This document shows positions 1-64,000 of a DNA stretch of 64,000 nucleotides, one piece after another. The DNA lies in IMG/VR virus record IMGVR_UViG_3300022890_000014, positions 1-64,000 of that record. One strand, 5' to 3'. This DNA is from a virus. Position 1 is the stretch's first letter. The number at the start of each line of letters is the position of its first letter. The notes under the pieces are model-generated. The model made no database searches. It was not told where the DNA came from and was given only the letters and a program-made list of their open reading frames with translations. The translations under genes were made by a program, and so were the position numbers.

Positions 1-1
1 A

Positions 2-343
2 GACCTTCAGTATGCAGACCTGCATGGTGCGGACCTTAGTGGTGTAAACCTTCGTAATGCGGACCTTCGCAATGCAGACCTTCGTGGTGCAGACCTAAAA
101 TGCACAGGCGTCCACTACTTCTTCGACAAGTTTGATACCGTAGCAACGCCAGAGTATGTCAGAGCGGGATGTAAAATGATGCTTAACGGGGAGTTCGATC
201 AGTTAGATGAAGAGAAGGTTAAAGAGATGGATATAGAACAATTCAGCAAAGAAGATGCTGTTGCGTGGTGGAACAAGAATAAGGACCACTTGAAGGAATT
301 ATCCACGAAAGCTAGAGAAGAAGGATGGGCTACTAAGGAGTAG
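2..343 (+). CDS. Pentapeptide-repeat protein, 3' end only
   Basis: The reading frame is open from the window edge, so the start is missing. The first roughly 35 residues are a run of A(D/N)Lxx pentapeptide repeats (for example ADLHG, ADLSG, ADLRN, ADLRG), which in the family form a right-handed quadrilateral beta-helix. The C-terminal part is charged and ends with a WW-x4-D-x-LK-x5-A-x3-GW pattern that recurs at the C-terminus of the product of 1699-2274, so the two are paralogues. Pentapeptide-repeat proteins often act by protein contact or DNA mimicry; nothing here shows which. A promoter-like element and the first copy of the dispersed palindrome follow the stop codon. Confidence 0.85.
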   Translation, partial: DLQYADLHGADLSGVNLRNADLRNADLRGADLKCTGVHYFFDKFDTVATPEYVRAGCKMMLNGEFDQLDEEKVKEMDIEQFSKEDAVAWWNKNKDHLKELSTKAREEGWATKE

Positions 344-381
344 TAGCAAGAAGAGACTTCACATCTCTTTTTATAGTATGT

Positions 382-400
382 TGGTATAAGGATAATAGTG
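382..400 (+). promoter_or_regulatory. Phage promoter, GGTATAAG-N5-TAGTG class
   Basis: TGGTATAAG followed after five bases by TAGTG. The same block precedes seven other + strand units in this window. It resembles an extended -10 box with a conserved start region; no -35 is visible. It would drive the small genes from 453 onward. Confidence 0.6.
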
Positions 401-416
401 CTAGAAATATTAACCA

Positions 417-433
417 TGCGTAAGGCTTACGCA
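417..433. repeat. Dispersed palindrome TGCGTAAGSCTTACGCA, copy 1
   Basis: Perfect 17-nt copy with central G on the + strand, between a promoter-like element and the 31-codon ORF at 453. Confidence 0.95.
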
Positions 434-452
434 AACAACCAAGGGGTGAATT

Positions 453-548
453 ATGGAATTCAGCTTCGAGAGATGTTCTAAAAATTATGAAGTGGTAAAT
501 GGACACAGAAGACTGGCAGAAGAAGAAAAAGTAACGATAAATAAATAG
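453..548 (+). CDS. Small hypothetical protein (31 aa)
   Basis: A 31-codon frame with a good Shine-Dalgarno (AAGGGG) about 6 nt before its ATG, placed directly after a promoter-like element and a palindrome copy, and followed by a terminator-like hairpin that includes the stop codon. The product is charged, with an EEEK stretch near the C-terminus, and matches no family I recognise. The arrangement of promoter, RBS, ORF and terminator is the reason for calling it. A short leader peptide or a non-coding transcript are alternatives. Confidence 0.45.
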   Translation: MEFSFERCSKNYEVVNGHRRLAEEEKVTINK

Positions 549-575
549 GGTGTATTAGCGCCATATCCTATTTTT
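543..575 (+). terminator. Putative intrinsic terminator
   Basis: AAATAGG pairs with CCTATTT, and the 3' arm runs into five T. The stem is AT-rich and the loop is 17 nt, so it is only moderately convincing. Confidence 0.45.
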
Positions 576-599
576 ACAACTGAGGTATAGGAGATTGTT

Positions 600-920
600 A
601 TGAGTCAGATAAAATTCACATGTCCAAATACAAGACAGCAAGTAGTATGTGGCTGGGACAGAATGACACAGACGTGTCACCTCACGGTATACGGTCATGC
701 CTTGACCGAGGATGGCGAGAACGAAATTGTCTACTGTGAACTTTGTGGTGGTACGTCTGGCATCAAGCCAATGAAGATGTATCCAACTGTGATAATCACT
801 GTGCTAAAGAATCTGAAAGTCCATATGCCAAGGGAACTGCTCAGAACACTTCAGGATCATGTAGGGTGGGATCTCGGCAACGAGATTGTTGAGTTTACCG
901 CAAAAGATCCGTTAGAGTAG
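600..920 (+). CDS. Hypothetical protein with a Cys pair
   Basis: 106 aa with a clear ribosome binding site (ATAGGAGATTGTT before the ATG). The sequence contains isolated cysteines and a CELCGG motif around residue 47 that could contribute to a small metal site, but no complete zinc-ribbon pattern is present. It lies in the row of small + strand genes at the left of the window, typical of phage early accessory genes. I do not recognise the family and assign no function. Confidence 0.75.
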   Translation: MSQIKFTCPNTRQQVVCGWDRMTQTCHLTVYGHALTEDGENEIVYCELCGGTSGIKPMKMYPTVIITVLKNLKVHMPRELLRTLQDHVGWDLGNEIVEFTAKDPLE

Positions 921-951
921 GTGTCGTAGAGAAGACTGTAAAAAATAGCAA

Positions 952-968
952 TGCGTAAGCCTTACGCA
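952..968. repeat. Dispersed palindrome, copy 2
   Basis: Perfect 17-nt copy with central C on +, 32 nt after the stop of the 106-aa gene and just before the RBS of the 24-codon ORF at 984. Confidence 0.95.
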
Positions 969-983
969 AACGGAGAAGATTCA

Positions 984-1058
984 ATGGAAGCAATAGATTC
1001 ATTGTCTGGCAAAGAAGAGATGACTTCGAGAGAATCTACAGTCATCAGAAAACAGTGA
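984..1058 (+). CDS. Small hypothetical protein (24 aa)
   Basis: A 24-codon ORF with a GGAG Shine-Dalgarno 8 nt upstream of ATG, between a palindrome copy and a strong intrinsic terminator. The product is polar and acidic, rich in Ser and Glu, with no family match. The signal placement supports translation, but so short a frame could occur by chance. Confidence 0.35.
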   Translation: MEAIDSLSGKEEMTSRESTVIRKQ

Positions 1059-1075
1059 TGGGTTGGTAGTCTCTC

Positions 1076-1113
1076 AAGGGCAGCTAGGCTTTATGTTTGG
1101 TTGCCCTTTTTTT
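1076..1113 (+). terminator. Intrinsic terminator
   Basis: AAGGGCA pairs with TGCCCTT across a 17-19 nt loop and is followed by an uninterrupted T run. It ends the first small-gene unit, and the next promoter-like element starts 10 nt later. Confidence 0.8.
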
Positions 1114-1122
1114 ATAATAAAG

Positions 1123-1141
1123 TAGTATAAGAACTATAGTG
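1123..1141 (+). promoter_or_regulatory. Phage promoter, GTATAAG-N5-TAGTG class
   Basis: TAGTATAAG followed after five bases by TAGTG, same layout as the other + strand elements. It lies 44 nt upstream of the gene at 1185. Confidence 0.6.
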
Positions 1142-1184
1142 TTAATAATATTCTAACAATTCTGTTAACCAAAGAGGTAAAGTT

Positions 1185-1715
1185 ATGAGTATACTAATCG
1201 GAATCATAGTGCTATGCAATCTAGTACTACTCTTCGGCATTCTGCTGAGAGTTCAAGATGTTAGAGATGAGCTAATGGAAGTGAAGGGAGAGCAGCGTAA
1301 GTACTGGAACAGCTACCTTAACTCGAATCCGAATGCTCACGAAATAAGTTTGATACCAGAAGATTACGACCTGTCAGAAGATGATATAGCTGACGCACTA
1401 AGCGAGACTGAGCAGTCTGACATGCGTAAGGCTTACGCACAGGATGAGAGTATAGGGAACCACAACGGAAGTCTATACAAGGGACTTGTTGAAAGAGACA
1501 GCAGGCTGAAGAACGCTAGGTTGAACACTTTGACTGAAAGTACAAAACTCAATTCCTGTAAAGAGATTCACGAAGAATCACTGGATGAACAAATGAGAAG
1601 AAATGGTTTTTCCGAAGAAGACATAAAGAAGATGACTGTGCTAGAAAAAGAAGACGCTCTTTTTGTGACACCACATACCGACAAGCTGGAGGTTGAAGAT
1701 GAGAATAAGTCCTAA
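1185..1715 (+). CDS. Single-pass membrane protein, unknown function
   Basis: 176 aa. Residues 3-22 form one hydrophobic segment, a likely signal anchor, followed by a long acidic soluble region (Asp/Glu-rich, no cysteine cluster). The RBS GAGGTAAAG supports the start. A full copy of the dispersed palindrome lies inside the gene at 1423-1439 and is read in frame as MRKAYA near residue 81. The last codons overlap the start of the next gene, so the two are probably translationally coupled. No family recognised. Confidence 0.75.
   Translation: MSILIGIIVLCNLVLLFGILLRVQDVRDELMEVKGEQRKYWNSYLNSNPNAHEISLIPEDYDLSEDDIADALSETEQSDMRKAYAQDESIGNHNGSLYKGLVERDSRLKNARLNTLTESTKLNSCKEIHEESLDEQMRRNGFSEEDIKKMTVLEKEDALFVTPHTDKLEVEDENKS
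1423..1439. repeat. Dispersed palindrome, copy 3 (inside a gene)
   Basis: Perfect 17-nt copy, central G on +, read in frame as RKAYA within the membrane protein of 1185-1715. Confidence 0.95.
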
Positions 1716-2274
1716 GATACTGATAGAGAAGGGTATTCCTCTACAGCATGCGGATATATGGAGGCAAGCCTTTGGTAGTTACAACAGAGCGGTCAAAAAC
1801 ATCACAGTCAAAATGTGGGAGAAATTAATAAGAGAAGCGTCAAAAGTAGATAAGCAATCTTTTATGTGGATAAGATGCATTCTTCACTTAGGGACCGTCA
1901 ACCTTGATGGAATAGACTTGAGTGATTTAGACCTAGCAAACATGTGTCTTAGGGATACTAGTCTTCGGAATGCAAACTTCCGTGGCTCTAAGTTAGAGTG
2001 GATCAATCTTGGAGATGTTGACATTGAAGGCACCGGATGTGAATGGAAGCTTATAGGAAATTGGAGATGCGTTGCCACTCCTGATAACGTGTGGGTTGGT
2101 TGTGAGGAGGCAACTAACAAAGAGACTCAAGATATGACACAGAAGAAAGTTCAAAACATTAGTATTAGTGGAATAGCGAAATCAGAGATAAATAGATGGT
2201 GGCGCATGCACGGCGATGAACTAAAGTCTATGGCTAGAAGGTGTGAGAGACAAGGTTGGCCCAAAGGATTCTAG
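1699..2274 (+). CDS. Pentapeptide-repeat-like protein
   Basis: 191 aa from the ATG at 1699, chosen because GGAGG lies 6 nt upstream; a TTG six bases earlier is in frame but poorly placed. The middle (about residues 70-115) contains degenerate pentapeptide repeats such as LSDLD, NANFR and LEWIN. The C-terminus has the pattern WW-x4-D-x-LK-x5-A/R-x3-GW found in the partial gene at the window start. The start overlaps the previous gene, and the stop is only 3 nt from the stop of the convergent RNA polymerase gene, with no room for a separate terminator. Confidence 0.75.
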   Translation: MRISPKILIEKGIPLQHADIWRQAFGSYNRAVKNITVKMWEKLIREASKVDKQSFMWIRCILHLGTVNLDGIDLSDLDLANMCLRDTSLRNANFRGSKLEWINLGDVDIEGTGCEWKLIGNWRCVATPDNVWVGCEEATNKETQDMTQKKVQNISISGIAKSEINRWWRMHGDELKSMARRCERQGWPKGF

Positions 2275-2277
2275 TAA

Positions 2278-5200
2278 CTAGTAACTTCCATCTTCACCGA
2301 GTCCGAACTCGGCACCGTACATAAACCCTGGAATTGGGTTGCTACCATGTATGCTGCTCTTACCACTAGTGGCAGCAGACTCCATGATTGTTTTCTGGAT
2401 TCCCTCTTGGCCTAGAGCAGCTAACCAATCAGGCTTTACCTGTGGCAGTTGTTTCACGCCATAGAGTTCCGGCTTAATCTTCATGGGGTTTCTTTTTACC
2501 TTTATTTTTTTACCAGTGAGCTTGTCTAGATCTGACAGGCTTATCTTGTGTCCCTTGTCGAATCCATAAGCAGACTCTTCCATCTTGAATCCCACAGCAT
2601 CTTCGGCAGTCATATCAGCCACAGGATTTTTGTTTATATCGTTAGCTAATGACCAAGAAACAATGTCACCTATAGAGAACTCATCGTTTAGACCTGGATC
2701 TTCCACTACTGCTGTATTAGTAGCTCCACGCACAACGACCTCAAAGTTCTTTCTTTTTAGGCTGTTGTCCCCATAGGCGTCCTGAAGCGACTGAACTAGG
2801 AAGTTTTGGGTTGCTCTCATTCCTTGTGTCTCAAGAACATCATAGGGGTCTTTGTATCCAGTGGTAAGTGGATCTCCCTTAGTAACCTTACTTCCTTTTC
2901 TAACTATAGGCTTTTGGCCTACTGGTGTGGTGTACTTCTTTCCAGACACAACAAAGTCGAATCCACCACCAGGAGATTCTACTATCTCTTCAACAACACC
3001 AGTCTTAGCAGATAGCATTGTTTTACCAGGAAGATTCTTCGGCATTTGTGTTAGCTGTTGTATTCTCTTGAAAGAGTCAACTTCTCCGTGTCCAGTCTTA
3101 GATGGCATATCTGAAGTGTTCCAGTACACTCCTCCTGTATGAAATTTCTTCATAGCCTGCTGAGTGAGAGGCTCTCCAATTGACTGACTTGCTATAATGC
3201 CAATAGGAGATCCATTTCCATACGCCTTTCCTTCCTCGTTTGGACCGTAACACTTAGCACATATGCCTACAGCGTTTTTGCACGTCATAGGAGACCTGAC
3301 CCTCATAGTCTTTATCTTTTTCCTCTTTTTGTCTGCAACTATCTGTGGGTCAACGACTCTGTTAGTGCCAATTTCATACCTGTCAATAATCTGAGGATCT
3401 GAGACATCCATCTCAATGCCTTCTTTATCTCCACAATCTGCATTACTTATTGTCTGGTCGCCAACAGCATTAAGCATAAGCTTGTTTTGGTATCCAGGCT
3501 GGGCAGTAGACAGTGCTCTACCGATCATTCCTGCTCTTGCACCATATGAAGAGCCTATGTATTCAGAGACACTAAGTCCTTCAGAGTAACTATTTTCAAT
3601 TGGAATAGGGATAGGTGCGCCAGTATGATCTGATACTATAGTAGGACCACTTATCTGCTGCATAACAGCGCCCTTCTTACTTGTAGCTCCAGACTCAAGC
3701 CATTCATACAGGTTTGAATTCTCTTTACCAAACTTATCTATAACAGGTACAAGCTCTCTGTCAACTATTTTTAGCATCTCTTTTGACTTAGCATCTCTAG
3801 ACTTACTGTCATCACCAGAAATGTTCTTCAGTCTTTTCATGATAGCTTTTCTTTTTGGATCACTAACTGGTCGTATATCATCCATAGTCATAGTCTGATT
3901 GGATGAATATCTATCGCCTAGTTTTCTAAGAGCATCTATGATGACTGAGGCTTTAACCTTGTCTTTCTCAGCTATTGCCATTGCAAGCTTGTTGACTTCC
4001 TTCTTCTTCCAGATAGTGTTGTAGTTCCTGTTTTCTTTAGGAAGCAGGTCATTGATAAGAACTCTACCAGCAACAGTTCTTTTGCCGTTGAACATGACTG
4101 AATCTTTGTAGCTGATGTCTTTATTGTCTATGTCTTTTTTTACATCGTCTACGCTTGCGTAAGCCTTACGCAGATTCTTTCCACCACCTACAGATAGCTC
4201 ATAGATTCCAAGTTGAGCCATGTCTTGAGGAAGGTAGTTCATTATCTTTGCATCGCCTATACGAGCAGGCGTAAACAAGATATTGCTAGGCTTCATCCTG
4301 TTTGCTTCTGCTACTGCCTCTGGGGTGACAGGAACATGAATGTTCATCTGGTCCCCGTCAAAGTCAGCATTGAATCCTTTGACAATCATATTTGGTATTA
4401 GAATAGTCTTGCCTGGAGTTACTTTGGCATTAAATGCCTGAACAGAGTACTTATGTAACGACGGCGCTCTATTCAATATTACAGGTCTCTCATTCATTGC
4501 TTCCTGAAGAGCTTTGTCTACTATGTCATCCTTCTTAACATTAAGTCTCTTTAGAGAGTCTGCCATTGATAGTCCGTATGTCCCAGTCATCTTGCGAACC
4601 AAGAATGGTCTAAATATCTTCTTAGCCATCTCTTTTGGTATAGCTACCTCATCTATTCCAAGATTGGGGTCTGGAGCAATGACACCACGACCTGTTGGCT
4701 CCTGCTGCTTTCTCCACATGTTTCTCTGAATATAACCAGTCTTAGGGGAGTCTCCAGAGAGAGTGGATATAATACCTTTGGCTGGTCTTGTTAGTGCTGT
4801 AGATCCGCTAACACCGACTAGTGCTTCTAATCCCTGGTATAGACTGCCACGGAGATCCTTCTTCATCTCATCATCCATATCATCCATTTCTTTTAGCTGA
4901 TTAGATGTGAGTCCAAGGTCTCTGTAAAGATAGTTGAGAGGGGAAACTCCGAGGTCTCCACTTTGTAATCGATAAACTGGGCGCATCTGCGGAGGAAGCA
5001 CAGCGACATTCTTTGTCATGTATGCTTCTTCTGGTCTTCTGTCTGCTTTCTCTAGGCTGTTGATGTATCGAAGTGTACGGTTATTAGAGTTTCTTGTTGA
5101 ACCCTTCGATCCTTTTATCATTGATTCAGCTTCAATCTTTCTTTCAGCCAAGTCAACGTTTCTAAGAAGGTTAGTTATTCCAGGCCCACCAGTAGCAATA

Positions 5201-8200
5201 AGCGTGTTATCTGGCTCAGTTATCGTATTGATAATCCTTGTCTTGTCGTCAACACCAGGAGCCTTTGCGTAAGCCTTACGCGTGATACCAGTCATGTCTA
5301 GAAGCTGATCTTTCGAGTAAGATTCCAAATCTTCCATAACTGTGCCGTCAGCAGCAACATACTTCTTCCCAGTTACAACACTCTTGTATGTTGAGTCATT
5401 GATACCTGTTAGTTTCTTGATTGGATCTTTGAATAGTGGGTTGGGAAGTTCTTCTGGAAGAGCTATATGCGTCCATCTATCACCCTTGACCCCACCAGTC
5501 ATCTCTGGATCGAACAAACCGCCAACATGTTCTTTGAGACCCTTGCCTCTGAGCATTTTTGGATCAGTTATCTCTCCAGCACTCTGACTAAGAACATCTT
5601 TGTCTCTGATTGGCTCAGTAGAGATCATACTTCCGTTCTTGGTCATGTTGACACCAGCACCGCGAAGCATGGCATCAAACTTGTTCCATGTAAACGGAAC
5701 TTGAGGAGGAGGTGTTTGTTGACCTAGTTGTATTGCTCTCCAGAACTCATCAGATTGCTCTGCCTTATGAGTAGCCATCTCTCTAAGATTATGATTAGCA
5801 CCATGAGATAACATAGACCATGTTGACAGTGGATCGAGAGCTTTAGATCCAGTCTTGCCACCAGTTACAGGTTGTTTGTTTAGGTCATAGCCTTCACCTG
5901 GTTGTCTAGCAGAAAATCCAGATTCCCCAGTCTTAACAAGCTTCATCATGTATTGCTTGCCAGTTGTTATCTCACCCATAGACTTGCCAGTCTCAGGATC
6001 AAATAGCTCTTCGGTCTGCTTCAAGCCTGCATCTTTAAGGAGCTTCATGACGCCAGCATGGTTATCAGAAGGCTTAAAGTTTTCGACCATAATAGGCTTG
6101 CCGCCCTGCTTGTCTGCGACTTTGCCTGTTAAGGTCTCAAGTATCTGAGATGGATTCGTTCTTCCTATTACACCCATTGGGTTGAGGATAACTTCGACTG
6201 CTTCGCCGTTTTTGAACTGAGGCATCTTTGAATCAGGAACTATGGCAGAAATGACGCCTTTATTTCCGTGGCGACCTGAGTTTCCAGACCAGTGACATTT
6301 TCCATTTCTTCTTGTATATAGTATATGGTTTTTTTCTAGCCTAACGCAATAAATCTCATCTTCATAGTATACATACGATTCTTTTTGCCCACTCTGATTC
6401 TTTGAATGTCCATGATTTATTGTGGGGTTATTTTTGAATCTATATACGTATACGTTAAAGCAATCTTTCCATCCATTTTCATACACGGTCTTTTTTATAT
6501 TACTTGCCATGCCAATATGCAAGGTTAGTCTTTGAAAGTCGTCAGCTAATTGCTTAGATGTAGTGCAATATGAATGACCAGTAGATGTCTCAGATCCATC
6601 TCCCCACATCATCCATCTGTATAGAATTTTCAGATATTTTTTATCTAAAGAGAATATCCAGTTTGGTATAAATTTTTGATCGCATAGTCCGAACTGAGAG
6701 AAATACTCTTGAAGTTGGCGTCCGTAAAATATATACCTGGTGTCATTAGAGCATGGAGTCATGCCCCAGAAATCCAATTCTTCTTCAAATAGGATTCTTG
6801 TATGAGGTTTAACTTGGTGTATTACTATCCCGAAGTTTCCCCTTTTTTCATCTTTAAAACAATTTCCTTCTGCAAGATATGCTCCTAGAATGAACATGAA
6901 TTGCTCCATCTCCATATCTATACTTGGCAGTCTACGTGTTCCGTTTTCGCTCTGTCCTGCCCTAACAGTAATGTCTTCATCTATTGAGAAGTAGTCTATG
7001 TCTTCACCAACCCAATTAGAGGCGTTATTTTGAAGTCTATACCTCTTTCCCTTGAGTTGATATGCCTCAGTAAGAGAGTGGTTTTTCGCCCCTCTTCTTT
7101 TTGCAAATACACTATGATTCTCAGTAACAGACATCGACACTTGAGTTGTCTCAACTCTATACATATTTCCAGCATGAGGATAAGCATATGCCTTGTCTAC
7201 AGGTACATACTCAAGGGTGTCTGTTTCTGCATGAAGTGACGCAACTCTATCCTTGGTTGTTACATCAGCTACGTTTTTCCAGCCACCTATGGTTAGAATT
7301 TCATGCTCTTTGTCAAAACAAAGTTTGTCGCCTACCTCAAGTTGCTTAGTTACCTTGATTTGTACCTTGTATTGTCTTGTGTTCTCAACAACATCCATAA
7401 CCTCACCAGGAGATTCATACTCCCATTTTATAGATGCATCCTTCTGAGGCTTTACTAATCCTCTACCAAGCTTCTTCAGAATTCTATCTTCACTAGTATC
7501 TTCAGATAAACGCATGGCTGCGAAGATTGGATCTCCGTAATTGAGAATTTGTCCTTTCTTCACAACACCATTAGCACTAAGCTTTGCAGACTGAGCATTA
7601 GTAATAGAGCCAGGAAATGCTGCCCCATACTTATCTCTGTCATAAATAAAATCGTCACCCTTTGGTGATTTCTCTTCTATCATTTGCTGATGGGTCATCT
7701 TTTTCTGGTAGCCTTCGCTAACCTTGATCCCATCTTCCATTGTGCTACCATCACCAGCCATGTAAGCAACGCTAGTGTTGAGACCTAATGCAAGTACTCC
7801 ATTTTTGGTAAAGTTTAGATCTCCAATGAGACCATTCTTCTCAACCTTGTCTCCAACTTCAACATTAGGAGTGTGATGAAAGAACGACTTTTCATTGAGC
7901 TTGAAGTTATTGTACAGCGGTACTGTTTTGATTCCATCTTTACCGGATATATCAACAGAGTCTTTACCAACTCTTTTTACTATACCTTTTATTGGTGATG
8001 TAGCAGAGAAAGCTCTACCTACTGAACTCTCTACAGTTTCTCCGCTACCAAAGGATGACTGAACAAGTGGAACTTCTGGTTTTAGAACAGGAGTTGTTTG
8101 CTCTGTATGCTTTGATGCAAGAAACGCCCTTCCTCCTGACATAGAATCTAGGAAAGGTACTTGTGCTGTAGCAAACGTAAACACGGACTGCTCAGAAGGT

Positions 8201-9840
8201 ATGATAAAATCTACTTCCGATATTGGAACAATCTTGTCTACACCTTTATGCTGAACCTTTACTTTGCCTTTATGCTTTCCTTTTACTTCTACTTTCTTAC
8301 CACCACCATCTGGGGTGAAATATTGAGAGGTTGTGGCATCTCTAAAGATTATCTTTCCGTCTTCAACCTTGAACTGATCAGGATAAGCAATCTTTTTGTC
8401 GTGAGACTGCACGGCTGATAATTGAACTGGCTTCATGGTTTTATGATTGATGTAGACGCTAGTTAACTCGTTGCCTCTTTTCTCAGCACCGATAGTTAAA
8501 TAGTTTACAGCACCAATCTTTGCAGACTCAGGGGTCTTGATTGGGTCTAGTTTTCCAAGCTCACTAGGATGCAGAGACCTAGCTTCCGTCTTAACCATAT
8601 CTAGGCTACCAAGAGCACCTTCGCCCATGATAGTAGTCTTGTACTGCTCATTGATAAGCTGAATAGGATTGTGTTGCTCTGAACGTTCAGATATAGCAAG
8701 GGAGTTGAAGATACCCTCGGTTAGTTTCTTTATGTGGGGAACAGCTAGAATATCTCTAACCTTATCCTTGCTGTCAATTGCTCTCTTCATTCTAGAAGCA
8801 AGCATCTTCCTGTTGACTTGGAATCTTTCCTTGAAGATGTCCTCTGCTGAATGCACACTTTTAAACATTAGGTTGTCTCTATCGTCAACCTTTTCTCTAC
8901 CTTGTTGTGTTGCTATCAGTCGAGATGAAGCATCCATCAGAGCGCCACTCTCAAGCTTTGCGTAAGGCTTACGCAGTGTGAGCTTTGTCATCTCTGGGTC
9001 AAGAGAGGTGGTGTCGAAGTGCTCGTTCAGCCTTTCGACAGCCTCTTCTTTTGTAATATCAGCAGGAGTGTCGAGGAACTTGTTGCTGAACTTAACTACG
9101 CTCTGGGCTGTCTTTCTTCCGTGAAGAGCTTTGTTAGCATCAGCTACTTCTTTTCCCCAAGACTCAGATATTTCTTCATGACTATGACCCATGCCAATTA
9201 GAACTGGATACAGTGGTATGTTGCTACTTCCAACTTGGATAAGAACGTTTCCTTTCTTATCGTCCATGTGGACTTCCATCTTTCTCCCTCTACCGCCAGC
9301 ACCTAAGTTGATCTGGGTTTTCGGAAGTCCGTTGGCTTGGTTTACCGTGTACACACCTGGCTTGAGTCTAAACTGAGTAGGGAGGTTCCACTCTGAACCT
9401 TTGACAATAAAGGTCTGCCTAGTAGTAAGCTTAGGAAGATCCATAAGCTTGACTTTCTTAGTGGTGTTAATAGTCTTTCCAGTTTCTTTATCTATAAGAG
9501 AGACTTCTCCATAGACTGGAACACCATAGGTTTTATCTTCTAGCTTAGTCTTTTTTTGAAGAGAGTAGTCGTTAGCAGATTTGTTGTCGTCTACCCATAC
9601 CTTATGAAGCTTAAGGGTGTGCTTCTCTCCTTCGACTGGAAAGACAGATGATATTCCTTCTACTGCACTAACCTTAATCTTCTCGAACTGATCGCGGGTA
9701 TCAGTGACATTTCCGTCTTCGACATCTTCAGTGTTATTTTTCTTTGCTTGTTTCTCAAGATAGGACACAAGCGTTTCGTCTCCTCCCCAATCTAGGAATG
9801 AGTAAGACGGGCTTGGGTGCCCATTGCTATATATCGACAT
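2278..9840 (-). CDS. Fused RNA polymerase beta-beta' subunit with intein
   Basis: About 2520 aa. The N-terminal part is RpoB-like, with GDKL and GRHGNKG (about residues 1189-1195) flanking an intein, and a beta C-terminal block (LDPLSTWSMLSHGANHNLREM-type). It continues without a stop into an RpoC-like part: a VLPPQMRPVYRL segment, the catalytic NADFDGDQ motif at about 1824-1831 with its three Asp, a C-x-C-x2-C-type cluster, and the bridge-helix/trigger-loop block IASQSIGEPLTQQ. The N-terminal beta' zinc-binding cysteines are not apparent. The ATG at 9840 (GGAG 8 nt upstream) is preferred to a TTG at 9861. Three palindrome copies lie inside the gene. Multisubunit polymerases are known in phiKZ-like jumbo phages, usually as split subunits; one fused chain is unusual. 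The sigma-like factor at 51815 is a possible partner (inference). Confidence 0.93.
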   Translation of the reverse strand: MSIYSNGHPSPSYSFLDWGGDETLVSYLEKQAKKNNTEDVEDGNVTDTRDQFEKIKVSAVEGISSVFPVEGEKHTLKLHKVWVDDNKSANDYSLQKKTKLEDKTYGVPVYGEVSLIDKETGKTINTTKKVKLMDLPKLTTRQTFIVKGSEWNLPTQFRLKPGVYTVNQANGLPKTQINLGAGGRGRKMEVHMDDKKGNVLIQVGSSNIPLYPVLIGMGHSHEEISESWGKEVADANKALHGRKTAQSVVKFSNKFLDTPADITKEEAVERLNEHFDTTSLDPEMTKLTLRKPYAKLESGALMDASSRLIATQQGREKVDDRDNLMFKSVHSAEDIFKERFQVNRKMLASRMKRAIDSKDKVRDILAVPHIKKLTEGIFNSLAISERSEQHNPIQLINEQYKTTIMGEGALGSLDMVKTEARSLHPSELGKLDPIKTPESAKIGAVNYLTIGAEKRGNELTSVYINHKTMKPVQLSAVQSHDKKIAYPDQFKVEDGKIIFRDATTSQYFTPDGGGKKVEVKGKHKGKVKVQHKGVDKIVPISEVDFIIPSEQSVFTFATAQVPFLDSMSGGRAFLASKHTEQTTPVLKPEVPLVQSSFGSGETVESSVGRAFSATSPIKGIVKRVGKDSVDISGKDGIKTVPLYNNFKLNEKSFFHHTPNVEVGDKVEKNGLIGDLNFTKNGVLALGLNTSVAYMAGDGSTMEDGIKVSEGYQKKMTHQQMIEEKSPKGDDFIYDRDKYGAAFPGSITNAQSAKLSANGVVKKGQILNYGDPIFAAMRLSEDTSEDRILKKLGRGLVKPQKDASIKWEYESPGEVMDVVENTRQYKVQIKVTKQLEVGDKLCFDKEHEILTIGGWKNVADVTTKDRVASLHAETDTLEYVPVDKAYAYPHAGNMYRVETTQVSMSVTENHSVFAKRRGAKNHSLTEAYQLKGKRYRLQNNASNWVGEDIDYFSIDEDITVRAGQSENGTRRLPSIDMEMEQFMFILGAYLAEGNCFKDEKRGNFGIVIHQVKPHTRILFEEELDFWGMTPCSNDTRYIFYGRQLQEYFSQFGLCDQKFIPNWIFSLDKKYLKILYRWMMWGDGSETSTGHSYCTTSKQLADDFQRLTLHIGMASNIKKTVYENGWKDCFNVYVYRFKNNPTINHGHSKNQSGQKESYVYYEDEIYCVRLEKNHILYTRRNGKCHWSGNSGRHGNKGVISAIVPDSKMPQFKNGEAVEVILNPMGVIGRTNPSQILETLTGKVADKQGGKPIMVENFKPSDNHAGVMKLLKDAGLKQTEELFDPETGKSMGEITTGKQYMMKLVKTGESGFSARQPGEGYDLNKQPVTGGKTGSKALDPLSTWSMLSHGANHNLREMATHKAEQSDEFWRAIQLGQQTPPPQVPFTWNKFDAMLRGAGVNMTKNGSMISTEPIRDKDVLSQSAGEITDPKMLRGKGLKEHVGGLFDPEMTGGVKGDRWTHIALPEELPNPLFKDPIKKLTGINDSTYKSVVTGKKYVAADGTVMEDLESYSKDQLLDMTGITRKAYAKAPGVDDKTRIINTITEPDNTLIATGGPGITNLLRNVDLAERKIEAESMIKGSKGSTRNSNNRTLRYINSLEKADRRPEEAYMTKNVAVLPPQMRPVYRLQSGDLGVSPLNYLYRDLGLTSNQLKEMDDMDDEMKKDLRGSLYQGLEALVGVSGSTALTRPAKGIISTLSGDSPKTGYIQRNMWRKQQEPTGRGVIAPDPNLGIDEVAIPKEMAKKIFRPFLVRKMTGTYGLSMADSLKRLNVKKDDIVDKALQEAMNERPVILNRAPSLHKYSVQAFNAKVTPGKTILIPNMIVKGFNADFDGDQMNIHVPVTPEAVAEANRMKPSNILFTPARIGDAKIMNYLPQDMAQLGIYELSVGGGKNLRKAYASVDDVKKDIDNKDISYKDSVMFNGKRTVAGRVLINDLLPKENRNYNTIWKKKEVNKLAMAIAEKDKVKASVIIDALRKLGDRYSSNQTMTMDDIRPVSDPKRKAIMKRLKNISGDDSKSRDAKSKEMLKIVDRELVPVIDKFGKENSNLYEWLESGATSKKGAVMQQISGPTIVSDHTGAPIPIPIENSYSEGLSVSEYIGSSYGARAGMIGRALSTAQPGYQNKLMLNAVGDQTISNADCGDKEGIEMDVSDPQIIDRYEIGTNRVVDPQIVADKKRKKIKTMRVRSPMTCKNAVGICAKCYGPNEEGKAYGNGSPIGIIASQSIGEPLTQQAMKKFHTGGVYWNTSDMPSKTGHGEVDSFKRIQQLTQMPKNLPGKTMLSAKTGVVEEIVESPGGGFDFVVSGKKYTTPVGQKPIVRKGSKVTKGDPLTTGYKDPYDVLETQGMRATQNFLVQSLQDAYGDNSLKRKNFEVVVRGATNTAVVEDPGLNDEFSIGDIVSWSLANDINKNPVADMTAEDAVGFKMEESAYGFDKGHKISLSDLDKLTGKKIKVKRNPMKIKPELYGVKQLPQVKPDWLAALGQEGIQKTIMESAATSGKSSIHGSNPIPGFMYGAEFGLGEDGSY
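4156..4172. repeat. Dispersed palindrome, copy 4 (inside RNAP gene)
   Basis: Perfect 17-nt copy, central C on +, read in frame as LRKAYAS in the beta' part. Confidence 0.95.
5276..5291. repeat. Dispersed palindrome, copy 5 (inside RNAP gene)
   Basis: 16 of 17 positions match (last base G instead of A); read as TRKAYAK in the RNAP chain. Confidence 0.95.
6280..7320 (-). other. Intein with LAGLIDADG endonuclease domain
   Basis: A 347-residue insertion (about residues 841-1187) splits the conserved beta motif between GDKL and GRHGNKG. It starts with Cys in a block A-type sequence (CFDKEHEIL) and ends ...HWSGN before a Ser +1 residue. Two LAGLIDADG-like motifs are seen (ILGAYLAEGN and LYRWMMWGDGS). 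The penultimate residue is Gly instead of the usual His. Splicing should restore the polymerase with one extra Ser at the junction. No copy of the dispersed palindrome lies inside the intein. Confidence 0.9.
8959..8975. repeat. Dispersed palindrome, copy 6 (inside RNAP gene)
   Basis: Perfect 17-nt copy, central G on +, read as LRKPYAK in the beta part. Confidence 0.95.
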
Positions 9841-9866
9841 GGGTATACTCCAGTGTTTCAAGGTTG

Positions 9867-9883
9867 CTACACATTATAACACA
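9867..9883 (-). promoter_or_regulatory. Extended -10 promoter for the RNAP gene
   Basis: On the - strand TGTGTTATAATGTGTAG: an extended -10 (TG-T-TATAAT) about 30 nt upstream of the RNAP ATG. No convincing -35. It faces a + strand promoter-like element at 9895. Confidence 0.6.
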
Positions 9884-9894
9884 TCCCTAGCTAT

Positions 9895-9913
9895 GGGTAT
9901 AAGAGTGGTAGAC
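9895..9913 (+). promoter_or_regulatory. Phage promoter, GGTATAAG-N5-TAG class
   Basis: GGGTATAAG then TAGAC after five bases, 15 nt before the ATG of the AAPKKK-tailed gene and divergent from the RNAP promoter. Confidence 0.55.
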
Positions 9914-9927
9914 ATGGAAATCAATTC

Positions 9928-10185
9928 ATGCCTATTTCTGTAAAGGATAGTGTTATGGTATTCGGAAGTGGTGGAGTATTCGATAATGGATCGGGAAGTA
10001 GTCAGTCTGGAGGATTGGTTGGGGCTGCCAGTAGCGATAATTGGCAACTGAAAGACGATGCTGGAGGGTTGGCCCTAGGAGTCTTCAGCGAACTGCTAAA
10101 GAAGGCAGCGCCCAAAAAGAAGGCAGCGCCCAAAAAGAAGGCAGCGCCCAAAAAAAAGACCGCCCCTAAAAAGGTCAAGAAGTAA
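9928..10185 (+). CDS. Small protein with histone-like AAPKKK tail
   Basis: 85 aa. The first 60 residues are Gly/Ser-rich with no recognised fold. The C-terminus is a run of AAPKKK hexapeptides (three perfect, one TAPKKV-like), encoded by an 18-bp tandem DNA repeat at 10105-10176. Such Ala-Pro-Lys tails resemble eukaryotic and bacterial H1-type DNA-compacting tails, so binding to DNA or RNA is a reasonable inference. The gene has its own promoter-like element and is divergent from the polymerase gene. The RBS is weak (GGAAA), so the exact start is uncertain. Confidence 0.7.
   Translation: MPISVKDSVMVFGSGGVFDNGSGSSQSGGLVGAASSDNWQLKDDAGGLALGVFSELLKKAAPKKKAAPKKKAAPKKKTAPKKVKK
10105..10176 (+). 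repeat. 18-bp tandem repeat encoding AAPKKK
   Basis: Four units of 18 bp (GCAGCGCCCAAAAAGAAG and variants); the third differs by one base and the fourth is degenerate. Such repeats change copy number readily. Confidence 0.9.
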
Positions 10186-10206
10186 CTGAGTAAGTATATT
10201 ATTGAG

Positions 10207-10317
10207 GTGTTAGCATTTCTAGTATTGGCTGCAATAAAGGAGGAAACGGATAGTGCTGTTTCTTCAAAGCACGAAGAAGCAGCGATGAGATGGAATGTTT
10301 GGCAACACCTCATATAG
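10207..10317 (+). CDS. Possible small membrane peptide (36 aa)
   Basis: A GTG-started frame that begins with a hydrophobic stretch (LAFLVLAA) and ends charged. It is in the same frame as the preceding gene, separated only by that gene's TAA and a few codons, so readthrough could also produce it. There is no strong RBS. It may be a chance frame in the gap before the convergent gene. Confidence 0.25.
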   Translation: MLAFLVLAAIKEETDSAVSSKHEEAAMRWNVWQHLI

Positions 10318-10344
10318 AGTGAACACTGTGTTCGCTGAAGACAA

Positions 10345-10361
10345 TGCGTAAGGCTTACGCA
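10345..10361. repeat. Dispersed palindrome, copy 7
   Basis: Perfect 17-nt copy, central G on +, in the convergent gap about 20 nt beyond the stop of the - strand gene at 10380. Confidence 0.95.
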
Positions 10362-10379
10362 AGCGCGTTGTTTTCTTTA

Positions 10380-10922
10380 TCATACAAAAAGATTTCTTAT
10401 TGCACTTTCTGCTTCTGCGAGACTAGGTGGAGCACTAGCATAGCTATCATTCAATATACTCTTAAGACCACCTGATAGACTCTCGTTTGTCTTAACAGCG
10501 TCCGACGCTTTTGCAGTAGCCTTAGCCACTTCTTCTGCTCCTACTAGTCCTCTTGCCATATACCGTCCTAGCGCAGCGCCACCAACAAGACCAGCAGCGC
10601 CACCTAGTAGTGCATTCCTCATCTGATCCTCCTCATCTATTATATACCCTCCACCCATACCAAGTGTTGCACCAAGTATAGCAGGGGCACCAACAGCCAA
10701 TAGTGTGTCAGAAAAATGAGAAGAAACCTTACTCATAGATGATATAGATGGCATTCTGTTTCCGTCGCTAACATTCATGTTTGGCGCTCTGTTTATTTGA
10801 TTTGCCTGTGTGCCACCAGAGTTGTTAAGAGATATGCTGTAACTAGGCTTAGGTATTCCTTTCGGACTCTTTACCTTTGGCATCTCTGGTGAACCAGGTG
10901 ATATAATGGTATTGAGATTCAT
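10380..10922 (-). CDS. Glycine-rich membrane-type protein
   Basis: 180 aa. A polar, Pro/Ser/Asn-rich N-terminal half is followed by two hydrophobic, glycine-zipper-like segments (about residues 75-95 and 104-128, with GxxxG spacing such as GGAAGLVGGAALG). It is the last gene of a - strand series and is coupled to its upstream neighbour by a TAATG overlap. Similar glycine-zipper proteins recur at 11231, 12851, 18612, 26963 and 27323. They may be internal virion proteins that insert into membranes during DNA entry; this is inference from composition only. Confidence 0.65.
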   Translation of the reverse strand: MNLNTIISPGSPEMPKVKSPKGIPKPSYSISLNNSGGTQANQINRAPNMNVSDGNRMPSISSMSKVSSHFSDTLLAVGAPAILGATLGMGGGYIIDEEDQMRNALLGGAAGLVGGAALGRYMARGLVGAEEVAKATAKASDAVKTNESLSGGLKSILNDSYASAPPSLAEAESAIRNLFV

Positions 10923-11221
10923 TAGTCCACCATGCTTTCTTCGTGAGAAGGAATATCTTCATTATCGAACTCATCAACTGACTCGACAATTGATCTTTCC
11001 TTCATGCTTCTTCTTAGGGTTCTCATAAACCTTACTGGACATATAGATGGAACGTAAGAGCTAGCATTCTCAGTGTCAGCTTCAGAGAATATGTCTGCAA
11101 CCTGACTAGACATCTCGGTGCTACTAGAGCCATCTTCATCTGTAATAGTAGCCACGTTACTTGCTATTATATATTGCCCTGTGCCAAGGTCTACGGTCCC
11201 CCTTGCTCTTCTGTGAAACAT
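10922..11221 (-). CDS. Hypothetical protein
   Basis: 99 aa, acidic in its second half, with a short basic patch (RTLRRSMKER) and an acidic C-terminus. There is no recognisable domain, signal peptide or transmembrane segment. Its stop overlaps the next start (TAATG) and it begins 9 nt after the gene upstream, so it belongs to the same operon as the leader-bearing glycine-rich protein. Confidence 0.65.
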   Translation of the reverse strand: MFHRRARGTVDLGTGQYIIASNVATITDEDGSSSTEMSSQVADIFSEADTENASSYVPSICPVRFMRTLRRSMKERSIVESVDEFDNEDIPSHEESMVD

Positions 11222-11230
11222 AGCTTTCTC

Positions 11231-11653
11231 CTATTGGACCCCGTATCCTGCTACAGCAGGAGCAGCTAAGACGCCACCGACCATTGCAGCTATACCCTTG
11301 CCACTTTGCAGTTTTTGTATTGCACTAAATGGAACTTTCCCTGACTCAACTAGTGAAACAAGCTCCTTGGCAGGATTAGATGACTTTAATCCATACTCTT
11401 TAATAGCCCTGCCTAAAGCTGGCACAGATATAGCACCAGCCGCAGCACCTCCAGCCATTCCAGTAAGGCCACCAGCAACCAAGCCTTTCTTGAATCCTTT
11501 CCAGCCTTGCCCTTTGTCAGCAACTAAAGCACCAGTTGCCCCACCAATGCCACCACCGAGAAGACCGCCAGCAACCGCACTGCCAGCTATGGCACGACCA
11601 GCAAACCCAGTCTTTGTCATACCTTGATATATTCCTTCATATATTTCATCCAT
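11231..11653 (-). CDS. Leader-bearing glycine-zipper protein
   Basis: 140 aa. The N-terminus (MDEIYEGIYQGMTKTG) carries the shared leader found on eight proteins of this window. The rest is dominated by hydrophobic Gly/Ala segments with GxxxG repeats (about residues 20-48, 58-80 and 118-136), predicting membrane-inserting helices. The RBS GGAGAT 7 nt upstream fixes the start. A promoter-like element lies about 35 nt upstream. A virion internal or membrane-penetrating role is plausible but not shown. Confidence 0.7.
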   Translation of the reverse strand: MDEIYEGIYQGMTKTGFAGRAIAGSAVAGGLLGGGIGGATGALVADKGQGWKGFKKGLVAGGLTGMAGGAAAGAISVPALGRAIKEYGLKSSNPAKELVSLVESGKVPFSAIQKLQSGKGIAAMVGGVLAAPAVAGYGVQ

Positions 11654-11685
11654 AGATAGATCTCCATAGTTGTATTAAAATAAAA

Positions 11686-11706
11686 CATTGATATAATTAT
11701 ACCACA
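11686..11706 (-). promoter_or_regulatory. Extended -10 promoter
   Basis: - strand TGTGGTATAATTATATC: a perfect extended -10 (TGGTATAAT) upstream of the gene starting at 11653. The dispersed palindrome lies just upstream at 11717. Confidence 0.6.
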
Positions 11707-11716
11707 CGATAGTTGC

Positions 11717-11733
11717 TGCGTAAGGCTTACGCA
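11717..11733. repeat. Dispersed palindrome, copy 8
   Basis: Perfect 17-nt copy, central G on +, between two divergent promoter-like elements. Confidence 0.95.
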
Positions 11734-11746
11734 GAGCAATACTAAG

Positions 11747-11766
11747 TGGGTATAAGACTGATAGAG
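11747..11766 (+). promoter_or_regulatory. Phage promoter, GGTATAAG-N5-TAGAG class
   Basis: GTGGGTATAAG then TAGAG after five bases, 36 nt upstream of the 50-aa gene at 11802. Confidence 0.6.
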
Positions 11767-11801
11767 AAGATAAACTTATTTTTTATACAGGAGATAGTAA
11801 A

Positions 11802-11954
11802 ATGGGAAATCTAGTGATAATAGCAACCGCATTCATGCGTGGAAGTTTCAAGGAAGGTGTCGAAGTGACTATTACTGTAATGGAAAGAGGGAAGTGGGGT
11901 AAATACACAGAGAGGGTGAATAAGCTTGGAAGGAGGCTTAGCGCCTTACTATAG
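11802..11954 (+). CDS. Small hypothetical protein (50 aa)
   Basis: A complete 50-codon frame with a strong RBS (AGGAGAT, 7 nt spacing) behind a + strand promoter-like element. The product is basic, with a hydrophobic start and a Lys/Arg-rich C-terminus (RVNKLGRRLSALL). Its 3' end overlaps the end of the convergent gene at 11938 by 17 nt. It is isolated within a long - strand block, which suggests an independently regulated early gene. No family recognised. Confidence 0.65.
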   Translation: MGNLVIIATAFMRGSFKEGVEVTITVMERGKWGKYTERVNKLGRRLSALL

Positions 11955-12846
11955 CTTTGAAAATACCCTTGGCTATGTCTCCGAGACCTTTTGCCCGATG
12001 CAATCCTTTGCCTGCCATTTCTTGAGCAGCACTGGGCGACGAGGACATAAGACCCTCAAGTAGCGTAGCCGCTTCACGTTCACCTATTCCGTGGGTATTT
12101 TTTAGAACTTGCAGTGCTTTGTTCTTTATACCTTTTCCGAATGACTTAGACGTTCTGAACTCTTTATTATTAATTAAGTGTCCAGAGTCTATTGTTGGCA
12201 TAGCTATATGTCCAGATCCAGATATAGCCATAGGTTTTAATGACGCAGGGGCTTTTTCTGCCATCCTTGCTACAGTATTAGCTTTTCCATCTATAGCTCC
12301 AGCAAGTGCCTGCTGGTGTGCTAATAAAGCTCTTTCCTGATGAGGAATTATATCTTGAAGGGTATGTGATGTTTCACCTATATGACCAAGAGCTTGTGTG
12401 TATAGTCTCTGTTGTGCTTTTGGAGCTTTTTCTATAGCTGCTCTTGCCAAAAGGTCTGCTGCATTAGTCCTTCCAGCTTTCATGACATCTCTTATTCCTT
12501 CTTTGGTTCCAGGGAATGCATGTCTTTTCTGTGCAATAGGACTGAGCGGATTCCTTGAGACTCCATCTAGAACATTTGTACCTAAAGATGACACTCCTCC
12601 TAGTATATTAGAGCCAAGCCTGTTCATTTTTCCTGGCTTCGCTGCAAGGCTCTGTGATTTCTCGTACAGTACACCACTTCCTTTTCGTCCGTCTGCTATA
12701 TCAGCACCGTACTCAGTTAGTATATTTCTACCTCTATTTGAAACTCCTAGGCCATCTGAAACACTTTGCATTAATCCAGTGTGACCTTCTTTGCCATAAG
12801 CAGTCTTTGTCATGCCGTATAAAATCCCAGCGTATAAATCATTCAT
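11938..12846 (-). CDS. Leader-bearing hypothetical virion-type protein
   Basis: 302 aa from the ATG at 12846, chosen because it starts the shared leader (MNDLYAGILYGMTKTA); a TTG 15 bases upstream extends the frame but overlaps the previous gene. The remainder is Ala/Gly/Lys-rich and mostly helical, with no recognised enzymatic motif. It sits in a tight run of leader-bearing genes next to the portal. A head-internal or ejected protein is a reasonable guess from context alone. Confidence 0.7.
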   Translation of the reverse strand: MNDLYAGILYGMTKTAYGKEGHTGLMQSVSDGLGVSNRGRNILTEYGADIADGRKGSGVLYEKSQSLAAKPGKMNRLGSNILGGVSSLGTNVLDGVSRNPLSPIAQKRHAFPGTKEGIRDVMKAGRTNAADLLARAAIEKAPKAQQRLYTQALGHIGETSHTLQDIIPHQERALLAHQQALAGAIDGKANTVARMAEKAPASLKPMAISGSGHIAMPTIDSGHLINNKEFRTSKSFGKGIKNKALQVLKNTHGIGEREAATLLEGLMSSSPSAAQEMAGKGLHRAKGLGDIAKGIFKAIVRR

Positions 12847-12850
12847 GTCA

Positions 12851-13336
12851 TTAAACACCAATCATTATATCTGCCATATCCTGAACAGAACCTTTGTTTT
12901 TAAATCGTGGGTCGGCATCCATTCTGTCTAGTCTTTCGGAGATATAGCTGTCAGGTCTAGAATTCATTTCTCCTAGCCTTCCAACTTCTCTGTCTGCCAT
13001 GTTACCACCCATATGTCTGCCGCCAAGTGCTCCACCGAGAGTGCCGAGAGCGCCTCCTATAGCCATCGGAAGTCCGTGTCCACCTTTCATCTTGAACAAG
13101 TTCTTAGCCAAGCCACCAACTCCAGCACCAAGAATACCACCACCAACCCCACCAAGACCAGTGCTAACAGCGCGTGTACGTCTCTTGAATTCCTCTGGAT
13201 CTATATCCCCATAGTAGTCTCGTAGCTCTCCGACTCTATCCTCAGTCGGACTATTGCTACCACCTGGAAGTACATGGAATGGGAAGTCAGAGGCAGATTT
13301 TGTCATTCCTATGTATATACCTTCGTATACACTCAT
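12851..13336 (-). CDS. Leader-bearing glycine-zipper protein
   Basis: 161 aa with the leader MSVYEGIYIGMTKSA. A charged stretch is followed by two Gly-rich hydrophobic segments (about residues 57-78 and 88-112, GLGGVGGGILGAGVGG and similar) and a polar C-terminus with an Arg/Asp-rich tail. The dispersed palindrome ends a few bases before the RBS (AAAGGAT). It probably belongs to the same functional class as the other glycine-zipper leader proteins. Confidence 0.7.
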   Translation of the reverse strand: MSVYEGIYIGMTKSASDFPFHVLPGGSNSPTEDRVGELRDYYGDIDPEEFKRRTRAVSTGLGGVGGGILGAGVGGLAKNLFKMKGGHGLPMAIGGALGTLGGALGGRHMGGNMADREVGRLGEMNSRPDSYISERLDRMDADPRFKNKGSVQDMADIMIGV

Positions 13337-13347
13337 AATACATCCTT

Positions 13348-13364
13348 TGCGTAAGGCTTACGCA
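13348..13364. repeat. Dispersed palindrome, copy 9
   Basis: Perfect 17-nt copy, central G on +; its last bases overlap the end of the helicase gene and it directly precedes the RBS of the gene starting at 13336. Confidence 0.95.
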
Positions 13365-14872
13365 CTTGAAGATACAACGTTTCTCATGTCTCTATTGAGT
13401 CTATTCTTCTCTTCTGAAATACCATTTACCCATTCATCTATTCCTACTTCTTTCCCAGCTATAAATTCTAACAACCCATTTCTAGACTTAGGTTCTGAGT
13501 AATAATTTTTAACTATAAGCTTTCTATCTTCTTCTTTTCGGTTACTTTGACCACCGAGTCTTCTTCCTCTAGCAATAGCTTGATTATTCCTCTCTGGATT
13601 ATAGTGCCTATCCATAGTCATAAACATTGTGGTATCAGGAAGATTAACACCCTCTCCTCCTGCTGGAGTAAGAAGTATAACTTTATCTTTACCGCTATTG
13701 AATCTCTTTACAGCTTCATCTCTATTTTCTTTTGTAGCCCCAAGAGATCCATGACCAGCAAAGATTCCATGATTAATACCCCTATCTTTTAGTCCAGCAT
13801 CCAGAACGTCAGCACCACCTCTGACAAAATTGGTATGAATTGCAACCTGTCCGTCCGGTGTCTTGCCTAGATATTCTTCAAGATCATCTAGCATCTTAGA
13901 TACTTTAGGGGTTTCTTTGGCTCCCTCAGTAAGATCTACATCGCTGTAGAATGGTTCTATAGAATTTGATGCTTGACGAGCCTGTGTAATTATAGAGAAT
14001 ATATGTGAAGCTTCTTTTTGATTGACAGGAAGTCCGTTTCTTATCTTTCTTCTAGTTACTGGATCTAGTCTGCCAAGAGCAAAACTGTATGCTTTGCTTT
14101 GCTTTTTGCTCATTGGAACATACACATTCTCTTCTTCAAGTGCTGGCATTCCACCACCCATATCAGAATGAGTTACATAGTGTATCTTTCCTTTTATCTT
14201 ATCAGCCAAAACCGATTCATTTTTAAGCTTAACTTTTGATACATTTGGTTTCAAGAAACCACTGCTCCTAACTTCTCTTTTTGTGTGCTTCTTCCCGAAT
14301 GTACTTTGACTTCCGAAAGAATGCTCTGGAGAAACTATATCTAAAAGTGGAACTATATCTCTTGGGTGATTTGATATGAATGATCCAGTAACACCAATAA
14401 CATTGTCTACGTTTTCAGATGCATACCTCATAGACTTATTGGTTACAGACTGTGGATCTTTAGCTCTGTGTATTTCGTCTACAATAAGTGTATCAAACTC
14501 ATTGTCTGTCATAACAGATTCTGGATCTCTTCTAAACATTTCCATTGACATCAGACTGTAATCTTTATTCTCACCAACATCACCATAGGTACTATTGGTG
14601 AATTTCTTTATACCATTGTCTCTGAAATTAGTAAGAAGGGATGCAGGCATCAATACTAGTGCTTTCTTAGCTTTCTTCTGCTTTTTAAGCTCTTCAAATC
14701 CAGCTATAGAAGATAACGTCTTCCCTGTTCCTGTATCATGAGCTAGTAAGGCTCTTCCGTTATTCTCTAATATAAAGTCAAGAGCATCCTTCTGGTGTTC
14801 TTTTAACTCTATTGAAGACTTTAGTTTCGATGTCTTTGTCATTCCAGCGAGTATTCCTTGATAAATACTCAT
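13358..14872 (-). CDS. SNF2-like superfamily 2 helicase/ATPase with leader
   Basis: 504 aa. After the shared leader (MSIYQGILAGMTKTS) comes a compact SNF2/DEAD-type ATPase: a Q-like LKEHQKDAL segment, Walker A (AHDTGTGKT, residues 44-52), DEIH at 132-135, a GVTGSF motif III-like element, and a C-terminal lobe with an arginine-finger motif (AIARGRRLGGQ). Such enzymes translocate on duplex DNA or remodel nucleoprotein. Finding one in the portal/structural block with the same leader as presumed virion proteins suggests it may be packaged and act on DNA early after entry (inference). The palindrome precedes its RBS. Confidence 0.88.
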   Translation of the reverse strand: MSIYQGILAGMTKTSKLKSSIELKEHQKDALDFILENNGRALLAHDTGTGKTLSSIAGFEELKKQKKAKKALVLMPASLLTNFRDNGIKKFTNSTYGDVGENKDYSLMSMEMFRRDPESVMTDNEFDTLIVDEIHRAKDPQSVTNKSMRYASENVDNVIGVTGSFISNHPRDIVPLLDIVSPEHSFGSQSTFGKKHTKREVRSSGFLKPNVSKVKLKNESVLADKIKGKIHYVTHSDMGGGMPALEEENVYVPMSKKQSKAYSFALGRLDPVTRRKIRNGLPVNQKEASHIFSIITQARQASNSIEPFYSDVDLTEGAKETPKVSKMLDDLEEYLGKTPDGQVAIHTNFVRGGADVLDAGLKDRGINHGIFAGHGSLGATKENRDEAVKRFNSGKDKVILLTPAGGEGVNLPDTTMFMTMDRHYNPERNNQAIARGRRLGGQSNRKEEDRKLIVKNYYSEPKSRNGLLEFIAGKEVGIDEWVNGISEEKNRLNRDMRNVVSSSA

Positions 14873-14883
14873 GATATATCCTT

Positions 14884-14900
14884 TGCGTAAGGCTTACGCA
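14884..14900. repeat. Dispersed palindrome, copy 10
   Basis: Perfect 17-nt copy, central G on +, immediately upstream of the helicase RBS. A second, shortened copy follows at 14912. Confidence 0.95.
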
Positions 14901-14911
14901 TCCATCTGAAT

Positions 14912-14926
14912 ACGTAAGCCTTACGG
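14912..14926. repeat. Truncated palindrome copy
   Basis: CGTAAGCCTTACG core (13 bp) is intact but the outer bases have diverged; it lies 11 nt from copy 10, in the gap after the portal gene. Confidence 0.8.
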
Positions 14927-14933
14927 TTACTAA

Positions 14934-16877
14934 CTAAGCATTCATGCCTTGTCTTGTTGCTTGTCTTTGCTCTGGAAGTGGAGACATATCAATTCCTTGC
15001 TGCTGAGGCATACCAACTTGCTGCTCTTGTGCGCTTATCGGCATTCCGTTCTGAGCTTGGGACTGCATTACTCCAGGATCAACACCCATAGCACCTGGGG
15101 TCATTCCTGGTTGCATTCCACCAGAGATTTCGTCCATTCTTAGTTCAATGAGTCTTACTAAGTTCGGACTTCTATCTCTAAGAATCTCAAGCATTTGCAT
15201 GCCAATTTCTTGACCCGATCTTCTAATGGTTCTGATGACGGAAGAAACCATATCATCGACGTTAGGATCTCTGTTCCCTTGTCGCCTCATGGCATACTCA
15301 AGGCTTGTCTTGGCCTTACTGTAAATAGCGTCCTTGGTAGAGTTCTCAATCTGAACTTGCATTGCATGCTGTGCGCTACCTTGATACTTAGCACCTAGCA
15401 CCATTTGACGGCCACTTATCTTAGCTTCGACTTCCATAGCCTTTTCTTTATACTTGGAACGAGCTTCTTCTTCAAGTGCTCTCTGCTTCATTTCAGTTTC
15501 CCAGTTCCATCCCCATTGATGTAAGAGGGCCTTAGCAGATAACATTCCCATTCCGTATAGCTGTATAGCTATTTGTTTCTGTTGTGGATCATCAGCCATC
15601 TTGAAGTCGGAGAACTTCACTTCTACAACTGGTATACCAAGATAAGGAGATAGTCTATCCATTACCCATCGAATCATATCTATTACTTGGTCTCTCCAGT
15701 TAAGGAAAGCATTCTCAAGCATTCTAAGACTAACGGAACTACCAGACCAGTTAAGGCCACCAAATACAAACTCAATCGGCGCACCCATTCCACCAGCGAT
15801 CTCTTTCTGTGCCTGATCGATCTCAGGAGTTAACAGAAGTGCTTTTGCATCTCCACCAACTCTCTGAACACCAAGAGGGCTGGACATAATAGCCTTGTGG
15901 TTTATGTCATTTCTATGTCTCTTTAGCTGCTCTGCTACATCACTTCTCCAACTCTTCAGCCCTATTTGCTTAATAGGATTGAATGTAGAAGTTGCCTGCG
16001 GATAGAATATGTCAAGAGGATTAGCTCTATCAACAGCTATAGCTTCTTGGGATTTGTTAAGAATTGTAGCGTAGTGTATCTTTTTATACACAGCCATTGG
16101 AACTGGCTTGCCCCAAGCCTCATCACCATCAGAAAGTCCCATAGTCTTCATGTGGTACATATTGTCATTGTCTATAACAACGAACCTATGCTTCTTCATG
16201 GCCTCTATGTATATGACTGGGATGCCTGCTATCTGATGCTTGTAGCCTTGGTTTATCTTACTTCTATACGAGTCAGGAACTCTATAGAAATATCTTGTCT
16301 TCTCTGGCATTTCTTTAGAGAATGATATAAATACATCCTCTACATCCCAAGAAAGAAGACTGACTCTCTCTCGATCATTAACTGCCATATCGACTGCTGT
16401 ATGTACGTGTCTTGTGTCACATTTATCACAGAAGCAGTAGAAGTTAGGATATTTGAAATCCCAATATGATGCCTGATCTTCCCATGTCTCATTGAAACAC
16501 GATGAGCATATAAACTTTCTTCGTGTTGGGAATCTTACAGACATAAGATGGTTTCCCATAGCGAAGTTGTTTAGTCCAGCATGTATACTGTACGACTTTA
16601 TTTTTAGGTTATCTTCCAGTATCCTTTTCCATGTCTTGCATAGCTTCTGGTTCTTGTCGCTAAACATGATGTCTGTAATAGCATACTGGGAGAACTTTCT
16701 TATAATAGCGGATACGATACTATGCCCGTAAAAAAACCTTTTAGCAGTAGAGAACAGTTCTCTTGCGCTTTGTGGGTGATATGTCGAGGCAATATCCAGA
16801 TAAGGATTTGAATATTTTATGTACGGATTATTTGAAGTACCCGTAAAAGAACCTGCTGTGGTTGTTATTGCAGACAT
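14934..16877 (-). CDS. Portal protein
   Basis: 647 aa. The central region has features of phage portals: a helical stem/wing region with NRANPLDIFYPQ and GGMGAPIEFVFGG-like segments, a long helix-rich C-terminal domain and a Gln/Met/Pro-rich tail. Portals form the dodecameric ring at one vertex through which DNA is packaged and ejected. An unusual insertion around residues 120-160 carries two CxxC pairs (CSSC and CDKC), which could bind zinc. It lies in the middle of the leader-bearing gene block; terminase and capsid genes must be outside this window. Confidence 0.8.
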   Translation of the reverse strand: MSAITTTAGSFTGTSNNPYIKYSNPYLDIASTYHPQSARELFSTAKRFFYGHSIVSAIIRKFSQYAITDIMFSDKNQKLCKTWKRILEDNLKIKSYSIHAGLNNFAMGNHLMSVRFPTRRKFICSSCFNETWEDQASYWDFKYPNFYCFCDKCDTRHVHTAVDMAVNDRERVSLLSWDVEDVFISFSKEMPEKTRYFYRVPDSYRSKINQGYKHQIAGIPVIYIEAMKKHRFVVIDNDNMYHMKTMGLSDGDEAWGKPVPMAVYKKIHYATILNKSQEAIAVDRANPLDIFYPQATSTFNPIKQIGLKSWRSDVAEQLKRHRNDINHKAIMSSPLGVQRVGGDAKALLLTPEIDQAQKEIAGGMGAPIEFVFGGLNWSGSSVSLRMLENAFLNWRDQVIDMIRWVMDRLSPYLGIPVVEVKFSDFKMADDPQQKQIAIQLYGMGMLSAKALLHQWGWNWETEMKQRALEEEARSKYKEKAMEVEAKISGRQMVLGAKYQGSAQHAMQVQIENSTKDAIYSKAKTSLEYAMRRQGNRDPNVDDMVSSVIRTIRRSGQEIGMQMLEILRDRSPNLVRLIELRMDEISGGMQPGMTPGAMGVDPGVMQSQAQNGMPISAQEQQVGMPQQQGIDMSPLPEQRQATRQGMNA

Positions 16878-16891
16878 GTATAAATCCTAAA

Positions 16892-16908
16892 TGCGTAAGG
16901 CTTACGCA
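16892..16908. repeat. Dispersed palindrome, copy 11
   Basis: Perfect 17-nt copy, central G on +, overlapping the last codons of the gene at 16902 and preceding the portal RBS. Confidence 0.95.
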
Positions 16909-17600
16909 GTAAATAGTCCTATGTTTCTGACCTGCCTCAGTCCCTTTAGAACTCTGTTCTTACACCACAGCTTACCGGCTTCCATCTTCAAGACTTGGGT
17001 AGACACAGCATCAGTGCTAGGTAGATCTAATATTTCCTGCTTCTTCTCTTCGTTGTTCCAAGCTTCTAAAACTTTCCTGTTAAGTTCAACAGCGTTGGAG
17101 TCAGAGGGTGAAAGCTCAATCATTTTATCATTTATCATGTGACCATTCAAGTTGTCCCCTACAGGACAAGCAACGAAACCCTGATCTATAAGGCAACATG
17201 CTATGTAAGTAATCACTTGCTCACTTATCCCGACTCCGATGCTCTCTGCAATATTATAAATATCCTCGAAGACATTCAGGGTGTACCATATCTCACCTAG
17301 GCTAGGTTTCTGCAATACGCCAAAGTCGTGAGCTATTCCAGCAAACGCCTGAGTTGTATCACCGAATATGTCTGCCTCAACCCAGGGAACAAAATGAGTA
17401 TCTTCCTCTAGTGCCTGATTCATACAGGCGGCAGTAGCGAAGATAGCACTCCATCTGTTGTCTGGAAGTGGCTCACCTATTTCTTGTCGGAATGTTTCAG
17501 GCTCCCACTCATACCACTTGCCTTCAAGATACTTATTGAACAGAGCTTTTATATAGATAGGAGTTGGATCTGATATAGACATTATCTCTTGTACGCTCAT
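16902..17600 (-). CDS. Hypothetical portal-adjacent protein
   Basis: 232 aa, acidic, mostly alpha-helical by composition, with no signal peptide or recognised domain. It overlaps the upstream gene by an ATGA junction and is followed directly by the portal gene, so a role in head assembly or the connector region is likely by position only. Cysteines are scattered and do not form a metal motif. Confidence 0.65.
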   Translation of the reverse strand: MSVQEIMSISDPTPIYIKALFNKYLEGKWYEWEPETFRQEIGEPLPDNRWSAIFATAACMNQALEEDTHFVPWVEADIFGDTTQAFAGIAHDFGVLQKPSLGEIWYTLNVFEDIYNIAESIGVGISEQVITYIACCLIDQGFVACPVGDNLNGHMINDKMIELSPSDSNAVELNRKVLEAWNNEEKKQEILDLPSTDAVSTQVLKMEAGKLWCKNRVLKGLRQVRNIGLFTA

Positions 17601-18601
17601 GTTACATCTAATCCTGCGACTGGGGTTGTTTGGTTTGATTTCAGGAAGTCAATAGGTCTAAGGTATTTTCTAGCCTTACCTTTTCTGAAGTCTAGCTTAT
17701 CGTATACAAAACCAAGAATACCTGTGCATATTGAAGACTTAGGTTTTTTTACTATTTCTTCTCTAATTCCACCACCACCAAGAGCGGCAAGATATAAGTT
17801 TCTATCAGAATAAGGAATACCCACAAGAGTTTTTGCTGTATTAACAGCCTTCTCTCTTTCTTTCTGTTTCACATCTGGCCTAACAGCGAGCATATCTTTA
17901 TTTAGCTTTGCCATGCTGTTTACCGAATGTATCCTGACCTTCTTTTTGCTGCCAGGTACATACTGTCCAAATGACTTTATTCCCTCGTAGGAATGAAGCA
18001 TCTTTCCTTCGCCAACATAGATGCCAGCGTGGGTCCATTTTGAGCCAGTAGTTATCTTACTAAGTGTATTCCAGATCTTTTCGCCTACACCAGCCTTACT
18101 CTCATTAGCACTAGTGAGAATTATGTCACCTGGCTCTAAGTGTTCAAGAAACTTCTTTGTTTTCTTCTCTACAGTTAGATCCATATCTCTTAGTTCTGCA
18201 AGACTGGCAGTCTTTTGCGACTCTTTCCAGTGAGGCTCAAGCACTACGTTTGCCCAGTCACCTCTGAATGGAACAGCCCTATCATCTATATAGTGGTCTG
18301 CTATTACTTTTCCTGAAGAGTTAGGAGGCTGGTCTGGACTTTCGTTTATGTAATCATACGGAAGGTCGTGAGCCTCCATATATCTAGCCATACCTTCTTT
18401 ATCGCCTCTCACAGAGAAGACTATGATTCTATAGCCTTGTGCCCGTAGGCTATCTAAGCCTTCTTTTGCACCTTCAGTAAGAGGTCCGTATCCACCTTCA
18501 CCAGGATTTATCTGTATGGTATCATCAAAGTCAACAGCAACGGTCTTTTGCCGTGCCGCAGTCTTGGTCATGCCAAGGAAGATTCCATCATAGATGCTCA
18601 T
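17597..18601 (-). CDS. Leader-bearing HAD phosphatase fused to a papain-like amidase domain
   Basis: 334 aa in three parts. The leader MSIYDGIFLGMTKTA is followed by a HAD-type domain with the DxDxT motif (D24-F-D26-D-T28) and IDDRAVPF; small phage HAD domains of this type often act as 5'-nucleotidases or polynucleotide phosphatases. From about residue 135 there is a permuted NlpC/P60 (YiiX-like) domain with GDIIL, a likely catalytic His in THAGIYVG and a Cys in SSICTGIL. In the family the permuted fold cleaves amide or acyl bonds. The pairing of a nucleotide phosphatase and a possible cell-wall or lipid hydrolase in one leader-bearing chain is unusual. Confidence 0.8.
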   Translation of the reverse strand: MSIYDGIFLGMTKTAARQKTVAVDFDDTIQINPGEGGYGPLTEGAKEGLDSLRAQGYRIIVFSVRGDKEGMARYMEAHDLPYDYINESPDQPPNSSGKVIADHYIDDRAVPFRGDWANVVLEPHWKESQKTASLAELRDMDLTVEKKTKKFLEHLEPGDIILTSANESKAGVGEKIWNTLSKITTGSKWTHAGIYVGEGKMLHSYEGIKSFGQYVPGSKKKVRIHSVNSMAKLNKDMLAVRPDVKQKEREKAVNTAKTLVGIPYSDRNLYLAALGGGGIREEIVKKPKSSICTGILGFVYDKLDFRKGKARKYLRPIDFLKSNQTTPVAGLDVT

Positions 18602-18611
18602 GATATGCTTC

Positions 18612-19076
18612 CTAGTCTGATAAAAGTTTGTATAGTCCGACGCCAGTTAGCCCAGCCATTCCAGCTAGACCGATGTTTCTGGCTATGTTTTTGGATCTAG
18701 TCAATTTTGCCATGTCGTCTGTTAGATTCTCAGCTAAAAGCTTTGCTTCCATAGCTTCGTTTGCAGCAACACCAGGAGCGCCAGTTGCATATAATTGAAT
18801 CGGATTTCTTTTCTTCAACTGGTCACTAAATATACCCTTGGCTTTTTCTCCAAGATTCATAATCTTGTCATCGCTTCCTACTATTGCTCTATCTAGGGAT
18901 TTTCCTAATTGACCTTGCCTTCCTGCGTCATAAGACCAGCCACCAAGTCCAGCGCCAGCGGTTACAGCAGATGCTAATCCCAGTAGGTTCTCTGGTAAGT
19001 CTTCAGCAGGAGGAAGATTATTAACTATGTTAGCAGTCTTGGTCATGCCAAGGAAGATACCTGTATATATGTTCAT
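18612..19076 (-). CDS. Leader-bearing hypothetical membrane-type protein
   Basis: 154 aa with the leader MNIYTGIFLGMTKTA. The DNA of the leader is nearly identical to that of the gene at 17597, pointing to a recent duplication of the 5' end. A Gly/Ala-rich hydrophobic segment lies around residues 30-50, and another at the C-terminus (NIGLAGMAGLTGVGLYKLL). Its ATG overlaps the stop of the Nudix gene (ATGA). No function recognised. Confidence 0.68.
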   Translation of the reverse strand: MNIYTGIFLGMTKTANIVNNLPPAEDLPENLLGLASAVTAGAGLGGWSYDAGRQGQLGKSLDRAIVGSDDKIMNLGEKAKGIFSDQLKKRNPIQLYATGAPGVAANEAMEAKLLAENLTDDMAKLTRSKNIARNIGLAGMAGLTGVGLYKLLSD

Positions 19077-19591
19077 TTTATTTTTTCCTTTAGATTTCTT
19101 AGTGCTTCGGACTCAAGCATACTAAGGTCAGAGAACTCACCACCAGACTTACCATATCGCTCTTGTCTTTTTATTGCTGTATCGATATTGATCCATTTTC
19201 CGTTCTTGAACTGATCTCCTTCGACACCAAAAAGGGAGTCATCTTTTTTATCGAATCTTCCTGCCCTAAAATACTGCTTATTGCCAGTAAAGTTTCTTCC
19301 CTTTTTCTTTGCTTTAGCTATCATTTCTTTAGACCACCTAATGTTTGAGGAGTCCACTCCGACTCCGTGGACATCTTTTAGTCTAAGTCCTGCCTCTTCT
19401 AATACTTCCATTCTAGCAGCTTGATTTATAGAGTTGTTGTTATCAACTCCACCGCCAGGGAATCTAAGTGTGTCTCTGTAGGGGCTTTCCTCTGCAAAGA
19501 CCTGTCCTTTATCATTGTACACAAAAACACCAACTCTTCTGCGAAGCTTGGCAGATTTTGTCATGCCAAGAAAGATGCCTTGATAAATCAT
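19073..19591 (-). CDS. Leader-bearing Nudix hydrolase-like protein
   Basis: 172 aa: leader MIYQGIFLGMTKSA, then a Nudix fold with GVFVYNDKGQVFAEE and a Nudix box at about residues 46-69. The core EVLEEAGL is kept, but the usual Arg before the first Glu is Met, and the Glu five residues after the glycine is replaced by Asn/Ser. Active Nudix enzymes hydrolyse nucleoside diphosphate derivatives; the substitutions make activity uncertain. The gene is part of the leader-bearing operon next to the portal. Confidence 0.82.
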   Translation of the reverse strand: MIYQGIFLGMTKSAKLRRRVGVFVYNDKGQVFAEESPYRDTLRFPGGGVDNNNSINQAARMEVLEEAGLRLKDVHGVGVDSSNIRWSKEMIAKAKKKGRNFTGNKQYFRAGRFDKKDDSLFGVEGDQFKNGKWINIDTAIKRQERYGKSGGEFSDLSMLESEALRNLKEKIK

Positions 19592-19603
19592 ATCTTTTCC
19601 TTA

Positions 19604-19620
19604 TGCGTAAGGCTTACGCA
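19604..19620. repeat. Dispersed palindrome, copy 12
   Basis: Perfect 17-nt copy, central G on +, overlapping the end of the gene at 19614 and abutting the RBS of the Nudix gene. Confidence 0.95.
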
Positions 19621-20771
19621 CTGGGAACTTCTTGGATTACTGGTGCTTCAGACATATCAATCCCACCACCGACAGATGGAATCATTGCAGCTATACCAGC
19701 TTGGTCTGGCTTAGGAAGTGAGGAAAGGATGGATACTGGATCAGATTGAATAGAATTCCAGAGTGTAGGGCCGTAGCTTGCAATGAACGTTTCTTTAGGG
19801 ATAGAACGGATCTGAGACTCAGTTACTTGAGTATCACCAAGAGTCATTGATTGTTCTGCTACCTTTGTGATATATCCACCATGAGTCGCTGCATATGGAT
19901 CGTCGATAGATTTGTCGTAGTATCTGTGGAGACCAGCAGCCTTATCAAGCTCAATCATTGCAGCGCAAGAGTTGTTAGCTCCAAGTTGATTAGCCTGCTT
20001 ATGAAGAGTCATAAATGGTGAACTGTCTATCTTGAACTCATCACAAAGGTTGAGTCTCTGAGCGATGTTCTCATCGAATCTTGAGCCGAAGCCGACACCA
20101 GCGTATTTAGCAATGGTGGGATTCATAAAGCTATCAAGTTGTCCGAACTCATCTGCTCTTGAGGCAACCTTGCATGAGAACTCAAAGCGTTCTTCTGGAG
20201 TGAATGAGTTTGCATTCTTATCTAAATACGCAGCGGCAACCTTGACTTGATCTATTTCGTGGAGAGGGTATCTATTGCGGATATTCGTGAGACCCCAGAA
20301 TCTTTTGTTACTATCAACGTTATTGTTAGTTGAAGCCACCTTTTGAATAGAAGGCATGCTGTACTCGAAGTCTTTAGCTCCTTCAACCCAAGTGTTACCC
20401 ATGCTCGGGAAGTCTTCTGCAATCTTGTGCATTGCTGGATTCACAGGGACATCCATTGCGGTTGCAGCCTTAGATATGTTTGCTCCAGCTATAGCCTGCA
20501 TTGCGTTGTTTAGTTCGCCAGCGGTTTTCATGAAGTACATGCCAGACATAAAGACCTGATTTCTATCAGACAAGGGGAAGTATTTCTTGACGCCACCAGT
20601 CTTTGTTATAAACACTAGTCCGAACTGGTCATCTCTCAGTACCTCTCTTTCCTCTGTGGAAAGAAGCTTTACAGAGGATGCTGTTTTCATAAGAGTATCT
20701 TTATCAATGTGCGCAGTAAGTTCTTTGAATATTGACAGGCCAGGGTCATCATATACATCGATTATAGACAT
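19614..20771 (-). CDS. Hypothetical virion-type protein
   Basis: 385 aa. The protein is soluble, helix-rich, without recognised catalytic motifs, and contains several KTA/KIA-type segments and a Pro-rich C-terminus. It is the first gene of the - strand operon that runs through the Nudix, HAD, portal and helicase genes, and it has the best promoter of that group just upstream. By position it may be a head or head-tail structural protein; I could not assign a family. Confidence 0.68.
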   Translation of the reverse strand: MSIIDVYDDPGLSIFKELTAHIDKDTLMKTASSVKLLSTEEREVLRDDQFGLVFITKTGGVKKYFPLSDRNQVFMSGMYFMKTAGELNNAMQAIAGANISKAATAMDVPVNPAMHKIAEDFPSMGNTWVEGAKDFEYSMPSIQKVASTNNNVDSNKRFWGLTNIRNRYPLHEIDQVKVAAAYLDKNANSFTPEERFEFSCKVASRADEFGQLDSFMNPTIAKYAGVGFGSRFDENIAQRLNLCDEFKIDSSPFMTLHKQANQLGANNSCAAMIELDKAAGLHRYYDKSIDDPYAATHGGYITKVAEQSMTLGDTQVTESQIRSIPKETFIASYGPTLWNSIQSDPVSILSSLPKPDQAGIAAMIPSVGGGIDMSEAPVIQEVPSA

Positions 20772-20800
20772 TTATTATATCTCCATTTTATTGTGGTTAA

Positions 20801-20836
20801 CTACACTATAATACCACACAAGGATATTACTGTCAC
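20801..20836 (-). promoter_or_regulatory. Sigma70-like promoter with extended -10
   Basis: On the - strand GTGACA, a 17-nt spacer, then TATTAT preceded by TGG. This has both a near-consensus -35 and an extended -10, upstream of the portal-region operon. Confidence 0.65.
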
Positions 20837-20863
20837 GTGTACGTGCATAACAACTAAGAATTA

Positions 20864-20881
20864 GGTATAAGATTAATAGAG
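20864..20881 (+). promoter_or_regulatory. Phage promoter, GGTATAAG-N5-TAGAG class
   Basis: GGTATAAG then TAGAG after five bases. The leader transcript to the gene at 21019 is about 140 nt and contains a CTCTGTG/CACAGAG hairpin at about 20938-20960. Confidence 0.6.
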
Positions 20882-21018
20882 AAGGATTAGGCCCCTTCTT
20901 GCTCTTGTCGTTTGATAGGAGTTGGTCGCTTAAGCAACTCTGTGCGTAAAAAACACAGAGTGCTTCTTCGGCCTTGCTAGTCACAATTTTGTGGCAACAA
21001 ATGGTCGAGGAGACTATC

Positions 21019-21489
21019 ATGGATGCCAAGTCCACCGAAGAAGAAGTCCAGGCCCAGGGCCAAGAAGAAGTCCAGGCGATGTTAAAGGAAGCGATGGAGG
21101 AGGCGATAGAGGAGGCGAAAGCCTCTCTCGCAGCCTCCCCCGCAGCCTCCCCCGCAGCCGCAGCCGCAGATCAGACTCTCCAAGAATGGCTTGGAGAGAA
21201 GATAGGCCCAGAGATGGCACTTGCGTGCCACTCGCACGACGCGAAGTCCGCAGTTATAAATTGTGGGATCCTGGCAAGATTCCTCAAGGAGAACGAGGCA
21301 GACATCGTAAAAGAACACAGTGTGGAGTTGTTATTTGAATGTAAAGTAATCTGCGCGGGGTTGGCGGACTTCCACCTCTATCGCCTGCGCAGAAAAGCGT
21401 ACACCTATACCAACCGAGTCCTCTTCCAAGCCGAAGGCATTGGTGCATGGCTCAAGTTCAAATTCTACAGTTTCGTCTACGGCATCTAA
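21019..21489 (+). CDS. Acidic/Ala-rich hypothetical protein
   Basis: 156 aa from the ATG at 21019 (GAGGAGA 7 nt upstream; earlier in-frame starts lack an RBS). The N-terminal third is Glu/Gln-rich and likely coiled-coil, followed by an ASPAASPAAAAA linker and a helical C-terminal domain with several Cys. The gene is much more GC-rich than its neighbours, especially in the Ala/Pro linker, and uses different codons, suggesting separate acquisition. It contains RRKAYT, close to the peptide encoded by the palindrome but with other codons. No family recognised. Confidence 0.65.
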   Translation: MDAKSTEEEVQAQGQEEVQAMLKEAMEEAIEEAKASLAASPAASPAAAAADQTLQEWLGEKIGPEMALACHSHDAKSAVINCGILARFLKENEADIVKEHSVELLFECKVICAGLADFHLYRLRRKAYTYTNRVLFQAEGIGAWLKFKFYSFVYGI

Positions 21490-21565
21490 GCCAGGCGAGA
21501 GTAGAACTTGAGACCGCTACAAAACAGCGGGATACAAATAGTTTTTTTAGCATGTATTTTTTTAT

Positions 21566-21582
21566 TGCGTAAGCCTTACGCA
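21566..21582. repeat. Dispersed palindrome, copy 13
   Basis: Perfect 17-nt copy, central C on +, directly upstream of a + strand promoter-like element. Confidence 0.95.
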
Positions 21583-21589
21583 TGGTATA

Positions 21590-21610
21590 TGGTATAAGAG
21601 ATTTACTGTA
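21590..21610 (+). promoter_or_regulatory. Phage promoter, TGGTATAAG class
   Basis: TGGTATAAG; the downstream TAG block is weaker (TTTACTG) than in its relatives. It precedes the three to four gene unit at 21642-23794. Confidence 0.55.
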
Positions 21611-21641
21611 AACAATTAACAAAAATAGACAAGGAGATGCT

Positions 21642-21920
21642 ATGTGCAGAATAGGAAAGATTGTAATAGAGTCGAGGAGTTCCGCTACCAATGACTGCTA
21701 CGGCTGCATAGCAGAGAACTGGGATTCCTGTAAGGAGTTTAGGAACGCCGTTGGTGGATGTGGCGAACCTGATGACAAAGCAGGTAGAATCTTTGTGTTT
21801 GTGAACTCAGGTCATAAAGCAGATCTAGTAGATGAGATCGAGAACTTGAAAGCTAAACTTAAAGATGCCGAAGTTCCCGCTAGCGCATCTAAAAGAAAAA
21901 TTGATAGGCTAAACAAATGA
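21642..21920 (+). CDS. Hypothetical Cys-containing protein
   Basis: 92 aa with a strong RBS (AAGGAGAT). The N-terminal half has several cysteines (C2, and a CYGC pair near residue 19-22) that could hold a metal; the C-terminal half is a short coiled coil (DLVDEIENLKAKLKDAE). It overlaps the next gene by ATGA, so the two are co-translated. Function unknown. Confidence 0.7.
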   Translation: MCRIGKIVIESRSSATNDCYGCIAENWDSCKEFRNAVGGCGEPDDKAGRIFVFVNSGHKADLVDEIENLKAKLKDAEVPASASKRKIDRLNK

Positions 21921-22723
21921 AACGAATGACTCTCACGATAGACCCTCCAATCACTGAGCATTGTAGGGAGTGTAGCTACGAAGCATCAGTAAGCTTTACT
22001 GAACAAAGTGAATCATGTCCTGAATGCAGAAAGGCTACTGTGAATCCTGGCAGAAGAATAAAAGCTGAAGACAAACCAGTATCGGTGAATGCCATAACTA
22101 GCTCTACAAATGAAGGTATTCTAAGAACATACGTATTCAGCAATATTCCTGGGTGTGTCGATGTTGTATTTAGTTTGAAGTCTAACAATCTTATTCCTAC
22201 AGAAGATCCACTTAATGTGATAAACGAGATTATTTTCGCTCTGGATATAGTCTTTACGCACAAAGATCATAACAAGGCAGCTATGGTCCAAAGAGTCTTA
22301 TCATCCGATAGCGAAATTGCCAGACAGAAGAAGTTGAGATTCAAGCAAAGAAAACTCGATCTTGAGGAGGAAATCTACCGACTAAATGAAGAGTTCCAGT
22401 GTTACTGCAAGAGTGATACTGCACTAGAGAAGTTCAAGATCGAAGGAAGAACTCGGTTCGCTGCCATGCAAGATATACTTGTTATGTGTACTGATTCACC
22501 CAACGACATCATCTCAATTCTGAGAGAAGTTCCAGATCAAAGCCAAGCAAGAAGGCTGATGAACAGAGTGTTCTGGGAAGACTCTTTGAATATTGTGGCC
22601 GGAAATGTTGTTGGCTCCCTTGAAGGAATGGGCCTTACTATGGCATTTATAGATGTAATGAAGGAGAGATTTACTAATCAAGAAGATGTTATCGAAGAAA
22701 TCCGAAAGATGTACCAAGACTAA
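21917..22723 (+). CDS. Zinc-ribbon hypothetical protein
   Basis: 268 aa. Residues about 16-38 contain two CxxC pairs (CREC and CPEC) spaced as in a small zinc ribbon. The rest is helical and charged, including a coiled-coil-like segment around residues 135-160. Such N-terminal ribbons occur in nucleic-acid-binding or assembly proteins, but no specific family is evident. It is second in the 21642 operon, and the palindrome lies between it and the next gene. Confidence 0.68.
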   Translation: MKRMTLTIDPPITEHCRECSYEASVSFTEQSESCPECRKATVNPGRRIKAEDKPVSVNAITSSTNEGILRTYVFSNIPGCVDVVFSLKSNNLIPTEDPLNVINEIIFALDIVFTHKDHNKAAMVQRVLSSDSEIARQKKLRFKQRKLDLEEEIYRLNEEFQCYCKSDTALEKFKIEGRTRFAAMQDILVMCTDSPNDIISILREVPDQSQARRLMNRVFWEDSLNIVAGNVVGSLEGMGLTMAFIDVMKERFTNQEDVIEEIRKMYQD

Positions 22724-22724
22724 C

Positions 22725-22741
22725 TGCGTAAGCCTTACGCA
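22725..22741. repeat. Dispersed palindrome, copy 14
   Basis: Perfect 17-nt copy, central C on +, 1 nt after the stop of 21917-22723 and just before the RBS of the next gene. Confidence 0.95.
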
Positions 22742-22754
22742 AACGGAGATAGAT

Positions 22755-23450
22755 ATGCCATTTGATGTCTTTGAACACCACAAACTATTCTTGTTCGATG
22801 AGCTAAACGATACAGCTAAAGAGGCTGCCATCATGGAGTATCGGTACGACTTTCAGGATTTCGATTTCCTTATGTATAATGATTGGTTCTTCAACTTTTC
22901 TGAAGATGAATGGAAGTCTGTCATGTCGGAAATCAGAATGCCTGAAGACACTGTTCAGCCTGAACGAATACTCAAATGGGACAGAATCTCATCAGCATCC
23001 ATGATGGTTCCATCTATGGAACTTAAGGGAGTAAGTATTGATGGTGATGCCCTGGAAATGTTCTATAAGATCATAGGCATACATGGCACTGTTTTGGCCG
23101 ACGACAGTGTATCGGAAATTAAATTTGTATCAAATGTGTTTAGAAATTCGGCCACGAATATTGAATTTGAGCTAGATGATTATGACTTTACAGAAGATAA
23201 AGTTGAGCAAATCGAGAAACTTAAAAGATCTGCTAAGGTAAAGTTTGAAGAGCATTTCATGCTTAGGGCTGCAAGAGCTATGAGGGATAGCTATGATGAT
23301 ATGACTAGTGATGAGTATGTTGCTAACGAACTCATAGAAAGAGAGATTGTGTTCTATGTGGATGGATGCGTCGGAAACTTCAAATGGGACACAAAAGAGT
23401 TGATAGAAACAACCAAGATAACTAAGATAGAGGATCTAGAGGTAATGTAA
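22755..23450 (+). CDS. Hypothetical protein, FDEL-x-D-x-AK N-terminal type
   Basis: 231 aa from the ATG at 22755 (GGAGAT 6 nt upstream; the longer frame would start inside the previous gene and read through the palindrome). The N-terminus LFLFDELNDTAKEAA resembles a motif common at the start of many phage proteins of unknown function. The rest is acidic with repeated Asp/Glu clusters. It ends in a TAATG overlap with the HTH gene, so the pair is probably co-expressed. Confidence 0.7.
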   Translation: MPFDVFEHHKLFLFDELNDTAKEAAIMEYRYDFQDFDFLMYNDWFFNFSEDEWKSVMSEIRMPEDTVQPERILKWDRISSASMMVPSMELKGVSIDGDALEMFYKIIGIHGTVLADDSVSEIKFVSNVFRNSATNIEFELDDYDFTEDKVEQIEKLKRSAKVKFEEHFMLRAARAMRDSYDDMTSDEYVANELIEREIVFYVDGCVGNFKWDTKELIETTKITKIEDLEVM

Positions 23451-23794
23451 TGAACGAGAGGTTCGGTGAGATGCTTTGTAGGATTAGGCTACAGTTTGGA
23501 TTCTCTGCCATATTCATAGCTAGAACCATAGGGTTCACCAGAGGGTATATATGTGATGTTGAGAAAGGCAACAAGACACCTAGTCCTAACTGGCTAATCA
23601 AAGTCGCAGGTATCTTGAATCCGTCCACTAAAGATATAGAAAAACTTGGACACTTGCTCGTATCAGAAAGACAAAAGTTCCATTTCTTGTGTGCTGGTAA
23701 AACCCAAAGTGAGATTGAATTCATAAAGGATTTGCATGGACTTTGGTGCAAAGGAGAGATTAAGAAGTCTGATATAGAGGCTTTGTTGGAGTAG
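23450..23794 (+). CDS. XRE-type helix-turn-helix regulator
   Basis: 114 aa. Residues about 5-60 form a helix-turn-helix of the Cro/C1 (XRE) type: LCRIRLQFGFSAIFIARTIG followed by a recognition-helix region (TRGYICDVEKG) and the typical NW-L-KVA-ILN continuation. The C-terminal 45 residues are a helical extension that may dimerise. As a phage-encoded DNA-binding protein it is one candidate ligand for operator-like repeats in this genome, although no link to the palindrome is shown. Coupled to the gene before it. Confidence 0.85.
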   Translation: MNERFGEMLCRIRLQFGFSAIFIARTIGFTRGYICDVEKGNKTPSPNWLIKVAGILNPSTKDIEKLGHLLVSERQKFHFLCAGKTQSEIEFIKDLHGLWCKGEIKKSDIEALLE

Positions 23795-23840
23795 GTGTAT
23801 CACTCGGAATCTATTGTTCAGATGGGTTCTGAGTCACCTA
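23792..23840 (+). terminator. Long imperfect hairpin after the HTH gene
   Basis: TAGGTG (including the stop codon) pairs with CACCTA, and inside it CTCGGAATC pairs with GGTTCTGAG through two wobbles. A short T-rich stretch follows. It may end transcription of the + unit or stabilise its 3' end. Confidence 0.5.
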
Positions 23841-24173
23841 TTTCTTCTGGAGGATATTTTTTAGAAAATAGTCTGGTTCGCCACGAACAGCCAGGGTGGT
23901 TCATTTTGTGAGTTTGTTCTGAATAGCTAATATGTACTGACATGACTACAATAGAGCTATTTAGTTATTGATTCTTGAAGTCAATTACTTTATAGGTCGT
24001 GGCGTTTGGTCAGTCCAAGTTTTCTTTCTTATCATAGACACCATCTTGCTCTCTCCATACTTGCTGCATCCTGGTGGCTGAGTTTTACCACTTCTGAATA
24101 CATAGGGGTTGCCAAAAATAACCACAGCACTGTTCCGTTGGTGACTACTTACTCTCTTCCTTGTAGGACAGCA
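23841..24173. other. Gene-less convergent gap
   Basis: About 330 nt between convergent units with no frame having a usable start and RBS. Small hairpins are visible (GTTCG-CCA-CGAAC near 23877, and ATTGA/TCAAT near 23966). I see no promoter-like element. Confidence 0.6.
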
Positions 24174-24794
24174 CTATCGGATTGTAAACGATCCACGTAT
24201 AGATGGTTTCATTATCCGTACTGTCCGGTGAGTGGGAATCTTCAATGCAGTCATAGATCCCCCTCTAAATGCTACTAGTGCGGTTAGATTGGAATTGCTA
24301 GTTCCTAGCTTATCTAGTGCAGCTTTTGCAGCGACTATAACCACAGTAGTCACGACAATGCCTACTCCTACGCCTATTAAGACGAAGGTGATACGCTGAC
24401 CTTTATACTTGCTAACTAAAGCTCTTTGTCTTTCCACTTCTCCAGCATGTAAGACTAAAGACTTGGCCTGCTTATCTATTACAATCTTGGCCTTTTTTGC
24501 TACGGTAGCACTAGCAACGGCAGCTTTCTTTGCAGCAACCGCTCTTGTCTTCCATAGTTCAATGAGCGTATCCTTTGTCTTGCTCTGCTGTTTAAGGCCA
24601 GGCACTATTCCTCGGAGTCCATTAAGTTCTGTTTTATCTAGAAGAATCTTTCTGCCAGTTTCAAGAGAGAAGCAGTACGAGTCTGCCTTCTTTCCTCTTC
24701 TTGCTTTGATACAGATTCCTTTTCTTGCTGAATGTGCATTTGTTGATATGGCAAAAGCCAAAATCATTGCGATTAGAAATATAAGTTTCTTCAT
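24174..24794 (-). CDS. Secreted protein with internal membrane anchor
   Basis: 206 aa. Residues 1-22 are a classic signal peptide (KK, hydrophobic core, AHSA cleavage-type site). A central Ala/Lys-rich helical region, likely coiled coil, is followed by a transmembrane segment at about residues 134-160 (LIGVGVGIVVTTVVIVAA) and a basic tail. Placed directly downstream of a spanin-like gene, it may be part of a lysis or envelope-disruption module, but it lacks the Pro-rich lipoprotein form of a typical o-spanin. Confidence 0.65.
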   Translation of the reverse strand: MKKLIFLIAMILAFAISTNAHSARKGICIKARRGKKADSYCFSLETGRKILLDKTELNGLRGIVPGLKQQSKTKDTLIELWKTRAVAAKKAAVASATVAKKAKIVIDKQAKSLVLHAGEVERQRALVSKYKGQRITFVLIGVGVGIVVTTVVIVAAKAALDKLGTSNSNLTALVAFRGGSMTALKIPTHRTVRIMKPSIRGSFTIR

Positions 24795-24805
24795 ATCTAT
24801 GTCCT

Positions 24806-24822
24806 TGCGTAAGCCTTACGCA
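24806..24822. repeat. Dispersed palindrome, copy 15
   Basis: Perfect 17-nt copy, central C on +, between the secreted protein gene and the spanin-like gene. Confidence 0.95.
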
Positions 24823-24865
24823 TAGTGTATTCCGTTAATGTCGATTGTGTCAATTCTTCTCATTT

Positions 24866-25297
24866 TCAGTAACCTTCCTTTTTGAGTTGTTCAAGAACCT
24901 TATCTTCCGACATTTTCTTAACTTTATCAACAGCTTTCTTTGCTGTTCTTTCCATTGACATAATCTCTTTAGTGGCTACCTGAGAGTTTTTTGTCAACAG
25001 ATTTATCTGTCTTATAGTTTCTTGTTCTATATGTGCAAGTATTGCATTGGCTTCTTCTGCCTTCTTGACAGCCTTGTTGTACTCCACTTTTGACTTCTCT
25101 ATAGCTATACGAGACTTTGTAAGCAGTCTAGACTGATATGCATTGCATGACCACTGCCAGCCATTGCTACCAAGCGACATAGTGAGTAGTATGAACAAGA
25201 CGATTACTTTAGGGCTTGAGAAAAAGTATAGTAATGCAGGTGAAATATATGACCAGATGATTCCAATAATGCTCTTTGTATTTTCCATGTTATCCAT
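24866..25297 (-). CDS. Inner-membrane spanin-like protein
   Basis: 143 aa with a single N-terminal transmembrane segment (about residues 28-45, KVIVLFILLTMSLG), followed by about 95 residues of Lys/Glu/Ala-rich coiled coil and a charged C-terminus. This layout is that of Rz-type i-spanins, which span the periplasm of Gram-negative hosts and fuse inner and outer membranes in the last step of lysis. No holin or endolysin neighbour was recognised, so the assignment rests on topology. Confidence 0.55.
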   Translation of the reverse strand: MDNMENTKSIIGIIWSYISPALLYFFSSPKVIVLFILLTMSLGSNGWQWSCNAYQSRLLTKSRIAIEKSKVEYNKAVKKAEEANAILAHIEQETIRQINLLTKNSQVATKEIMSMERTAKKAVDKVKKMSEDKVLEQLKKEGY

Positions 25298-25360
25298 GAC
25301 TGACTCCTTTGTTGATTTCTTATATAGTACACCATAACAGCAGGAGTAGTCAAGGTGTTT

Positions 25361-26095
25361 CTAAAATAGGTCAGGTTTAGTTTTTTTCTTCCTAGGTCTT
25401 CTGTCAAGCCCACTTGGTATCTTTATTCCTTCTGGCTCTGGCGTGTCGTCGTCTATCTCTTCGGTGACAATTGGCTCACTAGTAGGTTTATAATTTTTAT
25501 CTCCAGATATTTTTCTCTCTCCAGCGGTAGTTAGTCTGTTTAGTATTCCAGAAAATGATCCTTTCTTGCTTCCAGCTTCTATGTCTTTACTAAAGAAAAA
25601 CAGGAGAGCGAATACTAGAAGTCCAACAACTTCCCACATTTGTAATGGGTAGAACTTGACATCCTGAATATGCATCCATGCTCTTGTCTTCTTAGATTCC
25701 GTAGTCTTCTTTGGGTAGTATTTTGCCCTTGTTTTTATCTTTACGTACCCGTTTCTTTTGGATACCTGCTCAGTGTTGATAGAGTTGGCTATACTTATCT
25801 CTGGGCCTAGCTTCAGTCCTTTGACCTCCATACCACCTAGAAACATACGTGCTATGACTGCGAGTGAGCCAAGCACGAACATTGTTCTCGATGAGGAGAA
25901 TCTTACTCTGACTACGACTCCATCTTGAATCTCAGAGTAAAAGAATAGACCTTTGAATATAGTCCTAGGAAGAAATAATAGCTCCATAAACATAGAGGCT
26001 AAGGATGCAATAAGTCCAAGTATACACTTCTTTACTTTCTTAGCATACTTGCTTGTCGTTTTCTGGATATAGGTATACCACTTGGTTTTGCTCAC
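25361..26095 (-). CDS. Hypothetical multi-pass membrane protein
   Basis: 244 aa starting at a GTG (AAGGAA 7 nt upstream; no usable ATG nearby). Three hydrophobic segments (about residues 22-50, 72-90 and 150-170) predict a membrane protein, with a charged Pro/Lys-rich C-terminus. It lies between the spanin-like gene and the tail-protein operon, with a palindrome copy at its 5' end. A lysis or superinfection role is possible by position only. Confidence 0.65.
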   Translation of the reverse strand: MSKTKWYTYIQKTTSKYAKKVKKCILGLIASLASMFMELLFLPRTIFKGLFFYSEIQDGVVVRVRFSSSRTMFVLGSLAVIARMFLGGMEVKGLKLGPEISIANSINTEQVSKRNGYVKIKTRAKYYPKKTTESKKTRAWMHIQDVKFYPLQMWEVVGLLVFALLFFFSKDIEAGSKKGSFSGILNRLTTAGERKISGDKNYKPTSEPIVTEEIDDDTPEPEGIKIPSGLDRRPRKKKTKPDLF

Positions 26096-26107
26096 AACAC
26101 TATTCCT

Positions 26108-26123
26108 TGCGTAAGGCTTACGC
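26108..26123. repeat. Dispersed palindrome, copy 16
   Basis: 16-nt copy (final A replaced by G), overlapping the stop-codon region of the gene at 26118. Confidence 0.93.
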
Positions 26124-26966
26124 GATGGTTGTTAATTCTTTATTGGTTACTGCCGGTACAGCGAAGGTCTTTGACAGGCTGGATGCTGGTATCTCGATTC
26201 TGACACGTTGGGTTTGTGTTAGTTCTATTTGGAAGAATCCAGAGTTGTTCGATCTAGTAGATCTTCTTTTATTATCTATTACATCGTTATCTGAAGAAAC
26301 TATGTCTAGTGGATACGCATGCACTTCAGAGTTCTTTATAGGATCTCCTGATGCATTAACTGTATATCCCCACAAGACACATTTGTTTGGAGAAGACGGA
26401 GACCTAATAAGGTTCCTTTGGGCGACTATTGTATCTGTAGTAGTAGCTCCTGACACAACAAGTTCGTATGGTGTGCCAGAAAAATCATGAAGCTTCTTGA
26501 AAGGCACTAGCTGATACGTCCCAGGATTAAGCCCAAAGATAACAGATCCAGACTGGAGGGTTTTAACAACCCCGAATATAACAGTCTGTGTTTCATTCTG
26601 GATGCTTATCTCTACATTCTCAACTGGATCTGCATCTTGATCCTCTACGGATATTGTAACCATAGATGTTCCGAGAGGAATCAGCATATCATCTATATCC
26701 ACAGAGTTAACTATGAATACAGATTCAAAAGCAAGCTCCATAGTGGTTCTTCTGACACCAACGAACCACACGCCTACTGAATCTGGTGTATAAGAAGCTA
26801 CATAGTGACCCGAACCAATCTCTGACACTACAACGGCTACAGCACTAGCTACACCGTTTTTATATACATACTTAACAAAGTCAGTATTAGTTAGGCCCAC
26901 CACTGGTGCTAATGCTACGAACACGCTGAAGACATACTTTATTTCATTGCCTGCTTTTGTGTTCAT
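26118..26966 (-). CDS. Carboxypeptidase-regulatory-like beta-sandwich protein
   Basis: 282 aa. The chain looks all-beta and includes a carboxypeptidase-regulatory-like element (DPVENVEISIQN ... LNPGTYQLVPFKK), a fold common in surface-exposed phage and bacterial proteins. The C-terminal third (SSPNKCVLWGYTV ... GFFQIELTQTQ) is clearly related to the C-terminus of the protein at 27662, so the two are paralogues. Its start overlaps the stop of the glycine-zipper gene upstream. Likely a virion decoration or fibre-associated protein. Confidence 0.7.
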   Translation of the reverse strand: MNTKAGNEIKYVFSVFVALAPVVGLTNTDFVKYVYKNGVASAVAVVVSEIGSGHYVASYTPDSVGVWFVGVRRTTMELAFESVFIVNSVDIDDMLIPLGTSMVTISVEDQDADPVENVEISIQNETQTVIFGVVKTLQSGSVIFGLNPGTYQLVPFKKLHDFSGTPYELVVSGATTTDTIVAQRNLIRSPSSPNKCVLWGYTVNASGDPIKNSEVHAYPLDIVSSDNDVIDNKRRSTRSNNSGFFQIELTQTQRVRIEIPASSLSKTFAVPAVTNKELTTIA

Positions 26967-27289
26967 ACCAGTTTCACCTTAGCCATCTCAGCTTCGTTTA
27001 TTTTCAATAGGGCTACTGCTTCATTTAAGCCTTCTTTAGCTCCCTCTTTAACATCAGGCCATACGCCTTTTGCTTCATGAGCTATACCCTTAAACCCTTC
27101 GGCTAATCCAGGTACGCTCATTCCAGCTAGCCCACCACCGATACCAAAAAGTATTCCTCTAAGAATATCAGAGTCGTCTTCGTCTCCAGTATATACACCA
27201 AGCGCCGCGCCACCAGCTACCCCAGGTATCATACCGTATAGCATTCTTTCGGTAAGACCTGTTATTGGTTTCATTGTTGGAGAACTCAT
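26963..27289 (-). CDS. Glycine-zipper membrane-type protein
   Basis: 108 aa from the ATG at 27289 (AAGGA 6 nt upstream; a TTG two codons earlier is less likely). Two Gly-rich hydrophobic segments lie at about residues 18-34 (GMIPGVAGGAALG) and 45-62 (GILFGIGGGLAG), followed by an amphipathic Lys/Glu helix. It lacks the full shared leader but otherwise resembles the other glycine-zipper proteins of the window. Confidence 0.65.
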   Translation of the reverse strand: MSSPTMKPITGLTERMLYGMIPGVAGGAALGVYTGDEDDSDILRGILFGIGGGLAGMSVPGLAEGFKGIAHEAKGVWPDVKEGAKEGLNEAVALLKINEAEMAKVKLV

Positions 27290-27301
27290 ATTCAATCCTT
27301 A

Positions 27302-27318
27302 TGCGTAAGGCTTACGCA
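27302..27318. repeat. Dispersed palindrome, copy 17
   Basis: Perfect 17-nt copy, central G on +, directly upstream of the RBS of the gene at 26963. Confidence 0.95.
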
Positions 27319-27322
27319 GGGC

Positions 27323-27649
27323 TTAGGAAAGTGCAACGCCACCACCAACACCAGTTCCGACAGCGCCAACACCGGCTGTGACGCCACCTGTAATCTTTAA
27401 CTTCTTTTTCATTTCTGGAGTCATCTTGCTAAACTCAGACTTAACACCCTTGCCTATCTGTTTTATCTTACCAATAGTTCTTCCGACCAAACCAGGAGCG
27501 TCCTTTCCCATATGCTCCACGGCAGCACCATATGCTCTACTTCCACCTTTCCCTCCTCTAACTAGCTTGCCGAGTGCAGTACCTATACCAGTGAACGCGT
27601 CAGCTTGCTTAGTCATGCCTAGAAAGATTCCTTGATACATCTCATCCAT
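27323..27649 (-). CDS. Leader-bearing Gly/Lys-rich protein
   Basis: 108 aa with the leader MDEMYQGIFLGMTKQA, the only leader copy outside the 11-20 kb block. The rest is basic and Gly-rich with a hydrophobic C-terminal segment (GGVTAGVGAVGTGVGGGVAL) fitting a glycine zipper. It sits between two paralogous beta-sandwich genes in the tail region, so the leader is not confined to the portal neighbourhood. Function unknown. Confidence 0.7.
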   Translation of the reverse strand: MDEMYQGIFLGMTKQADAFTGIGTALGKLVRGGKGGSRAYGAAVEHMGKDAPGLVGRTIGKIKQIGKGVKSEFSKMTPEMKKKLKITGGVTAGVGAVGTGVGGGVALS

Positions 27650-27661
27650 TACAACTCTTCC

Positions 27662-28552
27662 TTATAGTAACGATGTTAGTGCAGCAGATACTTGATCTGG
27701 CACTGTCACCTTTTTGTTTATTCCCGATCTCTCAATCGAGATTGTTACGCTCATGTTTCTTACAAGTTCTACCTCGAAATAGCCGTCTTCATCAGGCTTA
27801 GTTCTTGAGGTGTCGTTTGTATAGATTCTTCCATCAACTACAGACGTAGACCTTCCTCTTTGAGCAAGTATAATAACTGGGTCAGGAGATGTACCATCAT
27901 CCACAGCCCCTTCAATATCATAAATGCTTCCGTATATTACGCAGAGGTTTGGTGCTGTCGGAGAACTAGGAATCACTGATGTTCCTGAGAATGTAGCCGT
28001 TTCTGCTGTTGGGCCAACAACTGTCAGTGTCTCTGGAGTAGTAAACGAAACGCGACTCTTGCGAATGAGAACCTTATATATGCCAGGATTGAGAGATAGA
28101 ACTACTTGTCCAGATGAATTTGTTGAGTTTGACCAAAGCAAAGTTGTCATTCCAGAATCCCATATGTCAACCTGAGTATTAGCTAGGTTAATTGGTATCT
28201 GGTCATTGACAGTTAATGTAACCATAACGTTGCCAGGGTCTTTAGCCTTGACAGTGTATGAGTACAATATGTCGTCGAACGTTGCACCGGACAAGTATAT
28301 ATTTAGTACTCCATCGAATGCAGTAACGGTTCCATCTAAGATTAGTTTATAGAAACCATCAGCGATCTCTGTGAAGTTAACACCGTTTAGCGTGAACGTA
28401 TTGAATGGTGCTTCACCGTCTCTGGAATACTTACAGAAAGCTATATCAGAGAATGTTTTCCCAGTTACGGGAACTCCCGACGCATCAAGAAGTGCAACTA
28501 TAATAATTGAACTATCACCCTGAAATATGGCTCCTTTGTATAGCTCTCTCAT
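27662..28552 (-). CDS. Carboxypeptidase-regulatory-like beta-sandwich protein
   Basis: 296 aa, predicted mostly beta. The middle contains a carboxypeptidase-regulatory-like repeat (LANTQVDIWDSG ... SLNPGIYKVLIRK). The C-terminal third (SSPTAPNLCVIYGSIYD ... DGYFEVELVRN) parallels that of the product of 26118, so these genes arose by duplication. The N-terminus (ELYKGAIFQGDSS) resembles immunoglobulin-like domains of fibre proteins. A tail or receptor-binding accessory protein is likely. Confidence 0.7.
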   Translation of the reverse strand: MRELYKGAIFQGDSSIIIVALLDASGVPVTGKTFSDIAFCKYSRDGEAPFNTFTLNGVNFTEIADGFYKLILDGTVTAFDGVLNIYLSGATFDDILYSYTVKAKDPGNVMVTLTVNDQIPINLANTQVDIWDSGMTTLLWSNSTNSSGQVVLSLNPGIYKVLIRKSRVSFTTPETLTVVGPTAETATFSGTSVIPSSPTAPNLCVIYGSIYDIEGAVDDGTSPDPVIILAQRGRSTSVVDGRIYTNDTSRTKPDEDGYFEVELVRNMSVTISIERSGINKKVTVPDQVSAALTSLL

Positions 28553-28560
28553 TGTAGTTC

Positions 28561-29001
28561 CTATTTATATGTGCTATTGAACCATTGGTCGATTTCTTCT
28601 GACTGCTTGACTTCAACAGCAGAACCAAAGGTAATCTTGCTACTAGCCAAGAAAAAGATGTTTCTGTCTTTATCATAGGCGATACACACCATTCCATAGT
28701 TATCGTCATGCTTTCGACTTCCAAGGAATCTCATCTTACCTCTGACGTGCCAACACTTTTTGACGCATTTAGGTAACTCGCCTTTGACTTCATCAGAAAC
28801 AAAGAGCCTCATCCCAGGAAGGATATAGGAGGCGAACTTTTCAAAGAGGTTGACTTCTTTCTCTTCCACTTCGGCTTCGACCTTGACCTCTTCGACTGCT
28901 AATTCGGTAACATTAACTTCCACCTTTTCTTCGACCATATCTTCAAATGGATCTACTTTTTCTTCTTCGACCACTTCAACTTCTTCGTCGTCATCAAACA
29001 T
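28561..29001 (-). CDS. Hypothetical protein with acidic N-terminal tail
   Basis: 146 aa. The first 50 residues are almost entirely Glu, Asp and Val, followed by a compact basic domain (about residues 55-146) with two Cys and no motif I recognise. Such acidic tails can bind basic partners or mimic DNA. It lies at the end of the tail-decoration genes, and its gene is preceded by a palindrome copy. Confidence 0.62.
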   Translation of the reverse strand: MFDDDEEVEVVEEEKVDPFEDMVEEKVEVNVTELAVEEVKVEAEVEEKEVNLFEKFASYILPGMRLFVSDEVKGELPKCVKKCWHVRGKMRFLGSRKHDDNYGMVCIAYDKDRNIFFLASSKITFGSAVEVKQSEEIDQWFNSTYK

Positions 29002-29033
29002 ATTCTGTCTCCAATTTGTACACTTAAGATAGA

Positions 29034-29050
29034 TGCGTAAGCCTTACGCA
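29034..29050. repeat. Dispersed palindrome, copy 18
   Basis: Perfect 17-nt copy, central C on +, in the gap between the acidic-tail gene and the propeller-like gene. Confidence 0.95.
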
Positions 29051-29085
29051 CGACTAGCATGCGCAAAGCTTTAGCAAAATAAGTT

Positions 29086-30408
29086 CTAGATGTATCCCAT
29101 GACTATTTTGTTGGAAGTATGCTCTGTCCAGTAGACTCTAAGGAGGTGTCTGTCATTGAGCAAGGGGCCACAATTCTTAGAGAAGTTGTTTCCAGACTTA
29201 TCAACAACAACAGAACCCGCAACGATTTGGGTTCCATCACCAGAACCATGACTTAATAGCCATGCTGTGGATGCACCATCAGTGGCAACAACAGTACTGG
29301 TGGTTTCGTTATAAGAGACAACTAGTCCAGCATCATACAGTGGACCCATATAGTCGAAGATTAAACCATCTTTGGAGATTGCCAAAGCAAGACCAGCATC
29401 GACACTAACAGCACCACCGTCATACTTTATCTGCACTAGGCCGATAAACACATCTTTGTATCGCTGCACATGGAACACTTCTGACTTATTTACTTGACCG
29501 AAACTTCTCTCTCCTGTCTGACCAGACAAGAGGTTTCTAATCCAGTTAGTGAAGAAGCCTAGTTTGTTCCAGTCTGCTGGAGTGGCACTATTGCATCCAA
29601 GAAGTTCAAGTCTTCCAACGTCTGCACCAACGGCAGCACCATCATTTAGGCGCATCATTGCAATGTAATCACCGGCTGCATTGAAGTAGGTTCTTGGTGC
29701 TGCAACAGCGTATGTTGCTTCTGTGACTTCACCAGTTCTGCCAATATAGGCAGCACCTTGACCAGTGTAACCAGCGTACATAGCAGGGGTGTTGGCAGCA
29801 TGCTCTGCCATCGCAGCCTTAATCCAGGTGATGCCGTCGAGAGAGTAGACCATAGCCATGTCTGTCATGTTGCCAACAACACTATTATCGACTTTGTACA
29901 TCGCGGCCCAGTTGTATGTGACGCCAGCAACAACAACGAGTCCCTGAGCATCATAGAAGACTTGCATACCCTTCATGGGATGCGCGGGGTTCGGCAAGAT
30001 TACAGTTGCATCGAGAGTGGTTGCAGCATCCCATATGATTCCATCATCAGACTGAGAGTAGAACATGGCATCAGTCACACCATCGTTATCCTGGACATAC
30101 ATGCGCCATTTCTTCTTAGGTGCAGCATCTTCGAGGGTTCCGAAGGCGAGATAATCATAAAGCACACAGGGGTACTTAGGAACAACAACACCAGACACAG
30201 CGGTAACTTGCTTTACTCTGAATGCATAAGGACTGAGATCTTTGAGGTCTCGCATGAGAGAATGAACAGGAATAAGATCTCGTTCTTCTTTCATGTTCTT
30301 AGAGACGAGTCCGAGAGAGACGTCTCTCTGTCCCATTCCTGCGCTGTGCAAGCCTGCACCCTTGTGTGTCATATTGCTGTTGGTCAAAGAGTTGTTTTGT
30401 CCGCTCAT
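29086..30408 (-). CDS. Asp-box (BNR-like) beta-propeller tail protein
   Basis: 440 aa. Several SxDxGxxW Asp-box-type turns are visible (YSQSDDGIIWD, YSLDGITW, ISKDGLIFD), a hallmark of sialidase-like propellers found in receptor-binding and decoration proteins. The N-terminal 40 residues are polar and likely form an attachment region. It is preceded by the strongest sigma70-type promoter in the window, consistent with high late expression as a major surface protein, and is followed by the acidic-tail gene. No catalytic site was identified, so binding is more likely than sialidase activity. Confidence 0.65.
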   Translation of the reverse strand: MSGQNNSLTNSNMTHKGAGLHSAGMGQRDVSLGLVSKNMKEERDLIPVHSLMRDLKDLSPYAFRVKQVTAVSGVVVPKYPCVLYDYLAFGTLEDAAPKKKWRMYVQDNDGVTDAMFYSQSDDGIIWDAATTLDATVILPNPAHPMKGMQVFYDAQGLVVVAGVTYNWAAMYKVDNSVVGNMTDMAMVYSLDGITWIKAAMAEHAANTPAMYAGYTGQGAAYIGRTGEVTEATYAVAAPRTYFNAAGDYIAMMRLNDGAAVGADVGRLELLGCNSATPADWNKLGFFTNWIRNLLSGQTGERSFGQVNKSEVFHVQRYKDVFIGLVQIKYDGGAVSVDAGLALAISKDGLIFDYMGPLYDAGLVVSYNETTSTVVATDGASTAWLLSHGSGDGTQIVAGSVVVDKSGNNFSKNCGPLLNDRHLLRVYWTEHTSNKIVMGYI

Positions 30409-30454
30409 AATAATTTCCTTTTATTTAATCATTCCGGTACATACGGATACCCAG

Positions 30455-30471
30455 TGCGTAAGGCTTACGCA
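30455..30471. repeat. Dispersed palindrome, copy 19
   Basis: Perfect 17-nt copy, central G on +, in the 5' leader between promoter and gene at 29086. Confidence 0.95.
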
Positions 30472-30495
30472 CCGAGATTGACCTAATTAGATTAT

Positions 30496-30524
30496 AGTAT
30501 AGTACGATATTGTGTGTCTGTCAA
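30496..30524 (-). promoter_or_regulatory. Consensus sigma70-type promoter
   Basis: On the - strand TTGACA, a 17-nt spacer, TATACT. The -35 box overlaps the stop codon of the upstream fibre gene. Unlike most - strand elements here it has a full -35 and no TG extension. Confidence 0.7.
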
Positions 30525-33500
30525 CGCCATGATAGAGCTAGTGAGTAGAATTCGTTGTAGTTACCCTTCATCTTGACTCTTGCTCTCATAAGAGATCCAG
30601 CAGGTGATGATTCTAGTCTTGCTAGACCTTTATTCATTCTCTGCTTTCTTTCGTTAGCCAAGTAGTATGTAGAGATGTATTCGTTAAACATCTCTATATC
30701 TGTATCAACCCATGTAGCACCATTATCTCTGGTAACTTCCATAGACATGTCATTATTTGTCGTTCCATAGATATACATCTCAAGATAAGACGACAACACG
30801 CTATTCCATGCAAACGCAGAATATATAAACTCATTGTTTGGGAAGCTATAGTCAGGAGGGGCAGACCCATGCCACCACTTGAGATAATTCACAGCATCGT
30901 CGCCTGCTGCTGGTGCAGGAGTTAATTCAAGCCCATCTGGACTATACTCGATGTCAATAGTGGGTTCCACATCAGATACAACACCTAATACGGTTATTAT
31001 TTTTCTTTCTTTTGTTCCACCAAGATAAAAAGAACTAAGACCCGCTCTAGTAATCATTGAGTTAGCAACATGAGCAGGCCATATGGCACCAGTTATGGCT
31101 ATGGGAGTTATTGCATAACCAGGAATAGCTATTCGCTCAAAATGAGTAAGATTGCTTCCTATGTGAAATAAATCTCCTATTATTGCGTCATACCCTATAG
31201 CATGAACCCCACTTGTGTAACCAAGTGTGGCACGAAATGTAGAAGCTGCCGTTGTCTTGCTTATACTGTGTAGTGCATTTATATTAACAGCAGAAGAATT
31301 GTTCGATACACCATATAGGGTTGATGCTGCATCAAAGCATATATCGTCATAGAACCTATCGCTATCAGCCACTCTGGTTACAACACCAGTCTCTACATCG
31401 ATAGTGCCTAGCCAGCTAGTCCAAGAAACAAGAAAGGTTGTTCCTATTACATAGTATAATCCTGACGCCGTATCCCTAGCGATACCATCTATTGAAGCTA
31501 TTGCATCTGCGTGAGTCCATGATAATTCGTGTCTTTTTATCAGACCTCCTCCGACTTCGGCAACCTCTGCAACATAGAATCTTGGAGTAAGTGCTGGTGG
31601 TGAGTCTAATTCAATGTAGACTGTGTGCATTCTAGGTTCTTCATGATTGCGGGTTATCATAAGTGCATACTGAGTAGATGGATGCATTATGATAGGCTCA
31701 TCGAATTCAACCTCAAAGAGTGCTGGACCTGCTGGTACTAGGGCTGGATCGATAATTTTCTCTGCTACGATGTCCATCATTCTAGGTTGTTGTACAGATG
31801 TGGTAGTATCGCTATACATTCTTACAATCTTAACCACATGTGTATCTACTGGAGATCCAGACTTAGATAGCATGAGTCTTGCTTTTGTAGCAATAACTGA
31901 TTCTGGGCCATCTATAAAGAACCCTTGGGCTATCATAGAGTTTGCTGATGTACCGACAAGTGCTGTGCCTGTACCTACTACAGATGTAGGAACGGATGAA
32001 ACTATCAACTCTTGTTCGTCGTATGCTTCTGACTTTATAAACGCAACACCAAAGTTTGGGTCTATAGCAAGAGAAGGTGATTTAAGTATAGTTCCAACAA
32101 TAGTTTCTTCATCTGGATCTCCATATGCTGTCACATGAGATATGTTACTATAAACAGGATCTCTTAATTGCCCTATTCCTCTAGCAATACACATTACCCA
32201 TAGAATATCAGGCCAACCTGAGCTGTCTACATCATTTAACGGATCTAACTTTGCGCATACTCCAGAACCATTAATTGCTGTTGTTCCATCACTTCCAGAT
32301 ATAAACCTTCCATCCAAGCCAGAATACCACCTACTATTGGTGTGATCCCACACGTATAAATCTAGACCTCTTGCAAGCGACACATCTCCAAACTCCAAAT
32401 CAGAAGATCCAAGCCCTAATGCATATGCCTTCCTGAATGCTGATAGATACGAAGAACCAACCTTCCAGTCCATAAGCAATCCAGCTTTACCAGACATTGC
32501 AAGATATGCATCTACACTAGCACCAATAAGCATACCACCAACACATAGATTTGATTCGTTTGCTATCCATGCAGGTATATAGTTTTGACTATTAGGAATT
32601 GCATTCACTGGTTGTCTAGCATAAATTGCTGTGTATGGAGTTGCGTTCATATACATTCCATCAGCATGTATATATATAGCATTGTCAGCAGGATATCCAG
32701 TTCCAAACAAGAATGTGGCGTCTGAACAGGATTCTAGCGTTCCATTTATATTGCCACCATTTGTGTTTGCTATTGCAAGAGCTAAGACATCACCTCCTCC
32801 AGTACCATTCATAAGTCCAACTTTTAGTCTTAGTTGGATTTGTGCCCCTGCAGATACAACTGCCATGTACAAGCATGATGTAAACGCTAAGGATGCATCA
32901 GTGATCATAGAATATGGTGTTGGCCCAGAGATTGCAGCAGCACCCTGATTTACAAACACCACCTCTGAAGTTCCAGGGTATGCTTTTGTAATAGTCTTGA
33001 TGTCAGATGTTACTCCTCCATTGAGAAATTCTGACCATGATACAGATATTGCCCCGCCCATGTTGTGGATTTGAGGGATACCAATAATATCCCCCGCAGC
33101 AGAAGTCTTTACAACTCCTGTGACTATAGTAAGGGGGAATGCCACAACAAAATCCATTCCAAATATTTCCCAATTACCAGCAGCAGTATCGTATCTAGTA
33201 GCGCATATATGAACTTTACCAGCAGAACCTAGAACACACCATGTTTCGCCAAGAAGGTACGCTGTTGATGGAACCCACATCTCAAGTGAAGGAACTGTGC
33301 CGTCAGGAAGTAGGTCACTTTTATTGTGACGTGCAGTAATTATTCCCTGATCAAAATTAGCACCACCAGTGAATGCCGGTGAATACGCTGCGTCAACTTG
33401 TTGGACAAAGGATACATACAGGAATCCAGCATCACCAGCATCACTACATATCTTTGCTGTCTTTTTTCTATAAGTATCGTATGAAGCACCAGTTCCAGAC

Positions 33501-34000
33501 GATGCCTGAAAGTTCCATGTTGCATTGTATGCTACTACACCAGTATTAAATAATGCTCCAAACTGATCGAACTGAGCAATCTTCAAATAGTGCCATCCGG
33601 AACCTGAGTCTGTATATGCATACAAGACATACACGTATGAGCCAACTGCATGTACATCTAAAACTTCCTGGAGTGTCTCTGGTCCACCAGAAGAAGTAAT
33701 GAATGATTGCATGACTCCGCTAGCTGTAGCAGATACTCCATTTGGTGCTCCTAGAACACTGTAATCTAAGAGGGAGATTTCATCTTCTCCAATTGTATTT
33801 GTCGGTCTTGTTCCAAATAAATCTTTTACTTCAGCAGGAGTAGTTATTCTTCCTCTGAGGGATGTATATGACAAAGGGTCAATTGTTGGAGCTATTCTTT
33901 TTATTACTGACTCTGATGATGGAAATGACAGTGTTGATGCATCTAGAGCCTTAAACCTCTCTACTTTTAGAGCAGATCCATCATGTTGATAAGTAGGCAT
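30521..34000 (-). CDS. Large tail-fibre/receptor-binding protein
   Basis: 1159 aa, rich in Ser, Thr, Gly and Ala, predicted mostly beta. The C-terminal part contains propeller-like strands (SIDGIARDTASGLYYVIG, ICFDAASTLYGVSN) and a terminal domain with charged residues. It contains FRKAYALG near residue 525, the same peptide the palindrome encodes but with synonymous codons (see findings). It lies between the 1440-aa fibre and the propeller gene, so it is probably part of the host-binding apparatus. Exact fold and receptor unknown. Confidence 0.75.
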   Translation of the reverse strand: MPTYQHDGSALKVERFKALDASTLSFPSSESVIKRIAPTIDPLSYTSLRGRITTPAEVKDLFGTRPTNTIGEDEISLLDYSVLGAPNGVSATASGVMQSFITSSGGPETLQEVLDVHAVGSYVYVLYAYTDSGSGWHYLKIAQFDQFGALFNTGVVAYNATWNFQASSGTGASYDTYRKKTAKICSDAGDAGFLYVSFVQQVDAAYSPAFTGGANFDQGIITARHNKSDLLPDGTVPSLEMWVPSTAYLLGETWCVLGSAGKVHICATRYDTAAGNWEIFGMDFVVAFPLTIVTGVVKTSAAGDIIGIPQIHNMGGAISVSWSEFLNGGVTSDIKTITKAYPGTSEVVFVNQGAAAISGPTPYSMITDASLAFTSCLYMAVVSAGAQIQLRLKVGLMNGTGGGDVLALAIANTNGGNINGTLESCSDATFLFGTGYPADNAIYIHADGMYMNATPYTAIYARQPVNAIPNSQNYIPAWIANESNLCVGGMLIGASVDAYLAMSGKAGLLMDWKVGSSYLSAFRKAYALGLGSSDLEFGDVSLARGLDLYVWDHTNSRWYSGLDGRFISGSDGTTAINGSGVCAKLDPLNDVDSSGWPDILWVMCIARGIGQLRDPVYSNISHVTAYGDPDEETIVGTILKSPSLAIDPNFGVAFIKSEAYDEQELIVSSVPTSVVGTGTALVGTSANSMIAQGFFIDGPESVIATKARLMLSKSGSPVDTHVVKIVRMYSDTTTSVQQPRMMDIVAEKIIDPALVPAGPALFEVEFDEPIIMHPSTQYALMITRNHEEPRMHTVYIELDSPPALTPRFYVAEVAEVGGGLIKRHELSWTHADAIASIDGIARDTASGLYYVIGTTFLVSWTSWLGTIDVETGVVTRVADSDRFYDDICFDAASTLYGVSNNSSAVNINALHSISKTTAASTFRATLGYTSGVHAIGYDAIIGDLFHIGSNLTHFERIAIPGYAITPIAITGAIWPAHVANSMITRAGLSSFYLGGTKERKIITVLGVVSDVEPTIDIEYSPDGLELTPAPAAGDDAVNYLKWWHGSAPPDYSFPNNEFIYSAFAWNSVLSSYLEMYIYGTTNNDMSMEVTRDNGATWVDTDIEMFNEYISTYYLANERKQRMNKGLARLESSPAGSLMRARVKMKGNYNEFYSLALSWR

Positions 34001-34018
34001 TTATTGTCTCCGTATTAT

Positions 34019-34034
34019 TGCGTAAGCCTTACGC
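34019..34034. repeat. Dispersed palindrome, copy 20
   Basis: 16-nt copy, central C on +, paired with copy 21 only 12 nt away. Confidence 0.93.
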
Positions 34035-34046
34035 GAAAGTTCCATG

Positions 34047-34063
34047 TGCGTAAGGCTTACGCA
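34047..34063. repeat. Dispersed palindrome, copy 21
   Basis: Perfect 17-nt copy, central G on +. Copies 20 and 21 are the only full pair in one intergenic gap. Confidence 0.95.
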
Positions 34064-34069
34064 ATAGAT

Positions 34070-37000
34070 TTAGTGAGATTCCAAGGCATCTATGATAGAA
34101 CTATTGACGAAACCATCAACCCATCCACTAGGTAGGTTAATAAGTGGAGAAGAGTTTATAGCTTGAACTTCTGATGTCACCATAGCAAGTAGTTGTTCAT
34201 ATATACCATTGTTTAGCAGACTTATCAAGCCCTCTCTGTGAACATCCATATTTATAAACTCATCGAATCCTACAGAAACGCCAGATAGTAAAAGTCCCGC
34301 TCTTGTGCTGCTTGGATTTATTGAGAATCTACCAAATGGGTTATCCCCAGTTACAGATGATATAGTCATGTCTCCACCTGGAACAGAGGGATTACCTCTT
34401 GATACAAGAGAAGAGAACCCTCTAAAGTCTGAGACATCGTTCATTTTGAATCCAGTATTCAGACATGAACATCTTACAGATCCACCAGACACAGATTCGC
34501 ATATATTGATATGAATAGCAGCGTCAGCACCAATAGAGCCAATATCAATGTCATCAAGCCTAACCTTCTTACACATGTATGCCTCAAGGACTGTATATGT
34601 ATTCACAGAGATAGGAGTGCGATCAGTTACCTCAACATTGTTAAGTACTAATTCAGACAATTGATTAAAGCTCATAAGAGATATAGCTGCAACATTAATA
34701 TGGTTCTTTAGAACTCTAGCCTTCATCCCATCAATTCTTACACCAGCATTGTATACTGTTATGTCTGTTGCTGCTGAAGATTCAGGAATGATGTCTGCAA
34801 GATGAAGTATTCTTCCACCTTTACTTATGCGAGAAACGAATGTTTCGGTTCTAGTTGTTGGTCCAACTACCCTCACTGAACTACCGACCTTAATGCCCTT
34901 CATTTGACAATTTTCGCTTAGATAAACTTGCCTTGTTTTCTCATAGACATTGAATGTTCCATACACGCCAGTAGAGTAGCAAAGGTAGGATAATCCAGAA
35001 TCACTAGTCCTTTCGTCTACAAGTATAGCTCCAGGCATAAACTCTATGTTGGTTCCACCAGGAAAATTAAGTGATGAAGATACTATGTATAATCCAGGTC
35101 CAACAACAACTTTTCTATTGCTCTCTGGGAATACATTCTTGTCATACGAATTAAGAGACATAGACAGAGATCTACTTACTGCCTTCTGTATTCCTTCAAA
35201 CCCAGAGTATTCCCCAAAAGACTGATAACCATCACCAACATATATATCTTTAGAATCTGGTAGATTCTTCTGAGAAATCTCTACTAAGCCTGGAACTGAT
35301 ACTGAGTTTTCACTGGTTGCACTAGACGTATCACCTGGAGATGTCTCAAATAAGCGCACTTCACCGATACTCATAGCAAATGAATCGCTACCATCAGATG
35401 CTTCGTAAGGAATCAATAACTGTGCAGAGAAGTATACTTTTATGTATTCATCAGTTGTTGACGATACCATCTTAATGATAGTGTTTCCATTAACTCTGTA
35501 AACATCCCTAACTGCTCTTAGTATCCAGTTGGAATTATCTAAACTACTATATACTGTCATAACGGATAGTGGATCAATAGTGTCATCGAATCCATCAGAT
35601 TCAACATCATCTAGCAGCATTATGGCTGATACGTTTGGCTTAGTTGACATCATGCCAACAGACATGCCAGCAGCAGTGGCTACTGTTGTTGCTATTCTAG
35701 ATCCATCTCTCATTCCTATCGCGCTAGCAGAAACAGAAGATAGCACAGATGGTCCGGCAGGTGTTGCATCTGTCGCTATGTGAAGTCCTAATCCTGGGTA
35801 GTCTGGTATAGCTCCAGAAAGAACCTTTATCTCTGCTAAAAGAAACTCTTTGGATCCACTAAACACATCTGGACTAATACCATTCGGTGTTTCAGGCATG
35901 TTGCCTTCGAGTGATATTTCAAGATTAGAGAATACAGTGTCGTAAGCTCCACCATTGAATGCTGTAGCCTGAATAATAACTTCACCAGATGGATACACAT
36001 GTGTTCCAGATATTGCAGTGTATGAATCAGCCACACCAAGAGCAAATCTTGAGTTTGACATAGATTGTAATGACTTAGATAGCATGTTTGCGAACACGCT
36101 GGTTCCATTTGTTCCTAAGACAATTACTCTACCGTCCTGAAGAGCTATAACATCTGTCAAGTCTAGTACGTCTGTGACCTTGCCCTCTGTTGCTGCGATC
36201 CATCCTTCATTTATTGCAGCAATATCTGATACTTTGACTCCAAACACAGAGTACCAGTTATCATCTGCTGTATACACCTTGGCTGCTGTAAAAGCAAGTA
36301 TTTCATCATCCTCTGTTCTTACGCTAACTATCTTAGATGTCATAGAAACATTAGATAGAACACCTATGTTAGACTCTCCATACACAGTAGGATTTACTAG
36401 AGTAGTTGAATCGGACGCCTTACATGTAACATCCATCGCTCCACCACCCAGTGGTGTTCTGAAATAGAAATATCTTTCTGTCTCATACGTGCATTGAATG
36501 GAGCATCTTTGAGATGGAGTTGCATCTAAATTTGCTTCAGCTATGATAGATGAAACACCACCTGCTGCATGTCCGACAAATCGTACTGTTCTAACCAAGT
36601 CGGTAGCTATGTCGATAAACACTAGACTTACTTGCTGCGTAAGGCTTACGCAGATAGATAAGTCTCTGGAATTAGTATCTGAGATTCTTACAGGAGCGGT
36701 TATCTGCGTGTTTCCGAAAGCATCTAGCCTGCAATACCAAACTTTATTAACTCCAGATTCAGTCTCAATCCATGCAAAGTGGAATGTTCCATGTATATCT
36801 GTGGCTGAAACTAGCTCTTTGACTCCAGTATTTTGTGGAGCTATAGAAGAAGTATAGTCACCATGCTGTCCGTACTGAGAAGAGTTTGCGTAGAATCTTA
36901 TTCCTGCATTTGAAAATGGCGCTATGACATTTAGGTCTGCGAAAGCCTTCACAGTAACACCTAGATTATTAGAAACAGTACTGTTTATATCAATACCTGA

Positions 37001-38392
37001 ATTAACTGCAAGTGACAGTACTGGCGACGCCTCTGGTATTGTTCTCCCAGAGCTAGGATCAGTTGTCCTGTATCCCAGTGCGCTAGATACACCTAGTCTA
37101 TATTTCAGTGCAACTTCGCCTATTGGCTTGTTTGGAGAAACAACTCCTTCTAAGCCGTCGAGAACTTCTTCCTTAGTAGTCCTTGAGGTGATGAATAACT
37201 TGTCTATTCTTTCACCAAGAACAGGATTATTCAGAGGAACTCTAAGTAACTCGAATGATGGAACTGTGTCAACTATTGTTGTTGAATTAGCACTAACGAG
37301 CAGTGGTTTTCTTTCTTCTCCACCATCAATTCTTTTTGGAGATTTAACTACTAGTTCTGGTGGATACTTAGCCATGTCTACAAAGTAGTCTAGGCCATTT
37401 GAATAACACCCACCTTTACCTATTGCAGAAGAAACATCGTCAACACTACCCCTGATAGACTCTGCCGTGAAAGATGATGCGCTCATCCATCCAGTGAGAT
37501 GCCTTCCGTAGCTCATATATTTTACTGCTAGCACTACAGCATTTCTTGCTGATACTTGACCAACAGATATTTTGATGTTTGTTGGGCTGTCTTCTCTGTC
37601 ATCTTGCGTTTCTGCATAAAGATACAGAGGAGGAGGGTTTGCGTATAAAACATCAACTGGGTAATCAATAGTCTGAGTTGTATTAACTGAAACCTTTATA
37701 CCGTTACAGCTAAAGTTTCCTGGTGATACCTCAACATTAGGAGGAGAATACTCTGCGTATTCAAGTTCTTCTTGACCAGCGGCTAATGTAACAAACTTTT
37801 TAGTGCTGTATATCTCAAGAACTGTTGCGCTTATTCCAGCATTAACTCTGTAGATTCCCCAGTTATCTCTTGCCTCTGGTATGCTATACAGAATGCTTGA
37901 TTGATTAACAAATGTGGCCGCAGCTATTGTAACAGACGATATATTTATATATGCCGTTATCTTGAAGGCGTTAGCATTAGCTCCTTTATATACAGTGATC
38001 CATTTACCTACATCTGTAGCCGCAAACGGACTATTTACTGTATCGGTGAATGTAGTAGGAGCAACAGCAAGAACGGAACCACCAAGAAAGTTTCTTCTTT
38101 TCTCTTGATCTATCCCGCTAAATATCAGTTGATTTCCACCAACAACAAACCAGTTATTTTTTATAGAGCTAGCTAGAAATCCAGGAGAAGATAAATCTTC
38201 AAACCTTATTGCTTCTCCGGCAGACAGTATTGGCTTTCCTCTTCCAGTTAAATTTACTACTGGTCCATTCTCAGTGATCTCAAGACCGTTAAGTATTCTT
38301 CCGGTGCTTACACCGAATACCTTCTTGAATGCAGTATTTATCTCAGACGAGATATACGGTGAATTCATTTTCAAGTGTTTTGTGATACCCAT
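34070..38392 (-). CDS. Giant tail fibre/tailspike with beta-helix domain
   Basis: 1440 aa. The N-terminus (about 40 residues with a helix and ITENGP) looks like an attachment module. The long middle is beta-rich and repetitive. From about residue 1090 a pectate-lyase-type right-handed beta-helix is suggested by short strands with Asn/Gly turns (YIVSSSLNFPGGTNIEFMP, VLKNHINVAAISLM). Such domains in tailspikes bind or cut host surface polysaccharides; no catalytic pair was identified. A palindrome copy lies inside the gene at 36636, read as VSLTQ. The gene is adjacent to other fibre genes and follows the baseplate operon. Confidence 0.78.
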   Translation of the reverse strand: MGITKHLKMNSPYISSEINTAFKKVFGVSTGRILNGLEITENGPVVNLTGRGKPILSAGEAIRFEDLSSPGFLASSIKNNWFVVGGNQLIFSGIDQEKRRNFLGGSVLAVAPTTFTDTVNSPFAATDVGKWITVYKGANANAFKITAYINISSVTIAAATFVNQSSILYSIPEARDNWGIYRVNAGISATVLEIYSTKKFVTLAAGQEELEYAEYSPPNVEVSPGNFSCNGIKVSVNTTQTIDYPVDVLYANPPPLYLYAETQDDREDSPTNIKISVGQVSARNAVVLAVKYMSYGRHLTGWMSASSFTAESIRGSVDDVSSAIGKGGCYSNGLDYFVDMAKYPPELVVKSPKRIDGGEERKPLLVSANSTTIVDTVPSFELLRVPLNNPVLGERIDKLFITSRTTKEEVLDGLEGVVSPNKPIGEVALKYRLGVSSALGYRTTDPSSGRTIPEASPVLSLAVNSGIDINSTVSNNLGVTVKAFADLNVIAPFSNAGIRFYANSSQYGQHGDYTSSIAPQNTGVKELVSATDIHGTFHFAWIETESGVNKVWYCRLDAFGNTQITAPVRISDTNSRDLSICVSLTQQVSLVFIDIATDLVRTVRFVGHAAGGVSSIIAEANLDATPSQRCSIQCTYETERYFYFRTPLGGGAMDVTCKASDSTTLVNPTVYGESNIGVLSNVSMTSKIVSVRTEDDEILAFTAAKVYTADDNWYSVFGVKVSDIAAINEGWIAATEGKVTDVLDLTDVIALQDGRVIVLGTNGTSVFANMLSKSLQSMSNSRFALGVADSYTAISGTHVYPSGEVIIQATAFNGGAYDTVFSNLEISLEGNMPETPNGISPDVFSGSKEFLLAEIKVLSGAIPDYPGLGLHIATDATPAGPSVLSSVSASAIGMRDGSRIATTVATAAGMSVGMMSTKPNVSAIMLLDDVESDGFDDTIDPLSVMTVYSSLDNSNWILRAVRDVYRVNGNTIIKMVSSTTDEYIKVYFSAQLLIPYEASDGSDSFAMSIGEVRLFETSPGDTSSATSENSVSVPGLVEISQKNLPDSKDIYVGDGYQSFGEYSGFEGIQKAVSRSLSMSLNSYDKNVFPESNRKVVVGPGLYIVSSSLNFPGGTNIEFMPGAILVDERTSDSGLSYLCYSTGVYGTFNVYEKTRQVYLSENCQMKGIKVGSSVRVVGPTTRTETFVSRISKGGRILHLADIIPESSAATDITVYNAGVRIDGMKARVLKNHINVAAISLMSFNQLSELVLNNVEVTDRTPISVNTYTVLEAYMCKKVRLDDIDIGSIGADAAIHINICESVSGGSVRCSCLNTGFKMNDVSDFRGFSSLVSRGNPSVPGGDMTISSVTGDNPFGRFSINPSSTRAGLLLSGVSVGFDEFINMDVHREGLISLLNNGIYEQLLAMVTSEVQAINSSPLINLPSGWVDGFVNSSIIDALESH
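36636..36652. repeat. Dispersed palindrome, copy 22 (inside a gene)
   Basis: Perfect 17-nt copy, central G on +, read as CVSLTQ in the 1440-aa fibre. Confidence 0.95.
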
Positions 38393-38402
38393 CTATTATC
38401 CT

Positions 38403-38418
38403 TGCGTAAGGCTTACGC
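38403..38418. repeat. Dispersed palindrome, copy 23
   Basis: 16-nt copy, central G on +, abutting the RBS (AAGGAT) of the 1440-aa fibre gene; its last bases contribute to the RBS context. Confidence 0.93.
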
Positions 38419-38437
38419 GTCCTGGTTAGGATTGTGT

Positions 38438-39955
38438 CTACGCATCTCTTTCGACTACGATTCTATACACGCTATTTGCCTGGACAGCTTCATACGACGC
38501 ATCTATGTTATGATCATTTGGAAATGTGGTTCCCTGAGCTTTTCTTTGGTATGCATAGCCACCAGCAACAGGAAGCTTGGCTCCATATACAATTTCAATA
38601 GACTGTCTGGTCACATAGCCAAACCATCCACTTACTCCTGCTGGCGCAACAGTTGTTCCACCAAGTCTTTGCTCAAAAGGAAGCTCTTGGACATCATAGA
38701 TATGCCCCACTGCATTCTTTCTTGCAGTGAAAACTCTAGTCTTCATAGGTGTGGCAGCTTTATCTCCACCGACATGAGTAGGCATAAAACCAACACCAAC
38801 CATGTGGTTTGTTGCAGCTACCGAAGCAGGATTTGTTCCAGCTATTGCTGGTGCTGCTGTCCACCCGCTGTTATATTCTCCATTAGCTCTGTATGCGAAC
38901 GGAGTTATTACTGTGGCTGCTCCATTCCATTGAACTTCACCAATGTAAGCTCTTCCACTTGATGCTGCTGGATCTGGACATACTTCAAAGTATTCTGTTC
39001 CGACCACTGTAACTGACTGGTGGGACAGTTTTGCGGCGAACGGATTTATAATAGTGAAGTTGAGGCCGACAACGGATGACGCATAGGCTGCGCTAATAGG
39101 AAGCCCACCAATTATTCTTACGTCTGCTGCTCCAACTGCTTCTACTATATAGTCTCCACCAATATCGAATGGAGTATAGGATGTATTCGCAGCTATCCTT
39201 ACTATGTCTCCTACCTTAGCGTCAGTAAACGCACCTACAGTAGCAGAAGTAAGGGTGTTCCATGCGCCAACAGGAGCGCCCGACTTAGCCATAACTCCAT
39301 CAACACCAGTGTATAAATCTGTTTCTGTTGCTCCACCTGGCTCAACATACAGGAAGGCTGTCTGCTTACCAGCCATAGCCCCAGTGCTAGATCCTGTAGC
39401 CTTACGTATGTTATATATTTTTCCGTCAATATTAAATTCTGCTATTGAGGAAGGGCTGAATGTTGGTATTGCGGCCGCAACAGATACAGTATCACCAGTT
39501 GTGATGATAGAGTTTCTTTTTGTGAGACCTCTTCTTGCTAGCTCTTTCTGGAGTCTATCTCTCTGGCTTGTGCCTGTGTCAACTTGTCCTTGTGATGCCC
39601 AGTAGATGTACTGCTCAAGTCGTGTAAACAACTCGAAGACTCCCTGTGATTCACCAGTTAGTCGAGAAAAGTTAGCTAAAGTGATCTCGGGCTGTGGCTT
39701 TAGTGTACCATCAGCATCAGACATCAAATCCATTCTTTTCTGTAGCGCATCAGCCGAACCAATAACTCCTGCTGGTATATCTGTCGCAACAGTATTAGTA
39801 AGGGAACCAGAAGCGTTATTAATAGATCTCATTGCGTATGAGACGGATGTATCAATTACTTCTTTGTTTGCGTTTTCTGGAACATCCCACCCATCAACAA
39901 AATCTCCATTATCTGGCTTTACTAGTTTAAGATCGCCTGGTGTTAGAGTTGACAT
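38438..39955 (-). CDS. Tail fibre/tail structural protein
   Basis: 505 aa. A helical N-terminal third (about residues 40-165, with a likely coiled coil) precedes a beta-rich, Gly/Ala/Thr-rich region typical of fibre shafts and tips. No catalytic motif seen. It lies between the baseplate-proximal genes and the giant fibre, fitting a fibre hinge or short tail fibre. The start is supported by GAGGAT upstream. Confidence 0.68.
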   Translation of the reverse strand: MSTLTPGDLKLVKPDNGDFVDGWDVPENANKEVIDTSVSYAMRSINNASGSLTNTVATDIPAGVIGSADALQKRMDLMSDADGTLKPQPEITLANFSRLTGESQGVFELFTRLEQYIYWASQGQVDTGTSQRDRLQKELARRGLTKRNSIITTGDTVSVAAAIPTFSPSSIAEFNIDGKIYNIRKATGSSTGAMAGKQTAFLYVEPGGATETDLYTGVDGVMAKSGAPVGAWNTLTSATVGAFTDAKVGDIVRIAANTSYTPFDIGGDYIVEAVGAADVRIIGGLPISAAYASSVVGLNFTIINPFAAKLSHQSVTVVGTEYFEVCPDPAASSGRAYIGEVQWNGAATVITPFAYRANGEYNSGWTAAPAIAGTNPASVAATNHMVGVGFMPTHVGGDKAATPMKTRVFTARKNAVGHIYDVQELPFEQRLGGTTVAPAGVSGWFGYVTRQSIEIVYGAKLPVAGGYAYQRKAQGTTFPNDHNIDASYEAVQANSVYRIVVERDA

Positions 39956-39975
39956 ACTTATCCTCTGTATTGTTT

Positions 39976-39992
39976 TGCGTAAGGCTTACGCA
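39976..39992. repeat. Dispersed palindrome, copy 24
   Basis: Perfect 17-nt copy, central G on +, between the 209-aa gene and the 505-aa gene. Confidence 0.95.
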
Positions 39993-39998
39993 TGAATT

Positions 39999-40628
39999 TT
40001 AAAGAACTATAAACAGGGTCCATTTTATAGTAGCTGTGATAGTCTGCCCTGGTGTAAAGGGGAATGACTTGAACGTCTTGTGTGTTATCTCTACTTCTGA
40101 TGCACTATCAACACCAGGATCTCCTGGTTTGCCAGCTACATATGTTCCTGGGATACTTGAGACAAGAGCGGCTTCATTTAGGTATTCACCAGCATTGGCG
40201 GGGTTGAAGTCTCCTACAATAAGATCATCACTGAGAATATCAACGATTATCTCAAGAGCATCTCCAGTTGGATGAGATGAGGATGTGATGTCCTTGATAT
40301 GCACAGGATAGAACAGGGCAGTTCTTGATTTATCAAGAGTCTTTGGTGTGAACAGATCGCTAGATGGACAGCCACCATCACCAACCACAAGTCTACATAT
40401 AGATCTTGGTGTGCCTAGTATTTCTCTAGCAGCATTGTTTCTGAGCATCTTCATGATTTCGTACTTACCTTGGGTAAGGACTACGTTATCATCTTTCTCC
40501 TCAAAAATAAGCTTGCCGTCTTTGTCACGTACATGTATTTCTACCTTTCCGTGAATCCCGACCTCATCTTCTAATTTTAGTGGTTGTTCTTTTGGTATGC
40601 CTAGTTTCGATTTCAGCCAGTTGAGCAT
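39999..40628 (-). CDS. Hypothetical tail/baseplate-associated protein
   Basis: 209 aa, predicted mixed alpha/beta. Segments such as IHGKVEIHVRDKDGKLIFEEKDDN and the conserved-looking ICRLVVGDGG and LNEAALVS stretches resemble small fibre-base or baseplate-periphery proteins of myoviruses, but I cannot assign a family. It has its own promoter-like element upstream and is followed by the 505-aa fibre gene. Confidence 0.62.
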   Translation of the reverse strand: MLNWLKSKLGIPKEQPLKLEDEVGIHGKVEIHVRDKDGKLIFEEKDDNVVLTQGKYEIMKMLRNNAAREILGTPRSICRLVVGDGGCPSSDLFTPKTLDKSRTALFYPVHIKDITSSSHPTGDALEIIVDILSDDLIVGDFNPANAGEYLNEAALVSSIPGTYVAGKPGDPGVDSASEVEITHKTFKSFPFTPGQTITATIKWTLFIVL

Positions 40629-40657
40629 TATTTATATCCTCTTTGTATGTTTGAGGA

Positions 40658-40669
40658 TATTTTATCACA
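40658..40669 (-). promoter_or_regulatory. Extended -10 promoter
   Basis: - strand TGTGATAAAATA: TG-A-TAAAAT, with a weak -35 (TTGCCC) 17 nt upstream. It precedes the gene at 39999. Confidence 0.5.
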
Positions 40670-40717
40670 CTGTGGAAGATAGGGCAAGTAGCAGTATTAT
40701 TATGTGTAGTGTTGTTA

Positions 40718-40734
40718 TGCGTAAGGCTTACGCA
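40718..40734. repeat. Dispersed palindrome, copy 25
   Basis: Perfect 17-nt copy, central G on +, 2 nt beyond the stop of the 1206-aa gene. Confidence 0.95.
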
Positions 40735-40736
40735 GT

Positions 40737-43700
40737 CTAGAAAGTTATTGTTTCTAGCAATACCCTAAGCGAATCGTACACTTTTACCTCACCTGATTCA
40801 TATATGCTAATTGCTTCTTCATCTAGACTATACTCTGGTCTGAGCTTTGAGTAAAGAATTCCTTTTCCTGCTGTGATAGTGCTAGAAATTCCAATCGAAC
40901 TTGTAGACACGAAGGATGTGATTTCATACACACCTTGGCTATCTTCGTGGCTTATTTCAAATTCCAATCCAACAGCTAACAATCCTATGGAATCTTCTAC
41001 TTCAACCTCATGAGTGCCTATATATGCTGTTATCTTTGTGTTAATATTCAACTGAGGTATATTTAACTGCTTGCCTACGTCTGTTGCAGAGAATGGACCG
41101 TATGCAGTTGCAGCATAGAACGAGTTAGGGCTGACTGTAGATACCGAACCACCCTTATAAAATCTCCACGCACCGCCAACCCATATGTATGAGCCTACAT
41201 CACCAGCAGTAAATGGTGAGTTCTCTGTGTCATCCAATGTTAATACAGCAGATGTCTCCCCGTCTTTAGATGAGGGATAGGAATGGTTTGATACAACACT
41301 AGTGAAAGGATCGGCTGAAGATGGGAGTAGTGATGCCCACCATGAGATCGTACTAGTCAAATCCATTATAAAACTAGATACATAGCCGCCTTCATCAGTG
41401 ATGCTAAACTCATCTTCTTGGTCAACTATTATCTGCAATATGAAATCAGTATACTCAGGGCTAACATCTCTCAGGAATTGAGATATTTGGTTTATGTCAG
41501 GAAGATTATTAAATGCTTCTGATGATATTTGACACAAAAACAAGTGCCTTCTTAGAAGAGACTTAGCAAGCTCTCTGTTTGTAGCAGTTGTGTTTTCTGT
41601 GTAGTATTTAGCAAGTGCGGTCTCGCTCATGTTGTCTCTGATGAAATCTGGCTGACTTGTCATGTCAAACAATCTGACAGCAGAAACTATAGCTACATAA
41701 CTGATACTCGATTCATCATTCAAGTCTCCATTTAGAACTACATGAAAGTCCTTCTCAAACTGAGTGATGCTATATGTGCCAGCATTTACACCAACGGGTA
41801 TGTGTATTTTTCCACCAACTGCATTCTTGTCGAAAGGAGCACTATCTCTATCGAAGAACGATCTTCCTATTGTCGAACCAGAAGATGTATATTCAGACCT
41901 GAATCCAGATAGTATTCCAAACTTTTCGACTTTCTCACCAATAGATACATATGGATCTAGTCCATTTGGTAGCTGGTACTGCTCTATGTTTCCATCTGCA
42001 TCTGTAACAGCTACTACCCATCTGCTCCCTAGCTCTATTCTTCTTAAAGAAACTGAGGTGACAGTGCCCTCTGTAAAGGCAAACGGAAGACCCATGAGTA
42101 TATTGACGCCTCTTTCGATAAGGCTTGGCTTCGGTCCTGTCCAGTATGTGATCCACAGTGATAGCAGCGATAGGTAATAGACGGATGAATTCTCTTGATA
42201 GAAGTTTATAAGGCTACCAAACTGCTTGTATGGATCTTCTTTATTTATATATACTTCTGGTGCCCATAGATTGACTCTTGGGTTCTCTCTGAAGTATATA
42301 TATCCATCCTCTTCTAAAAAGAAACCTATGCCTTCTTCTAGGTAAGTTGGCTTGTATGTCATCTCTGCAATAAACTTACCACCAGCAGCTATCTTTGCTG
42401 ATGGAGGTATTACCGCAACTCCACTATCCATATCAACCGTATAATCAGTACCTTGCGTAAGGCTTACGCCTGAGTCAGTTACTAGTTCTAAAGTCAGCAA
42501 AGACTTGTGACCCAAGAATAGTTCATCGTAGTTAGTCAGTGATACGTAGTCGTAAGCTTCATCTGTTGCTTGCTCAACTGTCTCTTGTAGTACTGGTAAT
42601 TCTACTGTCTCAACACCGACCTTTACTCTGTATAGAACTTTGACAGCATACGATATTGTCATCTGTGAACAATCAGCTATCATTCCGAATGGAATTCTCT
42701 TACACATACCAGTAGTAAGATCGACAACTAGATCAGATGGCATAAGCCAAGTAAGAGATGTGTTTGATGTCGTAAGAGTTTTATTGAGTCTTACAGAATT
42801 GCTAGATACGAACTCAGTTATTGTGTACTGACCAGAATCAGTACCACTGGATACAAATATCTTTCTTCCAACGTCTTCTGCTACGAACGGAGTCTCAACA
42901 CTAACTTCTTCAAACAGATTGCTTGCAGCTACAGTCTTTCCGTTAAACCAATCACTGTAGTCGCCCTGAACAAATTCATACTCTAGGCCAACTGCATCAG
43001 TGAACGAAGCAGAATATAGATCAAGATAGTCTCCATCTGCGCTAACGCTTCTCACTCTGTATTTTGCTCCACCGACGTCAACATTTGTCCCAAGGTTAGA
43101 CCTAGTGAACTTACGTATCGATGAATACAATCTTGTCGGGAATGCTAACTTTGTTATTCCATCAGCAACACCACTGTTAACTGCTCTTACTCTTCCTCCT
43201 AATGGAAGTGCATCTACCTTCACAGACTCAATGTTTATAGCGCCTAAGTCAACTATCTTTTCACTATCAAGTATCACAGCCTTGGATCTTCTGGCATAAT
43301 CTTTGAATTTATACTTAGAAGATAGGTCGCTGTTAAGTTCTCCACCTATTGAATAAGTGAGACCTTTTGCAGAACCTAGGCTGGCTAAGTCAAGCTCAAC
43401 TGACTTAATACTATTTACCGCTGCTATGTTATAGAATCTTCCATCTATAGTCAGGTTTGAGTCAACATCTGTATTACTAGATCCATACCCATCTGTTACA
43501 GAATCAAGGAAAGGTCTTCTAGTGTTATCAACCATACTAGTAGGATCAGAAGAAGATACTTCACCAGTAGCTATATACTTTCTGTATCCAGATGTGACAG
43601 TAGCCCATGTTTCTTTTCTATATATGAGAGAGTCGAATACGTTCTGGTACGCATCTAGTTCATACAGTCTTTGCATCAGATTGCCTGCTGTATGAACATT

Positions 43701-44357
43701 ACCCATCCATGCTCTCTCTATCTGCTCTTTATCTTCCGAGCCAACAATATCCCAGACATCACGTATTCCTTTCCAGAAATCTCTAACATCCATAAGGGCT
43801 GTGGGTCTCTCTGGAGCTACGATAGGGATTGTAATAAGTGAGATAGAGTCGGGTGTGGTCTCTCCAGTGGAGAATTTCTTGTTGAACCAGAAGTCATCGC
43901 CTGGATTTATGACTATCGATGTGTCAAGAAGGTATCTATAGGTTGATGTTGTTTTATCTACACCTATTATCTTCGACTTGGTGGTTGTAGATATGAATAC
44001 ATAGTCACCTATTATTGATTCAGAAACCAGGCTATTACACCCTGGCTCAAGGTAAACATCTGGACCAACTACGAAAGTGGAGCCATTGCCTAGCACATGC
44101 ATTGACTGATAAATTGGGTTTGAGTTTACTATCTTTGTTCCGTCACCATCTGACAAAACCATATACCCAGTCATTTTTGCTGATGGATACGGAGAGATGG
44201 CTTTTATTCTTGCATCTAGAAGCTGAACAGAATTCTCAACAAAACTTATATCTCCAGAGAACTCAACATGCGTACTGCCCAGTGGTATATCAAATATGTC
44301 AAACAGAGCTTTCCGTATTTTTATCTCTGACGCATCTTTCTCTATTCGTAATTCCAT
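40737..44357 (-). CDS. Large baseplate/tail structural protein
   Basis: 1206 aa. The N-terminal 600 residues are predicted mostly beta, with repeated short domains; a palindrome copy inside is read as GVSLTQG. The C-terminal part contains two similar segments (FRSEYTSSGSTIGRSFFDRD and related) and a helix-rich stretch around 900-960. It lies directly downstream of the baseplate J-like gene, so a baseplate-wedge or fibre-connector role is likely. No family assigned. Confidence 0.68.
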   Translation of the reverse strand: MELRIEKDASEIKIRKALFDIFDIPLGSTHVEFSGDISFVENSVQLLDARIKAISPYPSAKMTGYMVLSDGDGTKIVNSNPIYQSMHVLGNGSTFVVGPDVYLEPGCNSLVSESIIGDYVFISTTTKSKIIGVDKTTSTYRYLLDTSIVINPGDDFWFNKKFSTGETTPDSISLITIPIVAPERPTALMDVRDFWKGIRDVWDIVGSEDKEQIERAWMGNVHTAGNLMQRLYELDAYQNVFDSLIYRKETWATVTSGYRKYIATGEVSSSDPTSMVDNTRRPFLDSVTDGYGSSNTDVDSNLTIDGRFYNIAAVNSIKSVELDLASLGSAKGLTYSIGGELNSDLSSKYKFKDYARRSKAVILDSEKIVDLGAINIESVKVDALPLGGRVRAVNSGVADGITKLAFPTRLYSSIRKFTRSNLGTNVDVGGAKYRVRSVSADGDYLDLYSASFTDAVGLEYEFVQGDYSDWFNGKTVAASNLFEEVSVETPFVAEDVGRKIFVSSGTDSGQYTITEFVSSNSVRLNKTLTTSNTSLTWLMPSDLVVDLTTGMCKRIPFGMIADCSQMTISYAVKVLYRVKVGVETVELPVLQETVEQATDEAYDYVSLTNYDELFLGHKSLLTLELVTDSGVSLTQGTDYTVDMDSGVAVIPPSAKIAAGGKFIAEMTYKPTYLEEGIGFFLEEDGYIYFRENPRVNLWAPEVYINKEDPYKQFGSLINFYQENSSVYYLSLLSLWITYWTGPKPSLIERGVNILMGLPFAFTEGTVTSVSLRRIELGSRWVVAVTDADGNIEQYQLPNGLDPYVSIGEKVEKFGILSGFRSEYTSSGSTIGRSFFDRDSAPFDKNAVGGKIHIPVGVNAGTYSITQFEKDFHVVLNGDLNDESSISYVAIVSAVRLFDMTSQPDFIRDNMSETALAKYYTENTTATNRELAKSLLRRHLFLCQISSEAFNNLPDINQISQFLRDVSPEYTDFILQIIVDQEDEFSITDEGGYVSSFIMDLTSTISWWASLLPSSADPFTSVVSNHSYPSSKDGETSAVLTLDDTENSPFTAGDVGSYIWVGGAWRFYKGGSVSTVSPNSFYAATAYGPFSATDVGKQLNIPQLNINTKITAYIGTHEVEVEDSIGLLAVGLEFEISHEDSQGVYEITSFVSTSSIGISSTITAGKGILYSKLRPEYSLDEEAISIYESGEVKVYDSLRVLLETITF
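42454..42469. repeat. Dispersed palindrome, copy 26 (inside a gene)
   Basis: 16-nt copy, central G on +, read as GVSLTQ in the 1206-aa protein. Confidence 0.93.
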
Positions 44358-44370
44358 TAGAAACTCCGCT

Positions 44371-44387
44371 TGCGTAAGCCTTACGCA
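44371..44387. repeat. Dispersed palindrome, copy 27
   Basis: Perfect 17-nt copy, central C on +, immediately after the stop of the baseplate J-like gene. Confidence 0.95.
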
Positions 44388-46205
44388 TTACTTGTCTGTT
44401 CTTACGGTCGCGGTTACATTGAATGTACCTGGATGAAACCGCACAGTTCTAGGAGACACTGGCTTGTCTGTATCTTTTGGAAGTGCAACATCCGGTATTG
44501 ATATGGTTTCTTTGCTCTTTATCACCTGAACAGTTCCGTTCATATGATGTAGCTCACCACTCCACTCAAAACATTTGTTCATTCCATACACACCATTGTC
44601 AAACAGATACTTCATTACAAGCTCTAGCTCGAAATTGTTGCCATCATAATCTCTTACAAACTTCTCTATCAATGCTACTACTGCATCTGCATCAGGTGCG
44701 CTTGAGTTTGACTTTGCTGTCTCGACTTCGATAGCTCCAGATATAAACATAGGAACGAATAGTCTTGGAAGAATATCTGCTGAGTTAGTTCTCTCATCTC
44801 CATCTCTACAGAAATCATGTATAGATTCTATAGCGGGGACAGCGTGGAACGTGACCCTAACGTCTTTACCTACGTGTATAGGAGCAAACTCTATATAGCT
44901 CTTCTCTAGCATGGAGTATCTATTATGTGGGTTGTCAACTTTAAACTCCCAGTCTCCATCCTCCCCTCTACCATAACCACCCATACCATATGCCGCCTGT
45001 CCGTATCCACCATTTCTAGTAAGGATATTTCCAATTGGTTCTCCTGTTGCTGGATCGAGTTCTTCTACACTAATCACGTTCACAAACACTAAGTCTGTTA
45101 TAGTGTGATCTTCTCTTCCTGCAACTGGTATTCTAGCTATATCTATTGCTATAGGATTGTACGTATAATAAATTAGTGCGCTTTCGTTTGATCCTGTTGT
45201 GCTTACGATTGTTCCTAAAGTTTTATCGATAACATAGTCTGCTGGGTCTAAAAGAAGTCCACCAGAAGTAGTTACTGAAGTAACTGTGACTATTGGTGCC
45301 CTACCTATATAAACAGGAGTGGTCCCATTTAGCTTTCTAGAAGATGTTCTAGATTGCTCTCTATCCGTATCTATTTCAAGAGCCAGTATATCCGCTTCTT
45401 TCTCTTGTAGAGATGGAGTCTTGAGGTGTATATCTGTGTAGCCACCAAGATGTAGGTTTATCTTATTTCCGTTGAAGTCAGTAAGTATATCCCTCATCAT
45501 CTCTGGATCACCCATGCCTATGGGCTGAATCTCTGTTACTGTGCCAGGAAAGTTAGTTGGGAGTACTGTTTTGATACCTCTGTTGGTTGTGAGGTCTCTT
45601 GCTGCAACTGCTTCGTTTATTCTTAAATAAAGCTCTTTGTTTGTCTCTCTTGTGACACCATCAACTATTGATGACTCATCACCTGTGACCGATATATATC
45701 CAGCAAAGATAGTACTCTCTTGGATAGACACAATCTTCTTAAGTTCCTTCTCTTTCTCTTGAGATACAAACTCTGCATCAAAGTAGTAGAAGATTCCATC
45801 TCTCTGGGTGGTAAGCGTGTTCTCTGGCACATCTATGAGTGCTGAGTTCTCCCATAGGTTCCCATCTTCATCCTCTACAAGAAGTTCACCTTCTCCAAGA
45901 GTGTAATCCTGAAGTGTATCTACTAACATCCTTGCTGATTGAGCACCAGTAGAACCTTCTATTCTAGGTATGAGTAGGTTGGCTGCTAAAGCATCCATTC
46001 TCTCTTCGGATATAACATCGTACTGATCCATTCCAGAGCCATCACCGAAAGCCCCTTCAAGGTCAAATAGATATGCATCGTATATATTAGCGTTAGGAAC
46101 AAACACTAAGTCGTGCATTCCTGTTCCCTTACCAGTAGCTATACGCGGATTGAACTCTCTGACTGTGCTCTTTAGAAATTCTATTGATCTAAATTCTATT
46201 GGCAT
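44388..46205 (-). CDS. Baseplate J-like wedge protein
   Basis: 605 aa. The central region matches the baseplate J/Mu gp47 pattern: an ETNKELYLRINEAVAARDLTT helix, a TVLPTNFPGTVTEI strand pair and a downstream beta domain. In contractile-tailed phages this protein forms the wedge ring that surrounds the hub and triggers sheath contraction. The adjacent gp25-like gene supports the call. The C-terminal 200 residues are an extension with an Asp/Glu-rich segment. Confidence 0.75.
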   Translation of the reverse strand: MPIEFRSIEFLKSTVREFNPRIATGKGTGMHDLVFVPNANIYDAYLFDLEGAFGDGSGMDQYDVISEERMDALAANLLIPRIEGSTGAQSARMLVDTLQDYTLGEGELLVEDEDGNLWENSALIDVPENTLTTQRDGIFYYFDAEFVSQEKEKELKKIVSIQESTIFAGYISVTGDESSIVDGVTRETNKELYLRINEAVAARDLTTNRGIKTVLPTNFPGTVTEIQPIGMGDPEMMRDILTDFNGNKINLHLGGYTDIHLKTPSLQEKEADILALEIDTDREQSRTSSRKLNGTTPVYIGRAPIVTVTSVTTSGGLLLDPADYVIDKTLGTIVSTTGSNESALIYYTYNPIAIDIARIPVAGREDHTITDLVFVNVISVEELDPATGEPIGNILTRNGGYGQAAYGMGGYGRGEDGDWEFKVDNPHNRYSMLEKSYIEFAPIHVGKDVRVTFHAVPAIESIHDFCRDGDERTNSADILPRLFVPMFISGAIEVETAKSNSSAPDADAVVALIEKFVRDYDGNNFELELVMKYLFDNGVYGMNKCFEWSGELHHMNGTVQVIKSKETISIPDVALPKDTDKPVSPRTVRFHPGTFNVTATVRTDK

Positions 46206-46218
46206 GATTATTTCCTAT

Positions 46219-46235
46219 TGCGTAAGGCTTACGCA
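46219..46235. repeat. Dispersed palindrome, copy 28
   Basis: Perfect 17-nt copy, central G on +, between the gp25-like gene and the baseplate J-like gene; overlaps the end of the former. Confidence 0.95.
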
Positions 46236-46711
46236 CTCATTATTGGAACCATAACTGATGAGGTGTTCCCAGACATGCTAACAATAACAAACTCAACCTC
46301 TATTGCATCAGCAGATACTATATTTAGCTTAGATAGTCTAGCACTATCAAGCATTTCGTCTGGATCTTCGATGCCTTCTTCTAGTTGAGAAGTAGAGATG
46401 TCTTTGTTTGTTTTCGATACAGCTATGTTAAGTTTATTTCTCAGATCTCCCAAGTTCTCTTCGGAGAAAGACTCATCCATTAACTGTATTCCACCACCAC
46501 CATAATCTAGATCGGTTATATCAGATCCAGGATTAGTCATGAATGTACTAAGCCACTTCTGAACAAGAAGAGTATACTTAGTTATCTTTCTAGGGTTATT
46601 TCCCATGCCTGCTTCAATGAAGTAGCTGTTCTCACTTATGTACATACCGTCGTCATTTACTCCGGCATCTGCTTTGACCTTTGGGGTCAAGAACTCTATA
46701 TCAATTGTCAT
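46229..46711 (-). CDS. gp25-like baseplate wedge protein
   Basis: 160 aa. The layout fits the T4 gp25/Mu W-like lysozyme-fold family: KITKYTLLVQKWLSTFMTNP followed by a DLDYGGG-type motif and a beta-rich C-terminus (VEFVIVSMSG). In contractile injection systems this small protein contacts sheath and wedge. Its start overlaps the stop of the 663-aa gene by ATGA, and the baseplate J-like gene follows, the usual wedge gene order. Confidence 0.65.
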   Translation of the reverse strand: MTIDIEFLTPKVKADAGVNDDGMYISENSYFIEAGMGNNPRKITKYTLLVQKWLSTFMTNPGSDITDLDYGGGGIQLMDESFSEENLGDLRNKLNIAVSKTNKDISTSQLEEGIEDPDEMLDSARLSKLNIVSADAIEVEFVIVSMSGNTSSVMVPIMSA

Positions 46712-48699
46712 ATGTTCATACCCACGCCTGAAGCTGGATTGCTAAGTAAACTTCTAATCATATGCTCTATATCTAATATTCTTTTTGTAAGGTTCTTTAC
46801 AGCCTGAACAGACCTGTTTGATATACTCACCTTACCCAAGAACCTTGTTCTCTCTTTTCTAGATAACTCTATTGATGTATCGTAGTACTTAGCTCTCTCT
46901 ACTTCATTGGCAGCATTAGCAGCAAGGTTTCTTACACATGCTGCTGCTAAACCAATGTAAGATGCTATCTCTGGTGTCGCACTAAGTACAGACGTTATAT
47001 CTCCTACGTTTAGATCATCAAACATCTTGTCGAATCCAGCTAAGTTTATCATCTTGAACAGAGACTCCATTCTTCCTGCAAACTCTGGCTCTGGACTGAA
47101 CTTTAATAGGTGGGAGTTTATATCAGCCTCGTATCCTTCTAAAGAAGAAATACTTATTTTAAAGCTTTTTAGTTCTGTATCTGCATCTGTTAGCAATCTG
47201 GTCATGTCTTCTGAACTCTTTGATCCTGGAAGTGCTAGGACTAACTTTATAGCTCTGCTTGCACTATTTATTCCAGCTACAAATCCAATGTCAGAACTTA
47301 TTCCACCAGAGATTAAATCTATAGTTGAAGCAGTGGTGTCAAGATCTCCCCATTTATAGTGACTGTCCTTGAGTGACTTTAATGATCTTTCATATGCAGT
47401 ATAGAATACACTACTGACAGGGCTTTCATTAGTTTTCTTTTCTTGATACATGTCTCTCGTAATAATGTTGAGTGTAGCCATCATGGAGGCTATATCACCC
47501 ATCCATTTTCCAACATCTATGTGTTCTATTGAGTTATCGCTTGGCCTAGTTGGAACTAGCAGTATTTCCTGGTAGGTAGCTAGCTTTACCACCAGTTTAT
47601 CTACTCTTGACTTAAGAGTTGTTAGTATTCTTTGGAAGAACTGAGATCTGTTAGTTTCTGCCGATAATGGTTGTTCCATGAATTTCTTCACGGCCTGATA
47701 GTTTATCAATGCCTGGGATACATTTATAGACTCCACTCCTATCAGTCGTATTAAATCAGTAACTTCTATCATCTTAAGATTCATCTTTGATAGAAGTATC
47801 TGAAGCGGATCTTTAACCTTCGGAACATTCTTTAATAGCAGAAAGGCTGCTTTTATTGGTTGACTCATTCCTATAGATAGCAACTCTTCAACTGCACTAT
47901 CACTAAAATCAAAACTATTAATGCCACTTGCAGCATTTATCTTATTAATAATGTCATCTTCTGGAATTTTGGACAAAATAGCTTCTGACAACTCATCATT
48001 ATTAGTTATAGCAAATCCACCCATTACCGCATCTAATGGAGATAGTGCATTCAGTGCTTTCTTTAGAGATGCCCTTGCATTGGTTACACTGTTCATATCT
48101 ATTTTTTTTCTGAATGCAGCAGCCCTTGCTGTGTCTATACTTAGTGCTGCATCCGTCAGGTTAGTTATGGCTGTGCTTATTGTTAGACTTATTCGTGGAG
48201 CAACAGGCCCATCTTTCTGTAGCTTTCTGCCTGTCTCTATCATAGACTCTATACCTAGTGATAGTTTTGATATTAGTTCTTTTCTAGCAGCTACAGCAGA
48301 ATAGTAGGCTTTCTTTGCATTAGATGCAAACATAAGTGGGCTTTTGTCAGTTAGTTGTATAACTAGCTGGATCATACTGAATGATATATCGGTAAAGTTT
48401 TTTATCTTATCTACGGTTTCTCTTGTGCCAGGAAACGTACTAGATATGCTGTCTAGTATTTCTACTACAGCACCTCTTATTAATTGTTGTGTGAACTCGC
48501 TTCCTATTCCTTCAGATGCAGCCTTAGCTAACTTTGATGCATTCCCTATGATGTCATCAGTGACGGCTTCTTTTAACGCATCTATAGCAGAAGATGGATC
48601 TAAGCCCCTAACAGTTCTGGTTATTGAACTACTTAGTCGCAAAATCTCTCTAGTTGCGTATACTTCTAATCCTGGGCATGATATTGTTTTTGATGGCAT
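46708..48699 (-). CDS. Large helical protein next to baseplate genes
   Basis: 663 aa, almost entirely alpha-helical and without Cys clusters or transmembrane segments. Several long amphipathic segments suggest coiled coils. The start codon overlaps a palindrome copy whose AAGG may itself provide the ribosome binding signal, since no other Shine-Dalgarno is seen. The gene heads the baseplate operon (663-aa, gp25-like, baseplate J-like). A structural role in baseplate or tail initiation is likely; no family recognised. Confidence 0.65.
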   Translation of the reverse strand: MPSKTISCPGLEVYATREILRLSSSITRTVRGLDPSSAIDALKEAVTDDIIGNASKLAKAASEGIGSEFTQQLIRGAVVEILDSISSTFPGTRETVDKIKNFTDISFSMIQLVIQLTDKSPLMFASNAKKAYYSAVAARKELISKLSLGIESMIETGRKLQKDGPVAPRISLTISTAITNLTDAALSIDTARAAAFRKKIDMNSVTNARASLKKALNALSPLDAVMGGFAITNNDELSEAILSKIPEDDIINKINAASGINSFDFSDSAVEELLSIGMSQPIKAAFLLLKNVPKVKDPLQILLSKMNLKMIEVTDLIRLIGVESINVSQALINYQAVKKFMEQPLSAETNRSQFFQRILTTLKSRVDKLVVKLATYQEILLVPTRPSDNSIEHIDVGKWMGDIASMMATLNIITRDMYQEKKTNESPVSSVFYTAYERSLKSLKDSHYKWGDLDTTASTIDLISGGISSDIGFVAGINSASRAIKLVLALPGSKSSEDMTRLLTDADTELKSFKISISSLEGYEADINSHLLKFSPEPEFAGRMESLFKMINLAGFDKMFDDLNVGDITSVLSATPEIASYIGLAAACVRNLAANAANEVERAKYYDTSIELSRKERTRFLGKVSISNRSVQAVKNLTKRILDIEHMIRSLLSNPASGVGMNI

Positions 48700-48713
48700 G
48701 CGTAAGCCTTACG
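48699..48713. repeat. Dispersed palindrome, copy 29 (at a start codon)
   Basis: 15-nt copy with one outer base changed. On the - strand it reads CGTAAGGCTTACGC directly before ATG, so its AAGG sits at a usable Shine-Dalgarno distance. Confidence 0.88.
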
Positions 48714-48740
48714 TGTAGTGTTATCTAAAAAATATATAGA

Positions 48741-48753
48741 TATTGTACCACAT
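48741..48753 (-). promoter_or_regulatory. Extended -10 promoter
   Basis: - strand ATGTGGTACAATA: TGGTACAAT extended -10, with a weak TTTACT at -35 distance. It would drive the baseplate operon from 48699. Confidence 0.55.
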
Positions 48754-48786
48754 GTATCTTACTTAGTAAAAGGAGGGGTGTGTGTG

Positions 48787-49671
48787 TTAGTATATCTTCA
48801 TTCTATTTGCGCATCTTATGTTTAGTATGGATTTATGATTTGGATTAACACCTGGCCTTGGGTGTCTCTCATCTTCTTCAGGGGGAACACCGAGCATTTC
48901 GTTGTAAAACATAGATTCATTATGTAAAGAAGGAAGTTTACCAGATGCATGCGCATCTATTGATAACTTGTAGTGAGGTTTTGGATACGGATCTATATAA
49001 GAAATATCCTCCCATGCTTTCCAGCACAAAAGGTCTTTATCATTATCAGCACCTTTTATAAACAGAGACTCCTCTCTTTTGCCAAGTCTCCACCAATCAT
49101 TAATAAAGAATTCTTTTACAGGATCTTTCTTTCTTAATGATTTAGCCAACATTTCTTTTACTTCGTCGCCAGTGTATCCCCAAGGAACACCTATGCCGAA
49201 CTTGTTGCCTATTGATATAGTGTCTATAAGTGGCGAGCCTTTCCATGCCTGCATGCCCATAGACTTAGTTTCAGTTGAAGTTTTAAATCTAAGAACCTGA
49301 ACCATTAACTCTCTGTGGGATTCATTTAGTTTTTCACTACTAACTAGACCGAGACTATGCATTGACACCATGCTTGCGTAGTTAAGTGTGGTAGTGGTTA
49401 AGTTTTGCATCCTTGCAATGTCTGCATCTGAATGATTAGTCTTGCAAATCTTATCTAGCCACACACTACTGGAGTTGCGCTCACCACCCTCGAAATATTC
49501 AAACTCGCTTCCGTTAATCATTTCTTTTTTCTTAGAATTTTCCACTTTGCTACCTATGAAGTTAGACATAGTTTCTTGTTCTCTAACTACCTGGCTTTCA
49601 TATTTCTCTCGGTTTTCAGGATTAAAGAAGTATGTTGTGCTTGCGTAAGGCTTACGCATTCCATCAGACAT
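48787..49671 (-). CDS. Hypothetical protein
   Basis: 294 aa with a strong RBS (AGGAG, 6 nt). The palindrome lies inside the gene at codons 5-10 and is read as MRKPYA. The rest is mixed alpha/beta, rich in Glu/Lys and Trp, with no recognised motif. It sits between the tRNA-like genes and the baseplate operon. No function can be given. Confidence 0.65.
   Translation of the reverse strand: MSDGMRKPYASTTYFFNPENREKYESQVVREQETMSNFIGSKVENSKKKEMINGSEFEYFEGGERNSSSVWLDKICKTNHSDADIARMQNLTTTTLNYASMVSMHSLGLVSSEKLNESHRELMVQVLRFKTSTETKSMGMQAWKGSPLIDTISIGNKFGIGVPWGYTGDEVKEMLAKSLRKKDPVKEFFINDWWRLGKREESLFIKGADNDKDLLCWKAWEDISYIDPYPKPHYKLSIDAHASGKLPSLHNESMFYNEMLGVPPEEDERHPRPGVNPNHKSILNIRCANRMKIY
49642..49658. 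repeat. Dispersed palindrome, copy 30 (inside a gene start)
   Basis: Perfect 17-nt copy, central G on +, read as MRKPYA near the N-terminus of the 294-aa protein. Confidence 0.95.
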
Positions 49672-49682
49672 GTGTTTCTCCT

Positions 49683-49760
49683 AAAAAAAAGCAAGTATGA
49701 CGAACCAAGAAGACTCACGTTGTGTTCATCCGCGTACTGGGTGAGGTTATATCATACTTA
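49683..49760 (-). terminator. Structured 3' end/terminator of the tRNA unit
   Basis: On the - strand AAGTATGA pairs with TCATACTT (8 bp) around an inner CTCAC/GTGAG stem, and the 3' arm is followed by GC and eight T. This looks like the end of the transcript that carries the tRNA-like genes; its shape is more elaborate than a simple terminator and could be a small RNA domain. Confidence 0.55.
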
Positions 49761-49768
49761 CTTAGGTG

Positions 49769-49854
49769 TGGTAAGGGCAGGATTTGAACCTGCATCTCCA
49801 TGCACTGGGACTTTGCAAGTACCGTATGGCGCATAACCATTATGCTACCCTTCC
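49769..49854 (-). tRNA. tRNA-like gene, anticodon arm noncanonical (possible Cys GCA)
   Basis: Acceptor GGAAGGG pairs with CCTTACC (one mismatch), U8-A9, a D-arm GCAT/ATGC with GG in the loop, and a perfect T-arm GCAGG-TTCAAAT-CCTGC. The anticodon arm is odd: 32 nt between the D- and T-arms, with CCAT/ATGG closing a second hairpin whose loop TTGCAAA is a good tRNA-Cys anticodon loop. No encoded CCA. A real but unusual tRNA, or a tRNA-like element. Confidence 0.55.
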
Positions 49855-49857
49855 AAA

Positions 49858-49937
49858 CTATAGCCTCGCCGGACTTGAACCAGTATCTCCCTCCCAATGG
49901 AGGGCGCATGAACCAGAATCATGCTGTATAGCTATAG
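49858..49937 (-). tRNA. tRNA-like gene, anticodon unclear
   Basis: CTATAGC/GCTATAG can form a perfect 7-bp acceptor, with extra bases next to it; a GCATGA/TCATGC arm stands at the D position, a CCCTC/GAGGG stem with a 6-nt loop (CATTGG) at the anticodon position, and TTCAAGT in a T-arm (ACTGG/CCGGC, one mismatch). A 6-nt loop does not give a standard anticodon; a UGG (Pro) reading is possible only with a poorer stem. No encoded CCA. Confidence 0.45.
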
Positions 49938-49944
49938 TGAGATT

Positions 49945-50725
49945 TATTCAATACGTCCTCGACAACTGCTTTGTTTGTCGGTACTAGTATCTATTGCCAG
50001 TAAAAAAACTTAGCAAGATGTAAGCAAACATCCCACATCATAGATTCTTTATTGGCATGGCAGAATCTCACAACTGCCGCATATTTAAAAAGAACCAAGA
50101 AAGGCGAGGTGAATCCTCACTTGGTTCTTAATCCAACTATCGCTAGCTGGTTGAAGAAAGAAAAGTTAACATATCCTGGCAAAAGTGTAGATGTCACTCA
50201 AACTTTACATCTACATAAAGCGTAACTTCAGAATGAAGCCAGAACTTTAGATATGTCAACTAGATGTGTTCAGTTCTTTGCGTCGATTCTCTATTTTGTG
50301 TGTCCGGCAGTATGGTTATAAACTAGTTCTTTCTTTACAAAGAGCCTTACTTATGATCATTTTCTGCCCCAACCTGTGTACTAACCACTCCTATGGTCAA
50401 TCGACTATTCCATTGAAAATGCTCTGGCCCCTGGTTTGTATCAAAAAGGTTATTTCTCAACGTTTCTGCCGAGTTAATCTTTTGGTGCCAGGTTCGCCAG
50501 GTTTTCAACCAGGATAGCTTAGTTCTGCTGAATCTGACCAGGATGGTTTGCCAGATCTGCGCTCGCGAGTCGAACTTTAGACCTGACATTCTTCCTGGTT
50601 TCTTACCTACACTTGCTAGAGACCGTCCTCCTATACGTTCGTATCGCAAACGCTTCAAGCGGAGAAAAAGACAATAAAGTCTTCAGTGGCAATTAACCCA
50701 CTGAGGTAGCCAAGAAACTGAAACT
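49945..50725 (-). ncRNA. Candidate large structured non-coding RNA
   Basis: About 780 nt with no credible gene but many stems: AGAACCAAG/CTTGGTTCT (50091-50128, 9 bp with an inner GAGG/CCTC), TGTAGATGT/ACATCTACA (50186-50215, 9 bp), CGACAA/TTGTCG (49960-49980), GATGT/ACATC (50017-50032), GGCAG/CTGCC (50059-50078), TCAGTGG/CCACTGA and AAGAC/GTCTT near 50680-50704, ATACG/CGTAT near 50633. A - strand promoter-like element sits at its 5' end and tRNA-like genes follow. This matches the setting of GOLLD/ROOL-type phage RNAs; sequence membership is untested. Confidence 0.5.
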
Positions 50726-50743
50726 ATATACACTATAACACAT
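50724..50743 (-). promoter_or_regulatory. Extended -10 promoter of the RNA unit
   Basis: - strand TGTGTTATAGTGTATATAG: TG-T-TATAGT followed by TATAG start region, closely similar to the RNAP gene promoter. It points into the gene-less, hairpin-rich region and the tRNA-like genes. Confidence 0.6.
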
Positions 50744-50772
50744 CATCTATATATCTTGTACCCTTTTTTTTA

Positions 50773-51333
50773 TTATTGTTCACTCATGTTTTTTGAGAAG
50801 CAGTCAAGGCACATGGCTTCGTACTCTCCTTTTCCTCCTAGAACTATATCGCCTTTGTCTTCTGGGTTTTTCCTAAAGCTTCTTGTGGCATCCGAGTTAC
50901 ATCTTGTGCATACAGCAGTGAGCTTAACAATCTTGTCTGCTACAGCGAATACATCTGATGAAGTCTCAAATGGTTTTCCGTCGCTCTTCAGGTCTAACAT
51001 CGAGACGTAGACGTTAGAGCCTGTTCTTGATAGCCATACGAGAACTTCTGACAGATTGGGTATGAACTGGGCTTCATCTATGAATACATCCTTTATGCCA
51101 TACTTCATGGAGCCAAATATATCATAGATTCCCTCTGCCTTATCCACAAGTCTAGCCAGAACCTCCTCTCCATTATGCGAGATAATCTTCTCTGGATCAT
51201 ATCTGCGATCTATCCTAGGTTTGATAACTAGCACGGTCCTGTTGCCACGAACCGATCTTCTGTACGCAGATAGTAGATGTGTGGTTTTCTCTGAGAACAT
51301 AGGTCCGGTGAACACAGTTATCTTTCCTGACAT
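50773..51333 (-). CDS. tdk: Thymidine kinase (type II) with altered P-loop
   Basis: 186 aa from the ATG at 51333 (GAGAGGA upstream; the longer frame begins inside the palindrome as MRKPYA). Type II TK features are present: a P-loop region GPMFSEKTTHL at 10-20, the DEAQF lid/Walker B at 86-90, an LDLKSDGKPF lasso-type segment and a four-Cys zinc knuckle (CTRC ... CLDC). TKs phosphorylate thymidine with ATP for dTTP supply. The invariant P-loop Gly before Lys is Glu here (GPMFSGKT becomes GPMFSEKT), a likely one-base change that may abolish or alter ATP binding. Confidence 0.9.
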   Translation of the reverse strand: MSGKITVFTGPMFSEKTTHLLSAYRRSVRGNRTVLVIKPRIDRRYDPEKIISHNGEEVLARLVDKAEGIYDIFGSMKYGIKDVFIDEAQFIPNLSEVLVWLSRTGSNVYVSMLDLKSDGKPFETSSDVFAVADKIVKLTAVCTRCNSDATRSFRKNPEDKGDIVLGGKGEYEAMCLDCFSKNMSEQ

Positions 51334-51345
51334 AAGAATCCTCTC

Positions 51346-51362
51346 TGCGTAAGGCTTACGCA
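51346..51362. repeat. Dispersed palindrome, copy 31
   Basis: Perfect 17-nt copy, central G on +, between the TK promoter-like element and its RBS. Confidence 0.95.
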
Positions 51363-51387
51363 TGGCTTGTTTCAGGTGAGTAATTCA

Positions 51388-51400
51388 CAGTATAGTAACA
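51388..51400 (-). promoter_or_regulatory. Extended -10 promoter for thymidine kinase
   Basis: - strand TGTTACTATACTG: TG-T-TACTAT. It diverges from the + strand element 7 nt away. Confidence 0.45.
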
Positions 51401-51406
51401 CGTATA

Positions 51407-51426
51407 TGGGTATAAAATTAATAGAG
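51407..51426 (+). promoter_or_regulatory. Phage promoter, GGTATAAA-N5-TAGAG class
   Basis: GGGTATAAA then TAGAG after five bases, preceding the small gene at 51501 by about 75 nt. Confidence 0.58.
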
Positions 51427-51500
51427 GAAGAACTAGTCCATCTCCTCTACTAATTATTCTGGACTAAACAATAACAAGTCATATATCAGAGGTGAATATT

Positions 51501-51785
51501 ATGGGCGACAAGTCAAACAAACCGATTAGAAGCACAAGACATGTTTGTAAAGTAAATATACACGGTGCTGAGATACACACGATGGTCGGAATGACTGGAA
51601 AGAAATCAGTTCTTTTGGTGGATAAAGAATATAGTGGGGGTGTTATCGAATTCGCAATAACATGGCTGAGAGATCGGAAGAGACGCGGTAAGCCAATAAT
51701 CGGATTGTGTATAGAGTGTCTGCAAGGTTCGTCATGTGGAAGAGTGACAGTGGAAGACAACGGAGACCTAACCGTGAAGTTCTAG
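51501..51785 (+). CDS. Small hypothetical protein (94 aa)
   Basis: 94 aa from the ATG at 51501 (GAGGTGA 6 nt upstream; a GTG nine bases earlier is less likely). Basic and hydrophobic segments alternate; a CIECLQGSSC stretch has three Cys but no clear metal pattern. The gene is an isolated + strand unit with its own promoter-like element and a clean intrinsic terminator, typical of an early phage gene. No family recognised. Confidence 0.72.
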   Translation: MGDKSNKPIRSTRHVCKVNIHGAEIHTMVGMTGKKSVLLVDKEYSGGVIEFAITWLRDRKRRGKPIIGLCIECLQGSSCGRVTVEDNGDLTVKF

Positions 51786-51794
51786 GTTGTCGGG

Positions 51795-51816
51795 AGTCGC
51801 AACATGCGACTTTTTT
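51795..51816 (+). terminator. Intrinsic terminator
   Basis: AGTCGC-AACAT-GCGACT hairpin followed by a T run, 10 nt after the stop of the 94-aa gene; it touches the end of the convergent sigma-like gene. Confidence 0.88.
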
Positions 51817-52855
51817 AGTACATAACTTTTCCTGCATCCAGTATGTCTTTTATCTCTGATGCAATAAACCTGTGCTCTTTTCTCACCTCTGCTTCACTTA
51901 TGCCTAGTCTATTAGATATTTCCTTCACTCCATCGAGAGTTTCTTTTCCCTCGAAGTCATCAAAAGTATGTTCCATAACTAGTTGCTGCTTCGGTGTTGC
52001 ACTGTGATACGTAGTAAAAAGAGCTTCAACTGCTGGGTCTGTGTTGCTTGCACCTATCGGACCTAGGTTGTCATCAAGCACCAAGTCTTGTCTTAGCTCC
52101 TGATCTATGGCTTTTAGGTCAGATATTTTCCATCCAAGTTCTTGACGCAGTTCTTGAATTGTGGGGTCTCGATTCTTTTTATCTTTTAGTAGTTCGTATG
52201 CGTTCTGATATACGCCTACTTTAGCTGCCCTTGGTTCAGGTATACTTCCCACGTTCTGATATTTATACCCATACCTGTGAATCTTAGACAGTTGATGCCA
52301 AACATGAGTGTTAAGTGCCGCACCCTTGTTTGGGTTATATGTGTTTATTCCGTGCCTAAGCAGTCTCATTCCTTCTGCTTCTACAGCAGATTTTGGGAGA
52401 GGAGAGTTCTTGACCCAAGGACGAACCCTGCTTCGTACAAGAGGAGTGAAGGAATGCATAAGCTTCCTAAGTGCTCTCTTGTCACCAGTCTTGTTGTACG
52501 ACTTCCAGAGTTCCATCTCTTCATCTTTAGACATACTTGCAGCAGTTTTAATTAGGGAAGGATAGATGCTGTCTTCAATAATGCACTTACCGTTAGCTTC
52601 CTTAGTAAACTCGCATAAAGCCCAATCCTTAGAGGAGTCACCAAGAAACCGTGTGTTCTCATCACACACAACTCTTCCACCATCGAATAGCTCCGAGGCA
52701 AGTTTCATTGTGTGCGTAAGGCTTACGCGGTCACTGCTCCACACCACAAGAGCGCCCTTGCTTGTATCTTCAGGTAGATACATTGCAGACTTCTCTATGC
52801 CGTCCTCTTCTGTCACAAGAAGACCAGCAGTGTGTTTATTCATATATGTATTCAT
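51815..52855 (-). CDS. Sigma-70-like transcription factor
   Basis: 346 aa from the ATG at 52855 (GAGGG 6 nt upstream; the longer frame overlaps the upstream gene). A sigma region 2-like block is visible at about residues 120-190 (YNKTGDKRALRKLMHSFTPL, then GMRLLRHGINTYNP and LSKIHRYGY), a region 3-like helix set (DPTIQELRQELG) and a C-terminal region 4-like helix-turn-helix (GVKEISNRLGISEAEVRKEHR). The N-terminal 90 residues are an extension; a palindrome copy inside is read as VSLTH. It may direct the phage polymerase at 2278 or the host RNAP to phage promoters; which one is inference. Confidence 0.72.
   Translation of the reverse strand: MNTYMNKHTAGLLVTEEDGIEKSAMYLPEDTSKGALVVWSSDRVSLTHTMKLASELFDGGRVVCDENTRFLGDSSKDWALCEFTKEANGKCIIEDSIYPSLIKTAASMSKDEEMELWKSYNKTGDKRALRKLMHSFTPLVRSRVRPWVKNSPLPKSAVEAEGMRLLRHGINTYNPNKGAALNTHVWHQLSKIHRYGYKYQNVGSIPEPRAAKVGVYQNAYELLKDKKNRDPTIQELRQELGWKISDLKAIDQELRQDLVLDDNLGPIGASNTDPAVEALFTTYHSATPKQQLVMEHTFDDFEGKETLDGVKEISNRLGISEAEVRKEHRFIASEIKDILDAGKVMY
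52713..52728. repeat. Dispersed palindrome, copy 32 (inside a gene)
   Basis: 16-nt copy, central G on +, read as RVSLTH in the sigma-like protein. Confidence 0.93.
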
Positions 52856-52856
52856 G

Positions 52857-55778
52857 TCAGCCCTCAAAGCCAACAGATGACGCAAGCTCGAACTGATAAG
52901 TCCTAGCTATCTTCCATCTGTTTTTATTTATGGCAGTAAACCTAGCGTTTATATCTTCGTAGTTCTTAGCGAGAACTTCTCTGGCATTTCCCTTGGCTGC
53001 ACTAGTGAAACCAGGGCCAGTTGCTTTCTCATTAGTATATATGAAGTCTGGAAGTAGACCAGCATGAGTCCAGTATGTAGAAGCGCCTCTTCTCTTTACT
53101 ATCCTTATTTTTGCTTTAGGTGACGTTGATTCATAAAAACCTATTCCATCACCAACAGAAATCCCAACATGCTTCTCTCTTCCTTTCACACTGCCGTATC
53201 TTGGAGATGCAAAGTTAACTTCCTTGAAATGGAACACTATAGCCCCTGGTGTATTCAGTGCAACTTCAACAGATATTCTCTGTAGAGATCTAGAGTACAT
53301 CTCAATAGATCTTCTGCCTGCAAGTTTTACTCCAAAATAATTCTGCGCTGTCCAGTATGTAACACCAGAGCAGTCAGCACCTTTTGCTGGAGCGCCTTCA
53401 TTATCGGAAACATAGTCTTTGTTATGAAACATTGTCTTTGCTTGGAGAAGGAAGTTCTCGCCAGTTCTAGCTTTAGATCCCTTGCCAGCTTTCACTGGTA
53501 GGGTCTTCTTCTGCTTTTTCACTGGTTGCTTGGCAGAAGATGCGGTGGTCTTACTCATGCTGTTGTTAGTTATAGAAGGTTGAACCGTTCCCTTCTCTAT
53601 GTTTGAACCAGTGAATATAGGCGCATCTACATAGGAGAACCTTATGTCATTAGGTCCAACACTATCAGAGTAATAAGAAGAGGCATTTTTTAGCTCACCT
53701 TTGTAGAAGATCTTATTTATCTGCTCTTCAGTGGCTATAGGTCTAAACGTCTTCTTGTATACAAACATATCATGATTACCAGAAGAGAGTGCTGCTCTAT
53801 ACTGATTGCGTAAATCGTTAGCTGCCTTTATGATTCTCTGTCTTTTTTCAACCAAGTGAGCATCAGCACCAGGTTTATTTATGGATACTCTTCCACTTGC
53901 TTGATCATTTGATATTGGATTAAGTGGATTAGTGAAAGATACATTCTCTTTTTTGTTTGCTGCTGTGTTCAACAGAGATGCACACCCAAGCATTTTTGAG
54001 TATACATGCATGCCAATTTGACCACTCGTGAATATCTCATCAAACCATGCTGGAAGAGGTGGTTCTTTTGGTTGTGTCGGTATAGTTAGCTTAGTGTTAT
54101 TTATTTCTTTATCAAAATTTATACTTACTGAATCAAGGTTCCTTGCTAAAGAAAAATCTGCATTACTTTCCCATCTTCCATTAGCATTTACGATATGGTT
54201 GACTCTTGATACATAAGAAACAATATCAAGCTCCATATTGCTATCGTCTATAAATATAGATGGAAATCCTGGTACTAAGCCTGGCTTGAATGCTAATAAT
54301 AAACTAAACGATGTAGCAGAGGCTCTCTTTCTATGGTACTCAAAGTCAGCAAGCCTTGAGATGAATACATTGTAGTCTTTTTTGCCAAGAATACCTTCCT
54401 TTATTTTCTTTGCACCAAAAGATACATCTCTACCTAATAGCTGACTTCCTTTTTCCTGAGTAGTCTTATGAGCCTTAGCGTATGCATGAGACAACAAAAA
54501 TGATGTTGATCCTGGAAGTATAGTTGCATACCCAGGAACAATACCCCTTTCAAGCTCTTCTGCTGATAGATAACTGAATGTTCTTACAGTTGACTTATCT
54601 TTTGTTTTTCCTATAACTTTACCATCAAGGTTAACTATTTCTATTGGAGGTATCTTCTTTGCAGCACCTCCTCTGACATGTTCCTGTAACGTATCTGGCT
54701 TATAAAACGCAGACAACATGGAGAGTTCAGGGTCTTTAAATATTGGACTATTAGGAATTAACTGAAGTCTTGTTATTTCCTTCTGCCAGTTCTCGGAGTA
54801 CCCAACATTAGTAACTTCGCTAGGGAATATAATATTACATGATGGCGGATCAACCATCCATGCAGTAGGCTTTATGATGAAGTTGGCTGGCATATAATCA
54901 CTAAATGGTTCTTTGTCAGCCGTATTATCATATGCTCTAGCATTATTCACTGATACTTTATATATCTCTTTCTCTGTCCAGTACAAAGGTGCTGTCTCGT
55001 TTGACTTCCACTTTCTGTTAGGAACCCAACTTGGATTAGGTAGAGATATTATTTCATGATGAACCATAGCGAGTAGCATATTTAGTACGTTCCATAACGA
55101 CTGAACACCACCACTCTTATTTATCTGCTGTTTTATGTACTGTTGGAATAACTTGTGAGAGAATATAGACTTAGTCATCTTTTGTGTGCTGGCAGAAAAG
55201 ACTCTATCTCCCATCTTTAGTCTAGAGAAGTTCAATGCGAAGAATTCGTTTGAGTTCTTTACATCATCCATTATAGCCGTGACTACATCTACGAAGCTAT
55301 CCTTCTCTCCGGCCTTACCAAAGAAAGAATTAAGCCTAGAGTTAGTGCTTATAAGCTCTCCAGTTATTCTGTTTACTCCAGAGAATATAGCCCTTTGTGC
55401 TGCACCCAAACCTTGTGCTACTTGACTATTCTGATAGTATTGCTTTGCCTGAAGCCAGTACGAGGACATATCCATACAGCTAACAGATACAGCCTTGCTT
55501 CCTTCGCTTCTGTTGTATGATATAGCCTTTGCTTCACCTTCAAACAGGATTCTATAGATTTGTCTTCCTGTTATCATCGTTGCAAAGTGGTCTTTGTAAA
55601 ACACCTCAAAGTTTGTATTAGGGCGTATTCTCATTGCCCCTTTAGTCGGTATCAAGTGGACTACTGCTGTTGATGGAATATTAACTCCCATCGATACACT
55701 AGCGCCAATAAAGGGGACTTCTACACCTTGTATTCTTAGCTTTGCTTCCGAATGTTCTGGTTGTGAAAATAGAGACAT
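52857..55778 (-). CDS. Tail hub/lysin with NlpC/P60 domain
   Basis: 973 aa from the ATG at 55778 (GGAGAGAG upstream; the longer frame runs back into the palindrome). The N-terminal 600 residues include a fold with GVEVPFIGASVSMGV and SNMELDIVSYVSRV segments typical of tail-hub (gp27-like) proteins. From about residue 770 there is an NlpC/P60 domain with the catalytic Cys in ADCSG (C803), HVGISVGDG for the His, and THAGLLP. Such enzymes cut peptidoglycan peptides as the tail enters the cell. It is followed by the sigma-like gene with 1 nt between stop and start. Confidence 0.83.
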   Translation of the reverse strand: MSLFSQPEHSEAKLRIQGVEVPFIGASVSMGVNIPSTAVVHLIPTKGAMRIRPNTNFEVFYKDHFATMITGRQIYRILFEGEAKAISYNRSEGSKAVSVSCMDMSSYWLQAKQYYQNSQVAQGLGAAQRAIFSGVNRITGELISTNSRLNSFFGKAGEKDSFVDVVTAIMDDVKNSNEFFALNFSRLKMGDRVFSASTQKMTKSIFSHKLFQQYIKQQINKSGGVQSLWNVLNMLLAMVHHEIISLPNPSWVPNRKWKSNETAPLYWTEKEIYKVSVNNARAYDNTADKEPFSDYMPANFIIKPTAWMVDPPSCNIIFPSEVTNVGYSENWQKEITRLQLIPNSPIFKDPELSMLSAFYKPDTLQEHVRGGAAKKIPPIEIVNLDGKVIGKTKDKSTVRTFSYLSAEELERGIVPGYATILPGSTSFLLSHAYAKAHKTTQEKGSQLLGRDVSFGAKKIKEGILGKKDYNVFISRLADFEYHRKRASATSFSLLLAFKPGLVPGFPSIFIDDSNMELDIVSYVSRVNHIVNANGRWESNADFSLARNLDSVSINFDKEINNTKLTIPTQPKEPPLPAWFDEIFTSGQIGMHVYSKMLGCASLLNTAANKKENVSFTNPLNPISNDQASGRVSINKPGADAHLVEKRQRIIKAANDLRNQYRAALSSGNHDMFVYKKTFRPIATEEQINKIFYKGELKNASSYYSDSVGPNDIRFSYVDAPIFTGSNIEKGTVQPSITNNSMSKTTASSAKQPVKKQKKTLPVKAGKGSKARTGENFLLQAKTMFHNKDYVSDNEGAPAKGADCSGVTYWTAQNYFGVKLAGRRSIEMYSRSLQRISVEVALNTPGAIVFHFKEVNFASPRYGSVKGREKHVGISVGDGIGFYESTSPKAKIRIVKRRGASTYWTHAGLLPDFIYTNEKATGPGFTSAAKGNAREVLAKNYEDINARFTAINKNRWKIARTYQFELASSVGFEG

Positions 55779-55787
55779 ACTCTCTCC

Positions 55788-55804
55788 TGCGTAAGCCTTA
55801 CGCA
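55788..55804. repeat. Dispersed palindrome, copy 33
   Basis: Perfect 17-nt copy, central C on +, just upstream of the RBS of the NlpC/P60 gene. Confidence 0.95.
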
Positions 55805-55807
55805 GCA

Positions 55808-55822
55808 ACGCAAGGCTTACAT
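55808..55822. repeat. Diverged half-copy of the palindrome
   Basis: ACGCAAGGCTTACAT: one arm is intact, the other has lost two bases; it lies 3 nt from copy 33. Confidence 0.6.
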
Positions 55823-55838
55823 GATTCGTCTTATACAG

Positions 55839-56942
55839 CTATCGACCTGGTTGACTTGCTTCTTCTTTCTTTATTGCATCGTCTATTTCTTTTTGAAGAC
55901 TAGGCTTTCCAATCTTTCCAATTCTCTGCTTAGTCATTCTTATAGCACCAGACCGTCTTTCTGTTGCTCCGTATGTCTTTGCGAAATTACTTCTAACAAG
56001 TTCATACGCAATAGGAGTTCGCTTACTCTTGTATTTCATACCAAGCTTCCTTACTTCATTTATAATGGGAGAGCTTGAGATGAAGCCGTTATTAGTTATA
56101 ATAATAGAGAAGGCGAATGGCACAGCGTTGGGTGATGATGCCTTTCTAGACTGAGAAGTGTTGAGTATATAGCCTGATATTGCTATATCTTCAAACGTCA
56201 TGAACACTTCACCACCCATCTTAACACACTGTGACCCTCTTAGGAACTGAGAGTACATAGACATAAACTCAGAAGACCAGTTCTGATTATGAGTATTTAG
56301 TAGTCTTCCTCTGAATGTCCATACTTCTGGGTCTCCATCAAAGAAGTTGATTCGGTAAGACCTAAAGGTTCTATGTATCTGGTATTTCTCAGAAGATGAT
56401 ATAGATACATCCTCAAGCATAAACCTGGTGTATTCAGGCATTATAGTCCTGTAAGACTTGGACCTTCTGCCTAGACCAGTCAACACCTGAATAGATGCTA
56501 TCGGAAATCTATTCTTCTCTTCTACTATTCGATACAGACCACTTCTGTAGTCATCTAGAAATCTATCTTTATATAGAGAGGTTGCATTAGATGAGTACAC
56601 AATACCCGTGTTCTCTGCTATCTCTGTATATGATTTATCATCTTGGAAGTCAAACGAAAGAACCGCTCCTGCTTTCTTCTTTGCAAGATTAAGTCTATCA
56701 CCCCTAGGCATCGGTGCGGGGATTATATCTTCGTTCTTATCTCCACTCATAGATGGAAGGAACACACTTTGTTGAGCCGAACTATCCCTTCTTGCTGTCA
56801 TCTGACCATTTACACGATTCATTATCGTTGATGCAGGAGAAGGATTGCTCCAGATACTACCAGAGACATGCTTGGTGCCTCTTGGTGAATCTACAAGTGC
56901 GCTTACCTTTCCTAATAAACTATTTGTTTGCAGGGAAGCCAT
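55839..56942 (-). CDS. Hypothetical tail-tip/baseplate protein
   Basis: 367 aa, mixed alpha/beta, with a Pro/Ser-rich N-terminus, a central Arg-rich region (YRSGLYRIVEEKNRFP, IHRTFRSYRIN) and a Lys-rich C-terminus. It lies between the tape measure and the NlpC/P60 hub gene, where tail-tip proteins usually lie. No motif identified. Confidence 0.62.
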   Translation of the reverse strand: MASLQTNSLLGKVSALVDSPRGTKHVSGSIWSNPSPASTIMNRVNGQMTARRDSSAQQSVFLPSMSGDKNEDIIPAPMPRGDRLNLAKKKAGAVLSFDFQDDKSYTEIAENTGIVYSSNATSLYKDRFLDDYRSGLYRIVEEKNRFPIASIQVLTGLGRRSKSYRTIMPEYTRFMLEDVSISSSEKYQIHRTFRSYRINFFDGDPEVWTFRGRLLNTHNQNWSSEFMSMYSQFLRGSQCVKMGGEVFMTFEDIAISGYILNTSQSRKASSPNAVPFAFSIIITNNGFISSSPIINEVRKLGMKYKSKRTPIAYELVRSNFAKTYGATERRSGAIRMTKQRIGKIGKPSLQKEIDDAIKKEEASQPGR

Positions 56943-56955
56943 TGAATATTCCTTA

Positions 56956-56972
56956 TGCGTAAGGCTTACGCA
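56956..56972. repeat. Dispersed palindrome, copy 34
   Basis: Perfect 17-nt copy, central G on +, between the tape measure and the tail-tip gene. Confidence 0.95.
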
Positions 56973-56975
56973 GTA

Positions 56976-59900
56976 TTATTTTCCACCCTTGATTCCTAGT
57001 CTGGAGAGTATTGAACCCATACCTTTTTGAGTAGAGCGTATGAGTTTTAGTTGCTGGTTCATAAGTTCTATCTGCTTCTTGGCTACAGCAGAGAATGCAC
57101 CTGCTGCGCCACCTGTTACTCTTTCTCCAGCCTTTGTTCCAGATAAAGAAGCAAGCCAGTTGGCTCTTATATTTACTTTTTCGTTTTTACCTTTTAGTCG
57201 AATGATATTTCTTAACGTTCCTAATCTTTCTGCTCCAGTTCTAAACTTTCCTAGTACTTTGTCTATTGATGCCATCTGATCTTTATACTGATTCATTCCA
57301 AGAAGTTTATTCTTTAAGGTTATATATCTAGTCTGAGCCTCTTTGTCTGTCTTAAACTTTAGATTTCCTGGATCAATCAATTCCTTTATTTCAGTTATAT
57401 TTTGAGCGCCCTCAAGAAGATCTCCTTTCTGAATCTTAGATATATCCTTTAGACCAAGCACGAACTTGCCAGCTTTACCATAAGCGCCACCACTAGCAGC
57501 CATTATTTTAGCGGTTTGAAGGTATTTATCTTTAGTCATCATTTCAGTTAGCTCATCCATACCTCCGGCAACATTTGTTGGTAACTCTTTAATGGCTTGA
57601 ACAAGGTCTGTGAAAGATCTTTGAGTTGCGCTACCTGTAGAGCCAGCTATGTGCTTATTGATATTTGCATATCCTGTTGAGTCTGCTGTCATACCAAAGC
57701 TCATCTTTCTTACCATATCTGCTGAAATAGCTTGTCTTGAAGAGAATGCCATCCATCCACGAGCGTCCTTGACATTACTTAGTAGCTTTCCAGAGACATC
57801 CTTCATTCCAACTACTTTTCTACCAAGACTGTCTCCTAGTGTTGTTGCATCCCATGTTCCACCAGTAACAGTATTTCCTTTTTTCTTCAATCCACTATAT
57901 GCGGCATTAACAAGCTGAAGGATTCCTTTTCTGCTACCTTCTGGCATACTTTTAGCAACTGACTGAACTTTATTTGCTAGATAAGATACTCTGTTTGCTG
58001 TGTCAACATCTGTTTTTCCGCTCGTAATGAGACCGAATAATTCACCCATGTCAATTTTTGTCTCTGAAGATGTGGACTTAGCTGCTCTTGCGAAGCTAGT
58101 TCCAAATACAGTAGATAATGGAGCATCTGTTCTTTTCCCGTGTTTATTACTCCAGAATCCAGTATCTGACACCATAGAACTAATTTTATTATAGCTAGAT
58201 TCTTGCTTCTCTATCAGCCCTTTAGTATAAGATGAATCTATAAGGTTTAGTCCATCATCAAAATCTTTATCTAATGATGTTCCTGAGTACCCAAGTAGAG
58301 CACCCGCTGTTTCTTGGTCGGAGCTTGAATTCCCAGATATAATTCCATGTTTTCTAGCAACTGCTAGAGCAGATCTTGTATTAGCTGAATCCATACCGCC
58401 AAGCTCTGCTGATGCAGCCGCCCAGCTTGAAGAACGAGATAATTTTTTAAGCCTGCCAGAAGTTAGACTGTCAAATCTTGAGTATCCAGCAGATACCCTC
58501 CTTGACATATCTATCTCTTTTCTGACTCCCCTTTGAACCTGAAGCAGAGTAGAATCACTCAAGTCACCTATGTCTGATCCACCGTGAGGACCAGTAATTC
58601 TTACTTTTTTAACCCACTCTGGAGAATTTTCACCATGCTTGTTATATATATAGTGTGCCCTACTGACAACATCACCGAAATTCTCGCTTATAGCCTCTCT
58701 TCTGATGCCTCCGATAGCAGAATCTTTATCAGACATTCCTGATGCATCACCCCATCCTGCATTCATATTCAGCATGTCACTGGTAACAGAATATCTAGAT
58801 CTACCAGACACGCTATCTTTAAAGTTTCTCCACCCTTTGCCAATGCTGTTTACCCCATCTCCTATAGGATCTGATATATCGTGCCTAAAGCCTCTTCTAA
58901 AAGAATCGTATCCTGAACTTATGCTTCTTCCTAGACCTGTAAGTCCAGACCTATAAGATAAGCCACCAATCAGCCCTCTGTCTGTTGCAGCTAGTTCTGA
59001 TTTATTTGCAGCATCATAAATTCTATTTATTGTGCCATCCATTTGTTTTGCATATATTTCTGGGTTCATAAGCCTAGTAGACATAACTCTTGCTAGAGAT
59101 GTGCTCATTCCAAATTGATTCTTAAATCCAGCAGCAAGATTTGTTTGATTTACTGCCATGCCAGACATATTAAGAGAGCGTACAACCAAGGCGCTCATAA
59201 GAGCTTGTTGCTGCTGTGGATCTATTGAGCTTGCTAGCTTATCTCTGTTTGCGTTGAAGTCAGACATACTTTGCTTTCCACCAGCAGCAACACCAGAAGC
59301 CATACTCATCATTTTTGCTGTGCTTATGTCTCCAGATATGATCCCATTTATTACATTAGAGTCAATCTTTCCACCCTTATATGCGGCTGCAAGCACCACA
59401 CTACCCATAGAGCTATTAGCAAATGCTGCTTGATGAGCACCCATGCTTTTTGCTGCCCCACCTGCTCCACCAATCATTGCCATATCTTTCTTGGAAATCA
59501 TACCAGCTGCAAACATTGTCCCTACATCGGAAGCAGCTTGCATACCAAACTTAGCGCCAGTGTATCTGCTCATTCCTGCGCTTTGAAATGCATTAGCGGT
59601 TGAATTTGCAACACCTGTCATTCCCTGTGTTCCTAATCCAGACAATGCACCTGATGAGCCTAGGTTAGCTGCCATAGACATTGGATTTGCGCCTGGAGCT
59701 AGCTTCTCTATGCTTTTCATAGTATCTATGGCTTCTTTTATACTTTTATCGAATGCCATAGCAAAATCTTTTACTTGCTTTGCTTTTGCAGAGAATGCCT
59801 CCCTGAACTTCTTTGTTGATATATTTGGGTCTTTGAATATCTTGTTTCCAAAGTTGTGCAGAATTTCACTAGCACCACCAACACCAATGTCAAACTTACC

Positions 59901-60578
59901 ACCTGACTCTCTATCCATACCATAAGCTGTGTCTTGTATGTAGCTAGCCATATCCCTTCTCTCTCTTTGAGAAAAGTTGGCACCTTTAAACATATTTCCG
60001 TGTTGACCAGAATATGTGCCTATAGAACTAGCAAGCTTGTTTCGTTGAGCCATGTCATTTCCGACTGCCTCGACAACTGCATCAACTGCCATGTATGGTA
60101 AAACCATAGCTGTAAGGCTACCAGCAACGCCACCGATGACCTTGCCTAGTCCACCAAAGCCGACCCTTCCAGCCATAGCAGAACCAGCACTATATCCAGC
60201 ACTCATTCCAGGAGCTATTTTTCCAACTGCTCCCCATCCAGCAGCGGTAGCACCTGTGTACATTGCTGCGCCAGTAGCGGCACTTGCTCCATTTATAGAC
60301 GGGTCATTAAATATTGCGGCTGCATTAACTACACCTGAATGCATTCCTGATGTTGTGTTAAATGCTGCTTGGTTCATTGCTCTATACTGAGCATGAGCGC
60401 CCATAAAAGAATTGTATGAACCTTGCATACTTGGAACAACGTAACCCGCTCCTTGTTGCAACGATCCATAAGCGCCGCTCATAGACTGACCAGCCATGTT
60501 CATAGCGTTAGACATGGTGGCCTGAGCAGATGAAAGGTCTACTTCTAGATCGTACTTAATTCTTTCTTTATAAGCCAT
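56976..60578 (-). CDS. Tape measure-like tail protein
   Basis: 1200 aa. The composition (Met/Ser/Gly/Ala-rich, long helical repeats), several hydrophobic Gly-rich stretches near residues 115-165 and its place between assembly genes and the hub are typical of tape measure proteins, which set tail length and are ejected with the DNA. No enzymatic domain (transglycosylase or peptidase) seen. The family's rule of about 1.5 angstrom per residue would give a tail near 180 nm (inference). The RBS is weak. Confidence 0.65.
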   Translation of the reverse strand: MAYKERIKYDLEVDLSSAQATMSNAMNMAGQSMSGAYGSLQQGAGYVVPSMQGSYNSFMGAHAQYRAMNQAAFNTTSGMHSGVVNAAAIFNDPSINGASAATGAAMYTGATAAGWGAVGKIAPGMSAGYSAGSAMAGRVGFGGLGKVIGGVAGSLTAMVLPYMAVDAVVEAVGNDMAQRNKLASSIGTYSGQHGNMFKGANFSQRERRDMASYIQDTAYGMDRESGGKFDIGVGGASEILHNFGNKIFKDPNISTKKFREAFSAKAKQVKDFAMAFDKSIKEAIDTMKSIEKLAPGANPMSMAANLGSSGALSGLGTQGMTGVANSTANAFQSAGMSRYTGAKFGMQAASDVGTMFAAGMISKKDMAMIGGAGGAAKSMGAHQAAFANSSMGSVVLAAAYKGGKIDSNVINGIISGDISTAKMMSMASGVAAGGKQSMSDFNANRDKLASSIDPQQQQALMSALVVRSLNMSGMAVNQTNLAAGFKNQFGMSTSLARVMSTRLMNPEIYAKQMDGTINRIYDAANKSELAATDRGLIGGLSYRSGLTGLGRSISSGYDSFRRGFRHDISDPIGDGVNSIGKGWRNFKDSVSGRSRYSVTSDMLNMNAGWGDASGMSDKDSAIGGIRREAISENFGDVVSRAHYIYNKHGENSPEWVKKVRITGPHGGSDIGDLSDSTLLQVQRGVRKEIDMSRRVSAGYSRFDSLTSGRLKKLSRSSSWAAASAELGGMDSANTRSALAVARKHGIISGNSSSDQETAGALLGYSGTSLDKDFDDGLNLIDSSYTKGLIEKQESSYNKISSMVSDTGFWSNKHGKRTDAPLSTVFGTSFARAAKSTSSETKIDMGELFGLITSGKTDVDTANRVSYLANKVQSVAKSMPEGSRKGILQLVNAAYSGLKKKGNTVTGGTWDATTLGDSLGRKVVGMKDVSGKLLSNVKDARGWMAFSSRQAISADMVRKMSFGMTADSTGYANINKHIAGSTGSATQRSFTDLVQAIKELPTNVAGGMDELTEMMTKDKYLQTAKIMAASGGAYGKAGKFVLGLKDISKIQKGDLLEGAQNITEIKELIDPGNLKFKTDKEAQTRYITLKNKLLGMNQYKDQMASIDKVLGKFRTGAERLGTLRNIIRLKGKNEKVNIRANWLASLSGTKAGERVTGGAAGAFSAVAKKQIELMNQQLKLIRSTQKGMGSILSRLGIKGGK

Positions 60579-60588
60579 TCAATCTACA

Positions 60589-60605
60589 TGCGTAAGCCTT
60601 ACGCA
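60589..60605. repeat. Dispersed palindrome, copy 35
   Basis: Perfect 17-nt copy, central C on +, overlapping the end of the gene at 60599 and preceding the tape measure gene. Confidence 0.95.
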
Positions 60606-60937
60606 TTCCTTTTTTTGGTTGGGATTTTTCTTTTTCTTAGCCCTTGATTTCTAGGCTTTGCGGCAGGAGTTATAGTGATTGGTCCGGCTTTTGCCTGAGT
60701 CTCAACCAACTTTCTTGTAGCAGCGTCTTTCTTTTGCTGGTCTCTATTAGCTCTTGGACTAGCAAACTTTATGTACTCTTTCTGAGCTTCCCTTATGTTC
60801 TCTGATGACACTCCAGTACTAGAAGCAGATGCGACAAATACAGCATGTGATATTTTCTCATTCTGTAAATCGCTTAATGCCCTGTGTGCAAGCTCTTCCA
60901 TAAGGGTTCCTGGGACAACTGGGCCATACGTCCCCAT
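60599..60937 (-). CDS. Small basic protein next to tape measure
   Basis: 112 aa with a helical N-terminal half (GTLMEELAHRALSDLQNEK) and a strongly basic, Pro-containing C-terminus (RKRKIPTKKRNA). It has the position of a tape-measure chaperone or tail-assembly factor between the 278-aa gene and the tape measure. No RBS of note, so the exact start is provisional. Confidence 0.6.
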   Translation of the reverse strand: MGTYGPVVPGTLMEELAHRALSDLQNEKISHAVFVASASSTGVSSENIREAQKEYIKFASPRANRDQQKKDAATRKLVETQAKAGPITITPAAKPRNQGLRKRKIPTKKRNA

Positions 60938-60978
60938 TAGAACTAGCCTAGATACAGACCACCCTTCAGGGGACTCTA

Positions 60979-61815
60979 TCAGTTTTTTATTTTTTCTTCC
61001 GTATCAATCTTATTCTCAATGCTTCTCTCAAGTAGAGATTGCTTGGAACTAAGCCTGACAAGCATTTGTTGCCCAAGGTTGTTCATTCTCTTCAGTTTTT
61101 TATTGAACGCTTCAACTACTTCTGCACTATTCTCTTTACTACTGGGGGTGCCCATATCTTTGCCATCTAGCCTTGTGAGACTAAACACCATTTGAAATAG
61201 CGATTGTTTATTAGAGTAGTCGTTGGAGTTGGCTACGACACCAGCTTCAACAAGCTCCGCTATCCGTTCGTTAATATATGAGATTTCTCCACCATCAAGA
61301 CTCTGCCACGTAGTTCCGATTCTTCCTACTGGAATATCCTTAATTATCTTTCCACCGACCATGTATGACAAGATCTCACCATCAGTAATTTCAATCATAG
61401 ACTTGTCTTCTAGTAGAGTTCCGCAGTGTTTGCATAACACAGAGCCGTCTTCTAGTTTCTCAAGTGGATTGTTTTCATCTTCCTTGTCGTCTTCTTCAGC
61501 AAAGATACTTGGTATTCCTTCAGGTGAATTGATTTTATTGTCAGCAACAGTGCTAACCATTCCGTCTAAACCGAAGCCTACATCGCCACCATCCAAAGAC
61601 ACGGTTTCTGGAGTATGCATTTCTCCATAATCAGTGTCTTTTTCGTACTGACTACCGCCTCTTGCTGGCTGCATTCTGCTTTGGTCTTGCCCAATAGCCT
61701 CGCCGATTCTGCTAGCAAGACCCTCAGAATGCTCACTCATCTTTTCTGACATCTCAGCTATCTTCTTACTACTTAGAAAGCTGGAACCTGGAAGATTACT
61801 GTTACTATTTCCCAT
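60979..61815 (-). CDS. Hypothetical acidic protein with a zinc knuckle
   Basis: 278 aa, acidic, helical at both ends. A CKHCG pair around residue 133 could be half of a zinc site, but no second pair is visible. It is the first gene of the tape-measure operon and has an extended -10 promoter just upstream. Tail-assembly chaperone or scaffold is plausible from position; not shown. Confidence 0.65.
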   Translation of the reverse strand: MGNSNSNLPGSSFLSSKKIAEMSEKMSEHSEGLASRIGEAIGQDQSRMQPARGGSQYEKDTDYGEMHTPETVSLDGGDVGFGLDGMVSTVADNKINSPEGIPSIFAEEDDKEDENNPLEKLEDGSVLCKHCGTLLEDKSMIEITDGEILSYMVGGKIIKDIPVGRIGTTWQSLDGGEISYINERIAELVEAGVVANSNDYSNKQSLFQMVFSLTRLDGKDMGTPSSKENSAEVVEAFNKKLKRMNNLGQQMLVRLSSKQSLLERSIENKIDTEEKIKN

Positions 61816-61835
61816 AACTAGACTCTCCTTAATTT

Positions 61836-61850
61836 GGTAACATTATATCA
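61836..61850 (-). promoter_or_regulatory. Extended -10 promoter
   Basis: - strand TGATATAATGTTACC: TG-A-TATAAT upstream of the tail operon starting at 61815. Confidence 0.6.
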
Positions 61851-61857
61851 TATATAG

Positions 61858-61876
61858 TGGTATAATATATATAGAG
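61858..61876 (+). promoter_or_regulatory. Phage promoter, GGTATAAT-N5-TAGAG class
   Basis: GTGGTATAAT then TAGAG after five bases; divergent from the tail promoter, drives the 61914 unit. Confidence 0.62.
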
Positions 61877-61913
61877 GAAGAAATAATTCTAACATAATAA
61901 GGGGTGTTTATCA

Positions 61914-62411
61914 ATGGCTGCAAATTACAAGGAATTACTATCCAGTGTGTACACAGTCTGGGAAGGAATTGACGAACTAACTGGAATGTTCTTTAGTGGA
62001 GTATCTGGCCTTAGCGAGTGCCATGAAGATAATGATGAGCTAAAAAAAGTATGGAGACTCATATTTGGGCATGGTGATTATAATGGGCTGGTGAATGAGT
62101 ACGAAGATGCCTACATGTCGTGGCCTAAGCCGGTAAACAAGGGCACTAGAATAGACCGTGTGCGCAACTACAACCTTAGATTAGATCAGTCCTACGAGCG
62201 ACTACAGGATATGATCGAGACTATGCACTACCTATCAAATACAGTGGTTCTGGATATAGTTGGAGACTATGACTGGCACGAAAGCATTAACAGTGCAATT
62301 ACTATCCTTGTTGACTCGCTACATGAGAGGTTGTGCAGACCTGATAACGAAACTATCTTCCGTGTCAAGAGAAAATACAAGAAACTAATGAATGAATTGG
62401 GTGTCGCGTAA
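61914..62411 (+). CDS. Hypothetical protein upstream of sliding clamp
   Basis: 165 aa, helical, with Trp/Tyr-rich N-terminal half and a basic C-terminus; no recognised motif. AAGGGGTG 7 nt upstream supports the start. The stop codon TAA lies inside a palindrome copy (GCG-TAA), so the repeat forms the end of this gene. First gene of the + strand replication unit. Confidence 0.7.
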   Translation: MAANYKELLSSVYTVWEGIDELTGMFFSGVSGLSECHEDNDELKKVWRLIFGHGDYNGLVNEYEDAYMSWPKPVNKGTRIDRVRNYNLRLDQSYERLQDMIETMHYLSNTVVLDIVGDYDWHESINSAITILVDSLHERLCRPDNETIFRVKRKYKKLMNELGVA

Positions 62412-62421
62412 GGCTTACGCA
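62405..62421. repeat. Dispersed palindrome, copy 36 (contains a stop codon)
   Basis: 16 of 17 positions match, central G on +. The third reading frame of the palindrome contains TAA, used here as the stop of the preceding gene; the RBS of the clamp gene follows. Confidence 0.93.
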
Positions 62422-62432
62422 AAGGAAAAGAC

Positions 62433-63629
62433 ATGAAGAGTAGCCTAGTGTTCGATATTTTCAAAGAGAACGTCCCAAAATGGAACGCTATTCTATCAGC
62501 AGTAGATAGTGCAATATCTGGCAAAGGTGAGAAGCTTATAGTTATTGAATCTGATGATGATGAACAAGTAGTAAAGTTCAGCACAGTGGGGTTTAATACT
62601 CCTATATATTCAGAAATAGAAACTCTTGTTGAAGAGTCAGGAGTAGTATGTGTTGACCCAAAGATATTTTGCAAGATGGGCATTGCTAACAAGAATGAAG
62701 ATGTACATGTGGAGGCAATCATCGACACTAAGGATGAGGAGGGTTCTGAGTGTGGAAAACTTATCATCTCGTTCGGAGAAAGCTATTCAGAAATTCCGGT
62801 ATCAACTCAATATACGGCTGAGGAGATAGATGAAGATCATCATTTCTCGCCTATTATACCAAGCTCCCTCATTGATGGACTAAAGAAGGTAGAAAAGTTG
62901 CATGATAAAAAAAGCAACACTTCTGCACCGTCAAGAGTTATAGTCGAGAGTGTTGTCTTTGGTACTGTCGATGGCAAACTATCCTTATCTGTCACTGACG
63001 CCACAGCACTTGCTCAGTCAATAACAGATAATATTAGTCCATGTGGAAAAAACCACAGCATTCACATCTCAGCAATCAAGCCATTACAAAAGTTCCTTGA
63101 GCACATGAGCAAGGAGAATAAGTTCTCATGGGCAATCACAGACAGCAAGATGTTATTTAGAGCAGGTAAAACTGTCATGTCTATATCCATGATCGAGACA
63201 CCACCTGTTGCAAACTCATTTGGTCAGTTCTTCTTTGATGTGCACGGACAGAGGAGTGTTGCTGTGGATAGAAAAGAATTCCTTGTTGCACTAAATAGGT
63301 GTGCAGGAATACAGACATCCTCAAAAAAGAAGCATGGCTTGCCAATAGTGTGTCAGTTGTCAGAAGGAAACTTGATAGTTGGACTGAGTGCTGCTGGTCT
63401 CAAGACAAGATCTAGAGTCAAATGCACTGTGCTAGATGAGTACGAAGCTGTTAGCTCATTCTGCGTGAACATAAAACATCTGATAGCAGCAGTTAAAAAC
63501 ATATCAGATGATATTCTTTCTATAGTCTTCATTGATGCAAGAGACAAAGATAACAAAATGAAGATGGCTAGATTAACTGGAATGGAAGACCAGTCATTCC
63601 GTGAAGCAATTATGCAAATGAGGATTTAA
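62433..63629 (+). CDS. DNA polymerase III beta-like sliding clamp
   Basis: 398 aa. The length and three-domain repeat fit DnaN: an N-terminal domain of about 130 residues, a middle domain (VESVVFGTVDGKLSLSVTD), and a C-terminal domain with AVDRKEFLVALNRCAG, SFCVNIKHLIAAVKNI and a terminal AIMQMRI resembling the PMRL-type end of DnaN. Clamps encircle DNA and hold polymerases and other factors. It follows a palindrome copy and is coupled (TAATG) to the next small gene. Divergence from bacterial DnaN is large. Confidence 0.78.
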   Translation: MKSSLVFDIFKENVPKWNAILSAVDSAISGKGEKLIVIESDDDEQVVKFSTVGFNTPIYSEIETLVEESGVVCVDPKIFCKMGIANKNEDVHVEAIIDTKDEEGSECGKLIISFGESYSEIPVSTQYTAEEIDEDHHFSPIIPSSLIDGLKKVEKLHDKKSNTSAPSRVIVESVVFGTVDGKLSLSVTDATALAQSITDNISPCGKNHSIHISAIKPLQKFLEHMSKENKFSWAITDSKMLFRAGKTVMSISMIETPPVANSFGQFFFDVHGQRSVAVDRKEFLVALNRCAGIQTSSKKKHGLPIVCQLSEGNLIVGLSAAGLKTRSRVKCTVLDEYEAVSSFCVNIKHLIAAVKNISDDILSIVFIDARDKDNKMKMARLTGMEDQSFREAIMQMRI

Positions 63630-63907
63630 TGAAACTATCAGATATTATTACGCATTTCAAAACAACAAGCAATCTCACTATCGAACTCACAAATTATTTA
63701 GTTGGAGCAGCAAAGCATGTTGGCTATCTAGATAAAGATATTCCAATCAGTGAGTGGCTAGAAATTGTTATTATTCCTTTGAATAAGGCTCTTAGTCATG
63801 AAGGAATACAAGGGATCTCCGTATGCGCTGGATGCGGCCTGCCAAGGCATTTAGGTAGATGCATGAAGAAACTAACCGCAGAAGAAGGAGAAAATGGCTT
63901 TGAGTGA
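63629..63907 (+). CDS. Small putative zinc protein
   Basis: 92 aa, coupled to the clamp gene by TAATG. The C-terminus has CAGCGLPRHLGRC, a compact Cys/His pattern that could bind zinc. The rest is helical. Its place after the clamp suggests a replication or accessory role; no family recognised. Confidence 0.65.
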   Translation: MKLSDIITHFKTTSNLTIELTNYLVGAAKHVGYLDKDIPISEWLEIVIIPLNKALSHEGIQGISVCAGCGLPRHLGRCMKKLTAEEGENGFE

Positions 63908-64000
63908 TAAACTATCTCATGTGTACAAGTGGACTGTAGCTGAATGTAATGAGCAGGTTGGGAGGTGGTTAACTCCAGTGCTTCCTAACCAGGCTGACTT
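63894..64000 (+). CDS. Hypothetical protein, 5' end only
   Basis: Begins with an AAGGAG RBS and ATG at 63894, overlapping the end of the previous gene by 14 nt, and runs off the window. The visible 35 residues (ALSDKLSHVYKWTVAEC) give no identification. Confidence 0.65.
   Translation, partial: MALSDKLSHVYKWTVAECNEQVGRWLTPVLPNQAD

What the first reader, a model, noticed from the sequence alone, without database searches (positions are those of the whole stretch)
417..62421. A 17-bp palindrome dispersed over the whole window
TGCGTAAG(G/C)CTTACGCA is present in about 36 near-identical copies in 64 kb, where none would be expected by chance. Most copies are in intergenic gaps just upstream of a Shine-Dalgarno or just after a stop codon. 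The longest genes carry copies inside them (RNAP, 1440-aa fibre, 1206-aa baseplate protein), so spacing never exceeds about 3.7 kb. In RNA it can fold as a 7-bp triloop hairpin (TGCGTAA-GSC-TTACGCA), but the absence of a T run argues against termination. Operators or insulators for a phage DNA-binding protein, a genome-organising or packaging site, an RNA processing hairpin, or a selfish nano-repeat are possible. Dispersed sites such as mycobacteriophage stoperators and start-associated sequences are partial precedents.
Basis: partly seen in the sequence, partly recalled or inferred. Interest (0 to 1): 0.88.

Follow-up and report, generated by a model that had tools for sequence, protein, structure and literature searches.

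The report
Evenly spaced palindromes across phage genome
A 150-kb bacterial virus carries about 87 copies of one 17-letter DNA palindrome, spaced far more evenly than chance and placed inside genes where a gap would otherwise be too long, so they are probably docking sites for a virus-made DNA-binding protein along the whole genome.

Summary
Confirmed, and larger than reported. The window belongs to a 150,744-bp phage record with 54 exact and 87 near-exact (up to 3 mismatches) copies of TGCGTAAGSCTTACGCA, where about 0.25 are expected. 71 of 87 are intergenic although 84% of the genome is coding. Spacing is strikingly regular (CV 0.48 against 0.98 random; maximum 3,693 bp), also when gene boundaries are controlled for: in-gene copies fill what would be long gaps. 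One in-gene copy in the RNA polymerase arose by substitution, not insertion. The centre is G or C, about 50:50 on the coding strand, which fits symmetric duplex recognition; but the 5' half-site (coding sense) decays 22:1 more often than the 3' half, so function is coupled to transcription direction. RNA pairing is not preserved. The phage encodes a divergent ParB-family HTH protein (544 aa), an attractive but unproven reader. 59 of 60 loci with related RNA polymerases lack such arrays; one has a different dispersed 16-bp palindrome. Best reading: a genome-wide array of protein-binding sites acting as roadblock, insulator or organiser, resembling KorB/Noc sites or stoperators but regularly spaced. 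Reader and function need experiments.

The parts
417..433 (.). palindrome copy, exact, intergenic
952..968 (.). palindrome copy, exact, intergenic
1423..1439 (.). palindrome copy, exact, inside predicted ORF 1185-1715
4156..4172 (.). palindrome copy, exact, inside RNA polymerase gene
5266..5282 (.). palindrome copy, 1 mismatch, inside RNA polymerase gene
8959..8975 (.). palindrome copy, exact, inside RNA polymerase gene; arose by substitution (LGKPYT-like to LRKPYA, no gap in 60 homologues)
10345..10361 (.). palindrome copy, exact, intergenic (convergent)
11717..11733 (.). palindrome copy, exact, intergenic, 16 bp upstream of a GTATAAG promoter-like box on the + strand
13348..13364 (.). palindrome copy, exact, overlaps upstream stop codon and lies 11 nt before a start
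14884..14900 (.). palindrome copy, exact, one of a 27-bp-spaced doublet
14911..14927 (.). degenerate palindrome copy (3 mismatches), second of doublet
16892..16908 (.). palindrome copy, exact, overlaps stop codon
19604..19620 (.). palindrome copy, exact, overlaps stop codon
21566..21582 (.). palindrome copy, exact, 9 bp upstream of a GTATAAG box
22725..22741 (.). palindrome copy, exact, intergenic
24806..24822 (.). palindrome copy, exact, intergenic
26108..26124 (.). palindrome copy, 1 mismatch (5' arm in coding sense)
27302..27318 (.). palindrome copy, exact, intergenic
29034..29050 (.). palindrome copy, exact, intergenic; degenerate partner (4 mm) at 29060
30455..30471 (.). palindrome copy, exact, intergenic
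34019..34035 (.). palindrome copy, 1 mismatch, doublet with 34047
34047..34063 (.). palindrome copy, exact
36636..36652 (.). palindrome copy, exact, inside 1440-aa gene
38403..38419 (.). palindrome copy, 1 mismatch
39976..39992 (.). palindrome copy, exact
40718..40734 (.). palindrome copy, exact
42454..42470 (.). palindrome copy, 1 mismatch, inside 1206-aa gene
44371..44387 (.). palindrome copy, exact
46219..46235 (.). palindrome copy, exact, overlaps stop codon
48699..48715 (.). palindrome copy, 2 mismatches
49642..49658 (.). palindrome copy, exact, inside start of a 294-aa gene
51346..51362 (.). palindrome copy, exact
52713..52729 (.). palindrome copy, 1 mismatch, inside gene
55788..55804 (.). 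palindrome copy, exact
56956..56972 (.). palindrome copy, exact
60589..60605 (.). palindrome copy, exact, overlaps stop codon
62405..62421 (.). palindrome copy, 1 mismatch, overlaps stop codon, 11 nt before start
23450..23794 (+). 114-aa protein with weak Cro/CI-type HTH (alternative candidate reader; the leading candidate, the ParB-like protein, lies outside the window at record positions 81986-83620, + strand)
   Evidence: phrog_2439 E 5.5e-4, phrog_8 E 7.9e-4; for the ParB-like protein

Best explanation
The 17-mer is a double-stranded DNA recognition site for a dimeric, phage-encoded helix-turn-helix protein, most plausibly the divergent ParB-family protein at record positions 81986-83620 (outside the window). 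Selection keeps a site at least every 3.7 kb (mean 1.73 kb) along the whole 150-kb genome, so that bound protein covers or organises the genome and meets elongating RNA polymerase at regular intervals, as a roadblock, insulator or organiser. Shown: number, spacing, gap filling inside genes, origin by substitution in one gene, directional decay of the 5' half-site, existence of the ParB-like gene. Inferred: that a protein binds the site, that this protein does, and what the binding does.
For: 87 copies where about 0.25 are expected. Spacing CV 0.48 and maximum 3,693 bp; never reached in 5000 trials of each of five nulls, including random choice of gene junctions (mean CV 0.88) and randomising only the in-gene copies (mean CV 0.73, mean maximum 7.4 kb). 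The in-gene copy at 8959 sits in a conserved RNAP segment aligned without gaps to 60 homologues, so it was made by point changes. The inner 13 bp are symmetric and nearly invariant, and the central base is G or C in all but one co-directional or in-gene copy, about 50:50 on the coding strand (38 C, 31 G, 1 T): the same base pair in either orientation, as expected for a dimer on duplex DNA. KorB's OB oligo likewise has a central G between inverted arms (PMC11790492). Palindromes lie within 40 bp upstream of the phage's GTATAAG promoter-like box 9 times against 2.2 expected, 0 of 3000. The ParB-like protein is supported by TIGR00180 E 2e-8, phrog_6218 E 5.6e-11 and PDB Spo0J 1vz0 E 1.8e-6, with the HTH aligned. 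Of 29 related or comparison records only one, the 176,864-bp contig of L048, has a ParB-like match, and that genome too carries repeated palindromes (16 copies clustered at its ends, plus two sites with the bacterial parS consensus). In two other related phages (about 73% DNA identity) a different 16-bp palindrome is fully conserved at an orthologous position within diverged flanks.
Against: No binding data. The ParB-like match covers only about 100 residues, scores below the curated TIGR00180 cut-off (34 against 58 bits), PF02195 gives no hit, and residues aligned with the ParB ENxQR motif are not conserved. No ParA-type ATPase was found. The strong 5'/3' arm asymmetry in coding sense (22:1 sites) is not predicted by simple symmetric binding and needs the added assumption that the function involves encounter with transcription. 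Other DNA-binding candidates exist (114-aa HTH at 23450; 284-aa winged-helix protein at record 130695; both weak). The ParB/palindrome association rests on two genomes. Structure prediction failed (pLDDT 47 and 36).
Confidence: 0.42

Rival explanations
1. Stoperator-type silencing: a classical HTH repressor (for example the 114-aa HTH protein at 23450-23794) binds all copies to block stray transcription and give superinfection immunity.
For: Density (1 per 1.7 kb) equals that of Bxb1 stoperators (1 per 1.4-1.6 kb); mostly intergenic; coupled to transcription direction as stoperators are (PMC3029335; here 22:1 arm asymmetry); enriched beside promoter-like boxes.
Against: No tyrosine integrase found (serine integrases were not searched); Bxb1 stoperators are not evenly spaced (CV 0.91-1.03, P 0.43-0.72) whereas these are; stoperators are asymmetric 13-mers, these have a symmetric core; the HTH assignment is weak.
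Confidence: 0.2
2. RNA-level element: the transcript's CGUAAGSCUUACGCA is recognised by a phage factor for antitermination or processing, renewed every couple of kilobases.
For: Strong dependence on coding strand: 22 copies with more mismatches in the 5' arm against 1 in the 3' arm, seen on both genomic strands (6:0 and 16:1) and away from starts (10:1); position before the Shine-Dalgarno in many short gaps; hairpin predicted.
Against: Altered stem pairs are mostly broken (26 broken, 5 still pairing); the central base is G or C in either orientation, almost never A or U; cleavage inside long essential genes would be harmful; copies also lie just upstream of promoter-like boxes, outside the transcript started there; no U tract.
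Confidence: 0.2
3. Single-stranded DNA hairpin used as a lagging-strand priming site; spacing resembles Okazaki fragment length and the phage has a primase-helicase.
For: Mean spacing 1.73 kb, maximum 3.7 kb; DNA hairpin predicted; primase-type protein at record 74640-77867.
Against: Asymmetry follows gene direction, which flips several times, rather than one fork direction; stem pairs not preserved; four phages with distantly related primases have no dispersed palindrome.
Confidence: 0.07
4. Selfish nano-repeat or REP-like element spread by a transposase.
For: Exact 17-bp unit without flanking homology, many copies.
Against: An in-gene copy arose by substitution, not insertion; copies avoid each other (5 gaps under 500 bp against 11.7 expected) and fill gaps in long genes. 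RAYT transposases were not searched for.
Confidence: 0.04

Closest known systems
KorB-OB system of plasmid RK2 (ParB-family CTPase clamp repressor)
   Same: Palindromic operator with central G/C between inverted arms (OB oligo GGGATATTTTAGCGGCTAAAAGGA, PMC11790492); several dispersed sites; ParB-type protein acting on transcription at a distance.
   Different: Far more sites here (87 against about a dozen, from memory); the ParB-like protein lacks the ENxQR motif residues, and no ParA partner was found (KorA was not searched); here sites are regularly spaced and also inside genes.
Noc / NBS nucleoid occlusion sites of Bacillus
   Same: ParB paralogue with many dispersed palindromic sites over a whole replicon (from memory).
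   Different: Phage genome, density about 1 per 1.7 kb instead of tens of kilobases, different sequence.
Mycobacteriophage L5/Bxb1 stoperators
   Same: Dispersed, mostly intergenic, similar density, coupled to transcription direction (PMC3029335).
   Different: Bxb1 sites are asymmetric, 13 bp, and randomly spaced (CV 0.91-1.03); here palindromic and evenly spaced (CV 0.48), with gap-filling copies inside genes.
Start-associated sequences of cluster K mycobacteriophages
   Same: Repeated short motif near starts (from memory).
   Different: Copies here also lie at stops, inside genes and upstream of promoter-like boxes.
TetR-type operators in Actinobacteria
   Same: The identical 17-mer lies in apparently intergenic DNA of several actinobacteria; in the one read in detail (L085, Streptomyces) the flanking genes look like a TetR-type regulator and an ABC transporter.
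   Different: Single regulatory sites, not arrays; no TetR protein found in this phage.

Membership tests
ParB/KorB/Noc family protein with parS-like sites | Sequence homology to the ParB N-terminal/HTH region | tested here: inconclusive
   TIGR00180 E 2.2e-8 but 34.1 bits against cut-off 58.45; phrog_6218 E 5.6e-11; 1vz0 E 1.8e-6; PF02195 no hit
ParB/KorB/Noc family protein with parS-like sites | CTP-binding motifs (GERR and ENxQR) | tested here: not met
   GERR is GHRR (RR kept); residues aligned with ENLQR read LGMQQ (alignment); motif roles from general knowledge
ParB/KorB/Noc family protein with parS-like sites | Palindromic 13-16-bp cognate sites bound specifically by the protein | not testable with these tools
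   Palindrome present; binding needs experiment
ParABS partition system | ParA ATPase partner | tested here: not met
   PF13614 no match in the record
L5-type stoperators | Many dispersed, mostly intergenic copies of one site | tested here: met
   87 copies, 71 intergenic
L5-type stoperators | Asymmetric site in one orientation relative to transcription | tested here: not met
   Symmetric inner 13 bp; only the outer positions decay directionally
L5-type stoperators | Temperate phage with HTH repressor and integrase | tested here: inconclusive
   Tyrosine integrase PF00589 absent; serine integrase not searched; weak HTH protein at 23450
REP/RAYT mobile palindromes | Copies arise by insertion | tested here: not met
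   RNAP copy at 8959 aligned without gap to 60 homologues; tested clearly at one site only
REP/RAYT mobile palindromes | Y1 (RAYT) transposase | not tested
   No search made
Functional RNA hairpin | Base pairing preserved through compensatory or wobble changes | tested here: not met
   5 altered pairs still pair, 26 broken, mostly the terminal pair

The most novel reading that the evidence does not exclude
A phage whose entire genome is under selection to hold a protein-loading site at least every 3.7 kb, in both coding and non-coding DNA: a viral chromatin-like scaffold or insulator system built on a ParB-derived protein without ParA and probably without the CTP switch, with other phages of the same RNA-polymerase lineage using different palindromes for the same purpose.
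Probability: 0.28. Interest if true: 0.92.

Novelty: new variant of a known kind. Interest (0 to 1): 0.74.

Why it matters
Regular spacing of a protein site along a whole viral genome, maintained by rewriting coding sequence where needed, would be direct evidence that phage DNA is organised by sequence at kilobase scale during infection. It gives a clear experimental handle (one 17-bp site, one leading candidate protein) on how large phages manage transcription, topology or packaging of their own DNA, and suggests that related phages evolve different site sequences for the same purpose.

Tried and rejected
Near relatives: none in phage records by megablast (first 25 kb). Of 60 IMG/VR loci encoding related RNAPs, one (L021) has its own dispersed palindrome; most loci show only 5-30 kb of their contig, so sparse arrays could be missed. 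Primase link: four phages with related primases have none. ParB-like relatives: Gordonia phage Bowser and MT836198 show no dispersed palindrome; IMG/VR searches with the ParB-like protein found no relatives. Winged-helix protein at 130695: no phage relatives. AlphaFold without homologues failed, so no fold search was made. Relatives cannot be drawn for a virus record. The L5 genome was not held, so Bxb1 served as the stoperator control.
Full report
What is there. The window is the first 64,000 bases of a 150,744-bp virus record. TGCGTAAGSCTTACGCA occurs 36 times in the window with at most two mismatches (28 exact), and 54 exact or 87 near-exact (up to 3 mismatches) times in the whole record, against 0.25 expected with up to three mismatches from first-order Markov simulations. 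Copies share no flanking sequence beyond Shine-Dalgarno and stop codons. Isolated half-sites are rare: CTTACGCA occurs 8 times outside the palindromes.

Where copies lie. With genes from my own caller (139 genes, 84% coding), 71 copies are intergenic and 16 are inside genes. Of 54 copies between co-directional genes, 15 overlap the upstream stop codon by 7 bases, supplying the TAA, and about half lie 9-22 nt before a start. In the longer gaps they are as near stops as starts, so closeness to the Shine-Dalgarno mostly reflects small gaps.

Spacing. Mean 1,726 bp, CV 0.48, maximum 3,693 bp; random placement gives CV 0.98 and maximum about 8.6 kb. The regularity survives stricter nulls: sites drawn from real gene junctions plus random coding positions (CV 0.88), only junctions randomised (0.74) and only in-gene copies randomised (0.73, maximum 7.4 kb); the observed CV and maximum were never reached in 5000 trials of each. 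Most in-gene copies therefore sit where intergenic spacing alone would leave long gaps, for example three in the 7.5-kb RNA polymerase gene.

Origin of in-gene copies. At 8959, inside the fused beta/beta' RNA polymerase, 60 homologues align without gaps; TLGKPYTK-like residues became TLRKPYAK. The copy arose by substitution. The other two RNAP copies are in poorly alignable segments, and the 121605 copy aligns without gap in two of three homologues. This speaks against insertion of a mobile unit, though it is clear for one site only.

Symmetry and direction. The inner 13 positions are almost invariant. The centre is G or C with near-equal use on the coding strand (38 C, 31 G, 1 T over co-directional and in-gene copies), as expected if the same base pair is read from either side. 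Outer positions are not symmetric: in coding orientation 22 copies have more mismatches in the 5' arm and one in the 3' arm (sign test 5.7e-6), seen also for copies more than 16 nt from a start (10:1) and on both genomic strands (6:0 and 16:1). In-gene avoidance of Cys in one reading frame may add to this but cannot explain the intergenic copies. The site is thus coupled to transcription direction. Base-pairing is not what is kept: of 31 altered stem pairs 26 are broken.

Promoters. A box (T)TGGTATAAG recurs in intergenic DNA here, and matching repeats occur in RNAP relatives; I take it for the phage's promoter element. Nine of 28 intergenic GTATAAG boxes have a palindrome within 40 bp upstream, against 2.2 expected (0 of 3000); spacings vary from 2 to 18 bp, so the palindrome is not a fixed promoter element.

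Candidate reader. The genome encodes a 544-aa ParB-like protein at record positions 81986-83620, matching Spo0J/ParB structures over the GxRR and HTH region (1vz0 E 1.8e-6). It is divergent: the match is below the curated TIGR00180 cut-off, PF02195 does not hit, the ENxQR-equivalent residues are changed, the C-terminal half is charged and predicted as long helices, and no ParA was found. A copy ends 21 nt before its start. Weak HTH proteins at 23450 and 130695 are alternatives. AlphaFold on single sequences gave no usable model of the ParB-like region.

Relatives. Sixty IMG/VR loci encode relatives of the RNAP; none carries this palindrome as an array. One (L021, 27-kb contig) has GCGAAACCGGTTTCGC four times in 27 kb, and an 8.9-kb contig from the same metagenome has it twice, spacing 4.8-7.4 kb. 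Their DNA is about 73% identical, and at one clearly alignable position the palindrome is fully conserved while flanks diverge. A second pair (8778 and 19134) lies in similarly placed small genes but did not align directly. The half-sites GCGTAAG and GCGAAAC look alike; this may be chance. Of 29 records searched for the ParB-like family only the contig of L048 matched; it has 16 copies of AATGGCCATGGCCATT clustered at its ends and two TGTTTCACGTGAAACA sites identical to the bacterial parS consensus. Two genomes are too few to prove a link.

Comparison with known systems. Stoperators of Bxb1, scanned the same way, are strongly oriented but not evenly spaced (32-36 sites, CV 0.91-1.03; definition in PMC3029335). 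KorB of RK2 is a ParB-family protein with a palindromic operator with central G/C, repressing at long range (PMC11790492). The present array shares features of both and differs in regular spacing and gap filling. Searches of the open literature held here found no description of the sequence or of such an array; most subscription journals are not held.

Conclusion. The array is real, under selection for spacing, and coupled to transcription direction. The most economical reading is a genome-wide set of duplex DNA sites for a phage protein that organises the genome or obstructs transcription, with the ParB-like protein as leading candidate (0.42). Stoperator-type silencing and an RNA-level element (0.2 each) remain open because of the directional arm decay.

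Noticed in passing
window 2278-9861 (-): Single 2,527-aa fused beta/beta' RNA polymerase with an insertion of about 350 aa (LAGLIDADG_3 match, E 7.4e-7) right before the conserved GRHGNKG segment, with intein-like ends (C...N|S): a probable intein in a phage RNA polymerase.
   Followed up: partly
record 74640-77867 (L008:10640-13867): 1,075-aa primase-helicase with MCM P-loop and weak archaeal/eukaryotic primase large-subunit matches; distant relatives in Bacillus, Microbacterium and Arthrobacter phages.
   Followed up: partly
L048 contig (G024) 149764, 157693 and both ends: Two exact TGTTTCACGTGAAACA (bacterial parS consensus) sites in a 177-kb phage with a ParB-like gene, plus 16 clustered copies of AATGGCCATGGCCATT near both contig ends.
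   Followed up: partly
G004 and G005 contigs (L021, L115): Different 16-bp palindrome GCGAAACCGGTTTCGC dispersed every 4.8-7.4 kb.
   Followed up: partly
L085, L096, L095, L097, L103 and other actinobacterial loci: The identical 17-mer, often with a related palindrome next to it, in apparently intergenic positions; L085 lies between an ABC-transporter-like and a TetR-like gene: probable regulator operator.
   Followed up: no
L122 (Microbacterium phage Krampus): GGGAAAGGACCCC in about 8-9 copies, resembling start-associated sequences.
   Followed up: no
record ends (1-60 and 150685-150744): Both ends read like the same type of short coding repeat (GCAGACCTTCG...), suggesting the contig is cut inside a pentapeptide-repeat-like gene and may be circularly permuted; a similar 72-bp promoter region occurs near both ends.
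   Followed up: no

Follow-up and report, generated by a model that had tools for sequence, protein, structure and literature searches.

At least 11 otherwise unrelated proteins of a large uncultivated bacterial virus start with a common tag of 11–14 residues, and sequence comparisons suggest that this leader is, very probably, a capsid-targeting propeptide resembling that of phage T4, which would direct its carriers into the head and be removed there by a protease of lysine type. Eight of the tags lie in the window, the stretch of 64,000 nucleotides that was analysed from IMG/VR record IMGVR_UViG_3300022890_000014, all on the minus strand and at the protein starts of the ORFs for which a first-pass annotation had reported a shared leader. 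They are listed here up to the putative cut.

11612..11653, minus strand: leader MDEIYEGIYQGMTK of ORF 11231-11653, 140 aa, body glycine-rich
12805..12846, minus strand: leader MNDLYAGILYGMTK of ORF 11938-12846, listed as extending to 12861 with a TTG start
13298..13336, minus strand: leader MSVYEGIYIGMTK of ORF 12851-13336, 161 aa, glycine-zipper-like
14834..14872, minus strand: leader MSIYQGILAGMTK of ORF 13358-14872, SNF2 helicase
18563..18601, minus strand: leader MSIYDGIFLGMTK of ORF 17597-18601, HAD-like and C92/NlpC papain-like amidase
19038..19076, minus strand: leader MNIYTGIFLGMTK of ORF 18612-19076, 154 aa, no assigned family
19556..19591, minus strand: leader MIYQGIFLGMTK of ORF 19073-19591, Nudix hydrolase
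27608..27649, minus strand: leader MDEMYQGIFLGMTK of ORF 27323-27649, 108 aa, glycine-rich

For the second of these genes the true start is probably the ATG at 12846 and not the TTG at 12861. A search for G-I-x-x-G-M-x-K through the 150,744-bp contig that contains the window gave 11 matches, all at protein starts, against none for the reversed control, and the extension to the rest of the genome proposed in the annotation thereby added three carriers (ORFs 109544-110350, 111372-112091 and 126226-126486). The same short N-terminal peptide is therefore present on several unrelated proteins of one phage, as in T4. Several leader genes adjoin one another while three lie in distant clusters, and a 17-bp palindrome occurs upstream of some of them. 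The annotated pattern, in which MTK is followed by T, S or Q, holds except that R also occurs after the lysine, and the leader end can be written M-T-K/(T/S/Q/R)-(A/G/S), where the slash after K marks the putative cut here and below; at P2', two residues after K, G or S replaces A in three of the 11 leaders.

The bodies behind the leaders belong to different families or are unclassified. Among the earlier labels, SNF2 and Nudix are solid (Pfam E values of 1.6e-22 and 5.5e-11, respectively), the papain-like domain falls just under the Pfam cut-off and is backed by homologues, and the HAD part is suggested by a DFDDT motif and a PHROG match. The small leader proteins had no match in Pfam or PHROGs, and a search of 30 records, run without a positive control, yielded no relative of the Nudix body. 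The HExxH-motif ORF at 109544 resembles leader-bearing HELGH-motif ORFs of two relatives (L135 and L243), a likeness for which homology is not established. In the AlphaFold model of the SNF2 protein residues 1–17 constitute the longest stretch with pLDDT <50 and lie outside the helicase fold.

Over the 11 leader copies identity amounts to 83% and 88% at first and second codon positions and to 45% at third positions (41% at the third positions of invariant residues), and the DNA upstream, from bases -45 to -16 relative to the Tyr codon, is only 28% identical. With third positions free and upstream DNA divergent, the constraint must act on the protein and does not reflect recent copying of a stretch of DNA. 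Searched for as a degenerate nucleotide pattern, the leader gave eight matches in IMG/VR (2.9 million contigs), a collection that may omit near relatives of the source record, with no plausible protein start among them, and a scan of 84,980 bacterial and archaeal genomes gave four; since the matches were chance-like, a close relative with the YxGIxxGMTK leader was found in neither collection. A text search of the literature for the motifs gave no match. A secretion signal was rejected by inspection, as there is neither a positively charged N-region nor a long hydrophobic core.

The end of the leader coincides with a motif that is enriched in head proteins. In an unbiased scan of 400 P1/P2' residue pairs, [LIMFV]-x-K/x-A ranked first in the head block of the phage; in tail or plus-strand/early proteins it fell outside the leading combinations. 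It occurs 49 times in the head proteins compared with 13.7 expected, 42 times compared with 13.6 when the leaders are removed, and 1146 times compared with 358 in the capsid loci of 80 relatives. A related positive control, run on T4 head proteins, picks Glu at P1, which is the known specificity of the T4 head protease. The N-terminal arm of the major capsid protein carries the site, as GLHK/AAAA here, GLVK/EAGA in Salmonella phage Arash and GLTK/EAGA in Vibrio phage D181, and so do the arms of many further relatives, which were located by profile search; single-sequence capsid and portal queries against IMG/VR gave no matches, and a three-sequence capsid profile recovered the relatives. A K/xA site also lies close to the N-terminus of the protease itself in Arash, D181 and relatives, and the scaffold-like proteins of the phage and its relatives are full of such sites. 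Thus, the leader ends in what appears to be the head-protease consensus of its own phage, present also in the capsid protein and scaffold, in line with the cleavage after MTK suggested earlier. Most simply, [LIMFV]-x-K/x-A would be where the head-maturation protease cuts, with a lysine specificity that we infer from motif conservation only. The phages compared from the literature, T4, phiKZ, SPN3US and P1, cut after Glu, which counts against a lysine-type reading.

The phage does encode a homologue of head-maturation proteases (ORF 120156-123620; phrog_18299, E 6.5e-5), in which HHHNNKDP and TSMG are present and which is interrupted by an intein-like insertion, whereas the proteases of Arash and of L034 are uninterrupted. 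Candidate scaffold ORFs located between the protease and capsid genes share a leader-type module, here GYFDELTK/FA. ORFs 118484-119179 and 119578-120090 are the scaffold candidates of this phage, and the leader genes sit in or close to the head gene block. Further candidate head and virion genes are found in the window:

2278..9861, minus strand: fused RNA polymerase beta-beta', 2527 aa, with a LAGLIDADG insertion
14934..16877, minus strand: portal protein candidate, homologous to the Arash portal, without a [LIMFV]xKxA site
19614..20771, minus strand: inner-head/core protein candidate, 10 [LIMFV]xK/xA sites compared with 0.66 expected
51815..52885, minus strand: sigma-70-like protein (PHROG 351, E 5e-8), four sites in its first 165 residues

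The fused polymerase, which carries a site YLEK/QA close to its N-terminus, is a candidate virion RNA polymerase by its homology to Arash beta and beta', and the sigma-70-like protein is a candidate virion sigma factor.

Relatives of the phage bear different shared leaders built on the same plan, mainly [AS]-F-x-D-E-L-x-K/I-A, and within each related phage the part upstream of the site recurs. In the records of 20 relatives [AG]FxDELxK/[LI]A gave 42 matches and none in controls. In IMG/VR at least 124 distinct ORFs carry FxDELxK/IA, at least 71 of them within the first 15 residues, and at least about 92 body families are represented among the matches listed; at least two of the ORFs (L210 and L205) look coincidental. 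Moreover, homologous bodies carry the leader of their own lineage. That of the SNF2 helicase is TAFEDELEK/EA in one phage (G002) and TAFVDELEK/IA in another (L176), both of which have other FxDELxK leaders or sites, and that of the C92 amidase is SSFADELEK/IA in a third (G003). Against this pattern, the SNF2 body is joined to additional domains in L114/L115, and that of L113/L130 has a site, LGLEK/TG, and not the FxDELxK leader of its phage. Such leaders of common plan, and homologous bodies with lineage-specific ones, support the annotation's reading of a packaging tag and its comparison with the T4 leader. It is an even question whether a large group of uncultivated phages of roughly 100–210 kb employs lineage-specific, interchangeable capsid tags, each a copy of part of its phage's scaffold that ends in a lysine-type site, such that any tagged gene product is loaded and delivered, with the phage of the window having replaced the common FxDELxK/IA by YxGIxxGMTK/TA.

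In the mechanism that we propose, the leader would dock each carrier into the prohead's scaffold core during head assembly, by way of a short amphipathic segment in which Tyr and Ile are spaced by three residues, and the head-maturation protease would then cut after the Lys of M-T-K, as at [LIMFV]-x-K/x-A in the major capsid protein and scaffold. The freed bodies (SNF2, Nudix, HAD/C92 amidase, the HExxH-motif protein and glycine-rich proteins) would remain in the head and probably be ejected with the DNA. In T4, likewise, a short N-terminal propeptide of about 10 residues is common to unrelated head cargo (IPI, IPII, IPIII and the Alt propeptide) and cut by gp21; an aromatic/hydrophobic pair is spaced by three residues (Y4/F7 in MKTYQEFIAE), and a separate processing end matches the phage's own head-protease consensus. 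The T4 sequence is modular enough to package foreign proteins (PMC9026906). The systems differ in that P1 here would be Lys, with Ala at P2', whereas T4 has [LI]xE, and in that there are at least 11 carriers here, including large enzymes, while related phages use other leaders (FxDELxK/IA). Sequence homology to the T4 leader is not established, and descent from the capsid-targeting sequence of T4 internal proteins was rejected on comparison with the IPI and IPIII N-termini, the end being M-T-K and not L/I-x-E.

In phage P1 the first 30 residues of DarB suffice for a reporter to enter the capsid (PMC9024508), although the work concerned one very large protein and did not show a short sequence repeated on many, and P1 cuts its capsid protein after Glu (E120/S121), unlike the putative Lys here. 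The heads of phiKZ and SPN3US contain a virion RNA polymerase and ejection proteins whose propeptides, with repeated sites, are removed by the prohead protease (PMC5694885, PMC10052503); these are mostly long and cut at S/A-x-E, and the only identical N-termini noted are those of the paralogues gp53 and gp54. Nearer at hand, Arash and Vibrio phages D69, D148 and D181 are distant relatives with homologous portal and capsid proteins; GL(V/T)K/EA is present in the capsid arms of the two checked, Arash and D181, and the protease and scaffold-like proteins of Arash and the D phages are rich in K/xA. The Arash virion contains RNA polymerase and an abundant SNF2 homologue (38 unique peptides, 1148 spectra; PMC10585845). 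The latter lacks a leader, and no set of proteins with a common leader was noticed in that phage; the leader is therefore not obligatory for packaging.

That observation favours the view that the leader is only a propeptide which suppresses the activity of the body or preserves its solubility before maturation, head entry depending on other parts of the protein, as do the SNF2 protein of L113/L130, which has the site and not the other leader of its phage, and the fact that the resemblance to other head proteins lies in the cleavage half, M-T-K/x-A. However, YxGIxxG varies no more than the site does from one unrelated body to another, a constraint that cleavage by itself would not impose, and the upstream part recurs within each related phage, so that we regard this view as rather unlikely. 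An uncut docking helix that tethers its carriers to the portal or to the inside of the capsid wall is very improbable: a helix is predicted, at low confidence, for residues 2–12 of the SNF2 leader, and the T4 sequence can target unprocessed (PMC9026906), but the strict K/x-A end coincides with sites in the capsid protein, protease and scaffold.

Two further readings are extremely unlikely. Sorting into a compartment like the phage nucleus, also raised in the annotation, found no support beyond the presence of nucleic-acid and nucleotide enzymes (SNF2, Nudix) among the bodies; a query with phiKZ gp54, a nuclear-shell protein of a strongly divergent family that could be missed, had no match among the ORFs of the contig, the leaders end in the putative head-maturation site and their genes lie in or near the head block, and neither small glycine-rich proteins nor an amidase would be expected as cargo of a nucleus. 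Duplication of 5' gene ends (promoter, ribosome-binding site and first codons), with a peptide lacking any role, would accord with the adjoining genes and shared palindromes; it is largely refuted by amino acids that are fixed over nearly unconstrained third positions, by the divergent upstream DNA and distant gene clusters, and by relatives with different peptides of the same layout.

If leaders of this kind are indeed capsid-targeting propeptides, T4-like phages, and P1 with its own signal, would be joined by a large and almost unstudied phage group that targets proteins to the capsid with a short removable leader, with a protease specificity different from the T4-like case. Cuts after lysine resemble those of trypsin in standard proteomics, and the sites may therefore have been missed. 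The leaders would supply a set of portable tags with which proteins could be loaded into large capsids, and a rule by which the head cargo of such phages could be predicted. Should the wider reading of interchangeable, lineage-specific tags hold as well, any gene acquiring a tag would have its product loaded and delivered, and the sets of virion and injected proteins would become readable from sequence alone.

The first-pass annotation had described a common leader, a short N-terminal peptide, on eight ORFs whose remaining parts, here termed bodies, are otherwise unrelated, and it is present at the protein start in all eight. The window covers positions 1-64000 of the 150,744-bp contig, the whole virus record of an uncultivated phage. 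A pattern search of that contig yielded 11 leaders, each on the minus strand at the start of a protein; a reversed control pattern gave 0 matches. Beyond the window the carriers are:

109544-110350, minus strand: ORF with a HEIGH motif
111372-112091, minus strand: ORF with a leader match
126226-126486, minus strand: ORF with a leader match

The leader comprises 11-14 residues with the consensus M-x(0-2)-[IVLM]-Y-x-G-I-x-x-G-M-T-K↓[TSQR]-[AGS], where the arrow marks the putative cleavage point. Identity among the copies is 83, 88 and 45% at codon positions 1, 2 and 3, 41% at the codon third positions of the invariant residues and 28% in the DNA 16-45 bases upstream of the Tyr codon, a distribution indicating that constraint on the leader is at the peptide level. 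We consider it a putative capsid-targeting propeptide, as in T4, that would be removed by the head-maturation protease. The carriers are located within or close to head gene blocks, and genes assigned to the head, tail, DNA packaging and transcription are as follows:

2278-9861 (window): RNA polymerase, fused beta-beta', 2527 aa, interrupted by an intein-like LAGLIDADG insertion
14934-16877 (window): portal candidate, by homology to the portal of Salmonella phage Arash, a distant relative
51815-52885 (window): sigma-70-like protein, N-terminally extended, with four sites of the head-protease type
103848: tail tube, assigned by eye
104586: tail sheath, assigned by eye
114612-115550: major capsid protein (phrog_2522, E 9.5e-9, and a match to the Arash capsid protein)
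120156-123620: head-maturation protease (phrog_18299, E 6.5e-5; HHHNNKDP and TSMG present), with an intein-like insertion
128706-130682: large terminase (phrog_675, E 2e-45)

In the protease gene, which lies beyond the window, the insertion follows the TSMGLRVPFD active-site region directly and carries a LAGLIDADG domain. Also beyond the window, 98840-102370 encodes four paralogues in tandem (262-297 aa), probably tail-fibre-like, with repeated L-T-x-D-Q-x-A-S-x-P-like segments.

Evidence for a cleavage site came from the motif [LIMFV]-x-K-x-A, which is enriched in the minus-strand proteins (84 observed against 41 expected from shuffling) and not in the plus-strand proteins (21 against 20). 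The excess falls in head-block ORFs, including 19614-20771 (10 against 0.66 expected), 118484-119179 (5 against 0.4) and 126489-127586 (6 against 0.64). When all 400 residue pairs at P1 and P2', the residue before and the second after the cut, were ranked without bias, requiring a hydrophobic P3, K/A came first in the head block (49 against 13.7, z 9.5; 42 against 13.6 with the leaders taken out) and lay outside the top ranks in tail proteins and in plus-strand proteins. It was also first, by a wide margin, in the capsid loci of 80 relatives (1146 against 358, z 41.7). A related control, asking which residue occupies P1 in T4 head proteins where P3 is hydrophobic and P1' small, returned Glu (27 against 8.5), the experimentally known T4 specificity.

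The capsid protein arm carries such a site, GGLHK↓AAAATRNF, as do those of Arash (QGLVK↓EAGAAMSAF), Vibrio phage D181 (QGLTK↓EAGAAMSTF) and the related uncultivated contig L034 (EELVK↓LAEAGGAF); a large number of further relatives have K↓(I/L/V)A there. Proteases of Arash, D181 and relatives have a site near their own N-terminus (GGLTK↓QA, AGLEK↓SA, VFEK↓TAS); that of this phage is weaker, SQK↓TAT. The leader end, M-T-K↓(T/S/Q/R)-(A/G/S), matches the site, with G or S replacing A in 3 of 11, and is on this basis a predicted head-protease site. Since trypsin also cuts after Lys, tryptic proteomics would be expected to miss these sites. A sequence resembling the protease's own site, SQK↓TAS, occurs between the HAD-like and C92 domains of the fusion at 17597-18601 in the window, which may thus be split into two proteins inside the head.

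Scans of IMG/VR and 84,980 genomes for the leader gave chance matches only, although these collections may not show close relatives of the source record, and a text search of the papers available gave no match to the motif strings. A capsid profile built from three sequences detected 129 relatives in IMG/VR, and among such contigs other N-termini are common to unrelated proteins: LWDAFHDELEK↓LA on two proteins of L115, EGF(S/H)DEL(T/E)K↓LG in L034, (T/A)AF(D/Q)DEL(V/M)K↓IA in L111 and, in L035 and L036, where several small proteins bear it, a minimal M-x-(L/M/V)-I-E-K↓(L/I/V)-A. FxDELxK[ILM][AG] matched 42 times in 20 records against 0 for reversed controls, and in the sequences inspected it lay close to the N-terminus of many diverse proteins. 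An IMG/VR scan for this type found at least 124 distinct ORFs, at least 71 with the motif in the first 15 residues, and bodies forming at least about 92 families by single linkage; a few (the transketolase-like ORF of L210, and L205) are probably coincidence. Two unlike proteins of L237 share MNHFEFGFFDEL(Q/E)K↓IA. Judged by sequence, these leaders follow the same plan as that of this phage. A metallopeptidase-like HE(I/L)GH motif stands behind a leader in three phages (L243, 254-aa ORF; L135, 279-aa ORF; and 109544-110350 here), a likeness at the level of the motif.

Leaders on SNF2 and C92 amidase bodies:
SNF2, this phage: MSIYQGILAGMTK↓TS
SNF2, G002/L111: LTAFEDELEK↓EA
SNF2, L176: TTAFVDELEK↓IA
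SNF2, L116/L117: MNKYL(V/E)K↓IA
SNF2, L121: ELFDYSIK↓SA
SNF2, L113/L130: FTQYLGLEK↓TG
C92, this phage: IYDGIFLGMTK↓TA, then a HAD domain
C92, G003/L138: SSFADELEK↓IA (26-29% identity, E 6e-15)
C92, G013/L151: LLFAELRK↓VA (E 6e-15)

Because the same bodies bear differing leaders, the leader tracks phage lineage rather than body, as predicted for an address tag read by each lineage's own scaffold. Site-rich ORFs between the protease and capsid genes hold the same module (GFHDELSK↓LA in L034, GFMEELEK↓TA in L113, GFHDELGK↓IA in L035), and that of this phage, 118484-119179, has GYFDELTK↓FA together with an N-terminus, SLYNTMTK↓TA, that also resembles the leader end; the tags may therefore mimic a segment of the scaffold.

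SNF2 is fused to other domains in L114/L115 and lacks a leader in Arash and near relatives. Virion proteomics of Arash (PMC10585845) reports the SNF2 homologue Gp217 (38 unique peptides, 1148 spectra, close to the 1333 of the capsid protein), alongside a sigma factor and the beta and beta' subunits of RNA polymerase. This favours a virion location for the SNF2 body in the phage group; its packaging in Arash without a leader implies that the leader is not obligatory. In an AlphaFold model of the window's SNF2 protein (mean pLDDT 80), residues 1-17 score below 50 and lie outside the fold, as would be expected of a detachable tag. The fused RNA polymerase and sigma-70-like protein look like a virion transcription set, and the extension and four sites of the latter suggest a packaged, matured sigma factor.

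The contig contains a 17-bp near-palindrome, TGCGTAAGSCTTACGCA, in 54 identical copies, of which 28 lie in the window (including 10345, 13348, 14884, 16892, 19604, 27302, 44371, 46219 and 56956). Copies are mostly intergenic, often <50 bp from a gene start; those at 4156 and 8959 fall inside the RNA polymerase gene. It gives rise to the recurring MRKAYA/MRKPYA peptides of spurious ORFs, and is a candidate operator, promoter or transcript-processing element.

In T4, the ten N-terminal residues of IPIII are enough for packaging, positions 4 and 7 mattering in targeting and 8 and 10 in processing (PMC9026906); the T4 leader read from the genome, MKTYQEFIAE, has Y and F three apart, as are Y and I here. 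In P1 DarB the signal is likewise N-terminal, 10-30 residues long (PMC9024508), and phiKZ and SPN3US propeptides are removed after S/A-x-E (PMC5694885, PMC10052503). In comparison with these systems, the present phage group would differ in the Lys specificity that we infer for its protease, and it differs also in the number of carriers and in its lineage-specific leader sequences.

Follow-up and report, generated by a model that had tools for sequence, protein, structure and literature searches.

The large ornate RNA GOLLD is found in phages and prophages, often next to tRNAs or containing them, and ROOL, another large ornate phage RNA, is located near tRNA islands (PMC12286853). The two are unrelated in sequence, yet both are linked to tRNAs and both form RNA cages; their function is unknown (PMC12286853). 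Comparable RNAs that belong to no named family have also been reported. The most abundant transcript of ICP1 is a non-coding RNA of ~800 nt encoded in a gap devoid of ORFs, which its authors compare with GOLLD and ROOL without assigning it to a family (PMC7567579). In phage K, two long non-coding RNAs have been likened to GOLLD and ROOL by their location relative to tRNA genes, again with no family assigned (PMC9241854).

The locus described here belongs to a phage of ~150 kb that carries a fused RpoB–RpoC polymerase. The window, that is, the whole stretch of DNA analysed, represents the first 64 kb (positions 1 to 64,000) of the 150,744-bp virus record IMGVR_UViG_3300022890_000014 of IMG/VR. 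Between a thymidine kinase gene and an orphan gene, both on the minus strand, it contains ~1.1 kb without a convincing gene. The part of this region running from 50725 to 49942 is probably a large structural RNA, similar to GOLLD and ROOL in layout and not in sequence. Its start was placed from a -10 element and its 3' end was set at the first of two tRNA-like elements. The features of the locus, from upstream to downstream, are as follows:

50773 to 51363, minus strand: thymidine kinase (TK) gene, directly upstream of the RNA (phrog_592, E 6e-33), member of a putatively inserted block
50732 to 50744, minus strand: promoter-like extended -10 element GATGTGTTATAGT, just upstream of the RNA
49942 to 50725, minus strand: candidate large structured non-coding RNA of ~784 nt, with no coding signal, a fold z-score of ~-4.7 and no Rfam family
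49857 to 49938, minus strand: tRNA-like element 1, a cloverleaf by folding only, with an acceptor-like stem and a 6-bp D-like arm
49769 to 49854, minus strand: tRNA-like element 2, scoring 47 bits with RF00005 (gathering score 29), with canonical D and T arms
49683 to 49763, minus strand: 13-bp hairpin (arms 49763–49751/49701–49689, p 0.97) enclosing a long, structured loop; T8 follows, and the hairpin probably terminates the whole unit
48787 to 49671, minus strand: orphan gene of 294 aa, directly downstream, member of the same block

The orphan gene matches nothing in Pfam or PHROG and has no viral relative. An earlier note on this DNA, made from its letters, had described the stretch as free of plausible genes, and codon statistics bear this out. 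When codon usage is modelled from the long ORFs of the phage itself, genes mostly score from about +0.1 to +0.4 bit per codon, and spurious ORFs that lie inside genes have scores centred on about -0.1; the frames of the stretch score from -0.35 to -0.03 bit per codon, like spurious frames. A second scan, based on a codon score of this type, placed 49681–50568 among the genome's three longest gaps of low coding score. That the stretch encodes a short unusual protein is nevertheless conceivable, as the longest frame (50658 to 50347, minus strand) stays open over 103 codons, when the chance expectation in the stretch is ~0.1–0.2 by our own estimate. However, this frame scores -0.11 bit per codon, within the spurious range, its only start codon is TTG, and none of the three longest ORFs matches a PHROG; the codon scores and the lack of a protein family make this explanation extremely unlikely. 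An apparent 2.6-kb noncoding region at 121–123.6 kb was dropped from consideration; a later scan lists no gap there, and the region seems to be a gene split at the border of a sequence piece.

The extended -10 element that had been noticed upstream of the stretch is indeed present at 50744–50732. The exact 13-mer GATGTGTTATANT has three copies in the 150,744-bp genome, at 50744 (minus), 9885 (minus) and 141903 (plus), and none in five Markov genomes. The copy at 9885 lies 24 bases upstream of the fused RpoBC polymerase gene and that at 141903 is upstream of another ORF. Recurrence of this promoter-like element speaks for the candidate RNA, as do the tRNA-like neighbours and the T8 hairpin on the same strand. 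The 3' hairpin with T8 of the earlier note proved to be real.

Other features recur in this phage. A copy of the promoter-like element with one mismatch is located at the start of a 1-kb low-coding gap (73604–74630 of the genome; z ~-2.9), which might represent an origin or a further RNA. Another recurring element, GCGTAAGGCTTACGC, is palindrome-like and 15 bp long, with 7-bp arms and one central base, and is present in 73 copies in 150.7 kb, about one per 2 kb; the window holds 35 of them against 0 expected (for example at 418, 13349, 49643, 51347 and 62406). Copies lie both between and within coding sequences, frequently immediately ahead of a gene start, and a 17-bp version occurs in only three other IMG/VR stretches, once in each. 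Many proteins encoded on the minus strand at 11231–19600 of the window share the N-terminus MSIYxGIxxGMTKTA or close variants of it, perhaps a sorting or cleavage signal.

The predicted structure of the candidate RNA is complex, with high pair probabilities computed from a single sequence. Mean pair probabilities of helices of at least 4 pairs mostly exceed 0.85. The main structural units, from 5' to 3', are:

50269 to 50722, minus strand: domain I, multibranched, closed by a 7-bp helix (50722–50716/50275–50269), with many inner helices at p 0.9–1.0
50480 to 50625, minus strand: domain I core, including an extended arm composed of ACCAGGA/TCCTGGT, TGTCAGGTCT/AGATCTGGCA and GTTCG/CGAGC, with arm helices at p 0.96–1.00; basis of the covariance model R2
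50165 to 50260, minus strand: domain II, a 12-bp outer helix (p 0.96) around two hairpins; the 9-bp hairpin TGTAGATGT/ACATCTACA has p 0.96
50087 to 50129, minus strand: 10-bp hairpin (p 0.94) running into a T run (TTTTT at 50091), which may act as an intrinsic terminator and so yield a form of ~640 nt
49995 to 50057, minus strand: domain IV, nested helices of 5, 7 and 9 bp (p 0.94–0.95)

The helix closing domain I is long-range, pairing nt 4–10 with nt 451–457 (p 0.79 in the 784-nt RNA and 0.61 in the full transcript). At least eight stems, two of them of 9 bp, had been claimed from inspection of the letters, and the computed fold surpasses this count: it contains a stem of 12–13 bp (50261–50249/50176–50164), one of 10 bp (50129–50120/50099–50090), a stacked stem of 10+5 bp (50588–50579/50558–50549 and 50575–50571/50565–50561) and three of 9 bp. 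Most of the listed stems of 9–13 bp have p >0.9.

On the minus strand, 49942–50735 folds at -237.9 kcal/mol, compared with -201.0 +/- 7.8 kcal/mol for 100 dinucleotide shuffles (z -4.7), and the two halves of the stretch reach z -5.4 and -4.65, the latter for 50262–50735. As a genome yardstick, 54 random windows of 794 nt average z ~-1.4, and one of the 54 folds lower than the RNA (z -6.1, with only 16 shuffles behind it). Over the whole stretch the excess is about equally strong on the plus strand. The minus strand is favoured because the domain I core (z -3.1 versus +0.24 on the plus strand) and domain II (-4.16 versus -2.92) both score lower on it. Folding energy alone is weak evidence, and no evidence of function. 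By the same shuffle measure, two GOLLD RNAs of related phages reach only z -1.7 and -0.95; therefore an ornate RNA can be neither recognised nor dismissed by its z-score. Elsewhere in the genome, the region of a 163-aa ORF (133740–134310) consists mostly of long hairpins, with z -9.7 to -13 on both strands and a terminator-like hairpin at its end; the ORF has no Pfam or PHROG match. It may be regarded as a second structured-RNA candidate, stronger by predicted fold than the RNA at 49942–50725.

Part of this architecture could be expected of a long structured leader or spacer of a tRNA-like operon, which would have no function of its own, its hairpins tuning termination (at the 50091 T run) and tRNA processing before the RNA is degraded. 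A terminator-like hairpin does lie within the stretch, which shares its strand with the tRNA-like genes, and one promoter-like element precedes them all. However, a leader of 780 nt would be very long, the long-range domain I and the nested domain II are needless for such a role, and the tRNA-like genes themselves look unable, or are doubtful candidates, to decode. We consider a leader unlikely.

The doubt about decoding comes from the anticodon regions. The earlier note had counted two tRNA-like genes; this stands for element 2, recognised by the Rfam model, whereas element 1 qualifies by folding. Element 2 has 15 extra positions in the anticodon region relative to RF00005 and no standard anticodon arm. 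A Cys-type loop, UUGCAAA (anticodon GCA), can be drawn capping an extended anticodon arm, the cloverleaf so formed having -24.4 kcal/mol versus -28.9 for the minimum free energy structure; ARAGORN does not call this element. Element 1 carries a 6-bp arm with an AUUG tetraloop at the anticodon position, with no usable anticodon loop, and a 4-bp T arm with a T-loop-like UUCAAGU loop. It has no RF00005 match at E<=5 and is called neither by Rfam nor by ARAGORN. Decoding by either element is doubtful; their recognition by RNase P would be plausible. Rfam searches of the whole window, of the region with lax filters and of the rest of the genome yielded one tRNA only.

The suggestion that the stretch is a GOLLD or ROOL RNA did not survive the covariance-model search. 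The GOLLD model (RF02032) finds nothing at E<=10 across the whole genome, and searching the stretch itself with relaxed filters gives no match at E<=5 either. The ROOL model (RF03087) has none at E<=10 in the phage and none in 50 records of a distant clade, a negative that is weaker than that for GOLLD, being without a positive control. These records were found through the fused RNA polymerase (26–44% identity) and come from 49 distantly related phages and one bacterial MAG; the TK and RNA-model searches were run on them as well as those for GOLLD and ROOL. Among the 50 records the GOLLD model recovered two full-length GOLLDs (E 8.6e-40 and 7.0e-36, just below the Rfam cut-off), at G059:C1:53456-53853 and G033:C1:81652-82089, in phages related through the RNA polymerase; one of them has an embedded tRNA. 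These finds, with the agreement in length and tRNA link, would be compatible with a GOLLD RNA that has diverged past the Rfam model. However, GOLLDs below the cut-off were found full length at 1e-36 to 1e-40 by the very model that is silent here, and we judge such an origin highly unlikely. The broader reading as a large ornate non-coding RNA fares better, layout and promoter-like element fitting it in the tests run, without a match to either named family.

Among related phages, one has a Pistol ribozyme beside a tRNA (L029:1373-1438) and another a tmRNA gene (L025:1228-1501). The fused polymerase of the phage itself (2278–9861, 2527 aa) contains a LAGLIDADG-type intein-like insert at about residues 848–1190.

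Homologues of the stretch were sought in several ways. Blastn against phages, at E 1e-5 and at E 10, gave only short matches, all in the tRNA-like part, and the stretch resembles no phage record of the collection beyond these. BLAST and nhmmer against 1.7 Mb of retrieved loci found no homologue, nor did single-sequence covariance models (R2 and R3) run over the 50 relatives, although both recover their own source. Two DNA pattern scans followed by R2 were equally negative for the RNA; 70% matches to the pattern AAGTTCGACTCGCGA, in L263 and loci like it, were attributed to chance, and the one inspected sits in a coding frame. In ORF lists beside tRNAs in the earlier relatives, no comparable stretch was recognised by eye. 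No site in the phage genome stood out above chance as an antisense target of the RNA. The neighbouring proteins have no close relatives in IMG/VR, the baseplate protein having two at 24–25% identity. Across the phage records, the 50 relatives and the 1.7 Mb of loci, the stretch is an orphan at the level of sequence.

The block at 48700–51814 contains the orphan gene, the terminator, the two tRNA-like elements, the RNA, the thymidine kinase gene and a small ORF. Three phage records (L002, L003 and L275) share the order of sigma-like gene, baseplate J-like gene and neighbours, and in all three the site of the block is empty, the sigma-like gene overlapping or abutting the next (tail) gene. In L002 the sigma-like gene (5335–6030) overlaps the next gene (6023–6985); in L003 the overlap is between a frame ending at 5859 and the gene at 5849–6937; in L275 the sigma-like gene overlaps or abuts its neighbour at 17897. 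No relative of the TK is present in the 49 related phage records, the one match being in the bacterial MAG. Because the site is empty and the TK is absent in relatives, the block with TK, RNA and tRNA-like elements seems to have been gained by insertion in this lineage, unless the other phages have lost it. Direct repeats of 9 bases were not found at its borders.

The absence of the block from relatives and of any relative of the RNA, together with a tRNA-like element 1 lacking a usable anticodon loop, would also be expected of decayed sequence, the remnant of either a tRNA cluster or a formerly functional ornate RNA. Decay, however, should erode helices and promoter, and here helices of 9–13 bp have p >0.9 and the repeated promoter-like element is intact; moreover, the stretch holds no further tRNA match even at E 5. 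Decay therefore appears improbable.

Thus, we favour, with rather better than even confidence, the interpretation that 50725 to 49942 of the minus strand is an orphan, tRNA-linked, large structured phage non-coding RNA that works like GOLLD and ROOL. The stretch lacks a coding signal and has a strong predicted fold, with excess folding of the domain I core on the minus strand only and most helices at p >0.85; its promoter-like element recurs, its neighbours are tRNA-like, and its block, apparently lineage-specific, lies at a site empty in relatives. The related clade uses large ornate RNAs (GOLLD in 2 of the 50 records), and the unclassified RNAs of ICP1 (PMC7567579) and phage K (PMC9241854) are further arguments for it. 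Against it stand the lack of a homologue in our searches, the one random window that folds lower and the similar excess on the plus strand. A more specific proposal is possible, and we advance it tentatively: the stretch would represent a class of large ornate phage RNA that is new and has no sequence relationship with GOLLD or ROOL, and its two doubtfully decoding 3'-side tRNA-like elements would serve as processing signals or belong to the RNA itself.

The course that we infer for the transcription and processing of this RNA, and likewise for its abundance, assembly, function and exact ends, would be as follows. The extended -10 promoter, the same element as before the phage RNA polymerase gene, would start transcription, which would pass the multidomain RNA (domain I closed by the long-range 5'-end helix, domain II and separate hairpins), continue through the two tRNA-like elements and end at the T8 hairpin. 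An RNA of ~640–780 nt would be set free, either by RNase P cleavage at the 5' end of tRNA-like element 1 or because transcription stops at the T-run hairpin of 50091. By analogy with GOLLD and ROOL, which are abundant, tRNA-linked and possibly self-assembling, this RNA would most likely act structurally during infection.

In size, predicted fold, setting and promoter-like element the stretch fits the known kind of large phage RNA. As with GOLLD, which is phage-encoded, large and located beside or around tRNAs, ~784 nt adjoin here a second cloverleaf and a 47-bit tRNA; the length agrees, and GOLLD itself occurs in two distant relatives of this phage. It differs from GOLLD in having no model match, the conserved GOLLD 3' core not being recognised in the present stretch. 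The setting is also that of ROOL, a large phage RNA with a tRNA nearby, from which it differs by the absent model match at E<=10. Unlike the candidate described here, the RNAs of ICP1 and phage K are backed by RNA-seq, and ICP1, in contrast to the present phage, has no tRNAs; both nevertheless are large unclassified phage non-coding RNAs and as such are precedents for it. The RNA is located in a block with a thymidine kinase gene, and the empty site of relatives allows the two states to be compared. If a further RNA unrelated in sequence to GOLLD and ROOL occurs in the same setting, in a clade that partly carries GOLLD, this would point to repeated acquisition of such RNAs by phages for one job.
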